Assembly: GCA_947650365.1 (NCBI GenBank)
Contig: CANTAL010000099.1
Coordinates: forward strand, 186,001 to 250,000
DNA length: 64,000 bases
Direction: 5' to 3'
Origin: Chamaelirium japonicum
Lineage: Eukaryota; Streptophyta; Magnoliopsida; Liliales; Melanthiaceae
A program made the position numbers and the translations under genes. Of the stretch, positions 1-64,000 are shown in pieces. Below the pieces are notes generated by a model. The model made no database searches, was not told where the DNA came from, and was given only the letters and a program-made list of their open reading frames with translations. Position 1 is the first letter of the stretch, and each line of letters starts with the position of its first letter.

Positions 1-146
1 ACGATCCATTCTAATTCATTCGTACGATCCATTCTAATTCATTCGCACGATCCATTGAATTAGAATGGATACATTCGTGCGAATCCATTCTTTTTCATTC
101 GTACGATCCATTCTAATTCATTCGCACGATCCATTCTAATTCATTC
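1..146. repeat. Short R-F-R mosaic at window start
   Basis: Units read R at 1-57, F at about 58-80, then R at 81-146. The F-to-R switch at 81 is a class A dyad (GTGCGAATCC), here followed by a CTTTTTC variant instead of the usual CTATTTC. The window opens inside an R unit, so the array continues to the left. Confidence 0.85.
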
Positions 147-1905
147 GAATGAATTAGAATGGATCGTACGAATGAATTAGAATGGATCGTATGAATGAAT
201 TAGAATGGATCGTATGAATGAATTAGAATGGATCGTACGAATGAATTAGAAAGGATACATTCGTGCGAATGAATTAGAATGGATCGTATGAGTGTGAATG
301 AATTAGAATGGATCGTGCGAATGAATTAGAATGGATTGTACGAATGAATTTGTATGGATCGTACGAATGAAATAGAATCGATCGTATGAATGAATTAGAA
401 TGAATCGTACGAATGAAATAGAATGGATTCGCACGAATGAATTAGAATGGATCGTTCGAATGAATTAGAATAGATTGTGCGAATGAATTAGAATGGATCG
501 TACGAATGAATTAGAAAGGATATATTCGTGCGAATGAATTAGAATAGATCGTATGAATGAATTAGATTGGATCGTATTAATAAATTAGAATGGATTGTGC
601 GAATGAATTAGAATGGATCGTACGAATGAATTAGAATGGATACATTCGTGCGAATGAATTAGAATGGATCGTATGAATGAATTAGAATCGATCGTACGAA
701 TGAATTAGAATGGATCATGCGAATGAATTAAAATGGATCGTGCGAATGAATTAGAATGGATCGTACGAATGAAATAGAATGGATTGTACGAATGAGATAG
801 AATGGATCGTACGAATGAATTAGAATGGATACATTTATGCGAATGAATTAGAATGGATCATACGAATGAATTAGAATGGATCATACGAATGAATTAGAAT
901 GGATTCATTCGTGCGAATGAATTAGAATGGATCTTACGAATGAGTAAGAATGGATCGTACGAATGAATTAGAATGGATAGAATTAGAATGAATCGTACGA
1001 ATGAATTAGAATGGATCGTACGAATGAATTAGAATGGATCGTACGAATGAATTAGAATGAATCGTACGAATGAATTAGAATGGATTGTATGAATGAATTA
1101 GATTGGATCGTATTAATGAATTAGAATGGATCGTGTGAATGAATTAGAATTGATCGTACGAATGAATTAGAATGGATCGTACGAATGACTTAAAATGGAT
1201 CATTCGAATGAATTAGAATAGATTGTGTGAATGAATTAGAATGGATAGTACGAATGAATTAGAATGGATACCTTCATGCAAATGAATTAGAATGGATCGT
1301 ACGAATGAGTAAGAATGGATCGTACGAATGAAATAGAATGGATCGTATGAATGAATTAGAATGGATCGTACGAAGGAATTAGAATGGATAGTACGAATGA
1401 ATTACAATGGATACCTTCGTGCAAATGAATTAGAATGGATCGTACGAATGAGTAAGAATGGATCGTACGAATGAAATAGAATGGATCGTATGAATGAATT
1501 AGAATGGATAGTGCGAATGAATTAGAATGGATCGTACGAATGAATTAGAATAGATTGTGCGAATGAATTAGAATGGATCGTGCGAATGAATTAGAATGGA
1601 TCGTACGAATAAATTAGAATGGATACCTTCGTGCAAATGAATTAGAATGGATCGTACGAATGAGTAAGAATGGATCGTACGAATGAAATAGAATGGATCG
1701 TATGAATGAATTACAATGGATCGTGCGAATGAATTAGAATGGATCGTACGAATGAATTAGAATAGATTGTGCGAATGAATTAGAATGGATCGTACGAATG
1801 AATTAGAATGGATCGTACGAATGAATTAGAATGGATCGTATGAATGAATTAGAATGGATCGTGCGAATGAATTAGAATGGATCGTACGAATGAAATAGAA
1901 TGGAT
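147..1905 (+). repeat. F block, 1.76 kb
   Basis: Head-to-tail units on the + strand. The block contains three closely spaced copies of the CCTTCGTGCAAATG-type marker (1271, 1414, 1626) and several 28-bp units (for example near 245, 640 and 825). It ends at the class A dyad at 1903, with the marker CAAA ending exactly 270 bp before the dyad GGATTC, so the right end is an alpha module. Confidence 0.9.
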
Positions 1906-2190
1906 TCGCACGAATGTATCCATTCTAATTCATTCGTACGATCCATTCTATCTCATTCGTACAATCCATTCTATTTCATTCGTACGATCCATTCTAATTC
2001 ATTCATACGATCCATTCTAATTTATTCGCACGAACCATTGTAATTCATTCATACGATCCATTCTAATTCATTCATATGATTCATTCTAATTCATTCGCAC
2101 GATCCATTCTAATTCATTCGTACGATCCATTCTAATTCATTCGCACGATCCATTCTAATTCATTCGCACGATCCATTCTAATTCATTCGT
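1906..2190 (-). repeat. R block, 0.29 kb
   Basis: Units on the - strand between the class A dyad at 1903 and a perfect palindrome centred at 2190/2191 (CATTCGT then ACGAATG), where orientation returns to F. Confidence 0.88.
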
Positions 2191-4905
2191 ACGAATGAAT
2201 TAGAATAGATCGTACGAATGAATTAGAATGGATACGAATGGATCGTACGAATGAGTAAGAATGGATCGTACGAATGAAATAGAATGGATTGTACGAATGA
2301 ATTAGAATGGATCATACGAATGAATTAGAATGGATTCATTCGTGCGAATGAATTAGAATGGATCGTACGAATGAGTAAGAATGGATCATACGAATGAAAT
2401 AGAATGGATCGTACGAATGGATCGTACGAATGAATTAGAATGGATTGAATTAGAATAAATCGTACGAATGAATTAGAATGAATCATACGGTACGAATGAA
2501 TTAGAATGGATCATACGAAGGAATTAGAATGGATCGTACGAATGAATTAGAATGGATCGTACGAATGAATTAGAATGGATCGTACGAAGGAATTAGAATG
2601 GATCGTACGAAGGAATTAGAATGGATAGTACGAATGAATTAGAATGGATACCTTCGTGCAAATGAATTAGAATGGATCGTACGAATGAGTAAGAATGGAT
2701 CGTACGAATGAATTAGAATGGATCGTGCGAATGAATTAGAATGGATCGTACGAATGAATTAGAATAGATTGTGCGAATGAATTAGATTGGATCGTACGAA
2801 TGAATTAGAATGGATCGTACGAATGAATTAGAATGGATCGTGCGAATGAATTAGAATGGATCGTACGAATGAAATAGAATGGATTCGCACGAATGAATTA
2901 GAATGGATCGTTCGAATGAATTAGAATAGATTGTGCGAATGAATTAGAATGGATCGTACGAATGAATTAGAAAGGATATATTCGTGCGAATGAATTACGT
3001 GCGAATGAATTAGAAAGGATATATTCGTACGAATGAATTAGAATGGATTGAATTAGAATGAATCATACGATTGAATTAGAATGAATCGTACGAATGAATT
3101 AGAATGGATCGTACGAATGAATTAGAATGGATCGTACGAATGAATTAGAATGGATTGAATTAGAATGAATCGTACGAATGAATTAGAATGAATCATACCG
3201 TATGAATGAATTAGAATGGATCATACGAAGGAATTAGAATGGATCGTACGAATGAATTAGAATGGTTCGTACGAATGAATTAGAATGGATCGTACGAAGG
3301 AATTAGAATGGATCGTACGAAGGAATTAGAATGTATAGTACGAATGAATTAGAATGGATACCTTCGTGCAAATGAATTAGAATGGATCGTACGAATAAGT
3401 AAGAATGGATCGTACGAATGAAATAGAATGGATCGTATGAATGAATTAGAATGGATCGTGCGAATGAATTAGAATGGATCGTACGAATGAATTAGAATAG
3501 ATTGTGCGAATGAATTAGAATGGATCATACGAATGAATTAGAATGGATCGTATGAATGAATTAGAATGGATCGTGCGAATGAATTAGAATGGATCGTACG
3601 AATGAAATAGAATGGATACATTCGTGCGAATGAATTAGAATGGATCAAATGAATGAATTAGAATGGATCGTTTGAATGAATGCGAATGGATCGTGCGAAT
3701 GAATTAGAATGAATTAGAATGGATCGTACGAATGAATTAGAATGGATCATGCGAATGAATTTGAATGGATCGTGCGAATGAATTAGAATGGATCGTATTA
3801 ATGAATTAGAATGGATCGTGCGAATGAATTAGAATGGATCGTACGAATGAGTAAGAATGGATCGTGCGAATGAAATAGAATGGATCGTATGAATGAATTA
3901 GATTGGATCGTATTAATGAATTAGAATGGATCGTGCGAATGAATTAGAATGGATCGTACGAATGAATTAGAATGGATTGAATTAGAATGAATCGTACGAA
4001 TGAATTAGAATGAATCATACCGTACGAATGAATTAGAATGGATCATACGAAGGAATTAGAATGGATCGTACGAATGAATTAGAATGGATCGTATGAATGA
4101 ATTAGAATGGATCGTACGAAGGAATTAGAATGGATCGTACGAAGGAATTAGAATGGATAGTACGAATGAATTAGAATGGATACCTTCGTGCAAATGAATT
4201 AGAATGGATCGTACGAATGAGTAAGAATGGATCGTACGAATGAAATAGAATAGATCTTATGAATGAATTAGAATGGATCGTGCGAATGAATTAGAATGGA
4301 TCGTACGAATGAATTAGAATAGATTGTGCGAATGAATTAGAATGGATCGTACGAATGAATTAGAATGGATCGTATGAATGAATTAGAATGGATCGTGCGA
4401 ATGAATTAGAATGGATCGTACGAATGAAATAGAATGGATTCGCACGAATGTATCCGAATGGATCGTACGAAGGAATTAGAATGGATCGTACGAAGGAATT
4501 AGAATGGATAGTACGAATGAATTAGAATGGATACCTTCATGCAAATGAATTAGAATGGATCGTACGAATGAGTAAGAATGGATCGTACGAATGAAATAGA
4601 ATGGATCGTATGAATGAATTAGAATGGATCGTGCGAATGAATTAGAATGGATCGTACGAATGAATTAGAATAGATTGTGCGAATGAATTAGAATGGATCG
4701 TACGAATGAATTAGAATGGATCGTACGAATGAATTAGAATGGATCGTATGCATGAATTAGAATGGATCGTGCGAATGAATTAGAATGGATCGTACTAATG
4801 AATTAGAATGGATCGTACGAAGGAATTAGAATGGATCGTATGAATGAATTAGAATGGATCGTGCGAATGAATTAGAATGGATCGTACGAATGAAATAGAA
4901 TGGAT
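2191..4905 (+). repeat. F block, 2.7 kb
   Basis: F units throughout, including repeated markers CCTTCGTGCAAATG (2651, 3361, about 4183, 4533) and units shortened around GATTGAATTAG. At 4437-4455 a class A sequence is present but orientation does not change after it, a junction scar. From about 2426 this block belongs to the first copy of the 3758-bp duplication. It ends at a variant class A dyad at 4903 (CGAACGCATCC). Confidence 0.9.
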
Positions 4906-6183
4906 TCGCACGAACGCATCCATTCTAATTCATTCGTACGATCCATTCTAATTCATTCGTACAATCCATTCTAATTCATTCGCACGATCCATTCGCATTC
5001 ACTCAAACGATCCATTCTAATTCATTCATATGATCCATTCTAATTCATTCGCACGAATGTATCCATTCTAATTCATTCGTACGATCCATTCTAATTCATT
5101 TGTACGAATGTATCAACTCTAATTCATTCATACGATCCATTCTAATTCATTTGTACGAATGTATCCACTCTAATTCATTCGTACGAATGAATTAGAATGG
5201 ATCGTATGAGTGTGAATGAATTAGAATGGATCGTGCGAATGAATTAGAATGGATCGTGTTAATGAATTAGAATAGATCGTATGAATGGATCGTACGAATG
5301 AAATAGAATGGATCGTATGAATGAATTAGAATGGATCGTGCGAATGAATTAGAAAGGATCGTACGAATGAATTAGAATAAATTGTGCGAATGAATTAGAA
5401 TGCATCATACGAATGAATTAGAATGGATCGTACGAATGAATTAGAATGGATCGTATGTATGAATTAGAATGGATCGTGCGAATGAATTAGAATGGATCGT
5501 ACGAATGAATTAGAATGGATCGTACGAAGGAATTAGAATGGATCGTACGAATGAATTAGAAAGGATACATTCGAATTCATTCGTACGATCCATTCTAATT
5601 CCTTCGTACGATCCATATTCTAATTCATTCGCACGATCCATTCTAATTCATTCGCACAATCCTTTCTAATTCATTCATACGATCCATTCTAATTCATTCA
5701 CACAATCCATTCTAATTCATTCTAATTTGTATGAATGAATTAGAATGGATCGTGCGAATGAATTAGAATGGATCGTACGAATGAATTAGAATAGATTGTG
5801 CGAATGAATTAGAATGGATCGTACGAATGAATTATAATGGATCGTACGAATGAATTAGAATGGATCGTATGCATGAATTAGAATGGATCGTGCGAATGAA
5901 TTAGAATGGATCGTACGAATGAATTAGAATGGATCGTACGAATGAATTAGAATGGATCGTACGAATGAATTAGAAAGGATACATTCGAATTCATTCGTAC
6001 GATCCATTCTAATTCCTTCGTACGATCCATATTCTAATTCATTCGCACGATCCATTCTAATTCATTCGCACGATCCATTCTAATTCATTCGTACGATCCA
6101 TTCTTACTCATCGTATGCATGAATTAGAATGGATCGTGCGAATGAATTAGAATGGATCGTACGAATGAATTAGAATGGATCGA
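2426..6183 (+). repeat. 3758-bp tandem duplication, copy 1
   Basis: Landmarks recur downstream at a constant offset of 3758 bp: GATTGAATTAGAATAAAT at 2443 and 6201, CGAACGCATC at 4911 and 8669, CCTTCGTGCA at 3361 and 7119. Rare private variants (AATGGTTCG, GAATGTATAG, AATCCTTTC) are shared by both copies, and I saw no difference in the lines compared. The join lies within the shared ACGAATGAATTAGAATGGAT at copy starts and ends, as expected from unequal exchange between units. Confidence 0.92.
4906..6110. repeat. Mosaic of short R and F blocks
   Basis: Blocks are R 4906-5182, F 5183-5572, R 5573-5728, F 5729-5986 and R 5987-6110. The F-to-R switches at 5573 and 5987 are both class B (AAAGGATACATTC then GAATTC). 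The R-to-F switch at 5182/5183 is a perfect palindrome. The rare CACTCAAACGATCC variant near 5001 links the first R block to R blocks at 11.9, 51.2 and 63.4 kb. Confidence 0.87.
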
Positions 6184-9100
6184 ACGAATGAATTAGAATG
6201 GATTGAATTAGAATAAATCGTACGAATGAATTAGAATGAATCATACGGTACGAATGAATTAGAATGGATCATACGAAGGAATTAGAATGGATCGTACGAA
6301 TGAATTAGAATGGATCGTACGAATGAATTAGAATGGATCGTACGAAGGAATTAGAATGGATCGTACGAAGGAATTAGAATGGATAGTACGAATGAATTAG
6401 AATGGATACCTTCGTGCAAATGAATTAGAATGGATCGTACGAATGAGTAAGAATGGATCGTACGAATGAATTAGAATGGATCGTGCGAATGAATTAGAAT
6501 GGATCGTACGAATGAATTAGAATAGATTGTGCGAATGAATTAGATTGGATCGTACGAATGAATTAGAATGGATCGTACGAATGAATTAGAATGGATCGTG
6601 CGAATGAATTAGAATGGATCGTACGAATGAAATAGAATGGATTCGCACGAATGAATTAGAATGGATCGTTCGAATGAATTAGAATAGATTGTGCGAATGA
6701 ATTAGAATGGATCGTACGAATGAATTAGAAAGGATATATTCGTGCGAATGAATTACGTGCGAATGAATTAGAAAGGATATATTCGTACGAATGAATTAGA
6801 ATGGATTGAATTAGAATGAATCATACGATTGAATTAGAATGAATCGTACGAATGAATTAGAATGGATCGTACGAATGAATTAGAATGGATCGTACGAATG
6901 AATTAGAATGGATTGAATTAGAATGAATCGTACGAATGAATTAGAATGAATCATACCGTATGAATGAATTAGAATGGATCATACGAAGGAATTAGAATGG
7001 ATCGTACGAATGAATTAGAATGGTTCGTACGAATGAATTAGAATGGATCGTACGAAGGAATTAGAATGGATCGTACGAAGGAATTAGAATGTATAGTACG
7101 AATGAATTAGAATGGATACCTTCGTGCAAATGAATTAGAATGGATCGTACGAATAAGTAAGAATGGATCGTACGAATGAAATAGAATGGATCGTATGAAT
7201 GAATTAGAATGGATCGTGCGAATGAATTAGAATGGATCGTACGAATGAATTAGAATAGATTGTGCGAATGAATTAGAATGGATCATACGAATGAATTAGA
7301 ATGGATCGTATGAATGAATTAGAATGGATCGTGCGAATGAATTAGAATGGATCGTACGAATGAAATAGAATGGATACATTCGTGCGAATGAATTAGAATG
7401 GATCAAATGAATGAATTAGAATGGATCGTTTGAATGAATGCGAATGGATCGTGCGAATGAATTAGAATGAATTAGAATGGATCGTACGAATGAATTAGAA
7501 TGGATCATGCGAATGAATTTGAATGGATCGTGCGAATGAATTAGAATGGATCGTATTAATGAATTAGAATGGATCGTGCGAATGAATTAGAATGGATCGT
7601 ACGAATGAGTAAGAATGGATCGTGCGAATGAAATAGAATGGATCGTATGAATGAATTAGATTGGATCGTATTAATGAATTAGAATGGATCGTGCGAATGA
7701 ATTAGAATGGATCGTACGAATGAATTAGAATGGATTGAATTAGAATGAATCGTACGAATGAATTAGAATGAATCATACCGTACGAATGAATTAGAATGGA
7801 TCATACGAAGGAATTAGAATGGATCGTACGAATGAATTAGAATGGATCGTATGAATGAATTAGAATGGATCGTACGAAGGAATTAGAATGGATCGTACGA
7901 AGGAATTAGAATGGATAGTACGAATGAATTAGAATGGATACCTTCGTGCAAATGAATTAGAATGGATCGTACGAATGAGTAAGAATGGATCGTACGAATG
8001 AAATAGAATAGATCTTATGAATGAATTAGAATGGATCGTGCGAATGAATTAGAATGGATCGTACGAATGAATTAGAATAGATTGTGCGAATGAATTAGAA
8101 TGGATCGTACGAATGAATTAGAATGGATCGTATGAATGAATTAGAATGGATCGTGCGAATGAATTAGAATGGATCGTACGAATGAAATAGAATGGATTCG
8201 CACGAATGTATCCGAATGGATCGTACGAAGGAATTAGAATGGATCGTACGAAGGAATTAGAATGGATAGTACGAATGAATTAGAATGGATACCTTCATGC
8301 AAATGAATTAGAATGGATCGTACGAATGAGTAAGAATGGATCGTACGAATGAAATAGAATGGATCGTATGAATGAATTAGAATGGATCGTGCGAATGAAT
8401 TAGAATGGATCGTACGAATGAATTAGAATAGATTGTGCGAATGAATTAGAATGGATCGTACGAATGAATTAGAATGGATCGTACGAATGAATTAGAATGG
8501 ATCGTATGCATGAATTAGAATGGATCGTGCGAATGAATTAGAATGGATCGTACTAATGAATTAGAATGGATCGTACGAAGGAATTAGAATGGATCGTATG
8601 AATGAATTAGAATGGATCGTGCGAATGAATTAGAATGGATCGTACGAATGAAATAGAATGGATTCGCACGAACGCATCCATTCTAATTCATTCGTACGAT
8701 CCATTCTAATTCATTCGTACAATCCATTCTAATTCATTCGCACGATCCATTCGCATTCACTCAAACGATCCATTCTAATTCATTCATATGATCCATTCTA
8801 ATTCATTCGCACGAATGTATCCATTCTAATTCATTCGTACGATCCATTCTAATTCATTTGTACGAATGTATCAACTCTAATTCATTCATACGATCCATTC
8901 TAATTCATTTGTACGAATGTATCCACTCTAATTCATTCGTACGAATGAATTAGAATGGATCGTATGAGTGTGAATGAATTAGAATGGATCGTGCGAATGA
9001 ATTAGAATGGATCGTGTTAATGAATTAGAATAGATCGTATGAATGGATCGTACGAATGAAATAGAATGGATCGTATGAATGAATTAGAATGGATCGTGCG

Positions 9101-9941
9101 AATGAATTAGAAAGGATCGTACGAATGAATTAGAATAAATTGTGCGAATGAATTAGAATGCATCATACGAATGAATTAGAATGGATCGTACGAATGAATT
9201 AGAATGGATCGTATGTATGAATTAGAATGGATCGTGCGAATGAATTAGAATGGATCGTACGAATGAATTAGAATGGATCGTACGAAGGAATTAGAATGGA
9301 TCGTACGAATGAATTAGAAAGGATACATTCGAATTCATTCGTACGATCCATTCTAATTCCTTCGTACGATCCATATTCTAATTCATTCGCACGATCCATT
9401 CTAATTCATTCGCACAATCCTTTCTAATTCATTCATACGATCCATTCTAATTCATTCACACAATCCATTCTAATTCATTCTAATTTGTATGAATGAATTA
9501 GAATGGATCGTGCGAATGAATTAGAATGGATCGTACGAATGAATTAGAATAGATTGTGCGAATGAATTAGAATGGATCGTACGAATGAATTATAATGGAT
9601 CGTACGAATGAATTAGAATGGATCGTATGCATGAATTAGAATGGATCGTGCGAATGAATTAGAATGGATCGTACGAATGAATTAGAATGGATCGTACGAA
9701 TGAATTAGAATGGATCGTACGAATGAATTAGAAAGGATACATTCGAATTCATTCGTACGATCCATTCTAATTCCTTCGTACGATCCATATTCTAATTCAT
9801 TCGCACGATCCATTCTAATTCATTCGCACGATCCATTCTAATTCATTCGTACGATCCATTCTTACTCATCGTATGCATGAATTAGAATGGATCGTGCGAA
9901 TGAATTAGAATGGATCGTACGAATGAATTAGAATGGATCGA
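6184..9941 (+). repeat. 3758-bp tandem duplication, copy 2
   Basis: Second copy, directly adjoining the first with no bases between. It carries the same order of F and R blocks: F to 8663, R 8664-8940, F to 9328, R to 9486, F to 9744, R to 9868, then F. Similarity stops after 9961, where copy 1 has TGGATTGAATT and this copy has TGGATACATTCG. Near-identity means either a recent duplication or an assembly artefact. Confidence 0.92.
8664..9868. repeat. Mosaic of short R and F blocks, second copy
   Basis: Same five blocks as at 4906-6110, shifted by 3758 bp, with class B dyads (GAATTC) at 9331 and 9745. Confidence 0.87.
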
Positions 9942-10190
9942 ACGAATGAATTAGAATGGATACATTCGTGCAAAAGAATTAGAATGGATTGTATGAATGA
10001 ATTAGAATGGATCGTGCGAATTAATTAGAATGGATCGTACGAATGAATTAGAACGGATACATTCGTGCGAAAGAATTAGAATAGATCGTATGAATGAATT
10101 AGAATGGATCTTATGAATGAAATAGAATGGATCGTACGAATGAATTAGAATGGATCGTACGAAGGAATTAGAATAGATCGTACGAATGAA
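9869..10190 (+). repeat. F block, 0.32 kb
   Basis: Begins GTATGCATGAATTAG and contains GTGCAAAAGAATTAG. The same series of variants recurs at 18476-18850 and 52170-52550, so this is one of three dispersed copies. It ends at a class B dyad (GAATTC at 10188). Confidence 0.87.
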
Positions 10191-10422
10191 TTCGAATGTA
10201 TCCTTTCTAATTCATTCGTACGATCCATTCTAATTCCTTCGTACGATCCATTCTAATTCATTCGTACGATCCATTCTAATTCATTCGCACGATCCATTCT
10301 AATTCATTCGTACGATCCATTCTATTTCATTCATACGATCCATTCTAATTCATTCATACGATCTATTCTAATTCTTTCGCACGAATGTATCCATTCTAAT
10401 TCATTCGTACGATCCATTCTAA
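10191..10422 (-). repeat. R block, 0.23 kb
   Basis: Follows a class B dyad and starts like the R blocks at 21.4, 25.1, 31.3 and 53.6 kb (GTATCCTTTC), but switches to F early at a CTAATTAG palindrome centred at 10422/10423, so the class E junction is absent. Confidence 0.86.
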
Positions 10423-11199
10423 TTAGAATAGATCGTATGAATGAATTAGAATGGATCATGCGAATGAATTAGAATGGATCATACGAATGAATTAGAATGG
10501 ATTCATTCGTGCGAATGAATTAGAATGGATCGTACGAATGAGTAAGAATGGATTGTACGAATGAATTAGAATGGATTGAATTAGAATGAATCGTACGAAT
10601 GAATTAGAATGGATCGTACGAATGAATTAGAATGGATCGTACGAATGAATTAGAATGGATTGAATTAGAATGAATCGTACGAATGAATTAGGATGAATCA
10701 TACCGTACGAATGAATTAGAATGGATCATACGAAGGAATTAGAATGGAACGTACGAATGAATTAGAATGGATCGTATGAATGAATTAGAATGGATCGTAC
10801 GAATGAAATAGAACAGATCGTACGAATGAATTAGAATGGATCGTACGAATGAATTAGAATGGATACATTCGTGCGAATGAATTAGAATGGATAGTACGAA
10901 TGAATTAGAATGGATACCTTCGTGCAAATGAATTAGAATGGATCGTACGAATGAGTAAGAATGGATCGTACGAATGAAATAGAATGGATCGTATGAATGA
11001 ATTAGAATGGATCGTGCGAATGAATTAGAATGGATCGTACGAATGAATTAGAATAGATTGTGCGAATGAATTAGAATGGATCGTACGAATGAATTAGAAT
11101 GGATCGTACGAATGAATTAGAATGGATCGTATGAATGAATTAGAATGGATCGTGCGAATGAATTAGAATGGATCGTACGAATGAAATAGAATGGATTCG
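10423..11199 (+). repeat. F block, 0.78 kb
   Basis: F units with GATTGAATTAG-type short units near 10575 and 10658 and the GAATCATACC marker near 10694. The right end is an alpha module in F orientation: marker CAAA ends at 10928, class A GGATTC ends at 11198, spacing 270 bp. Confidence 0.87.
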
Positions 11200-11486
11200 C
11201 ACGAATGTATCCATTCTAATTCATTCGTACGATCCATTCTAATTCATTCGCACGATACATTCTAATTCATTTGCACGAATGTACCCATTCTAATTCATTC
11301 GTACGATCCATTCTAATTTATTCGTACGTTCCATTCTAATTCATTCGTAAGATCCATTCTAATTCATTGATACGATCTATTCTAATTCATTCATACAATC
11401 CATTCTAATTCCTTCGTACGATCCTTTCTAATTCATTCGTACGATCCATTCTAATTCATTCGTACTATCCATTCTTACTCATTCGT
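11200..11486 (-). repeat. R block, 0.29 kb
   Basis: Between a class A dyad (11194) and a switch back to F inside TTACTCATTCGTACGAAGG. Confidence 0.86.
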
Positions 11487-11836
11487 ACGAAGGAATTAGA
11501 ATGGATCGTACGAAGGAATTAGAATGGATAGTACGAATGAATTAGAATGGATACCTTCGTGCAAATGAATTTGAATGGATCGTACGAATGAGTAAGAATG
11601 GATCGTACGAATGAAATAGAATGGATCGTATGAATGAATTAGAATGGATCGTGCGAATGAATTAGAATGGATCGTACGAATGAATTAGAATAGATTGTGC
11701 GAATGAATTAGAATTGATCGTACGAATGAATTAGAATGGATCGTATGAATGAATTAGAATGGATCGTATGAATGAATTAGAATGGATCGTGCGAATGAAT
11801 TAGAATGGATCGTACGAATGAAATAGAATGGATTCG
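11487..11836 (+). repeat. F block, 0.35 kb (alpha module)
   Basis: Marker CAAA ends at 11565 and the class A GGATTC ends at 11835, again 270 bp. The series closely repeats the right end of 10423-11199. Confidence 0.87.
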
Positions 11837-12331
11837 CACGAATGTACCCATTCTAATTCATTCGTACGATCCATTCTAATTCATTCGTACAATCCATTCT
11901 AATTCATTCGCACGATCCATTCGAATTCACTCAAACGATCCATTCTAATTCATTCATATGATCCATTCTAATTCATTCGCACGAATGTATCCATTCTAAT
12001 TCATTCGTACGATCCATTCTAATTCATTTGTACGAATGTATCCACTCTAATTCATTCATACGATCCATTCTAATTGATTCGCACGAATGTATCCATTCCA
12101 ATTCATTCGTACGATCCATTCTAATTCATTCGCACAATCTATTCTAATTCATTCGTACGATCAATTCTAATTCATTAGCATGATCCATTCTAATTCATTC
12201 GTACGATCTATTCTATTTCATTCGTACAATCCATTCTTACTCAATCGTATGATCCATTCTAATCCATTCGCACAATCTATTCTAATTCATTCGTACGATC
12301 CATTCTATTTCATTCGTACGATCCATTCTAA
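11837..12331 (-). repeat. R block, 0.5 kb
   Basis: Starts at a class A dyad with a GTACCC variant, carries CACTCAAACGATCC near 11928, and ends at a CTAATTAG palindrome centred at 12331/12332. The variant order matches R blocks at 36.5, 51.2, 61.1 and 63.4 kb. Confidence 0.87.
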
Positions 12332-14963
12332 TTAGAATGGATAGTACGAATGAATTAGAATGGATACCTTCGTGCAAATGAATTAGAATGGATCGTACGA
12401 ATGAGTAAGAATGGATCGTACGAATGAAATAGAATGGATCGTATGAATAAATTAGAATGGATCGTACAAACGAATTAGAATGGATCGTATGAATGAAACA
12501 GAATAGATCGTACGAGTGAATTAGAATGGATCGTATGAATGAATTAGAATGGATCGTATGAATGCATTAGAGTGGATACATTCGTACAAATGAATTAGAA
12601 TGGATCGTACGAATGAAATAGAATGGATCGAACGAATGAATTAGAGTGGATACATTCGTACAAATGAATTAGAATGGATCGTACGAATGAATTAGAATGG
12701 ATACATTCGTGCAAATGAATTAGAATGGATCGTACGAATGAAATAGAATGGATCGTAAGAATGAATTAGAATGGATACATTCATGTGAATGAATTAGAAT
12801 GGATCGTATGAATGAATTAGAATGGATACGAAGGAATTAGAATGGCAAATGGATCGTGCGAATGAATTAGAATGGATCGTGCGATAAGAATGGATCGTAC
12901 GAATGAAATAGAATAGATCGTACGGAAAAATGAATTTGGATCGTGCTAATGAATTTGAATGGATCGTACGAATGAATTAGAATGGATCGTACTAATGAAT
13001 TAGAATAGATTGTTCGAATGAATTAGAATGGATCGTACGAATGAATTAGAAAGGATATATTCGTGCGAATGAATTAGAATAGATCGTATGAATGAATTAG
13101 ATTGGATCGGATTAATGAATTAGAATGGATCGTGCGAATGAATTAGAATGGATCGTACGAATGAATTAGAATGGATAGATTCGTGCGAATGAATTTGAAT
13201 GGAACGTACAAAGGAATTAGAATGGATCGTACAAAGGAATTAGAATAGATCATACGAAGAAATTAGAATGGATCGTACGAATGAATTAGAATAGATCGTA
13301 CGATAAGAATGGATCGTACGAATGAAATAGAATAGATCGTATGGATAAATGAATTTGGATCTTTCTAATGAATTAGAATGGATCGTACGAATGAATTAGA
13401 ATTAGAATGGATCGTACGAAGGAATTAGAATGGATCGTATGAATGAATTAGAGTGGATACATTCGTGCGAATGAATTCGAATAGATCGTGCGAATGAATT
13501 AGAATGGATTGTACGAATGAATTAGAATAGATCGTACGAATGAATTAGAATGGATCATGCTAATGAATTAGAATTGATCGTACAAATGAATTAGAATAGA
13601 TTGTGCGAATGAATTAGAATGGATTGTACGAATGAATTAGAATGGATCATACGAATGAAATAGAATGGATGGTATGAATGAATTAGAATGGATCGTACGA
13701 AGGAATTAGAATGGATCGTACGAAGGAATTAGAATGGATAGTACGAATGAATTAGAATGGATACCTTCGTGCAAATGAATTAGAATGGATCGTACGAATG
13801 AGTAAGAATGGATCATACGAATGAAATAGAATGGATCATATGAATGAATTAGAATGGATTAGAATGGATCGTATGCATGAATTAGAATCGATCGTACGAA
13901 TGAATTAGAATAGATTGTGCGAATGAATTAGAATGGATCGTACGAATGAATTGGAATGGATACATTCGTGCGAATTCATTAGAATGGATCGTACGAATGA
14001 GTAAGAATGGATCGTGCGAATGAATTAGAATAGATCGTGCGAATGAATTTGAATGGATCGTACGAATGAATTAGAATGGATCGTATGAATGAATTAGAAA
14101 TGATCGTGCAAATGAGTTAGAATGGATCGTGCGAATGAATTAGAATGGATCGTACGAATGAATTAGAATGGATCGTATGAATGAATTAGATTGGATTGTA
14201 TTAATGAATTAGAATGGATCGTACGAATGAATTAGAATAGATCGTACGAATGAATTAGAAAGGATACATTCGTGCGAATGAATTAGAATGGATCGTATGA
14301 GTGTGAATGAATTAGAATGGATCGTGCGAATGAATTAGAATGGATCGTATTAATGAATTAGAATAGATCGTGCGAATGAATTAGAATGGATCGTATGAAT
14401 GAGTAAGAATGGATCGTGCGAATGAATTAGAATGGATCATATGAATGAATTAGAATGGATCGTATGAATGAATTAGAATGAATCGTATGAATGAATTAGA
14501 ATGGATCGTGCGAATAAATTAGAATGGATCGTATGAATAAATTAGAATAGATTGTACGAATGAATTAGAATGGATCGTACGAATGAATTAGCATGGATAC
14601 ATTCGTGCGAATGAATTAGAATGGATCGTATGAATGAATTAGAATCGACCGTACGAATGAATTAGAATGGATCATGCGAATTAATTAGAATGGATCATGC
14701 GAATGAATTAGAATGGATCGTACGAATGAAATAGAATGGATTGTACGAATGAGATAGAATGGATCGTGCGAATGAATTAGAATGGATCGTGCGAATGAAT
14801 TAGAATGGATCGTACGAATGAATTAGAATGGATCGTATGAATGAATTAGAATGGATCATACGAATGAATTAGAATGGATACATTCGTGCGAATGAATTAG
14901 AATGGATCGTGCGAATGAATTAGAATGGATCGTACGAATGAATTAGAATGGATACATTCGTGC
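12332..14963 (+). repeat. F block, 2.6 kb
   Basis: Includes an irregular stretch at about 12824-13400 with truncated units (GGATACGAAGG, GCGATAAGAATGG, GGATAAATGAATTTGG) that recurs near 26.3, 38.7 and 59.5 kb. The block ends in a class A dyad at 14964. Confidence 0.9.
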
Positions 14964-15824
14964 GAATCCATTCTATTTCATTCGTACGATCCATTCTAAT
15001 TCATTCGCACGATCCATTCTAATTCATTCAAATGATCCATTCTAATTCATTCGTACGATCCATTCTAATTCATTCGTACGATCCATTCTAATTCATTCGC
15101 ACAATCTATTCTAATTCATTCGTACGATCCATTCTAATTCATTCGCACGATCCATTCTAATTCATTCATACGATCCATTCTATTTCATTTGTACGATCCA
15201 TTCTAATTCATTCGCATGAATGTATCCATTCTATTTCATTTGTACAATCCATTCTTACTCAATCGTATGATCCATTCTAATCCATTCGCACAATCTATTC
15301 TAATTCATTCGTACGATCCATTCTATTTCATTCGTACGGTCCATTCTAATTCATACGATCCATTCTATTTCATTCATACGATCCATTTTAATTCATTCGC
15401 ACGATCCATTCTAATTCATTCATACGATCCATTCTAATTCATTCGTACGATCCATTCTAATTTCTTCGTATGATCTATTCTAATTCCTTCGTATGATCCA
15501 TTCTAATTCCTTCGTACGATCCATTCAAATTCATTCGCACGAATCTATCCATTCTAATTCATTCGTACGATCCATTCTAATTCATTCGCACGATCCATTC
15601 TAATTCATTCATATGATCCATTCTAATTCATTCGTACGATCCATTCTAATTCATTCGTACGATCCATTCTAATTCATTCGCACAATCTATTCTAATTCAT
15701 TCGTACGATCCATTCTTATTCATTCGCACGATCCATTCTAATTCATTCATACGATCCATTCTATTCCATTCTAATTCCTTCGTACGATCCATATTCTAAT
15801 TCATTCGCACGATCCATTCGCACG
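14964..15824 (-). repeat. R block, 0.86 kb
   Basis: Opens with a class A dyad but lacks the TTTGCACGAAGG marker at 270 bp. It contains the stop-poor variant series (CTATTTC, CTTACTC, TAATCC) at 15216-15437 that recurs on both strands elsewhere. It returns to F at GATCCATTCGCACGAATGG near 15824. Confidence 0.87.
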
Positions 15825-16470
15825 AATGGATTGTACGAATGAAATAGAATAGATCGTACGAATGAATTAGAATGGATCATGCAAATGGATTAGAATTGAT
15901 CGTACGAATGAATTAGAATAGATTGTGCGAATGAATTAGAATGGATCGTACGAATGAATTGGAATGGATACATTCGTGCGAATGAATTAGAATGGATCGT
16001 ATGAATGAATTAGAGTGGATACATTCGTAGAAATGAATTAGAATGGATCGTACGAATGAATTAGAATGGATACATTTGTGCGAATGAATTAGAATGGATC
16101 ATATGAATTAATTAAAATGGATCGTTTGAGTGAATGCGAATGGATCGTGCGAATGAATTAGAATGGATTGTACGAATGAATTAGAATGGATCGTACGAAT
16201 GAATTAGAATGGATCGTATGAATGAATTAGAATGGATCGTGCGAATGAATTAGAATGAAACGTACGAATGAAATAGAATGGATCGTATGAATGAATTAGA
16301 GTTGATACATTCATACAAATGAATTAGAATGGATTGAATTAGAATGAATCGTACGAATGAATTAGAATGGATCGTGCGAATGAATTAGAATGGATCGTAC
16401 GAATGAATTAGAATGGATCGTACGAAGGAAATAGAATGGATCGTACGAATGAATTAGAAAGGATACATTC
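15825..16470 (+). repeat. F block, 0.65 kb
   Basis: Carries CGTTTGAGTGAATGCGAATGG near 16123, the F counterpart of the CACTCAAACG marker. It ends at a class B dyad (GAATTC at 16471). Confidence 0.87.
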
Positions 16471-16654
16471 GAATTCATTCGTACGATCCATTCTAATTCC
16501 TTCGTACGATCCATATTCTAATTTATTCGCACGATCCATACTAATTCATTCGCACGATCCATTCTAATTCATTCATACGATCCATTCTAATTCATTCACA
16601 CAATCCATTCTAATTCATTCTAATTTATTCGTATGTGAGTGGATCGTGTTTTTT
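16471..16654 (-). repeat. Partial beta module B-D
   Basis: Class B GAATTC at 16471-16476 and the class D T6 run at 16649-16654, end to end 178 bp. Between them are R units including the CATATTC variant. Orientation returns to F at the class D sequence. No class E junction lies 461 bp upstream. Confidence 0.88.
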
Positions 16655-18309
16655 CATGCTAATGAATTAGAATGGATCGTACGAATGAATTAGAATGGAT
16701 ACATTCGTGCGAAAGAATTAGAATGGATCGTATGAATGAATTAGATTGGATCGTATAAATGAATTAGAATGGATCGTACGAATGAATTAGAATGGATCGT
16801 GCTAATGAATTAGAATGGATCTTGCGAATGAATTAGAATGGATCGTGCGAATGATTTAGAATGGATCGTACGAATGAATTAGAATGGATCGTTCGAATGA
16901 ATTAGAATAGATTGTGCGAATGAATTAGAATGGATCGTACGAATGAATTAGAAAGGATACATTCGTGCGAATGAATTAGAATGGATCGTATGAGTGTGAA
17001 TGAATTAGAATGGATCGTGCGAATGAATTAGAATGGATCGTATTAATGAATTAGAATGGATCGTGCGAATGAATTAGAATGGATCGTACGAATGAGTAAG
17101 AATGGATCGTGCGAATGAATTAGAATGGATCATATGAATGAATTAGAATGGATCGTATGAATGAATTAGAATGGATCGTGCGAATAAATTAGAATGGATC
17201 GTATGAATGAATTAGAATAGATTGTGCGAATGAATTAGAATGGATCGTACGAATGAATTAGAATGGATACATTCGTGCGAATGAATTAGAATGGATCGTA
17301 TGAATGGATTAGAATCGATCGTACGAATGAATTAGAATGGATCATGCGAATGAATTAGAATGGATCGTGCGAATGAATTAGAATGGATCGTACGAATGAA
17401 ATAGAATGGATTGTACGAATGAAATAGAATGGATCGTACGAATGAATTAGAATGGATACATTCATGCGAATGAATTAGAATGGATCATACGAATGAATTA
17501 GAATGGATTCATTCGTGCGAATGAATTAGAATGGATCGTACGAATGAGTAAGAATGGATCGTACGAATGAATTAGAATGGATTGAATTAGAATGAATCGT
17601 ACGAATGAATTAGAATGGATCGTACGAATGAATTAGAATGGATCGTACGAATGAATTAGAATGGATTGAATTAGAATGAATCGTATGAATGAATTAGAAT
17701 GAATCATACCGTACGAATGAATTAGAATGGATCATACGAAGGAATTAGAATGGATCGTACGAATGAATTAGAATGGATCGTGCGAAGGAATTAGAATGGA
17801 TCGTACGAAGGAATTAGAATGGATAGTACGAATGAGTTAGAATGGATACCTTCGTGCAAATGAATTAGAATGGATCGTACGAATGAGTAAGAATGGATCG
17901 TACGAATGAAATAGAATGGATCGTATGAATGAATTAGAATGGATCGTGCGAATGAATTAGAATGGATCGTACGAATGAATTAGAATAGATTGTGCGAATG
18001 AATTAGAATGGATCGTACGAATGAAATAGAATGGATCGTACGGATGAATTAGAATGGATCGTGCGAATGAATTAGAATGGATCGTACGAATGAGTAAGAA
18101 TGGATCGTATGAATGAATTAGAATGGATCGTGCGAATGAATTAAAATGGATCGTATGAATGAAATAGAATGGATCGTATGAATTAGAATGGACCGTACGA
18201 ATGAAATAGAATGGATCGTACGAATGAATTAGAATAGATTGTGCGAATGGATTAGAATGGATCATACGATTGAGTAAGAATGGATTGTACGAATGAAATA
18301 GAATGGATC
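16655..18309 (+). repeat. F block, 1.65 kb
   Basis: From 16358 to about 17766 the sequence matches 18745-20153 at a constant offset of 2387 bp. The last part (17957-18265) contains the stop-poor series in F orientation. It ends in an unclassified F-to-R join, GGATCAACTC. Confidence 0.88.
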
Positions 18310-18399
18310 AACTCTAATTCATACGATCCATTCTAATTCATTCGCACGAATGTATCAACTCTAATTCATTCGTACGATCCATTCTAATTCATTCATACA
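18310..18399 (-). repeat. Short R block
   Basis: About 90 bp of R units between an unclassified join and the class E junction (ACATGT at 18397). Confidence 0.82.
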
Positions 18400-19041
18400 T
18401 GTACGAATGAATTAGAATGGATACATTTGTGCGAATGAATTAGAATGGATCGTATGAATGAATTAGATTGGATCGTATGCATGAATTAGAATGGATCGTG
18501 CGAATGAATTAGAATGGATCGTACGAATGAATTAGAATGGATCGAACGAATGAATTAGAATGGATACATTCGTGCAAAAGAATTAGAATGGATTGTATGA
18601 ATGAATTAGAATGGATCGTGCGAATGAATTAGAATGGATCGTACGAATGAATTAGAATTGATACATTCGTGCGAAAGAATTAGAATAGATCGTATGAATG
18701 AATTAGAATGGATCGTATGAATGAAATAGAATGGATCGTACGAATGAATTAGAATGGATTGTGCGAATGAATTAGAATGGATCGTACGAATGAATTAGAA
18801 TGGATCGTACGAAGGAATTAGAATGGATCGTATGAATGAATTAGAAAGGATACATTCGAATTCATTCGTACGATCCACTCTAATTCCTTCGTACGATCCA
18901 TATTCTAATTCATTCGCACGATCCATTCTAATTCATTCGCACGATCCATTCTAATTCATTCCTACGATCCATTCTAATTCATTCACACAATCTATTCTAA
19001 TTCATTCTAATTTATTCGTATGTGAGTGGATCGTGTTTTTT
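18397..19041. repeat. Complete beta module E-B-D
   Basis: Class E ACATGT at 18397-18402, class B GAATTC at 18858-18863, class D T6 at 19036-19041. E-to-B spacing is 461 bp and B-to-D is 178 bp. Units are F from E to B and R from B to D. This is the only complete copy in this orientation; the other three (24923, 31160, 53423) are reversed. Confidence 0.9.
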
Positions 19042-20390
19042 CGTGCTAATGAATTAGAATGGATCGTACGAATGAATTAGAATGGATACATTCATGCGAA
19101 AGAATTAGAATGGATCGTATGAATGAATTAGATTGGATCGTATAAATGAATTAGAATGGATCGTACGAATGAATTAGAATGGATCGTGCGAATGAATTAG
19201 AATGGATCGTGCGAATGAATTAGAATGGATCGTACGAAAGAATTAGAATGGATCGTACGAATGAATTAGAATGGATCGTTCGAATGAATTAGAATAGATT
19301 GTGCGAATGAATTAGAATGGATCGTACGAATGATTTAGAAAGGATACATTCGTGCGAATGAATTAGAATGGATCGTATAAGTGTGAATGAATTAGAATGG
19401 ATCGTGCGAATGAATTAGAATGGATCGTATTAATGAATTAGAATGGATCGTGCGAATGAATTAGAATGGATCGTACGAATGAGTAAGAATGGATCGTGCG
19501 AATGAATTAGAATGGATCATATGAATGAATTAGAATGGATCGTATGAATGAATTAGAATGGATCGTGCGAATAAATTAGAATGGATCGTATGAATGAATT
19601 AGAATAGATTGTGCGAATGAATTAGAATGGATCGTACGAATGAATTTGAATGGATACATTCGTGCGAATGAATTAGAATAGATCGTATGAATGAATTAGA
19701 ATCGATCGTACGAATGAATTAGAATAGATCATGCGAATGAATTAGAATGGATCGTGCGAATGAATTAGAATGGATCGTACGAATGAAATAGAATGGATTG
19801 TACGAATGAGATAGAATGGATCGTACGAATGAATTAGAATGGATACATTCATGCGAATGAATTAGAATGGATCATACGAATGAATTAGAATAGATTCATT
19901 CGTGCGAATGAATTAGAATGGATCGTACGAATGAGTAAGAATGGATCGTACGAATGAATTAGAATGGATTGAATTAGAATGAATCGTAGGAATGAATTAG
20001 AATGGATCGTACGAATGAAACAGAATGGATCGTACGAATAAATTAGAATGGATTGAATTAGAATGAATCGTACGAATGAAATAGAATGAATCATACCGTA
20101 CGAATGAATTAGAATGGATCATACGAAGGAATTAGAATGGATCGTACGAATGAATTATACGAATGAAATAGAATGGATTATACGAATGAAATAGAATTGA
20201 TCGTACGAATGAATTAGAATGGATCGTATGAATGAATTAGAATGGATCGTGCGAATGAATTAGAATAGATCGTACGAATGAATTAGAATGGATCGTATGA
20301 ATGAATTAGAATGGATCGTAGTAATGATTTAGAATGGATCCTACGAATGAATTAGAATAGATTGTGCGAATGAATTAGAATGGATCTGGA
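19042..20390 (+). repeat. F block, 1.35 kb
   Basis: Second copy of the series at 16655-17766 (offset 2387 bp). It ends at a class C dyad at about 20383-20399 (GGATCTGGATCGTGT then ATCC). Confidence 0.88.
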
Positions 20391-20856
20391 TCGTGTATCC
20401 ATTCTAATTCATTCGTACGACCCATTCTAATTCATTCGCACGATCTATTCTAATTCATTTGTACGATCTAATCTATTTCATTCGTACAATCCATTCTAAT
20501 TCATTCATACGATCCATTCTAATTCATTCGTGCAATCCATTCTATTTCATTCGTACAATCCATTCTATTTGTACGATCCATTCTATTTCATTCGTACAAT
20601 CCATTCTAATTCATTCGTGCGAATGAATTAGAATGGATCGTACGAATGAATTAGAATGGATACATTCGTGCAAAATAATTAGAATAGATCGTATGAATGA
20701 ATTAGAATGGATCGTATGAATGAAATAGAATGGATCGTACGAATGAATTAGAATGGATCGTGCGAATGAATTAGAATGGATCGTATGAATGAATTAGAAT
20801 GGATCGTACGAAGGAATTAGAATGGATCGTACGAATGAATTAGAAAGGATACATTC
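20391..20856. repeat. R then F short blocks
   Basis: R 20391-20622 follows the class C dyad and contains an eroded CTATTTGTACG unit. F 20623-20856 leads to a class B dyad (GAATTC at 20857). Confidence 0.84.
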
Positions 20857-21017
20857 GAATTCATTCGTACGATCCATTCTAATTCCTTCGTACGATCCAT
20901 ATTCTAATTCATTCGCACGATCCATTCTAATTCATTCATACGATTCATTCTAATTCAATCACACAATCCATTCTAATTCATTCTAATTTATTCGTATGTA
21001 AGTGGATCGTGTTTTTT
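20857..21017 (-). repeat. Partial beta module B-D, short form
   Basis: GAATTC at 20857-20862 and T6 at 21012-21017, end to end 155 bp, exactly one 23-bp unit less than at 16471 and 18858. Units between are R; F resumes at class D. Confidence 0.88.
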
Positions 21018-21427
21018 CGTGCTAATGAATTAGAATGGATCGTACGAATGAATTAGAATGGATACATTCGTGCGAAAGAATTAGAATGGATCGTATGAAT
21101 GAATTAGATTGGATCGTATAAATGAATTAGAATGGATCATACGAATGAATTAGAATGGATCGTGCGAATGAATTAGAATGGATCGTGCGAATGAATTAGA
21201 ATGGATCGTATGAATGAATTAGAATGGATCGTACGAATGAATTAGAATGGATCGTATGAATGAATTAGAATGGATCGTGCGAATGAATTAGAATGGATCG
21301 TACGAATGAATTAGAATGGATCGTATGAATGAATTAGAATGGATCGTGCGAATGAATTAGAATGGATCGTGCGAATGAATTAGAATATGGATCGTACGAA
21401 GGAATTAGAATGGATCGTACGAATGAA
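21018..21427 (+). repeat. F block, 0.41 kb
   Basis: Regular F units; near 21385 a GAATATGG unit precedes the class B dyad at 21425. Confidence 0.86.
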
Positions 21428-21891
21428 TTCGAATGTATCCTTTCTAATTCATTCGTACGATCCATTCTAATTCCTTCGTACGATCCATTCTAATTCATTC
21501 ATACGATCCATTCTAATTCATTCGCACGATCCATTCTAATTCATTCGTACGATCCATTCTATTTCATTCATACGATCCATTCTAATTCATTCATATGATC
21601 TATTCTAATTATTTCGCACGAATGTATTCATTCTAATTCATTCGTACGATCCATTCTAATTCATTCGCACGATCCATTATAATTCATTCATACAATCCAT
21701 TCTAATTCTTTTGCACGAATGTATCCATTCTAATTCATTCATTCGATCCATTCTAATTCATTCGTATGATCCATTCTAATTCATTCGCACGATCCATTCT
21801 AATTCATTCATACGATCCTATCTAATTCATTCATACGATCCATTCTAATTCATTCGCACGAATGTATCCATTCTAATTCATTCGTACATGT
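21425..21891 (-). repeat. Partial beta module B-E
   Basis: Class B GAATTC at 21425 and class E ACATGT at 21886, 461 bp start to start. The block between is R. No class D junction is found 155-201 bp upstream. Confidence 0.88.
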
Positions 21892-22557
21892 ATGAATGAA
21901 TTAGAATGGATCGTACGAATGAATTAGAGTTGATACATTCGTGTGAATGAATTAGAATGGATCGTACGAATGAATTAGATTGGATCGTATGAATGAATTA
22001 GAATGGATTGTGCGAATGAATTTAAATGGATCGTATGAATGAAATAGAATGGATCGTATGAATTAGAATGGATCGTACGAATGAAATAGAATGGTTCGTA
22101 CGAATGAATTTGAATAGATTGTGCGAATGGATTAAAATGGATCATACGATTGAATAAAATGGATTGTACGAATGAAATAGAATAGATCGTACGAATGAAT
22201 TAGAATGGATCATGCTAATGAATTAGAATTGGTCGTACGAATGAATTAGAATAGATAGTGCGAATGAATTAGAATGGATCATACGAATGAATTGGAATGG
22301 ATACATTCGTTTGAATGAATTAGAATGGATCGTATAAATGAATTAGAGTGGATACATTCGTACAAATGAATTAGAATGGATCGTACGAATGAATTAGAAT
22401 GGATACATTCGTGCGAATGAATTAGAATGGATCATATGAATGAATTAGAATAGATCGTTTGAGTGAATGCGAATGGATCGTGCGAATGAATTAGAATGGA
22501 TTGTACGAATGAATTAGAATGGATCGTACGAATAAATTAGAATGGATACATTCGTGC
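21889..22557 (+). repeat. F block, 0.67 kb
   Basis: Starts at class E with the GAGTTGATACATTCG variant also seen after class E at 25.6, 31.8 and 54.0 kb. It contains CGTTTGAGTGAATGCG near 22457 and ends at a class A dyad (22558). Confidence 0.87.
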
Positions 22558-23462
22558 GAATCCATTCTATTTCATTCGTACGATCCATTCTAATTCATTC
22601 GCACGATCCATCCTAATTCATTCATACGATCCATTCTAATTCATTCGTACGATCCATTCTAATTCATTCGTATGATCGATTCTAATTCATTCGAACAATC
22701 TATTCTAATTCATTCGTACGATCCATTCTAATTCATTCGCACGATCCATTCTAATTCATTCATACGATCCATTCTATTTCATTCGTACGATCCATTCTTA
22801 CTCATTCGTACGATCCATTCTAATTCATTTGAACGAAGGTATCAATTCTAATTCATTCGTACTATCCATTCTAATTCCTTCGTACGATCCATTCTAATTC
22901 CTTCGTACGATCCATTCTAATTTATTCGTACAATCCATTCTAATTCATTCGTACGATCCAGTCTAATTCCTTCGTTTGATCCATTCTAATTCATTCGTAC
23001 GGTATGATTCATTCTAATTCATTCGTACGATTCATTCTAATTCAATCCATTCTAATTCATTCGTACGATCCATTCTGTTTCATTCGTACGATCAATTCTA
23101 ATTCATTCGTACGATTCATTCCAATTCAATCCATTCTAATTCATTCGTACGATCCATTCTTACTCATTCGTACGATCCATTCTAATTCATTCGCATGAAT
23201 GAATCCATTCTAATTCATTCGTATGATCCATTCTAATTCATTCGCATGAATGTATCCATTCTAATTCATTCGTACGATCCATTCTATCTCATTCGTACAA
23301 TCCATTCTATTTCATTCGTACGATCCATTCTAATTCATTCGCACGATCCATTCTAATTCATTCGCATGATCCATTCTAATTCATTCGTACGATCGATTCT
23401 AATTCATTCATACGATCCATTCTAATTCATTCGCACGAATGTATCCATTCTAATTCATTCGA
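22558..23462 (-). repeat. R block, 0.9 kb (alpha module at left)
   Basis: Class A GAATCC at 22558; marker TTTGAACGAAGG begins at 22828 (270 bp) and GGTATGATTC at 23001 (443 bp). The same three landmarks at the same spacing occur at 28641 and 39710. It ends at a 16-bp inverted repeat around an AA spacer at 23462-23463. Confidence 0.9.
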
Positions 23463-24368
23463 ACGAATGAATTAGAATGTGAATGAATTAGAATGGATCG
23501 TGCGAATGAATTAGAATGGATCGTGCGAATGAATTAGAATGGATCGTATTAATGAATTAGAATGGATCGTATGAATGAAATAGAATAGATCGTACGAATG
23601 AATTAGAATGGATCAAATGAATGAATTAGAATGGATCGTACGAAGGAATTAGAATGGATTGTATGAATGAATTAGAATAGATCGTATGAATGAATTAGAA
23701 TGGATCTTACGAATGAATTAGAATGGATCGTATGAATTAGAATGGATCGTACGAAGGAATTAGAATGGATCGTATGAATGAATTAGATTGGATCGTATTA
23801 ATGAATTTGAATGGATCGTATGAATGAATTAGATTGGATCGTATGAATGAATTAGAATGGATCGTACGAATGAGTAAGAATGGATCATACAAATGAATTA
23901 GAATGGATTGAATTAGAATGAATCGTACGAATGAATTAGAATGGATCATACGAAGGAATTAGAATGGATCGTACGAATGAATTAGAATGGATCGTACGAA
24001 TGAATTAGAATGGATCGTACGAATGAATTAGAATGAATCGTACGAAGGAATTAAAATGGATAGTACGAATGAATTAGAATGGATACCTTCGTGCAAATGA
24101 ATTAGAATGGATCATACGAATGAGTAAGAATGGATCGTACGAATGAAATAGAATGGATTGTATGAATGAATTAGAATGGATCGTGCAAATGAATTAGAGT
24201 GGATCGTACGAATGAATTAGAATAGATTGTGCGAATAAATTAGAATGGATCGTACGAATGAATTAGAATGGATCGTACGAATGAATTAGAATGGATCATA
24301 TGAATGAATTAGAATGGATCGTGCGTATGAATTAGAATGGATCGTACGAATGAAATAGAATGGATTCG
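23463..24368 (+). repeat. F block, 0.9 kb
   Basis: Ends in an F-oriented alpha module: marker CAAA ends at 24097, class A GGATTC ends at 24367, spacing 270 bp. A 19-bp unit is at about 23731. Confidence 0.88.
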
Positions 24369-24940
24369 CACGAATGTATCCATTCTAATTCATTCGTACG
24401 ATCCATTCTAATTCATTCGTACAATCCATTCTAATTCATTCGCACGATCCATTCTTACTCATTCGTACGATCCATTCTAATTCATTCGCACGATCCATTC
24501 TAATTCATTAATACGATCCATTCTAATTCATTCGCACGATCCATTCTAATTCATTCACACTCATACGATCCATTCTTACTCATTCGCACGAATGTATCCT
24601 TTCTAATTCATTCGTACGATCCATTCTAATTCATTCGCACAATCTATTCTAATTCATTCGAAATATCCATTCTAATTCATTCGTACGATCTATTCTAATT
24701 CATTCGTACGATCCATTCTAATTCATTCGCACGATCCATTCTAATTCATTCGCACGATCCATTGTAATTCATTAGCACGATCCATTCTAATTCATTCGTA
24801 CGATCCATTCTAATTCATTTATACGATCCAATCTAATTCATTCATACGATCCATTCTAATTCTTTCGCACAAATGTATCCATTCTAATTAATTCGTACGA
24901 TCCATTCTAATTCATTAGCACGAAAAAACACGATCCACTC
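24369..24940 (-). repeat. R block, 0.57 kb
   Basis: R units from the class A dyad to the class D junction. It includes the CACACTCATACG variant near 24556 that also precedes class D at 30.8 and 53.05 kb. Confidence 0.87.
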
Positions 24941-25590
24941 ACATACGAATAAATTAGAATGAATTAGAATGGATTGTGTGAATGAATTAGAATGGATCGT
25001 ATGAATGAATTAGAATGGATCGTGCGAATAAATTAGAATAGATCGTACGAATGAATTAGAATATGGATCGTACGAAGGAATTAGAATGGATCGTACGAAG
25101 GAATTAGAAAGGATCGTACGAATGAATTCGAATGTATCCTTTCTAATTCATTCGTACGATCCATTCTAATTCCTTCGTACGATCCATTCTAATTCATTCG
25201 TACGATCCATTCTAATTCATTCGCACGATCTATTCTAATTCATTCGTACGATCCATTCTATTTCATTCATACGATCCATTCTAATTCATTCATACGATCT
25301 ATTCTAATTCTTTCGCACGAATGTATCCATTCTAATTCATTCGTACGATCCATTCTAATTCATTCGCACGATCCATTCTAATTCATTCATACAATCCATT
25401 CTAATTCTTTTGCACGAATGTATCCATTCTAATTCATTCGTTCGATCCATTCTAATTCATTCGTACGATCCATTCTAATTCATTCGCACGATCCATTCTA
25501 ATTCATGCATACGATCCAATCTAATTTATTCATACGATCCATTCTAATTCATTCGCACGAATGTATCCATTCTAATTCATTCGTACATGT
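24923..25590. repeat. Complete beta module D-B-E, long form
   Basis: Class D A6 at 24923-24928, class B GAATTC at 25124-25129, class E ACATGT at 25585-25590. D-to-B is 201 bp, one unit longer than the 178-bp form; B-to-E is 461 bp. Units are F from D to B and R from B to E. Confidence 0.9.
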
Positions 25591-28044
25591 ATGAATGAAT
25601 TAGAATGGATCGTACGAATGCATTAGAGTTGATACATTCGTGCGAATGAATTAGAATGGATCGTACGAATGAATTAGATTGGATCGTATGAATGAATTAG
25701 AATGGATCGTGCGAATGAATTAGAATGGATCGTGCGAATGAATTAGAATGGATCGTACGAATGAATTAGAATGGATCGTATGAATGAATTAGAATGGATA
25801 CATTCGTGCAAAAGAATTAGAATGGATTGTACGAATGAATTAGAATGGATCGTATGAATGAATTAGAATGGATCGTGCGAATGAATTAGAATGGATCGTG
25901 CGAATGAATTAGAATGGATCGTACGAATGAATTAGAATGGATCGTATGAATGAATTAGATTGGATCGTATTAATGAATTAGAATGGATCATACGAATGAA
26001 TTAGAATGGATACGAATGGATCGTACGAATGAGTAAGAATGGATCATACGAATGAAATAGAATGGATTGTACGAATGAATTAGAATGGATACATTCATGC
26101 GAATGAATTAGGATGGATCGTATGAATGAATTAGAATAGATTGTGCGAATGAATTAGAATAGATCGTACGAATGAATTAGAATGGATACATTCATGCGAA
26201 TGAATTAGAATGGATCGTATGAAGGAATTAGAATGGAGAATGGATAGTACGAAGGAATGGATACGAAGCAATTAGAATGGATACGAAGGAATTAGAATGG
26301 ATCATATGAATGACTTAGAATGGATACGAAGGAATTAGAATGGATCGTACGAAGGAATTAGAATGGAGAATGGATCGTGCGAATGAATTAGAATGGATCG
26401 TGCGATAAGAATGGATCGTATGAATGAAATAGAATAGATCGTACGGATAAATGAATTTGGATCGTGCTAATGAATTAGAATGGATCGTACGAATGAATTA
26501 GAATGGATCGTACTAATGAATTAGAATAGATTGTGCGAATGAATTAGAATGGATCGTACGAATGAATTAGAAAGGATATATTCGTGTGATTGAATTAGAA
26601 TAGATCGTATGAATGAATTAGATTGGATCGTATTAATGAATTAGAATGGATCGTGCGAATGAATTAGAATGGATCGTACGAATGAATTAGAATGGATAGA
26701 TTCGTGTGAATGAATTTGAATGGATCGTACGAAGGAATTAGAATGGATCGTACGAAGGAATTAGAATAGATCATACGAAGAAATTAGAATGGATCGTACG
26801 AATGAATTAGAATAGATCGTATGAATGAATTAGAATGGATCATGCGAATGAATTAAAATGGATCGTATGAATAAAATAGAATGGATCGTATGAATTAGAA
26901 TGGATCGTACGAATGAAATAGAATGGATCGTACGAATGAATTAGAATAGATTGTGCAAATGGATTAGAATGGATCATACGAATGAGTAAGAATGGATTGT
27001 ACGAATGAAATAGAATAGATCGTACGAATGAATTAGAATGGATCATGCTAATGAATTAGAATTGATCGTACGAATGAATTAGAATAGATTGTGCGAATGA
27101 ATTAGAATGGATCGTACGAATGAATTGGAATGGATACATTCGTGCGAATGAATTAGAATGGATCGTATGAATGAATTAGAGTGGATACATTCGTACAAAT
27201 GAATTAGAATGGATCGTACGAATGAATTAGAATGGATACATTCGTGCGAATGAATTAGAATGGATCATATGAATGAATTAGAATGGATCGTTTGAGTGAA
27301 TGCGAATGGATAATGCGAATGAATTAGAATGGATTGTACGAATGAATTAGAATGGATCGTACGAATCAATTAGAATAGATTGTGCGAATGGATTAGAATG
27401 GATCATACGATTGAGTAAGAATGGATTGTACGAATGAAATAGAATAGATCGTACGAATGAATTAGAATGGATCATGCTAATGAATTAGAATTGATCGTAC
27501 GAATGAATTAGAATAGATTGTGCGAATGAATTAGAATGGATCGTATGAATGAATTGGAATGGATATATTCGTGCGAATGAATTAGAATGGATCGTATGAA
27601 TGAATTAGAGTGGATACATTCGTACAAATGAATTAGAATGGATCGTATGAATGAATTAGAATGGATACATTCGTGCGAATGAATTAGAATGGATCGTACG
27701 AATGAATTAGAATGGATTGTACGAATGAAATAGAATAGATCGTACGAATGAATTAGAATGGATCATGCTAATGAATTAGAATTGATCGTATGAATGAAAT
27801 AGAATGGATCGTACGAAGGAATTAGAAAGGATCGTACAAACGAATTAGAATGGATCGTATGAATGAAATAGAGAAGATCGTACGAATGAATTAGAATGGA
27901 TCGTATGAATGAATTAGATTGGATCGTATGAATGAATTAGAATGAATTGTACGAATGAAATAGAATAGATCGTACGAAAGAATTAGAATGGATCGTGCGA
28001 ATGAATTAGAATGGGTCGTACGAATGAATTAGAATGGATACACG
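25588..28044 (+). repeat. F block, 2.5 kb
   Basis: Contains the irregular truncated-unit stretch at 26220-26480 and the 429-bp direct duplication near 26942-27690. It ends at a class C dyad (GGATACACGATCCAG at 28036). Confidence 0.9.
26942..27690 (+). repeat. 429-bp direct duplication
   Basis: TAGAATAGATTGTG at 26942 recurs at 27371, followed by the same run of variants (GGATTAGAATGGATCATACG, GAGTAAG, CATGCTAATG, TTGGAATGGATACATTCG). The first copy holds 18 units of which three are the 28-bp form: 15 x 23 + 3 x 28 = 429. Similarity decays after about 27690. Confidence 0.85.
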
Positions 28045-28640
28045 ATCCAGATCCATTCTAATTCATTCGCACAATCTATTCTAATTCATACGTAGGATCC
28101 ATTCTAATTCATTACTACGATCCATTCTAATTCATTCATACGATCCATTCTAATTTATTCATACGATCCATTCTAATTCATTCGCACGATCCATTCTAAT
28201 TCATTCATACGATCCATTCTAATTCATTCGTATGTATCTATTCTAATTCATTCATACGATCCATTCTAATTCTACGATCCATTCTTACTCATTCGTATTA
28301 TCCATTTTAATTCATTCACACAAATGAATTAGAATAGATTGTGCGAATGAATTAGAATGGATCGTGCGAATGAATTGGAATGGATACATTCGTGCGAATG
28401 CATTAGAATGGATCGTATGAATGAATTAGAGTGGATACATTCGTACAAATGAATTAGAATGGATCGTACGAATGAATTAGAATGGATACATTCGTGCGAA
28501 TGAATTAGAATGGATCATATGAATGAATTAGAATGGATCGTTTGAGTGAATGCGAATGGATCGTGCGAATGAATTAGAATAGATTGTACGAATGAATTAG
28601 AATAGATCGTACGAATGAATTAGAATGGATACATTCGTGC
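28045..28640. repeat. R then F short blocks
   Basis: R 28045-28322 follows the class C dyad and is, in reverse, the series before the class C dyad at 20383 (GTAGGATCC, ATTACTACG). F 28323-28640 leads to the class A dyad at 28641. Confidence 0.84.
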
Positions 28641-31165
28641 GAATCCATTCTATTTCATTCGTACGATCCATTCTAATTCATTCGCACGATCCATTCTAAT
28701 TCATTCATACGATCCATTCTAATTCATTCGTACGATCCATTCTAATTCATTCGTACGATCCATTCTAATTCATTCGCACAATCTATTCTAATTCATTCGT
28801 ACGATCCATTCTAATTCATTCGCACGATCCATTCTAATTCGTTCATACGATCCATTCTATTTCATTCGTACGATCCATTCTTACTCATTCGTACGATCCA
28901 TTCTAATTCATTTGCACGAAGGTATCCATTCTAATTCATTCGTACTATCCATTCCAATTCCTTCGTACGATCCATTCTAATTCCTTCGTACGATCCATTC
29001 TAATTCATTCGTACGATCCATTCTAATTCATTCGTACGATCCATTCTAATTCCTTCGTATGATCCATTCTAATTCATTCGTACGGTATGATTCATTCTAA
29101 TTCATTCGTACGATTCATTCTAATTCAATCCATTCTAATTCATTCGTACGATCCATTCTAATTCATTCGTACGATCCATTCTAATTCATTCGTACGATTC
29201 ATTCTAATTCAATCCATTCTAATTCATTCGTACGATCCATTCTTACTCATTCGTACGATCCATTCTAATTCATTGACACGAATGAATCCATTCTAATTCA
29301 TTCGTATGATCCATTCTAATTCATTCGCATGAATGTATCCATTCTAATTCATTCGTACGATCCATTCTATCTTATTCGTACAATCTATTCTATTTCATTC
29401 GTACGATCCATTCTAATTCATTCGCACGATCCATTCTAATTCATTCGCATGATCCATTCTAATTCATTCGTACGATCGATTCTAATTCATTCATACGATC
29501 CATTCTAATTCATTCGCACGAATGTATCCATTCTAATTCATTCGTACGATCCATTCTAATTCATTCGCACAATCTATTCTAATTCATTCATACGATCTAT
29601 TCTAATTTATTCGCATGATCTATTCTAATTCATTCATACGATCCATTCTAATTCATTCATATGATCCATTCTAATTCATTCGCACGATCCATTCTTACTC
29701 ATTCGTACGGTCCATTCTGATTCATTCGCACGATCCATTCTAATTCATTAATACGATCCATTCTAATTCATTCGTACGATCCATTCTAATTCATTCGTAC
29801 GATCCATTCTAATTCATTCGCACAATCTATTCTAATTCATTCGTACGATCCATTCTAATTCATTCGCATGATCCATTCTAATTCATTCATACGATCCATT
29901 CTATTTCATTCGTACGATCCATTCTTACTCATTCGTACGATCCATTCTAATTCATTTGCATGAAGGTATCCATTCTAATTCATTCGTACTATCCATTCAA
30001 ATTCCTTCGTTCGATCCATTCTAATTCCTTTGTACGATCCATTCTAATTCATTCGTACGATCCATTCTAAGTCATTCGTACGATCCATTCTAATTCCTTC
30101 GTATGATCCATTCTAATTCATTCTACGGTATGATTCATTCTAATTCATTCGTACGATTCATTCTAATTCAATCCAATCTAATTCATTCGTACGATCCATT
30201 CTAATTCATTCGTACGATCCATTCTAATTCATTCGTTTGATTCATTCTAATTCAATCCATTCTAATTCATTCGTACGATCCATTCTTACTCATTCGAACG
30301 ATCCATTCTACTTTATTCGCACGAATGAATCCATTCTAATTCATTCGTATGATCCATTCTAATTCATTCGCATGAATGTATCCATTCTAATTCATTCGTA
30401 CGATCCATTCTATCTCATTCGTACAATCCATTCTATTTCATTCGTACGATCCATTCTAATTCATTCGCACGATTCATTCTAATTCATTCGCATGATCCAT
30501 TCTAATTCATTCGTACGATCGATTCTAATTCATTCATACGATCCATTCTAATTCATTCGCACGAATGTATCCATTCTAATTCATTCGTACGATCCATTCT
30601 AATTCATTCGCACAATCTATTCTAATTCATTCATACGATCCATTCTAATTTATTCACACGATCCATTCTAATTCATTCATACGATCCATTCTAATTCATT
30701 CATATGATCCATTCTAATTCATTCGTATGATCCATTCTTACACATTCGTACGATCCATTCTATTTCATTCGCACGATCCATTCTAATTCAATAATACGAT
30801 CCATTCTAATTCATTCGCACGATCCATTCTAATTCATTCACACTCATACGATCCATTCTAATTCATTCGCACGAATGTATCCTTTCTAATTCATTCGTAC
30901 GATCCATTCTAATTCATTCGAACGATCCATTCTAATTCATTCGTACGATCCATTCTAATTCATTCGCACGATCCATTCTAATTCATTCGCATGATCCATT
31001 CTAATTCATTAGCACGATCCGTTCTAATTCATTCGTACGATCCATTCTAATTCATTTATACGATCCAATCTAATTCATTCATACGATCCATTCTAATTCT
31101 TTCGCACAAATGTATCCATTCTAATTCATTCGTACAATCCATTCTAATTCATTAGCACGAAAAAA
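28641..31165 (-). repeat. R block, 2.5 kb
   Basis: Opens with an alpha module (marker TTTGCACGAA at 28911, 270 bp; GGTATGATTC at 29084, 443 bp) and runs uninterrupted to the class D junction at 31160. An internal direct duplication has offset 1044 bp. Confidence 0.9.
28690..30800 (-). repeat. 1044-bp tandem duplication in R block
   Basis: TTTGCACGAAGG at 28911 is matched by TTTGCATGAAGG at 29955 (offset 1044). After a single-base loss in the second copy (TTCTACGG for TTCGTACGG) the offset is 1043, as for GAATGTATCC at 29331 and 30374. Outer limits are approximate. Confidence 0.85.
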
Positions 31166-31804
31166 CACGATCCACTCACATACGAATAAATTAGAATGAA
31201 TTAGAATGGATTGTGTGAATGAATTAGAATGGATCGTATGAATGAATTAAAATGGATCGTGCGAATGAATTAGAATGGATCGTGCGAATGAATTAGAATA
31301 TGGATCGTACGAAGAAATTAGAATGGATCGTACGAATGAATTCGAATGTATCCTTTCTAATTCATTCGTACGATCCATTCTAATTCCTTCGTACGATCCA
31401 TTCTAATTCATTCGTACGATCCATTCTAATTCATTCGCACGATCCATTCTAATTCATTCGTACGATCCATTCTATTTCATTCATACGATCCATTCTAATT
31501 CATTCATACGATCTATTCTAATTCTTTCGCACGAATGTATCCATTCTAATTCATTCGTACGATCCATTCTAATTCATTCGCACGATCCATTCCAATTCAT
31601 TCATACAATCCATTCTAATTCTTTTGCATGAATGTATCCATTCTAATTCATTCGTTCGATCCATTCTAATTCATTCGTACGATCCATTCTAATTCATTCG
31701 CACGATCCATTCTAATTCATGCATACGATCCAATCTAATTCATTCATACGATCCATTCTAATTCATTCGCACGAATGTATCCATTCTAATTCATTAGTAC
31801 ATGT
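31160..31804. repeat. Complete beta module D-B-E
   Basis: Class D A6 at 31160-31165, class B GAATTC at 31338-31343, class E ACATGT at 31799-31804. Spacing is 178 and 461 bp. F from D to B, R from B to E. The class E flank is ATTAGT here instead of ATTCGT. Confidence 0.9.
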
Positions 31805-32771
31805 ACGAATGAATTAGAATGGATCGTACGATTGAATTAGAGTTGATACATTCGTGCGAATGAATTAGAATGGATCGTACGAATGAATTAGATTGGATCG
31901 TATGAATGAATTATAATGGATCATGCGAATGAATTAGAATAGATCATACGAATGAATTAGAATGGATCGTACGAATGAATTAGAATGGATACATTCGTTC
32001 AAAAGAATTAGAATGGATTGTATGAATGAATTAGAATGGATCGTGCGAATGAATTAGAATGGATACATTCGTGCGAATGAATTAGAATGGATCGTATGAA
32101 TGAATTAGATTGGATCGTATGAATGAATTAGAATGGATCGTGCGAATGAATTAGAATGGATCGTACCAATGAATTAGAATGGATCGTACGAATGAATTAG
32201 AATGGATCGTACGAATGAATTAGAATGGATCGTATGAATTAGAATGGATCATACGAAGGAATTAGAATGGATCGTATGAATGAATTAGATTGGATCGTAT
32301 TAATGAATTTGAATGGATCGTATGAATGAATTAGATTGCATCGTATGAATGAATTAGAATGGTTCTTGCGAATGAATTAGAATAGATCGTACGAATGAAA
32401 TGGAATGAATTGTATGAATGAATTAGAATAGATCGTGCGAATGAATTAGAATGGATCGTACGAATGAATTAGAATGGATCATATGAATGAATTAGAATGG
32501 ATCGTACGTATGAATTAGAATGGATCGTGCGAATGAATTAGAATGGATCGTATGAATGAATTAGAGTAGATACATTCGTACGAAGGAATTAGAATGGATC
32601 GTACGAATGAATTAGAATGGATTATATGAATGAATTAGAATGGATCGTACGAATGAATTAGAATGGATACATTCGTGCGAATGAATTAGAATGGATTGTA
32701 CGAATAAATTAGAATGGATCGTACGAATGAATTAGAATAGATTGTACGAATGAATTAGAATGGATCGTACG
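31805..32771 (+). repeat. F block, 0.97 kb
   Basis: Follows class E with GAGTTGATACATTCG. It ends at an unclassified F-to-R join (GGATCGTACGTCTAATTC), one of only four such switches. Confidence 0.87.
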
Positions 32772-33213
32772 TCTAATTCATTCATACAATCCATTCTAAT
32801 TCATTCATACAATCCATTCTACTTCTTTTGCACGAATGTATCCATTCTAATTTATTCGTACGATCCATTCTAATTCCTTCGTACGATCCATTCTAATTAC
32901 TTCCCATGAATGTATCCATTCTAATTGATACGTACGATCCATTCTATTTCATTCGTATGATCCATTCTTACTCATTCGTACGATCCAATCTAATTCATTC
33001 ATACGATCCATTCTAATTCATTCGTACGTTCCATTCTAATTCATTAGCACGATCAATGCTAATTGATTTGTACGATCCATTCTAATTCATTCGTACAATC
33101 CATTCTATTCCATTCGTACGATCCATTCTTACTCATTCGTATGATCCATTCTAATTCATTCGCACGAATGTATCCATTCTAATTCATTCATATAATCCAT
33201 TCTTACTCATTCG
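32772..33213 (-). repeat. R block, 0.44 kb
   Basis: More diverged than most R blocks (ATTACTTCCCATG, ATTGATACG, CAATGCTAATTG). The variants CACGATCAATGC recur at about 50380. It ends at CTCATTCGTAATGAATTAG. Confidence 0.85.
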
Positions 33214-33864
33214 TAATGAATTAGAATGGATACATTCGTGCAAAAGAATTAGAATGGATTGTATGAATGAATTAGAATGGATCGTACAAATGAATTAGAA
33301 TGGATCGTGCGAATAAATTAGAATGGATCGTACGAATGAATTAGAATAGATTGTGCGAATGAATTAGAATGGATCGTACGAATGAATTAGAATGGATACA
33401 TTCGTGCGAATGAATTAGAATTAGAATGAATTGGAATGGATCGTACGAATGAATTAGAGTGGATCGTACGAATGAATTAGAATGGATACATTCGTGCCAA
33501 TGAATTAGAATGGATCTTACGAATGAGTAAGAATGGATCGTACGAATGAAATAGAATGGATCATATGAATCGTACGAATGAGTAAGAATGGATCGAACGA
33601 ATGAATTAGAATGGATTGAATTAGAATGAATCGTACGAATGAATTAGAATGGATCGTACGAATGAATTAGAATGGATCGTGCGAATGAATTAGAATGGAT
33701 CGTACAAATGAATTAGAATAGATCATGCGAATGAATTAGAATGGATCGTACGAATGAATTAGAATGTATCGTACGAATGAATTAGAATGGATCGTATGAA
33801 TGAATTAGAATGGATCGTGCAAATGAATTAGAATGGATCGTACGAATGAAATAGAATAGATTCG
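33214..33864 (+). repeat. F block, 0.65 kb
   Basis: F units with one fused unit (GAATTAGAATTAGAATG near 33415). It ends at a class A dyad (33859) without the 270-bp marker. Confidence 0.86.
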
Positions 33865-34552
33865 CACGAATGTATCCATTCTAATTCATTCGTACGATCC
33901 ATTCTAATTCTTTCGTACAATCCATTCTAATTCATTCGTACGATCCATTCTAATTCATTCGCACAATCTATTCTAATTCATTCGTACGATCCATTCTAAT
34001 TCATTCATATGATCCATTCTAATTCATTCATACGATCCATTCTAATTCATTCATATGATCCATTCTAATTCATTCGCACGAATGTATCCATTCTAATTCA
34101 TTCGTATGATCCTTTCTAATTCATTCACACGATCCATTCTAATTCATTCATACAATCCATTCTATTTCTTTGGCACGAATGTATCCATTCTAATTCATTC
34201 GTACGATCCATTCTATTTCATTCGTACGATCCATTCTAATTTATTCGTACAATCCATTCTAATTCATTCGCACGATCTATTCGAATTCATTCGCACGAAT
34301 GTATCCACTCTAATTCATTCATACGATCCATTCTAATTCCTTCGTACGATCCATTCTATTTCATTCGTATGATCCATTCTATTTCATTCATATAATCCAT
34401 TCTAATTCATTCGCACGATCCATTCTAATTCACTCATACGATCCATTCTAATTCATTCGTATGATCCATTCTAATTCATTCGTTCGATCCATTCTAATTT
34501 ATTCGCACGATCCATTCTAATTCATTCATACGATCCATTCTTACTCATTCGT
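33865..34552 (-). repeat. R block, 0.69 kb
   Basis: R units; 34106-34336 carries a stop-poor series that recurs in reverse at 38047-38277. It switches to F at TTACTCATTCGTACGAATG. Confidence 0.86.
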
Positions 34553-36046
34553 ACGAATGAATTAATTAGACTGGATCGTACGAATGAATTAGAATGGATA
34601 CATTCGTGCGAATGAATTAGAATGGATCATACGAATGAGTAAGAATGGATCGTACGAATGAAATAGAATGGATTGTACGAATGAATTAGATTGGATCGTA
34701 CGAATGAATTAGAATAGATTGTATGAATGAATTAGAATGGATACATTCGTGCGAATGAATTAGAATGGATCGTATGAGTGTGAATGAATTAGAATGGATC
34801 GTGCGAATGAATTAGAATGGATCGTATTAATGAATTAGAATGGATCGTATGAATGAAATAGAATAGATCGTACGAATGAATTAGAATGGATCGTATTAAG
34901 GAATTAGAATGGATCGTACGAAGGAATTAGAATGGATTGTATGAATGAATTAGAATAGATCGTATGAATGAATCAGAATGGATCTTACGAATGAATTAGA
35001 ATGGATTGAATTAGAATGAATCGTATGAATGAATTAGAATGAATCATACTGTACGAATGAATTAGAATGGATCATACGAAGGAATTAGAATGGATCGTAC
35101 GAATGAATTAGAATGGATCGTACGAATGAATTAGAATGGATCGTACGAAGGAATTAGAATGGATCGTACGAAGGAATTAGAATGGATAGTACGAATGAAT
35201 TAGAATGGATACCTTCGTGTAAATGAATTAGAATGGATCGTACGAATGAGTAAGAATGGATCGTACGAATGAAATAGAATGGATCGTATGAATGAATTAG
35301 AATGGATCGTGCGAATGAATTAGAATGGATCGGACGAATGAATTAGAATGGATAGATTCGTGCAAATGAATTTCAATGGATCGTACGAAGGAATTAGAAT
35401 GGATCGTACGAAGGAATTAGAATAGATCATACGAAGAAATTAGAATGGATCATACGAATGAATTAGAATGGATCGTATGAATGAATTAGAATGGATCGTG
35501 CGAATGAATTAAAATGGATCGTATGAATGAAATAGAATGGATCGTATGAATTAGAATGGATCGTACGAATGAAATAGAATGGATCGTACGAGTGAATTAG
35601 AAAAAATTGTGCGAATGGATTAGAATGGATCATACGATTGAGTAAGAATGGATTGTACGAATGAAATAGAATAGATCGTACGAATGAATTAGAATGGATC
35701 ATGCTAATGAATTAGTATTGATCGTACGAATGAATTAGAATAGATTATGCGAATGAATTAGAATGGATCGTACGAATTAATTGGAATGGATACATTCGTG
35801 CGAATGAATTAGAATGGATCGTATGAATGAATTAGAGTGGACACATTCGTACAAATGAATTAGAATGGATCGTACGAATGAATTAGAATGGATACATTCG
35901 TGCGAATGAATTAGAATGGATCATATGAATGAATTAGAATGGATCGTTTGAGTGAATGTGAATGGATCGTGCGAATGAATTAGAATTGATTGTACGAATG
36001 AATTAAAATGGATCGTACGAATGAATTAGAATGGATACATTCGTGC
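34553..36046 (+). repeat. F block, 1.5 kb
   Basis: Includes GAATCATACTG near 35041, a marker variant with TAAA near 35220, and the stop-poor series at 35463-35702. It ends at a class A dyad (36047). Confidence 0.88.
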
Positions 36047-37799
36047 GAATCCATTCTATTTCATTCGTACGATCCATTCTAATTCATTCGCACGATCCAT
36101 TCTAATTCATTCATTCGATCCATTCTAATTCATTCGTACGATCCATTCTAATTCATTCGTACGATCCATTCTAATTCATTCGCACAATCTATTCTAATTC
36201 ATTCGTACGATCCATTCTAATTCATTCACACGATCCATTCTAATTCATTCATACGATCCATTCTATTTCATTCGTACGATCCATTCTTACTCATTCGTAG
36301 GATCCATTCTAATTCATTTGCACGAAGGTATCCATTCTAATTCATTCGTACTATCCATTCTAATTCCTTCGTACGATCCATTCTAATTCCTTCATACGAT
36401 CCATTCTAATTCATTCGTACGATCCATTCTAATTCATTCGTACAATCCATTCTAATTCATTCGCACGATCCATTCACATTCACTTAAACGATCCATTCTA
36501 ATTCATTCATATGATCCATTCTAATTCATTCGCACGAATGTATCCATTCTAATTCAGTCGTACGATCCATTCTAATTCATTTGTACGAATGTATCCACTC
36601 TAATTCATTCATACGATCCATTCTAATTCATTCGCACGAATGTATCCATTCCAATTCATTCGTACGATCCATTCTAATTCATTGGCACAATCTATTCTAA
36701 TTCATTTGTACGATCAATTCTAATTCATTAGCATGATCCATTCTAATTCATTCGTACGATCTATTCTATTTCATTCGTACAATCCATTCTTACTCAATCG
36801 TATGATCCATTCTAATCCATTCGCACAATCTATTCTAATTCATTCGTACGATCCATTCTATTTAATTCGTACGATCCATTCTAATTCATACGATCCATTC
36901 TATTTCATTCATACGATCCATTTTAATTCATTCGCACGATCCATTCTAATTCATTCATACGACCCATTCTAATTCATTCGTACGATCCATTCTAATTTCT
37001 TCGTATGATCTATTCTAATTCCTTCGTACGATCTATTCTAATTCCTTCGTACGATCCATTCAAATTCATTTGCACAAATCTATCCATTCTAATTCATTCG
37101 TACGATCCATTCTAATTCATTCGCACGATCCATTCTAATTCATTAATACGATCCAATCTAATTCATTCATACGATCTATTCTAATTCATTCGCACGATCT
37201 AATCTATTTCATTCGTACAATCCATTCTAATTCATTCATACGATCCAATCTAATTCATTCATACGATCCATTCTAATTTATTCGTACGATCTATTCTATT
37301 TCATTCATATGATCCATTCTAATTCGTTTGTGCGATCCTTTCTAATTCCTTCGTACGATCCATTCTATTTCATTCGTATGACCCATTCTAATTCATAAGT
37401 ACGATCCATTCTAATTCATTCAAACGATCCATTCTAATTCATTCGTACGATCCATTCTAATTCATTCGCACGATCCATTCTAATTCATTCGTACGAATGT
37501 ATCCACTCTAATTCATTCATACGATCCATTCTAATTCATTCGTATGATCCATTCTATTTCATTCGTATGATCCATTCTAATTCCTTCGTACGATCCATTC
37601 TTATTCATTCCCATGAATGTATCCATTCTAATTCGTACGTAAGATCCATTCTAATTCATTTATACGATCCAATCTAATTCATTCATAGAATCCATTCTAA
37701 TTCATTCGCACGAATTTATCCATTCTAACTCGTTCGTACGATCCATTCGAATTCATTCGCACGAATGTATCCATTCTAATTCATTCGTACGATCCATTC
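36047..37799 (-). repeat. R block, 1.75 kb
   Basis: Alpha module at the left (GAATCC at 36047, TTTGCACGAAGG at 36317, 270 bp). Further right are CACTTAAACG near 36482, the stop-poor series at 36733-36972, and a more diverged stretch at 37150-37700. It ends at an abrupt join GATCCATTCCGTGCG. Confidence 0.88.
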
Positions 37800-39709
37800 C
37801 GTGCGAATGAATTAGAATACATCGTACGAATGAATTAGAATGGATATATTCGTGCAAATGAATTAGAATAGATCGTACGAATGAATTAGAATAGATCGTA
37901 CGAATGAATTAGAATGGATTGTATGAATGAATTAGATTAGATCGTATAAATGAATTAGAATGGATCGTACGAATGAATTAGAATGGATTATATGAATGAA
38001 ATAGAATGGATCATACGAATGAAATAGAATGGATCGTACGAAGGAATTAGAATGGATCGTATGAATGAATTAGAGTGGATACATTCGTGCGAATGAATTC
38101 GAATAGATCGTGCGAATGAATTAGAATGGATTGTACGAATGAATTAGAATGGATCGTACGAATGAAATAGAATGGATCGTACGAATGAATTAGAATGGAT
38201 ACATTCGTGCAAAAGAAATAGAATGGGTTGTATGAATGAATTAGAATGGATCGTGTGAATGAATTAGAATGGATCATACGAATGAATTAGAATGGATACA
38301 TTCGTGCGAATGAATTAGAATGGATCGTGCGAATGAATTAGAATGGATCGTACGAATGAATTAGAATGGATCGTGCGAATGAATTAGAATGGATCGTACG
38401 AATGAATTAGATTGGATCGTATTAATGAATTAGAATGGATCGTACGAATGAATTAGAATAGATCGTACGAATGAATTAGAATGGATACGAATGGATCGTA
38501 TGAATGAGTAAGAATGGATCGTACGAATAAAATAGAATGGATTGTACGAATGAATTAGAATGGATACATTCGTGCGAATGAATTAGGATGGATCGTATGA
38601 ATGAATTAGAATAGATTGTGCGAATGAATTAGAATGGATCATACGAATGAATTAGAATGAATACATTCATGCGAATGAATTAGAATGGATCGTATGAATG
38701 AATTAGAATGGATCGTATGAGTGAATTAGAATGGATACGAAGGAATTAGAATGGATCGTACGAAGGAATTAGAATGGAGAATGGATCGTGCGAATGAATT
38801 AGAATGGATCGTGCGATAAGAATGGATCATACGAATGAATTAGAATAGATTGTGCGAATGAATTAGAATGGATCGTACGAATGAATTAGAATGGATATAT
38901 TCGTGCGAATGAATTAGAATAGATCGTATGAATGAATTAGATTGGATCGTATTAATGAATTAGAATGGATCGTGCGAATGAATTAGAATGGATCGTACGA
39001 ATGAATTAGAATGGATAGATTTGTGCGAATGAATTTGAATGGATCGTACGAAGGAATTAGAATAGATCGTACGAAGGAATTAGAATAGATCATACGAAGA
39101 AATTAGAATGGATCGTACGAATGAATTAGAATGGATCGTATGAATGAATTAGAATAGATCGTGCGAATGAATTAAAATGGATCGTATGAATGAAATAGAA
39201 TGGATCGTATGAATTAGAATGGATCATACGAATGAAATAGAATGGATCGTACGAATGAATTAGAATAGATTGTGCGAATGGATTAGAATGGATCATACGA
39301 TTGAGTAAGAATGGATTGTACGAATGAAATAGAATAGATCGTATGAATGAATTAGAATGGATCTTGCTAATGAATTAGAATTGATCGTACGAATGAATTA
39401 GAATAGATTGTGCGAATGAATTAGAATGGATCGTACGAATGAATTGGAATGGATACATTCGTGTGAATGAATTAGAATGGATCGTATGAATGAATTAGAG
39501 TGGATACATTCGTACAAATGAATTAGAATGGATCGTACGAATGAATTAGAATGGATACATTCGTGCGAATGAATTAGAATGGATCATATGAATGAATTAG
39601 AATGGATCGTTTGAGTGAATGCGAATGGATCGTGCGAATGAATTAGAATGGATAGTACGAATGAATTAGAATGGATCGTATGAATGAATTAGAATGGATA
39701 CATTCGTGC
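37800..39709 (+). repeat. F block, 1.9 kb
   Basis: Carries the irregular truncated units at 38731-38825 (GGATACGAAGG, GGAGAATGG, GCGATAAG) and CGTTTGAGTGAATGCG near 39608. It ends at the class A dyad at 39710. Confidence 0.88.
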
Positions 39710-42700
39710 GAATCCATTCTATTTCATTCGTACGATCCATTCTAATTCATTCGCACAATCCATTCTAATTCATTCATACGATCCATTCTAATTCATTCGT
39801 ACGATCCATTCTAATTCATTCGTACGATCCATTCTAATTCATTCGCACAATCTATTCTAATTCATTTGTACGATCCATTCTAATTCATTCGCACGATCCA
39901 TTCTAATTCATTCATACGATCCATTCTAATTCATTCGTACGATCCATTCTTACTCATTCGTACGATCCATTCTAATTCATTTGCACGAAGGTATCCATTC
40001 TAATTCATTCGTACTATCCATTCTAATACCTTCGCACGATCCATTCTAATTCTTTCGTACGATCTATTCTAATTCATTCGTACGATCCATTCTAATTCAT
40101 TCGTACGATCCATTCTAATTCCTTCGTATGATCCATTCTAATTCATTCGTACGGTATGATTCATTCTAATTCATTCGTACGATTCATTCTAATTCAATCC
40201 ATTCTAATTCATTCGTACGATCCATTCTAATTCATTCGTACGATCCATTCTAATTCATTCGTACGATTCATTCTAATTCAATCCATTCTAATTCATTCGT
40301 ACGATCCATTCTTACTCATTCGTACGATCCATTCTAATTCATTCGCACGAATGAATCCATTCTAATTCATTCGTATGATCCATTCTAATTCATTCGCATG
40401 AATGTATCCATTCTAATTCATTCGTATGATCCATTCTATCTCATTCGTACAATCCATTCTATTTCATTCGCACGATCCATTCTAATTCATTCGCACGATC
40501 CATTCTAATTCATTCGCATGATCTATTCTAATTCATTCGTACGATCGATTCTAATTCATTCATACGATCCATTCTAATTCATTCGCACGAATGTATCCAT
40601 TCTAATTCATTCGTATGATCCATTCTAATTCATTCGCACAATCTATTCTAATTCATTCATACGATCCATTCTAATTTATTCGCACGATCCATTCTAATTC
40701 ATTCATACGATCCATTCTAATTCATTCATATGATCCATTCTAATTCATTCGCACGATCCATTCTTACTCATTCGTACGATCCATTCTAATTCATTCGCAC
40801 GATCCATTCTAATTCAATAATACGATCCATTCTAATTCATTCTCACGATCCATTCTAATTCATTCACACTCATAGGATTCATTCGCACGATCCATTCTAA
40901 TTCATTCATACGATCCATTCTAATTCATTCGTACGATCCATTCTAATTCATTCGTACGATCCATTCTAATTCATTCGCACAATCTATTCTAATTCATTTG
41001 TACGATCCATTCTAATTCATTCGCACGATCCATTCTAATTCATTCATACGATCCATTCTATTTCATTCGTACGATCCATTTTTACTCATTCGTATGATCC
41101 ATTCTAATTCATTTGCACGAAGGTATCCATTCTAATTCATTCATACTATCCATTCTAATTCCTTCGTACGATCCATTCTAATTCCTTCGTACGATCCATT
41201 CTAATTCATTCGTACGATCCATTCTAATTCATTCGTACAATCCATTCTAATTCTTTCGTACGATCCATTCTAATTCATTCGCACGAATCTATCCATTCTA
41301 ATTCATTCGTACGATCCATTCTAATTCATTCGCACGATCTATTCTAATTCATTAATATGATCCAATCTAATTCATTCATACGATCTATTCTAATTCATTC
41401 GCACGAATATATCCTTTCTAATTCATTCGTACGATCCATTCTAATTCATTCGCACAATCTATTCTAATTCATTAGTACGATCCATTCAAATTCATTCGTA
41501 CGATCCATTCTAATTCATTAGCACGATCCAAATTCATTTATCCGTACGATCTATTCTATTTCATTCGTACGATCCATTCTTATCGCACGATCCATTCTAA
41601 TTCATTCGCACGATCCATTCTCCATTCTAATTCCTTCGTACGATCCATTCTAATTCCTTCGTATCCATTCTAATTCACTCATACGATCCATTCTAATTCA
41701 TTCATACGATCCATTCAAATTCATTCGCATGAATGTATCCATTCTAATTCATTCGTACGATCCATTCTAATTCATTCGCACAATCTATTCTAATTCATTC
41801 ATACGATCCATCCTAATTCATTCGCACGAATGTATCCATTCTAATTCATTTGTACAATCCATTCTATTTCATTCGTACGATCCATTCTTACTCATTCGTA
41901 CGATCCATTCGTATCCATTCTAATTCATTCGTACGATCTATTCTAATTCATTCGTACGATCCATTCTAATTCATTAATATGATCCAATCTAATTCATTCA
42001 TACGATTCATTCTAATTCATTCGTACAATCCATTCTAATTCATTCGCACGATCCATTCTAATTCATTCGTACGATCCATTCTAATTCATTCGTACGATCC
42101 ATTCTAATTCATTCGCACGATCCATTCTAATTCATTCGCACGAATGTATCCATTCTAATTCATTCGTATGATCCATTATAATTCATTCACACGATCCATT
42201 CTAATTCATTCATACAATCCATTCTATTTCATTCGTATGATCCATTCTTACTCATTCGTACGATCCATTCTAATTCATTTGCACGAAGGTATCCATTCTA
42301 ATTCATTCGTACTATCCATTCTAATTCCTTCGTACGATCCATTCTAATTCCTTCGTACGATCCATTCTAATTCATTCGTATGATCCATTCTAATTCATTC
42401 GTACGATCCATTCTAATTCCTTTGTACGATCCATTCAAATTCATTCGCACGAATCTATCCATTCTAATTCATTCGTACGATCCATTCTAATTCATTCGCA
42501 CGATCCATTCTAATTCATTAATACGATCCAATCTAATTCATTCATACGATCTATTCTAATTCATTCGCACGAATATATCCTTTCTAATTCATTCGTACAA
42601 TCCATTCTAATTCATTCGCACAATCTATTCTAATTCATTAGTACGATCCATTCTAATTCATTCGTACGATCCATTCTAATTCATTAGCACGATCCAAATT

Positions 42701-42749
42701 CATTTATCCGTACGATCTATTCTATTTCATTCGTACGATCCATTCTAAT
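39710..42749 (-). repeat. R block, 3.0 kb, longest in the window
   Basis: Alpha module at the left (39710; marker 39980, 270 bp; GGTATGATTC 40153, 443 bp). It contains two copies of a ~540-bp series 1166 bp apart and the irregular truncated units in reverse (ATTCATTTATCCGTACG, CTTATCGCACG) near 41530-41650. It ends at a CTAATTGAATTAG join. Confidence 0.9.
41040..42746 (-). repeat. 1166-bp spaced direct duplication
   Basis: Three landmarks keep the same offset: TTTGCACGA at about 41112 and 42278, GCACGAATAT at 41401 and 42567, GATCCAAATTC at 41525 and 42691. Matching parts are about 41040-41580 and 42206-42746. The copies differ by point changes but by no insertion or deletion between these landmarks. 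Confidence 0.87.
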
Positions 42750-43306
42750 TGAATTAGAATGGATTGAATTAGAATGAATCGTACGAATGAATTAGAATGG
42801 ATCGTACGAATGAATTAGAATGGATTGAATTAGAATGAATCGTACGAATGAATTAGAATGAATCATACCATACGAATGAATTAGAATGGATCATACGAAG
42901 GAATTAGAATGGATCGTACGAATGAATTAGAATGGATCATACGAATGAATTAGAATGGATCGTACGAAGGAATTAGAATGGATCGTACGATGGAATTAGA
43001 ATGGATAGTACGAATGAATTAGAATGGATACCTTCATGCAAATGAATTAGAATGGATCGTGCGAATGAATTAGAAAGGATACATTCGTGCGAATGAATTA
43101 CAATGGATCATATGAGTGTGAATGAATTAGAATGGATCGTGCGAATGAATTAGAATGGATCGTATTAATGAATTAGAATGAATCGTGCGAATGAATTAGA
43201 ATGGATCGTACGAATGAGTAAGAATGGATCGTCGATGAATTAGAATGGATTGTACGAATGAATTAGAATGGATCGTACGAATGAATTAGAATGGATACAT
43301 TCGTGC
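42750..43306 (+). repeat. F block, 0.56 kb
   Basis: Begins with GATTGAATTAG short units and the GAATCATACC marker (CATACCATACG near 42864), and ends at a class A dyad (43307). Confidence 0.86.
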
Positions 43307-44180
43307 GAATCCATTCAATTTCATTCGTACGATCCATTCTAATTCATTCGCACGATCCATTCTAATTCATTCATATGATCCATTCTAATTCATTCGTACG
43401 ATCCATTCTAATTCATTCGTACGATCCATTCTAATTCATTCGCACAATCTATTCTAATTCATTCGTACGATCCATTCTAATTCATTCGCACGATCCATTC
43501 TAATTCATTCATACGATCCATTCTATTTCATTCGTACGATCCATTCTCACTCATTCGTACGATCCATTCTAATTCATTTGCACGAAGGTATCCATTCTAA
43601 TTCATTCGTGATATCCATTCTAATTCCTTCGTACGATCCATTATAATTCCTTCGTACGATCCATTCTAATTCATTCGTATGATCCATTCTAATTCCTTCG
43701 TATGATCCATTCTAATTCATTCGTACGATTCATTCTAATTCAATCCATTCTAATTCATTCGTACGATCCATTCTAATTCATTCGTACGATCCATTCTAAT
43801 TCATTCGTACGATTCATTCTAATTCAATCCATTCTAATTCATTCGTACGATCCATCCTTACTCATTCGTACGATCCATTCTAATTCATTCGCACGAATGA
43901 ATCCATTCTAATTCATTCGTATGATCCATTCTAATTCATTCGCATGAATGTATCCATTCTAATTCATTCGTACGATCCGTTCTATCTCATTCGTACAATC
44001 CATTCTATTTCATTCATACGATCCATTCTAAATCATTCGCACGATCCATTCTAATTCATTCGCATGATCCATTCTAATTCATTCGTACGATCGATTCTAA
44101 TTCATTCATACGATCCATTCTAATTCATTCGCACGAATGTATCCATTCTAATTCATTCCTACGGTCCATTCTAATTCATT
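43307..44180 (-). repeat. R block, 0.87 kb
   Basis: Alpha module at the left (43307; TTTGCACGAAGG at 43577, 270 bp). The GGTATGATTC landmark is missing because a unit-sized piece is absent near 43725. It ends in a perfect palindrome centred at 44180/44181 with 16-bp arms. Confidence 0.88.
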
Positions 44181-44830
44181 AATGAATTAGAATGGATACA
44201 TTCATGCGAATGAATTAGAATGGATCATACGAATGAATTAGAATGGATTCATTCGTGTGAATGAATTAGAATGGATCGTACGAATGAGTAAGAATGGATC
44301 GTACGAATGAATTAGAATGGATTGAATTAGAATGAATCATACGAATGAATTAGAATGGATCGTACGAATGAATTAGAATGGATTGAATTAGAATGAATCG
44401 TACGAATGAATTAGAATGAATCATACCGTGCGAATGAATTAGAGTGGATCATACGAAGGAATTAGAATGGATCGTACGAATGAATTAGAATAGATCGTAT
44501 GAATGAATTAGAATGGATCGTACGAAGGAATTAGAATGGATAGTACGAATTAATTAGAATGGATACCTTCGTGTAAATGAATTAGAATGGATCGTACGAA
44601 TGAATAAGAATGGATCGTACGAATGAAATAGAATGGATCGTATGAATGAATTAGAATGGATCGTACGAATGAATTAGAATGGATCGTACGAATGAATTAG
44701 AATGAATCGTACGAATGAATTAGAATGAATCATACCGTACGAATGAATTAGAATGGATCATACGAAGGAATTAGAATGGATCGTACGAAGGAATTAGAAT
44801 GGATCGTACGAATGAAATAGAATGGATTCG
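44181..44830 (+). repeat. F block, 0.65 kb
   Basis: Two GAATCATACC markers (about 44420 and 44730) show a partial internal duplication. It ends at a class A variant (GAATATATCC) at 44825. Confidence 0.86.
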
Positions 44831-45222
44831 CACGAATATATCCATTCTAATTCATTCGTACGATCCATTTTAATTCATTCATACGATCCAATCTAATTCA
44901 TTCATACGACCCATTCTAATTCATTCGCACGAATGTATCCATTCTAATTCATTCGCACGATCCATTCTAATTCATTCATACAATCCATTCTAATTCATTC
45001 GTACGATCCATTCTAATTCATTCGCACAATCTATTCTAATTCATTCATACGATCCATTCTAATTTGTTTGTACGACCCTTTCTAATTCCTTCGTACGATC
45101 CATTCTATTTCATTCGTATGACCCATTCTAATTCATAAGTACGATCCATTCTAATTCATTCAAACGATCCATTCTAATTCATTCGTACGATCCATTCCAA
45201 TTCATTCGCACGATCCATTCTA
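44831..45222 (-). repeat. R block, 0.39 kb
   Basis: Contains ATAAGTACGATCC and ATTCAAACGATCC variants also found near 37400 and 55280. It ends at CATTCTAATGAATTAG. Confidence 0.86.
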
Positions 45223-45404
45223 ATGAATTAGAATGGATCGTATTAATGAATTAGAATGGATCGTGCGAATGAATTAGAATGGATCGTACGAATGAGTAAG
45301 AATGGATCGTGCGAATGAATTAGTATGGATCATATGAATGAATTAGAATGGATCGTATGAATGAATTAGAATCGATCGTACGAATGAATTAGAATGGATC
45401 ATGC

Positions 45405-47320
45405 GAATGAATTAGAATGGATCGTGCGAATGAATTAGAATGGATCGTACGAATGAAATAGAATGGATTGTATGAATGAGATAGAATGGATCGTACGAAT
45501 GAATTAGAATGAATACATTCATGAGAATGAATTAGAATGGATCATACGAATGAATTGAATGGATTCATTCGTGCGAATAAATTAGAATGGATCCTATGAA
45601 TGAATTAGAATGGATCGTATGAATGAATTAGAATGGATCGTACGAAGGAATTAGAATGGATTGTATGAATGAATTAGAATAGATCGTATGAATGAATTAG
45701 AATGGATCTTACGAATGAATTAGAATGGATCGTATGAATTAGAATGGATCGTACGAAGGAATTAGAATGGATCGTATGAATGAATTAGATTGGATCGTAT
45801 TAATGAATTTGAATGGATCGTATGAATGAATTAGATTGGATCGTATGAATGAATTAGAATGGATCTTGCGAATGAATTAGAATGGATCGTACGAATGAAA
45901 TAGAATGGATTGTATGAATGAATTAGAATAGATCGTGCTAATGAATTAGAATGGATCGTACGAATGAATTAGAATGGATCATATGAATGTATTAGAATGG
46001 ATCGTATAAATGAATTAGAATGGATCGTGCGAATAAATTAGAATGGATCATATGAATGAATTAGAATGGATCGTATGAAAGAATTAGAATGGATCGTACG
46101 AATGAATTAGAATGGATCGTACGAATGAATTAGAATGGATCGTGAATTAGAATGGATCGTACGAATGAATTAGAATGGATCTTGCGAATGAATTAGAATG
46201 GATCGTGCGAATGAATTAGAATGGATCGTACGAATGAATTAGAATGGATCGTACGAATGAATTAGAATGGATCGTACGAATGAATTAGAATGGATCGTAC
46301 GAATGAATTGGAATGGATCGTGCGAATGAATTAGAATGGATCGTACGAATGAATTAGAATGGATCGTATGAATGAATTAGAATGGATCGTGCAAATGAAT
46401 TAGAATGGATCGTGCGAATAAATTAGAATGGATCGTACGAATGAATTAGAATGGATCGTACTAATGAATTAGAATAGATTGTGCGAATGAATTAGAATGG
46501 ATCGTACGAATGAATTAGAAAGGATATATTCGTGCGAATGAATTAGAATAGATCGTATGAATGAATTAGATTGGATCGTATTAATGAATTAGAATGGATC
46601 GTGCGAATGAATTAGAATGGATCGTACGAATGAATTAGAATGGATAGATTCGTGCGAATGAATTTGAATGGATCGTGCGAATGAATTAGAATGGATCGTA
46701 CGAATGAAATAGACTGGATTGTATGAATGAGATAGAATGGATCGTACGAATGAATTAGAATAGATACATTCATGAGAATGAATTAGAATGGATCATACGA
46801 ATGAATTAGAATGGATTCATTCGTGCGAATAAATTAGAATGGATCGTATGAATGAATTAGAATGGATCGTATGAATGAATTAGAATGGATCGTACGAAGG
46901 AATTAGAATGGATTGTATGAATGAATTAGAATAGATCGTATGAATGAATTAGAATGGATCTTACGAATGAATTAGAATGGATCGTATGAATTAGAATGGA
47001 TCGTACGAAGGAATTAGAATGGATCGTATGAATGAATTAGATTGGATCGTATTAATGAATTTGAATGGATCGTATGAATGAATTAGATTGGATCGTATGA
47101 ATGAATTAGAATGGATCTTGCGAATGAATTAGAATGGATCGTACGAATGAAATAGAATGGATTGTTTGAATGAATTAGAATAGATCGTGCGAATGAATTA
47201 GAATGGATCGTACGAATGAATTAGAATGGATCATATGAATGAATTAGAATGGATCATGCGAATAAATTAGAATGGATCATATGAATGAATTAGAAAGGAT
47301 CGTATGAATGAATTAGAATG
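45405..47320 (+). repeat. 1252-bp spaced direct duplication
   Basis: TATGAATGAG at 45471 and 46722 (offset 1251) and GGATCTTGCG at 45861 and 47113 (offset 1252). The one-base change in offset comes from a missing A in the first copy (GAATTGAATGG near 45555). Both copies end with the partial unit GATCGTGAATTAG (46140 and 47370). Confidence 0.87.
46209..46300 (+). repeat. Reference run of four consensus units
   Basis: Four consecutive identical 23-bp units (46209-46231, 46232-46254, 46255-46277, 46278-46300). They define the consensus used here: GAATG at positions 1-5, AATTAG at 6-11, AATGG at 12-16, ATCGTAC at 17-23. There are two CpGs per unit (ATCG and the TAC/GAA boundary), a GATC site and CGTACG across each boundary. 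Most other units differ by one or two bases, chiefly at these CpGs. Confidence 0.95.
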
Positions 47321-47562
47321 GATCGTACGAATGAATTAGAATGGATCGTACGAAGGAATTAGAATGGATCGTGAATTAGAATGGATCGTACGAATGAATT
47401 AGAATGGATACATTCGTGCGAATGAATTAGAATGGATCATATGAATGAATTAGAATGGATCGTTTGAGTGAATGCGAATGGATCGTGCGAATGAATTAGA
47501 ATGGATTGTACGAATGAATTAGAATGGATCGTACGAATGAATTAGAATGGATACATTCGTGC

Positions 47563-47934
47563 GAATCCATTCTATTTCATTCGTACAATCCATTCTAATT
47601 CATTCGCACGATCCATTCTAATTCATTCATACGATCCATTCTAATTCATTCGTACGATCCATTCTAATTCATTCGCACAATCTATTCTAATTCATTCGTA
47701 CGATCCATTCTAATTCATTCGCACGATCTATTCTTATTCATTCATACGATCCATTCTATTTCATTCGTACGATCCATTCTTACTCATTCGTACGATCCAT
47801 TCTAATTCATTTGCACGAAGGTATCCATTCTAATTCCTTCGTACGATCCATTCTAATTCCTTCATACGATCCATTCTAATTCATTCGTACGATCCATTCT
47901 AATTCCTTCGTACGATCCATTCTAATTCATTCGT
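47563..47934 (-). repeat. R block, 0.37 kb (short alpha module)
   Basis: Class A at 47563 and TTTGCACGAAGG at 47810, 247 bp, exactly one unit shorter than the 270-bp form. Confidence 0.87.
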
Positions 47935-48489
47935 ACGAAGGAATTAGAATGGATCGTGCGAATGAATTAAAATGGATCGTATGAATGAAATAGAATGGAT
48001 CGTATGAATTAGAATGGATCGTACGAATGAAATAGAATGGATCGTGCGAATGAATTAGAATAGATTGTGCGAATGGATTAGAATGGATCATACGATTGAG
48101 TAAGAATGGATTGTACGAATGAAATAGAATAGATCGTACGAATGAATTAGAATGGATCATGCTAATGAATTAGAATTGATCGTACGAATGAATTAGAATA
48201 GATTGTGCGAATGAATTAGAATGGATCGTGCGAATGAATTAGAATGGATCGTGCGAATGAATTAGAATGGATCGTACGAATGAATTAGAATTGATTGTGC
48301 GAATGAATTAGAATGGATCGTACGAATGAATTAGAATGGATCGTACGAATGAATTAGAATGGATCGTATGAATGAATTAGAATGGATCGTGCAAATGAAT
48401 TAGAATGGATCGTACGAATGAATTAGAATAGATTGTGCGAATGAATTAGAATGGATCGTACGAATGAATTAGAATGGATACATTTGTGC
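47935..48489 (+). repeat. F block, 0.56 kb
   Basis: Stop-poor series at 47927-48160 in F orientation, then regular units to a class A dyad (48490). Confidence 0.86.
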
Positions 48490-49219
48490 GAATCCATTCT
48501 ATTTCATTCGTACGATCCATTCTAATTCATTCGCACGATCCATTCTAATTCATTCATACGATCCATTCTAATTCATTCGTACGATCCATTCTAATTCATT
48601 CATACGATCCATTCTAATTCATTTGTACGATCCATTCTAATTCATTCGTACGATCCATTCTAATTCATTCGCACAATCTATTCTAATTCATTCGCACGAA
48701 TGTAACCATTGTAATTCATTCGTACGATCCATTCTAATTCATCGCACAATCTATTCTAATTCATTCGTACGATCCATTCTAATTCATTCACACGATCCAT
48801 TCTAATTCATTCGTACGATCCATTCTAATTCATTCGTACGATCCATTCTAATTCATTCGTACGATCCATTCTAATTCATTCGCACAATCTATTCTAATTC
48901 ATTCGTATGATCCATTCTAATTCATTCGCACGATCCATTCTAATTCATTCATACGATCCATTCTATTTCATTCGTACGATCCATTCTTACTCATTCGTAT
49001 GATCCATTATAATTCATTTGCACGAAGGTATCCATTCTAATTCATTCGTACTATCCATTCTAATTCCTTCGTACGATCCATTCTAATTCCTTCGTACGAT
49101 CCATTCTAATTCATTCGTACGATCCATTCTAATTCATTCGTACGATCCATTCTAATTCATTCGTACGATCTATTCTAATTCCTTCGTATGATCCATTCTA
49201 ATTTATTCGTACGGTATGA
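48490..49219 (-). repeat. R block, 0.73 kb
   Basis: Opens with class A, but TTTGCACGAAGG lies at 49017, 527 bp away. The extra length consists of further R units similar to those at the left, an internal expansion. It ends inside GGTATGATGAATTAG, where the marker GGTATGATTC of other copies is interrupted by the orientation switch. Confidence 0.87.
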
Positions 49220-49900
49220 TGAATTAGAATGGATCGTACGAATGAATTAGAATGGATTGAATTAGAATGAATCGTACGAATGAATTAGAATGAATCATAC
49301 CGTACGAATGAATTAGAATGGATCGTTCGAATGAATTAGAATAGATTGTGTGAATGAATTAGAATGGATCGTACGAATAAATTAGAATGGATCGTGCGAA
49401 TAAATTAGAATGGATCGTATAAATGAATTAGAATGGATCGTGCGAATGAATTAGAATGGATCGTATGAATGAAATAGAATGGATCGTATGAATTAGAATG
49501 GATTGTACGAATGAATTAGAATGGATCGTGCATCGTACGAATGAATTAGAATGGATCATATTAATGAATTAGAATGGATCGTACGAATGAATTAGAATGG
49601 ATCGTGCGAATGAATTAAAATGGATCGTATGAATGAAATAGAATGGATCGTATGAATTAGAATGGATCGTACGAATGAAATAGAATGGATCGTACGAATG
49701 AATTAGAATAGATTGTGCGAATGGATTAGAATGGATCATACGATTGAGTAAGAATAGATTGTACGAATGCAATAGAATAGATCGTACGAATGAATTAGAA
49801 TGGATCGTATGAATGAATTAGAATAGATCGTACGAATGAATTAAAATGGATCGTATAAATGAATTAGATTGGATCGTATTAATGAATTAGAATGGATCGT
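49220..49900 (+). repeat. F block, 0.68 kb
   Basis: Includes a disrupted unit CGTGCATCGTACG near 49530 and the stop-poor series at 49569-49772. It ends at the near-perfect palindrome centred at 49900/49901. Confidence 0.87.
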
Positions 49901-49940
49901 ACGATCCATTCTAATTCATTTATACGATCCAATCTAATTC
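49861..49940. repeat. 80-bp near-perfect palindrome
   Basis: The 40-bp arms 49861-49900 and 49901-49940 are reverse complements with one mismatch (ATTAATG against ATAAATG). The centre is GGATCGT then ACGATCC. It is one of the four F-to-R switches that do not use class A, B or C. Confidence 0.92.
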
Positions 49941-50600
49941 ATTCATACAATCCATTCTAATTCATTTGCACGAATTTATCCATTCTAATTCATTCGTACG
50001 ATCCATTCTAATTCATTCGCACAATCTATTCTAATTCATTCGTACGATCCATTCTAATTCATTCGTACGATCCATTCTAATTCATAAGTACGATCCATTC
50101 TATTTCATTCGTACGATCCATTCTAATTCATTCATACGATCCTTTCTAATTCCTTCGTACGAATGAATTAGAATGGATTGCATGAATAAATTAGAATAGA
50201 TCGTACGAATGAATTAGAATGGATCGTACGAAATGTATCCATTCTAATTCATTCATACGATCCATTCTAATTCATTCGTATGATCAATTCTTACTCATTC
50301 GTACGATCCAATCTAATTCATTCATACGATCCATTCTACGATCCATTCTAATTCATTCGTACGTTCCATTCTAATTCATCAGCACGATCAATGCTAATTC
50401 ATTCGTACGATCTATTCTAATTCATTCGTACAATCCATTCTATTTCATTCGTACGATCCATTTTTACTCATTCGTATGATCCATTCTAATTCATTCGCAT
50501 GAATGTATCCATTCTAATTCATTCGTTCGATCCATTCTATTTCATTCGTACGATCCATTCTAATTCATTCGCACGATCCATTCTAATTCATGCATACGAT
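49901..50600. repeat. R-F-R short blocks
   Basis: R 49901-50160, F about 50161-50231 (three units), R 50232-50600. The F-to-R join at 50231 is CGTACGAAATGTATCC, unclassified. The right R block shares CACGATCAATGC with 33.05 kb. Confidence 0.84.
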
Positions 50601-51163
50601 GAGTAAGAATGGATCGTACGAATGAATTAGAATGTATTGAATTAGAATGAATCGTACGAATGAATTAGAATGGATCGTACGAATGAATTAGAATGGATTG
50701 AATTAGAATGAATCGTACGAATGAATTAGAATGAATCATACCGTACGAATGAATTAGAATGGATCATACGAAGGAATTAGAATGGATTGTACGAATGAAT
50801 TAGAATGGATCGTACGAATGAATTAGAATGCATCGTACGAAGGAATTAGAATGGATAGTACGAATGAATTAGAATGGATACCTTCGTGCAAATGAATTAG
50901 AATGGATCGTACGAATGAGTAAGAATGGATCGTACGAATGAAATAGAATGGATCGTATGAATGAATTAGAATGGATCGTGCGAATGAATTAGAATAGATC
51001 GTACGAATGAATTAGAATAGATTGTGCGAATGAATTAGAATGGATTGTACGAATGAATTAGAATGGATCGCACGAATGAATTAGAATGGATCGTATGAAT
51101 GAATTAGAATGGATCGTGCGAATGAATTAGAATGGATCGTACGAATGAAATAGAATGGATTCG
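50601..51163 (+). repeat. F block, 0.56 kb (alpha module at right)
   Basis: Marker CAAA ends at 50892 and class A GGATTC ends at 51162, 270 bp. Confidence 0.88.
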
Positions 51164-52032
51164 CACGAATGTATCCATTCTAATTCATTCGTACCATCCA
51201 TTCTAATTCATTCGTACAATCCATTCTAATTCATTCGCACGATCCATTCGCATTCACTCAAACGATCCATTCTAATTCATTCATATGATCCATTCTAATT
51301 CATTCGCACGAATGTATCCATTCTAATTCATTCGTACGATCCATTCTAATTCATTTGTACGAATGTATCCACTCTAATTCATTCATACGATCCATTCTAA
51401 TTCATTCGCACGAATGTATCCATTCCAATTCATTCGTACGATCCATTCTAATTCATTCGCACAATCTATTCTAATTCATTCGTACGATCAATTCTAATTC
51501 ATTAGCATGATCCATTCTAATTCATTCGTACGATCTATTCTATTTCATTCGTACAATCCATTCTTACTCAATCGTATGATCCATTCTAATCCATTCGCAC
51601 AATCTATTCTAATTCATTCGTACGATCCATTCTAATTCATACGATCCAGTCTATTTCATTCATACGATCCATTTTAATTCATACGCACGATCCATTCTAA
51701 TTCATTCATACGATCCATTCTAATTCATTCGTACGATCCATTCTAATTTCTTCGTATGATCTATTCTAATTCCTTCGTACGATCCATTCTAATTCCTTCG
51801 TACAATCTATTCAAATTCATTCGCACGAATCTATCCATTCTAATTCATTCGTAAGATACATTCTAATTCATTCGCACAATCCATTCTAATTCATTAATAC
51901 GATTCAATCTAATTCATTCATACGATCTATTCTAATTCATTCGCACGAATATATCCTTTCTAATTCATTTGTACGATCCATTCTAATTCATTCGCACAAT
52001 CTATTCTAATTCATTAGTACGATCTATTCTAA
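51164..52032 (-). repeat. R block, 0.87 kb
   Basis: Starts at class A, with CACTCAAACG near 51256 and a series matching 11837-12331 and 63356-64000. It ends at a CTAATTAG palindrome centred at 52032/52033. Confidence 0.88.
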
Positions 52033-52556
52033 TTAGAATAGATTGTATGAATTAGAATGGATCGTATGAATGAATTAGAATAGATTGTATGAATGAATTA
52101 GAATGGATCGTATGAATGAATTAGATCGTGCGAATGAATTAGAATGGATCGTATGAATGAATTAGAATGGATCGTATGCATGAATTAGAATGGATCGTGC
52201 GAATGAATTAAAATGGATCGTACGAATGAATTAGAATGGATCGAACGAATGAATTAGAATGGATACGTTCATGCAAAAGAATTAGAATGGATTGTATGAA
52301 TGAATTAGAATGGATCGTGCGAATGAATTAGAATGGATCGTACGAATGAATTAGAATGGATACATTCGTGCGAAAGAATTAGAATAGATCGTATGAATGA
52401 ATTAGAATGGATCGTATGAATGAAATAGAATGGATCGTACGAATGAATTAGAATGGATCGTGCGAATGAATTAGAATAGATCGTACGAATGAATTAGAAT
52501 GGATCGTACGAAGGAATTAGAATGGATCGTACGAATGAATTAGAAAGGATACATTC
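52033..52556 (+). repeat. F block, 0.52 kb
   Basis: Third dispersed copy of the GTATGCATG / GTGCAAAAGAATTAG series. It ends at a class B dyad (GAATTC at 52557). Confidence 0.87.
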
Positions 52557-53440
52557 GAATTCATTCGTACGATCCATTCTAATTCCTTCGTACGATCCAT
52601 ATTCTAATTCATTCGCACGATCCATTCTAATTCATTACTACGATCCATTCTAATTCATTCGTACGATCCATTCTAATTCATTCGCACGATCCATTCTAAT
52701 TCATTCATACGATCCATTCTATTTCATTCGTACGATCCATTCTTATTCATTCGTACGATCCATTCTAATTCATTTGCACGAAGGTATCCATTCTAATTCA
52801 TTCGTACTATCCATTCTAATTCATTCGTACAATCCATTCTAATTCATTCGCTCGATCCATTCTTACTCATTCGTACGATCCATTCTAATTCATTCAGACG
52901 ATCCATTCTAATTCATTCGTACAATCCATTCTAATTCATTCGCACGATCCATTCTTACTCATTCGTACGATCCATTCTAATTCATTCGCACGATCCATTC
53001 TAATTCATTAATACGATCCATTCTAATTCATTCGCACGATCCATTCTAATTCATTCACACTCATACGATCCATTCTAATTCATTCGCACGAATGTATCCT
53101 TTCTAATTCATTCGTACGATCCATTCTAATTCATTCGCACAATCTATTCTAATTTATTCGCATGATCCATTCTAATTCATTCGTACGATCCATTCTAATT
53201 CATTCATACGATCCATTCTAATTCATTCGCACGATCCATTCTAATTCATTCGCACGATCCATTCTAATTCATTAGCACGATCCATTCTAATTCATTCGTA
53301 CGATCCATTCTAATTCATTTATACGATCCAATCTAATTCATTCATACGATCCATTCTAATTCTTTCGCACGAATGTATCCATTCTAATTCATTCGTACGA
53401 TCCATTCTAATTCATTAGCACGAAAAAACACGATCCACTC
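52557..53440 (-). repeat. R block, 0.88 kb
   Basis: Starts at class B but departs from the B-D series after about 80 bp (ATTACTACG). It carries TTTGCACGAAGG near 52778 and CACACTCATACG near 53055, then reaches class D. Confidence 0.87.
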
Positions 53441-54044
53441 ACATACGAATAAATTAGAATGAATTAGAATGGATTGTGTGAATGAATTAGAATGGATCGT
53501 ATGAATGAATTAGAATGGATCGTACGAATGAATTAGAATATGGATCGTACGAAGGAATTAGAATGGATCGTACGAATGAATTCGAATGTATCCTTTCTAA
53601 TTCATTCGTACGATCCATTCTAATTCCATCGTACGATCCATTCTAATTCATTCGTACGATCCATTCTAATTCATTCGCACGATCCATTCTAATTCATTCG
53701 TATGATCCATTCTATTTCATTCATACGATCCATTCTAATTCATTCATACGATCTATTCAAATTCTTTCGCACGAATGTATCCATTCTAATTCATTCGTAC
53801 GATCCATTCTAATTCATTTGCACGATCTATTCTAATTCATTCATATAATCCATTCTAATTCTTTTGCACGAATGTATCCATTCTAATTCATTCGTTCGAT
53901 CCATTCTAATTCATTCGTACGATCCATTCTAATTCATTCGCACGATCCATTCTAATTCATGCATATGATCCAATCTAATTCATTCATACGATCCATTCTA
54001 ATTCATTCACACGAATGTATCCATTCTAATTCATTCGTACATGT
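53423..54044. repeat. Complete beta module D-B-E, short form
   Basis: Class D A6 at 53423-53428, class B GAATTC at 53578-53583, class E ACATGT at 54039-54044. Spacing is 155 and 461 bp. F from D to B, R from B to E. Confidence 0.9.
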
Positions 54045-55004
54045 ATGAATGAATTAGAATGGATCGTACAAATGAATTAGAGTTGATACATTCGTGCGAA
54101 TGAATTAGAATGGATCGTACGAATGAATTAGATTGGATCGTATGAATGAATTATAATGGATCATGCGAATGAATTAGAATAGATCATACGAATGAATTAG
54201 AATGGATCGTACGAATGAATTAGAATGGATACATTCGTGCAAAAGAATTAGAATGGATTGTATGAATGAATTAGAATGGATCGTGCGAATGAATTAGAAT
54301 CGATACATTCGTGCGAATGAATTAGAATGGATCGTATGAATGAATTAGATTGGATCGTATGAATGAATTAGAATGGATCGTATGAATGAATTAGAATGGA
54401 TCATACGAATGAATTAGAATGGATCGTATGAATGAATTAGAATGGATTGTACGAATGAATTAGAATGGATCGTTTGAATGAATTAGAATGGATCGTACTT
54501 ATGAATTAGAATGGGTCATACGAATGAAATAGAATGGATCATACGAAGGAATTAGAAAAGATCGTACAAATGAATTAGAATGGATCGTATGAATGAAATA
54601 GAATAGATCGTACGAATGAATTAGAATGGATCGTATGAATGAATTAGATTAGATCGTATGAATAAATTAGAATGGATTGTACGAATGAAATAGAATAGAT
54701 CGTACGAATGAAATAGAATGGATCGTATGAATGAATTAGAATAGATTGTGCGAATGGATTAGAATGGATCATACGATTGAGTAAGAATGGATTGTACGAA
54801 TGAAATAGATTAGATCGTACGAATGAATTTGAATGGATCGTATGAATGAATTAGAATGGATCGTGCGAATGAATTAGAATGGATCGTACGAATGAATTAG
54901 AATGGATCGTATGAATGAATTAGAATGGATCGTAGTAATGAATTAGAATGGATCCTACGAATGAATTAGAATAGATTGTGCGAATGAATTAGAATGGATC
55001 TGGA
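54045..55004 (+). repeat. F block, 0.96 kb
   Basis: Follows class E as at 31805, with GAGTTGATACATTCG and CATGCGAATG. It ends at a class C dyad (TGGATCTGGATCGTGT at 54995), with the preceding series matching that before 20383. Confidence 0.88.
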
Positions 55005-55752
55005 TCGTGTATCCATTTTAATTCATTCGTACGACCCATTCTAATTCATTCGCACGATCCATTCTAATTCATTCGTATGATCTATTCTATTTCATTCGTA
55101 AAATCCATTCTAATTCATTCATACGATCCAATCTAATTCATTCATACGATCCATTCTAATTCATTCGTACGATCTATTCTATTTCATTCATACGATCCAT
55201 TCTAATTCGTTTGTACGATCCTTTCTAATTCCTTCGTACGATCCATTCTATTTCATTCGTATGACCCATTCTAATTCATAAGTACGATCCATTCTAATTC
55301 ATTCAAACGATCCATTCTAATTCATTCGTACGATCCATTCTAATTCATTCGCACGATCCATTCTAATTCATTCATACGATCCAATCTAATTCATTCATAC
55401 GATCTATTCTAATTCATTCGCACGAATGTATCCATTCTAATTAATACACACGATCCATTCTAATTCATTCATACAATCCATTCTAATTCTTTTGCACGAA
55501 TGTATCCATTCTAATTCATTCGTACGATCCATTCTAATTCATTCATATGATCTATTCTATTTCATTCGCATGATCCATTATAATTCATTCATACGATCCA
55601 ATCTAATTCATTCGTACGATCCATTCTAATTCATTCGCACGAATGTATCAACTCAATCCATTCTAATTCATTCGTACGATCCATTCTTACTCATTCGTAC
55701 GATCCATTCTAATTCATTCGCACGAATGAAACCATTCTAATTCATTCGTATG
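55005..55752 (-). repeat. R block, 0.75 kb
   Basis: R units after class C, including ATAAGTACG and ATTCAAACG near 55280 and an eroded GTATCAACTCAATCC unit near 55650. It ends at CGTATGTCGTACG. Confidence 0.86.
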
Positions 55753-57314
55753 TCGTACGAATGAATTAGAATGGATCGTGCGAATGAATAAGAATGGATC
55801 GTACGAATGAATTAGAATGGATCATACGAAGGAATTAGAATGGATCGTACGAATGAATTAGAAAGGATACATTCGAATTCATTCGTACGATCCATTCTAA
55901 TTCCTTCGTACGATCCATATTCTAATTCATTCGCACGATCCATTCTAATTCATTCATACGATCCATTCTAATTTATTCGCACGATCGATTCTAATTCATT
56001 CGTACGATCCATTCTAATTCATTCGCACGATCCATTCTAATTCATTCGTACGATCCATTCTAATTCATTCGCACAATCTATTCTAATTCATTCGTACGAT
56101 CCATTCTAATTCATTCGCACGATCCATTCTAATTCATTCATACGATCCATTCTATTTCATTCGTACGATCCATTCTTACTCATTCGTACGATCCATTCTA
56201 ATTCATTTGCACGAAGGTATCCATTCTAATTTATTCGTACGATCCATTCTAATTCATTCGTACGATTCATTCTAATTCACTCCATTCTAATTCATTCGTA
56301 CGATCCATTCTTACTCATTCGTACGATCCATTCTAATTCATTCGCACGAATGAATCCATTCTAATTCATTCGTATGATCCATTCTAATTCATTCGCATGA
56401 ATGTATCCATTCTCATTCATTCGTACGATCCATTCTATCTCATTCGTACAATCCATTCTATTTCATTCGCACGATCCATTCTAATTCATTCGCACAATCC
56501 ATTCTAATTCATTCGTACGATCCATTCTAATTCATTCGTACGATTCATTCTAATTCAATCCATTCTAATTCATTCGTACGATCCATTCTTACTCATTCGT
56601 ACGATCCATTCTAATTCATTCATACGATCCAATTAATTCATTCATACGATCCATTCAAATTCATTAATACGATCCAATCTAATTCATTCATACGATCCAA
56701 TCTAATTCGTGCGAGTGAATTAGCATTGATCGTGCTAATGAATTAGAATGGAACGTACGAATGAATTAGAATGGATCGTAGAATGGATCGTATGAATGAA
56801 TTAGATTGGATCGTACGAATGAGTAAGAATGGATCATACGAATGAAATTGAATGGATCGTACGTATCAATTAGAATGGATACATTCATGGGAATGAATTA
56901 GAATGGATCGTACGAAGGAATTAGAATGGATCGTACGAAGGAATTAGAATGGATAGTACGAATGAATTAGAATGGATACCTTCGTGCAAATGAATTAGAA
57001 TGGATCGTACGAATGAGTAAGAATGGATCGTACGAATGAAATAGAATGGATCGTATGAATGAATTAGAATGGATCGCGTGAATGAATTAGAATGGATCGT
57101 ACGAATGAATTAGAATAGATTGTGTGAATGAATTAGAATGGATCGCACGAATGAATTAGAATGGATCGTACGAATGAATTAGAATGGATCGTATGAATGA
57201 ATTAGAATGGATCGTACGAATGAATTAGAATGGATCGTATGAATGAATTAGAATGGATTGTACGAATGAATTAGAATGGATCGTACGAATGAATTAGAAT
57301 GGATACATTCGTGC
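55753..57314. repeat. F-R-F blocks
   Basis: F 55753-55874 ends at class B (GAATTC at 55875). R 55875-56708 carries TTTGCACGAAGG near 56208 and a truncated CACTCCATTC unit, and ends in a run of diverged AATCTAATTC units. F 56709-57314 starts with a diverged GTGCGAGTGAATTAG and ends at class A (57315). Confidence 0.85.
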
Positions 57315-58254
57315 GAATCCATTCTATTTCATTCGTACGATCCATTCTAATTCATTCGCACGATCCATTCTAATTCATTCATACGATCCATTCTAATTCA
57401 TTCGTACGATCCATTCTAATTCATTCATACGATCCATTCTAATTCATTCGTACGATCCATTCTAATTCATTCGCACAATCTATTCTAATTCATTCGTACG
57501 ATCCATTCTAATTCATTCGCACGATCCATTCTAATTCATTCATACGATCCATTCTATTTCATTCATACGGTCCATTCTTACTCATTCGTACGATCCATTC
57601 TAATTCATTTGCACGAAGGTATCCATTCTAATTCATTCGTACTATCCATTCTAATTCCTTCGTACGATCCATTCTAATTCCTTCGTACGATCCATTCCAA
57701 TTCATTCTAATTCTAATTCATTCGCACGAATGTATCCATTCTAATTCATTCATACGATCCATTTTAATTCATTCATACGAACCATTCTAATTCATTGATA
57801 TGATCCATTCTAATTCATTCGCACGATCCATTCTTACTCATTCGTACGATCCATTCTAATTCATTCGCATGATCCATTCTAATTCATTAATACTATCCAT
57901 TCTAATTCATTCGCACGATCCATTCTAATTCATTCACACTCATACGATCCATTCTAATTCATTCGCACGAATGTATCCTTTCTAATTCATTCGTACGATC
58001 CATTCTAATTCATTCGCACTATCTATTCTAATTCATTCGAACGATCCATTCTAATTCATTCGTACGATCCATTCTAATTCATTCGTAGGATCTATTCTAA
58101 TTTATTCGCACGATCCATTCTAATTCATTAGCACGATCCATTCTAATTCATTCGTACGATCCATTCTAATTCATTAATACGATCCATTCTAATTCATTCG
58201 CACGAATGTATCCATTCTAATTCATTAATACGATCCAATCTAATTCATTCATAC
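57315..58254 (-). repeat. R block, 0.94 kb (long alpha module)
   Basis: Class A at 57315 and TTTGCACGAAGG at 57608, 293 bp, exactly one unit longer than the 270-bp form. CACACTCATACG near 57935 is followed by further R units instead of class D. Confidence 0.87.
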
Positions 58255-60795
58255 GAATGAATTAGAATGGATACATTCATGCAAAACAAATAAAATGGAT
58301 TGTATGAATGAATAAGAATGGATCGTGTGAATGAATTAGAATGGATCATACGAATGAATTAGAATGGATACATTCGTGCGAATGAATTAGAATGGATCGT
58401 GCGAATGAATTAGAATGGATCGTACGAATGAATTAGAATGGATCGTACGAATGAATTAGAATGGATCGTGCGAATGAATTAGAATGGATCGTAAGAATGA
58501 ATTAGAATGGATCGTATGAATGAATTAGATTGGATCGTATTAATGAATTAGAATGGATCGTACGAATAAATTAGAATAGATCGTACGAATGAATTAGAAT
58601 GGATACGAATGGATCGTACGAATGAGTAAGAATGGATCGTACGAATGAAATAGAATGGATTGTACGATTGAATTAGAATGGATATATTCGTGCGAATGAA
58701 TTCGGATAAATAAATCGTACGGATGAAATAGAATAGATCGTACGGATAAATAAATTTGGATCGTGCTAATGAATTAGAATGGATCGTACGAATGAATTAG
58801 AATGGATCGTACTAATGAATTAGAATAGATTGTGCGAATGAATTAGAATAGATCGTACGAATGAATTAGAAAGGATATATTCGTGCGAATGAATTAGAAT
58901 AGATCGTATGAATGAATTAGATTGGATCGTATTAATGAATTAGAATGGATCATGCGAATGAATTAGTATGGATCGTACGAATGAATTAGAATGGATAGAT
59001 TCGTGCGAATGAATTAGAATGGATCATATGAATGAATTAGAATGGATCGTACGAATGAATGCGAATGGATCGTGCGAATGAATTAGAATGGATTGTACGA
59101 AGAATTAGAATGGATCGTACGAATGAATTAGAATAGATTGTGCGAATGAATTAGAATGGATCGTACGAATGAATTTAAATGGATAAATTCGTGCAAATGA
59201 ATTAGAATGGATTGTATGAATGAATTAGATTGGATCGTATAAATGAATTAGAATGGATCGTACGAATGAATTAGAATAGATCGTACGAATAAATTAGAAT
59301 GGATACGAATGGATCGTACGAATGAGTAAGAATGGATCGTACGAATGAAATAGAATGGATTGTACGAATGAATTAGAATGGATACATTCGTGCGAATGAA
59401 TTAGGACGGATCGTATGAATGAATTAGAATAGATTGTGCGAATGAATTAGAATGGATCGTACGAATGAATTAGAATGGATACATTCATGCGAATGGATTA
59501 GAATGGATCGTATGAATGAATTAGAATGGATCGTATGAGTGAATTAGAATGGATACGAAGGAATTAGAATGGATCATACGAAGGAATTAGAATGGAGAAT
59601 GGATCGTGCGAATGAATTAGAATGGATCGTGCGAAAAGAATGGATCGTACGAATGAAATAGAATAGATCGTACGGATAAATGAATTTGGATCGTGCTAAT
59701 GAATTAGAATGGATCGTACGAATGAATTAGAATGGATCGTACTAATGAATTAGAATAGATTGTGCGAATGAATTAGAATGGATCATACGAATGAATTAGA
59801 AAGGATATATTCGTGTAAATGAATTTGAATAGATCGTATGAATGAATTAGATTGGATCGTATTAATGAATTAGAATGGATCGTGCGAATGAATTAGAATG
59901 GATCGTGCGAATGAATTAGAATGGATCGTACGAATGAATTAGAATCGATCGTACGAATGAATTAGAATGGATCATGCGAATGAATTAGAATGGATCGTGC
60001 GAATGAATTAGAATGGATCGTACGAATGAAATAGAATGGATTGGACGAATGAGATAGAATGGATCGTACGAATGAATTAGAATGGATACATTCATGCGAA
60101 TGAATTAGAATGGATCATACGAATGAATTAGAATGGATTCATTCGTGGGAATGAATTAGAATGGATCGTACGAATGAGTAAGAATGGATCGTACGAATGA
60201 ATTAGAATGGATTGAATTAGAATGAATCGTACGAATGAATTAGAATAGATCGTACGAATGAATTAGAATGGATTGAATTAGAATTAATCGTACGAATGAA
60301 TTAGAATAAATCATACCGTACGAATGAATTAGAATGGATCATACGAAGGAATTAGAATGGATCGTACGAATGAATTAGAATGGATCGTACGAATGAATTA
60401 GAATGGATCGTACGAAGGAATTAGAATGGATCGTACGAAGGAATTAGAATGGATAGTACGAATGAATTAGAATGGATACCTTTGTGCAAATGAATTAGAA
60501 TGGATCGTACGAATGAGTAAGAATGTATCGTACGAATGAAATAGAATGGATCGTATGAATGAATTAGAATGGATCGTGCGAATGAATTAGAATGGATCGT
60601 ACGAATGAATTAGAATAGATGGTGCGAATGAATTAGAATGGATCGTACGAATGAATTAGAATGGATCGTACGAATGAATTAGAATGGATCGTATGAATGA
60701 ATTAGAATGGATCATGCGAATGAATTAGAATGGATCGTACGAATGAATTAGAATATGGATCGTACGAAGGAATTAGAATGGATCGTACGAATGAA
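58255..60795 (+). repeat. F block, 2.5 kb
   Basis: Two copies of a GGATACGAATGGATCG series at 58601 and 59301 (offset 700) and of AAGGATATATTCGTG at 58871 and 59801 (offset 930), plus irregular truncated units near 58700 and 59545-59690. It ends at class B (GAATTC at 60793). Confidence 0.89.
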
Positions 60796-62749
60796 TTCGA
60801 ATGTATCCTTTCTAATTCATTCGTACGATCCATTCTAATTCCTTCGTACGATCCATTCTAATTCATTCGTACGATCCATTCTATTTCATTCATACGATCC
60901 ATTCTAATTCATTCATACGATCTATTCTAATTCTTTTGCACGAATGTATCCATTCTAATTTATTCGTACGATCCATTCTAATTCATTCGCACGATCTATT
61001 CTAATTCATTCATACAATCCATTCTAATTCTTTTGCACGAATGTATCCATTCTAATTCATTCGTTCGATCCATTCTAATTCCTTCGTACGATCCATTCTA
61101 ATTCATTCGCACGATCCATTCGAATTCACTCAAACGATCCATTCTAATTCATTCATATGATCCATTCTAATTCATTCGCACGAATGTATCCATTCTAATT
61201 CATTCGTACGATCAATTCTAATTCATTTGTACGAATGTATCCACTCTAATTCATTCATACGATCCATTCTAATTCATTCGCACGAATGTATCCATTCCAA
61301 TTCATTCGTACGATCCATTCTAATTCATTCGCACAATCTATTCAAATTCATTCGTACGATCAATTCTAATTCATTAGCATGATCCATTCTAATTCATTCG
61401 TACGATCTATTCTATTTCATTCGTACAATCCATTCTTACTCAATCGTATGATCCATTCTAATCAATTCGCACAATCTATTCAAATTCATTCGTACGATCC
61501 ATTCTATTTTATTCGTACGATCCATTCTAATTCATACGATCCATTCTATTTCATTCATACGATCCATTTTAATTCATTTGCACGATCCATTCTAATTCAT
61601 TCGTACGATCCATTCTATTTCATTCGTACGATCCATTCTAATTCATACGATCCATTCTATTTCATTCATACGATCCATTTTAATTCATTCGCACGATCCA
61701 TTCTAATTCATTCATACGATCCATTCTAATTCATTCGTACGATCCATTCTAATTTCTTCGTATGATCAATTCTAATTCCTTCGTACGATCCATTCTAATT
61801 CCTTCGTACGATCCATTCAAATTCATTCGCACGAATCTATCCATTCTAATTCATTCGTACGATCCATTCTAATTCATTCGCACGATCCATTCTAATTCAT
61901 TAATACGATCCAACCTAATTCATTCATGCGATCTATTCTAATTCATTTGCACGAATATATCCTTTCTAATTCATTCGTACGATCCATTCTAATTCATTCG
62001 CACAATCTATTCTAATTCATTAGTACGATCCATTCTAATTCATTCGTACGATCCATTCTAATTCATTAGCACGATCCAAATTCATTTATCCGTACGATCT
62101 ATTCTATTTCATTCGTACGATCCATTCTTATCGCACGATCCATTCTAATTCATTCGCACGATCCATTCTCCATTCTAATTCCTTCGTACGATCCATTCTA
62201 ATTCCTTCATACGATCCATTCTAATTCATTCGTACGATCCATTCTAATTCATTCGTACGATCCATTCTAATTCCTTCGTATGATCCATTCTAATTCATTC
62301 GTACGGTATGATTCATTCTAATTCATTCGTACGATTCATTCCAATTCAATCCATTCTAATTCATTCGTACGATCCATTCTAATTCATTTGTACGATCCAT
62401 TCTAATTCATTCGTACGATCCAATCTAATTCATTTGTACGATCCATTCTAATTCATTCGTACGATTCATTCTAATTCAATCCATTCTAATTCATTCGTAC
62501 GATCCATTACTCATTCGTACGATCCATTCTAACTCATTCGCACGAATGAATCCATTCTAATTCATTCGTATGATCCATTCTAATTCATTCGTATGAATGT
62601 ATCGATTCTAATTCATTCGTACGATCCATTCTATCTCATTCGTACAATCCATTCTATTTCATTCGTACGATCCATTCTAATTCATTCGCACGATCCATTC
62701 TAAGTCATTCGCACGATCTATTCTAATTCATTAGCACGATCATTCATAC
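60796..62749 (-). repeat. R block, 1.95 kb
   Basis: Starts at class B without a class E 461 bp later. It contains CACTCAAACG near 61130, the longest stop-poor series (61379-61729) with a 111-bp internal duplication, truncated units near 62075-62170, and GGTATGATTC at about 62307. Confidence 0.89.
61501..61722 (-). repeat. 111-bp tandem duplication
   Basis: ATTCTATTTT at 61501 and ATTCTATTTC at 61612 start two copies of a five-unit series that includes one 19-bp unit (4 x 23 + 19 = 111). Since 111 is a multiple of three, the copy does not change the reading frame of the repeat translation. Confidence 0.88.
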
Positions 62750-63355
62750 GAATGAATTAGAATGTATCGTATGAATGAATTAGAATGGATCATATGAATG
62801 AATTAGAATGGATTGTACGAATGAAATAGAATAGATCGTACGAATGAATTAGAATGGATCGTGCGAATGAATTAGAATGGATCGTGCGAATGAATTAGAA
62901 TGGATCGTACGAATGAATTAGAATGGATCGTATGAATGAATTAGAATGGACCATACGAATGAATTAGAATGGATGCATTCGGGTGAATGAATTAGAATGG
63001 ATCGTGCGAATGAATTAGAATGGATCGTACGAAGGAATTAGAATGGATCGTACGAAGGAATTAGAATGAATACCTTCGTGCAAATGAATTAGAATGGATC
63101 GTACGAATGAGTAAGAATGGATTGTACGAATGAAATAGAATGGATCGTATGAATGAATTAGAATGGATCGTGCGAATGAATTAGAATGGATCGTACGAAT
63201 GAATTAGAATAGATTGTGCGAATGAATTAGATTGGATCGTACGAATGAATTAGAATGGATCGTACGAATGAATTAGAATGGATCGTATGAATGAATTAGA
63301 ATGGATCGTGCGAATGAATTAGAATGGATCGTACGAATGAAATAGAATGGATTCG
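62750..63355 (+). repeat. F block, 0.6 kb (alpha module at right)
   Basis: Marker CAAA ends at 63084 and class A GGATTC ends at 63354, 270 bp. Confidence 0.88.
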
Positions 63356-64000
63356 CACGAATGTATCCATTCTAATTCATTCGTACGTTCGATTCTAATT
63401 CAATCGTACAATCCATTCTAATTCATTCGCACGATCCATTCGCATTCACTCAAACGATCCATTCTAATTCATTCATATGATCCATTCTAATTCATTCGCA
63501 CGAATGTATCCATTCTAATTCATTCGTACGATCCATTCTAATTCATTTGTACGAATGTATCCACTGTAGTTTATTCATACGATCCATTCTAATTCTTTCG
63601 CACGAATGTATCCATTCCAATTCATTCGTACGATCTATTCTAATTCATTCGCACAATCTATTCTAATTCATTCGTACGATCTATTCTAATTCATTAGCAT
63701 GATCCATTCTAATTCATTCGTACGATCTATTCTATTTCATTCGTACAATCCATTCTTACTCAATCGTATGATCCATTCTAATCCATTCGCACAATCTATT
63801 CTAATTCATTCGTACGATCCATTCTATTTCATTCGTACGATCCATTCGAATTCATACAATCCATTATATTTCATTCATACGATCCATTTTAATTCATTCG
63901 CACGATCCATTCTAATTCATTCATACGATCCATTCTAATTCATTCGTACGATCCATTCTAATTTCTTCGTATGATCTATTCTAATTCCTTCGTACGATCC
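63356..64000 (-). repeat. R block running off the window
   Basis: Repeats the series of 51164-51780 (CACTCAAACG near 63445, stop-poor series at 63699-63938). The window ends inside a unit, so the array continues to the right. Confidence 0.88.

What the first reader, a model, noticed from the sequence alone, without database searches (positions are those of the whole stretch)
1..64000. F-to-R switches use three conserved dyads, R-to-F switches are mostly private
I count 42 switches of each kind. Of the F-to-R switches, 38 are class A (81, 14964, 22558, 28641, 36047, 39710, 43307, 47563, 48490, 57315 one way; 1903, 4903, 8661, 11194, 11831, 24363, 33859, 44825, 51158, 63350 the other), class B (5573, 5987, 9331, 9745, 16471, 18858, 20857, 52557, 55875; 10188, 21425, 25124, 31338, 53578, 60793) or class C (20383, 28036, 54995). 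Only 14 of 42 R-to-F switches recur outside the 3758-bp duplication. If inversions arose at random, both kinds should be equally diverse. I infer that a few tail-to-tail dyads were founded once and then amplified with flanking units, while R-to-F joins form repeatedly by recombination between amplified palindromic units.
Basis: partly seen in the sequence, partly recalled or inferred. Interest (0 to 1): 0.72.

Follow-up and report, generated by a model that had tools for sequence, protein, structure and literature searches.

The report
Lopsided strand switches in satellite DNA
A 23-bp satellite repeat in a large, probably plant, genome flips strand every few hundred bases; in four of five stretches sampled the flips of one kind are copies of three founders while flips of the other kind are far more varied, but a stretch on another chromosome does not follow this rule.

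Summary
My parse finds 41 F-to-R and 41 R-to-F switches plus the tiny piece at 57-75, i.e. 42/42. Of 42 F-to-R switches 38 are class A (20), B (15) or C (3). At 8-12% distance the window has 6-7 F-to-R and 21-27 R-to-F clusters. With the C111 flanks, C10, C12 and C2 pooled: 18 against 65 clusters of 195 each at 12%. C12 alone is not significant.

It is not a law of the satellite. A C1 stretch has no A, B or C among 10 F-to-R switches and about equal cluster numbers. Genome-wide, simple palindromic joins of both kinds run to thousands.

Best reading: two satellite dialects. In one, three tail-to-tail joins, all carrying the GGATACA unit variant, were copied everywhere; B and C keep pieces of cassettes. 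R-to-F joins kept being made, 23-30% of types at 4 bp or more of microhomology against 7.6% of random joins. Arms of a switch are no more alike than arms of different switches, which argues against fresh fold-backs and read artefacts. Why new joins are mostly R-to-F is inferred, not shown.

The parts
1..64000 (.). 23-bp satellite array, F unit GAATGAATTAGAATGGATCGTAC, alternating F and R runs
67..90 (+). F-to-R dyad class A
   Evidence: exact core
1898..1921 (-). F-to-R dyad class A
   Evidence: exact core
4898..4921 (-). F-to-R dyad class A
   Evidence: 2 edits
5560..5582 (+). F-to-R dyad class B
   Evidence: exact core
5974..5996 (+). F-to-R dyad class B
   Evidence: exact core
8656..8679 (-). 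F-to-R dyad class A (tandem-duplicate copy of 4898-4921)
   Evidence: 2 edits
9318..9340 (+). F-to-R dyad class B (duplicate copy)
   Evidence: exact core
9732..9754 (+). F-to-R dyad class B (duplicate copy)
   Evidence: exact core
10184..10206 (-). F-to-R dyad class B
   Evidence: exact core
11189..11212 (-). F-to-R dyad class A
   Evidence: exact core
11826..11849 (-). F-to-R dyad class A
   Evidence: 1 edit
14950..14973 (+). F-to-R dyad class A
   Evidence: exact core
16458..16480 (+). F-to-R dyad class B
   Evidence: exact core
18845..18867 (+). F-to-R dyad class B
   Evidence: exact core
20382..20400 (-). F-to-R dyad class C
   Evidence: exact core
20844..20866 (+). F-to-R dyad class B
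   Evidence: exact core
21421..21443 (-). F-to-R dyad class B
   Evidence: exact core
22544..22567 (+). F-to-R dyad class A
   Evidence: exact core
24358..24381 (-). F-to-R dyad class A
   Evidence: exact core
25120..25142 (-). F-to-R dyad class B
   Evidence: exact core
28036..28054 (+). F-to-R dyad class C
   Evidence: exact core
28627..28650 (+). F-to-R dyad class A
   Evidence: exact core
31334..31356 (-). F-to-R dyad class B
   Evidence: exact core
33854..33877 (-). F-to-R dyad class A
   Evidence: 1 edit
36033..36056 (+). F-to-R dyad class A
   Evidence: exact core
39696..39719 (+). F-to-R dyad class A
   Evidence: exact core
43293..43316 (+). F-to-R dyad class A
   Evidence: exact core
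44820..44843 (-). F-to-R dyad class A
   Evidence: 1 edit
47549..47572 (+). F-to-R dyad class A
   Evidence: exact core
48476..48499 (+). F-to-R dyad class A
   Evidence: 1 edit
51153..51176 (-). F-to-R dyad class A
   Evidence: exact core
52544..52566 (+). F-to-R dyad class B
   Evidence: exact core
53574..53596 (-). F-to-R dyad class B
   Evidence: exact core
54996..55014 (-). F-to-R dyad class C
   Evidence: exact core
55862..55884 (+). F-to-R dyad class B
   Evidence: exact core
57301..57324 (+). F-to-R dyad class A
   Evidence: exact core
60789..60811 (-). F-to-R dyad class B
   Evidence: exact core
63345..63368 (-). F-to-R dyad class A
   Evidence: exact core
18299..18323 (.). F-to-R switch outside the classes (midpoint 18311)
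32757..32781 (.). F-to-R switch outside the classes (midpoint 32769)
49889..49913 (.). F-to-R switch, simple CGTACG palindrome join (midpoint 49901)
   Evidence: sequence; no class
50217..50240 (-).
16646..16664 (+). recurrent R-to-F join 'polyT' (GTGTTTTTTCGTGCTAATG)
19033..19051 (+). recurrent R-to-F join 'polyT'
21009..21027 (+). recurrent R-to-F join 'polyT'
24913..24931 (-). recurrent R-to-F join 'polyT'
31150..31168 (-). recurrent R-to-F join 'polyT'
53413..53431 (-). recurrent R-to-F join 'polyT'
18390..18409 (.). recurrent R-to-F join 'TACATGTA'
21879..21898 (.). recurrent R-to-F join 'TACATGTA'
25578..25597 (.). recurrent R-to-F join 'TACATGTA'
31792..31811 (.). recurrent R-to-F join 'TACATGTA'
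54032..54051 (.). recurrent R-to-F join 'TACATGTA'
31150..31811 (-). example of the class B cassette: polyT R-to-F, about 175 bp, B dyad, 452 bp, TACATGTA R-to-F
2435..6184 (+). tandem duplication, copy 1 (3758-bp offset, 100% identical to copy 2 over 3750 bp)
6193..9942 (+). tandem duplication, copy 2

Best explanation
The window is part of a dispersed 23-bp satellite, which I estimate at some 50 Mb in this genome, that flips orientation every few hundred bases. The satellite has at least two dialects. In the A/B/C dialect (C111, C10, C12, C2) nearly all tail-to-tail (F-to-R) switches descend from three founder joins. All three apices carry GGATACA, the mark of a longer unit variant (GGATACATTCGTGCGAATGAATTAG) that already holds a short inverted stretch. 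The founders spread with a few units of flank, and in part of the B and C copies as small cassettes with their own R-to-F partner, by copying and unequal exchange within and between chromosomes. When a dyad-bearing stretch entered a run of the other context, its far end had to be joined to a run of opposite orientation. That join was made anew, often at short palindromic microhomology that reads the same in both orientations (CGTACG, GATC), so R-to-F joins are many; some of these were later copied in blocks (polyT most clearly). Shown: the counts, the classes, the flank decay, the cassettes, the microhomology excess, and the absence of A/B/C from the sampled C1 stretch. Inferred: homologous copying of dyads followed by microhomology-mediated joining, the age order, and the two-dialect history.
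For: Clusters 18 (F-to-R) against 65 (R-to-F) of 195 each in the four A/B/C blocks at 12% distance, 25 against 90 at 8%; with recent block copies collapsed (194 of each examined, 116 and 140 left) again 18 against 65 and 25 against 90. 178 of 195 F-to-R switches are A, B or C by fuzzy core. Exact cores genome-wide: A 13,395, B 4,379, C 4,516, with 0 in the reversed controls. Flank sharing within F-to-R classes stays above background for about 75-175 bp, more than the join itself, so the copies share descent. Cassettes: B followed by polyT at 152-199 bp in 13 of 39 and preceded by TACATGTA at 452 bp in 8 of 37; C followed by one R-to-F type at 52-53 bp in 12 of 45. GGATACA at the apex in 155 of 178 A/B/C switches, against 1 of 17 other F-to-R switches in the same arrays, 7 of 206 R-to-F switches and 306 of 3000 random windows. 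R-to-F overlap of 4 bp or more in 27 of 89 distinct types against 30 of 397 random joins, Fisher p 6e-8. Joins private although both flanks occur elsewhere as exact 45-mers: 48 of 194 R-to-F, 19 of 194 F-to-R, 26 of 400 control points.
Against: No donor-recipient pair of a recent dyad insertion was identified; beyond about 175 bp class A flanks are near background, so the copying step is not seen directly. The mechanism as stated is symmetric in principle and does not say why the copied join is F-to-R. The age contrast is weak: only polyT keeps high flank identity in most bins to 600 bp; TACATGTA keeps it for about 175 bp on one side and 325 on the other, and the other R-to-F clusters of 5 to 13 members fall to near background within about 75 bp, as the F-to-R classes do within 75-175 bp. 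C12 alone is not significant (p 0.12-0.48). 70-77% of R-to-F types have less than 4 bp of overlap, and their share of long inserts (39 of 194) is that of random joins (88 of 397), so there is no excess of filler. New F-to-R types in the A/B/C arrays show no overlap excess (3 of 25 types at 8%, against 45 of 397 random joins). In C1 neither kind dominates.
Confidence: 0.5

Rival explanations
1. Orientation-symmetric drift: inversions create both joins at equal rate, and unequal crossing-over by chance let three F-to-R classes take over.
For: There are only three large classes, so all three falling on one side is not a rare event by class count alone (two-sided 1 in 4, my reckoning). In C1 the sides are about equal. 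Genome-wide the simple palindromic joins are of the same order: 5,655 F-to-R against 4,823 R-to-F at CGTACG, 2,387 against 4,532 at GATC.
Against: In the simulation 0 of 150 samples of 195 switch pairs reach the observed ratio in four settings; the conditional test gives p 8e-11 at 12% and 2e-6 at 15%. Both assume independent classes and cover few settings; a burst of amplification was not modelled.
Confidence: 0.22
2. R-to-F palindromes are unstable: they break at their hairpins and are healed by end joining, so R-to-F joins turn over while F-to-R joins stay.
For: R-to-F joins are diverse and enriched for short overlaps; 48 of 194 have both flanks found elsewhere but a private join, against 19 of 194 for F-to-R and 26 of 400 control points. 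In the C1 stretch the predicted R-to-F hairpins are the stronger ones (-28.3 against -21.9 kcal/mol, n = 11 and 10).
Against: In the A/B/C arrays predicted DNA hairpins over +-40 bp are stronger at the conserved dyads (A mean -29.7, B -32.3 kcal/mol) than at R-to-F switches (-23.1), so instability should fall on the other side there; class C (-22.4) is an exception.
Confidence: 0.12
3. F-to-R dyads A, B and C are kept by selection or by a protein that binds them.
For: Very numerous, cores well conserved, strong dyad symmetry in A and B.
Against: No C1 place is listed for class B or C, and only 23 for A (the listings are capped and that left out minus-strand copies on C2, so this is indirect). 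None of the 10 F-to-R switches of the C1 stretch is A, B or C. Core sharing decays smoothly into the flanks. No transcript, protein or chromatin data.
Confidence: 0.06
4. Assembly or read artefact: fold-back reads or mis-joins create the switches.
For: One tandem duplication is 100% identical over 3750 bp; C12 holds a run of 500 N inside its array; raw reads were not available.
Against: Arms of one switch are no more alike than arms of different switches: 1 of 137 F-to-R and 9 of 144 R-to-F exceed the 95th percentile of cross comparisons, 0 and 3 the 99th, whereas a fold-back artefact should give near-identical arms. The same dyads recur on C111, C10, C12 and C2 and thousands of times in the assembly.
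Confidence: 0.07

Closest known systems
Satellite DNA arrays with orientation switches (for example centromeric and subtelomeric satellites of plants and animals; recalled)
   Same: Short tandem unit, two orientations, local duplication, several arrays per genome.
   Different: Here the two kinds of switch differ strongly in diversity, and one kind traces to three founders in four of the five blocks sampled.
Higher-order repeats of satellites (recalled, e.g. human alpha satellite)
   Same: Multi-unit blocks with fixed inner spacing are copied (B cassette 452 + about 175 bp; 3758-bp tandem duplication).
   Different: No fixed neighbours for class A: 47 and 41 different R-to-F neighbour types in 93 on the two sides.
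Microhomology-mediated end joining, alone or after homologous copying, in plants (recalled; search listing only)
   Same: Joins at short identical words, 4 bp or more in 23-30% of R-to-F types.
   Different: The overlap here is given by palindromic words inside the repeat unit; no repair experiment and no recent donor-recipient pair.

Membership tests
Satellite (tandem) DNA with inverted blocks | Head-to-tail short unit over many kilobases | tested here: met
   period 23, rows covering 146-64000 and most of 1-147
Satellite (tandem) DNA with inverted blocks | Both orientations within one array | tested here: met
   83 runs in 64 kb
Higher-order repeat | Long multi-unit period repeated head to tail through the array | tested here: not met
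   class A switches have no fixed spacing or partner; in the window one two-copy 3758-bp tandem duplication. No program for higher-order repeats was run.
Fold-back (snap-back) inverted duplication | Two arms of a switch near-identical as reverse complements | tested here: not met
   own arms no more alike than arms of different switches; an old fold-back whose arms have since changed is not excluded
Microhomology-mediated joining (R-to-F joins) | Excess of short identity at joins over random joins | tested here: met
   27 of 89 types against 30 of 397 random joins with 4 bp or more
Microhomology-mediated joining (R-to-F joins) | Dependence on the end-joining polymerase | not testable with these tools
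   needs mutants
Inverted-repeat transposon (MITE, Foldback) | Non-satellite body | tested here: not met
   class A, B and C dyads consist of satellite sequence, read by eye from the junction listing
Inverted-repeat transposon (MITE, Foldback) | Target-site duplication | not tested
   not searched for

The most novel reading that the evidence does not exclude
Tail-to-tail dyads built on the GGATACA unit variant act as self-propagating parts of the satellite: strand invasion in one arm copies through the hairpin dyad, and the growing end is captured elsewhere by palindromic microhomology, so that each copy makes one old F-to-R join and one new R-to-F join. This would drive both the spread and the strand flipping of the array, and the C1 dialect would be what the satellite looks like without it.
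Probability: 0.15. Interest if true: 0.7.

Novelty: new variant of a known kind. Interest (0 to 1): 0.42.

Why it matters
Orientation switches in satellites are easily put down to random inversion. If one kind of switch is inherited and the other made anew, the switches become markers of how arrays grow and spread between chromosomes, and the join sequences hint at the repair route that made them. A second dialect on C1 in the same genome gives an internal control.

Tried and rejected
Pattern-based flank profiles were dropped: the B pattern with two mismatches matched 4,077 places, mostly ordinary units, and the A pattern (103 places) took in false hits; the profiles were redone on cluster members (up to 250 pairs a class, 264-kb set without C2 and C1). 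A claim that class A dyads on C2 all lie on one strand was dropped: it came from a capped listing that left out minus-strand copies, and C2 sequence shows both orientations (12 against 6). One search ended in an error after its matrices had been saved; one search used them. Hairpin instability of R-to-F joins went against the idea in the A/B/C arrays and not in C1. Filler DNA at R-to-F joins: no excess over random joins.

Weak points of the counts: at least two of the 195 R-to-F calls in the A/B/C blocks have misplaced midpoints, one inside a 3.1-kb insertion (C111 block offset about 130416) and one in plain F sequence (offset 58421); one of 206 R-to-F switches could not be parsed for anatomy. 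C111 holds 13 runs shorter than 60 bp. The p values assume independent classes, and block copying breaks this; after collapse of recent copies the contrast stays. The in-run control was allowed to shift by up to 12 bp, so it is more lenient than the switch clusters. That all three founders carry GGATACA is a post hoc remark. The overlap null differs with method: 3.6% from the consensus, 7.6% from real runs; the latter is used.

Literature: full-text searches with the repeat's own words (0 papers), with head-to-head and tail-to-tail satellite terms (2 listed), inversion and strand-switch terms (7 listed), 23-bp palindromic subtelomeric satellite, microhomology and template switching (8 listed), strand annealing and end joining (11 found, 8 listed). 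Only listings were seen; no paper was opened. I saw no description of this asymmetry in those listings, which cover an open-licence library only.

Full report
What the window is. The 64 kb lie inside contig C111 (positions 186001-250000) of a 1.52-Gb genome. The genome is probably a plant: COX1 reads through without stops in the standard code (530-532 aa) on 59 contigs; the organism was not identified. The window is 23-bp satellite, F unit GAATGAATTAGAATGGATCGTAC. Copies were seen on C1, C2, C3, C6, C8, C9, C10 and C12 and on smaller contigs, in the capped listings at 1.65-4.4 Mb and 120.7-122.2 Mb of the 122.5 Mb of C2 as well as inside chromosomes. From 66 exact class A cores in 264 kb and 13,395 genome-wide I estimate about 50 Mb of the A/B/C dialect; this is a scaling, not a count.

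The observation. All 38 class assignments are confirmed: A is GGATACATTCGTGCGAATCCATTC (20 copies, 10 each way), B is AAAGGATACATTCGAATTCATTC (15; 9 and 6), C is GGATACACGATCCAGATCC (3). Clustered on 100 bp with both strands compared, the window has 9, 7, 6, 4 F-to-R clusters and 29, 27, 21, 16 R-to-F clusters at 5, 8, 12 and 15% distance. A set of 41 control points inside runs gave 37, 35, 25 and 18 clusters at the same thresholds with a more lenient distance, so it is the F-to-R side that is unusually uniform.

Other arrays. In four blocks (C111 164 kb including the window, C10 50 kb, C12 50 kb, C2 30 kb) there are 195 switches of each kind: 25 against 90 clusters at 8%, 18 against 65 at 12%, 12 against 41 at 15%. 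By block at 8%: C111 outside the window 14 against 42 of 79 each, C10 6 against 16 of 23 and 22, C12 7 against 13 of 24 and 25 (p 0.12), C2 7 against 19 of 28 each. By fuzzy core 178 of the 195 F-to-R switches are A (94), B (39) or C (45). Collapsing block copies that are at least 97% identical over 300 bp leaves 116 and 140 of the 194 examined of each kind and the same cluster numbers.

The exception. The 20 kb from C1 (2.44-2.46 Mb) have 10 F-to-R switches, none of them A, B or C, and 11 R-to-F switches, with 7 against 6 clusters at 8% and 5 against 5 at 12%. In the A/B/C blocks, 155 overlapping sets of 10 consecutive F-to-R switches had 2 to 6 clusters; 7 at 8% was never reached, 5 at 12% was reached in 11% of sets, so the C1 difference in cluster number is clear only at the tighter threshold, while the absence of A/B/C (0 of 10 against 178 of 195, Fisher p 3e-10) is clear. 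No C1 place is listed for B or C and 23 for A; the listings are capped and that is incomplete for the minus strand on C2, so this is supporting evidence only. Conversely, the R-to-F word ATTCGTACGATCGTACGAAT has its 50 listed sites all on C1 between 1.38 and 3.26 Mb, while its inner 18 bases occur exactly once in the C111, C10 and C12 blocks. Genome-wide, simple palindromic joins are abundant on both sides: at CGTACG 5,655 F-to-R and 4,823 R-to-F sites, at GATC 2,387 and 4,532; the AATT pair was not searched genome-wide. The polarity therefore belongs to a dialect and not to the repeat as such, on the evidence of one 20-kb counter-example.

Descent or repeated origin. Pairs within A, B or C stay above the satellite background (0.83-0.89 per 25-bp bin away from the anchor) for about 75-175 bp on each side and then join it. 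Among the recurrent R-to-F classes, polyT keeps high identity in most bins to 600 bp, TACATGTA for about 175 bp on one side and 325 on the other, and the other clusters of 5 to 13 members for about 75 bp or less. So polyT is a recent block copy, but the age contrast between the two kinds of switch is not clean. B and C have partners: B is followed by polyT at 152-199 bp in 13 of 39 and preceded by TACATGTA at 452 bp in 8 of 37; C is followed by one R-to-F type at 52-53 bp in 12 of 45; A has no fixed partner. The R-to-F cluster centred on CGTACG (13 members in the 264-kb set) shows little flank sharing, as expected of joins made more than once.

How the joins look. GGATACA stands at the apex of 155 of 178 A/B/C switches, against 1 of 17 other F-to-R switches in the same arrays, 7 of 206 R-to-F switches and 306 of 3000 random windows; 7.5-10.3% of GGAT words in the five blocks are part of GGATACA. 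Read by eye, the variant unit GGATACATTCGTGCGAATGAATTAG is a unit with a short stretch of R sequence inside; A and B share GGATACATTCG with it, C only GGATACA. R-to-F types have 4 bp or more of overlap in 27 of 89 cases (8% clusters) or 15 of 66 (12%) against 30 of 397 random joins; F-to-R types in the same arrays do not (3 of 25 against 45 of 397). Arms of one switch are not more alike than arms of different switches, so recent fold-back is not the source and fold-back read artefacts are unlikely. Hairpins are stronger at A and B than at R-to-F switches in these arrays, and the reverse in C1, which speaks against unstable R-to-F palindromes as the cause of the window's pattern.

Chance. An orientation-symmetric simulation with unequal exchange and inversion gave equal class numbers on average; 0 of 150 samples reached the pooled ratio and 0-2.5% of window-sized samples reached the window's ratio. 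I did not model bursts of amplification, and with three founders only, a historical accident remains possible; I give it 0.22.

Verdict. The step that would make it a mechanism, the copying of a dyad with one new join, is inferred.

Noticed in passing
window 2435-9942: Tandem duplication with 3758-bp offset, 100% identical over 3750 bp in a satellite whose background identity is about 86%: very recent, or an assembly duplication.
   Followed up: partly
L021 about 2057-8003 (C111 contig about 272057-278003): A 5.9-kb insertion in the array with a nearly identical 159-aa frame at both ends, 4655 bp apart, and a 427-aa frame matching Retrotrans_gag (PF03732, E 2.3e-8): looks like an LTR retrotransposon.
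   Followed up: partly
L019 about 4855-7970 (C111 contig about 254855-257970): A 3.1-kb non-satellite insertion, in which one R-to-F switch of the parse falls.
   Followed up: no
L030 about 1476-1975 (C12 contig about 14097477-14097976): A run of 500 N inside the satellite array: a scaffold gap or a withheld stretch.
   Followed up: no
G000, contigs C514 to C3216: Full-length COX1 hits of the same score on 59 small contigs: probably many unmerged mitochondrial contigs in the assembly.
   Followed up: no
C1 1.38-3.26 Mb: The R-to-F join word ATTCGTACGATCGTACGAAT has at least 50 sites here, two pairs of them exactly 1727 bp apart: possibly a recurrent R-to-F dyad, the mirror image of the window's case.
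   Followed up: no
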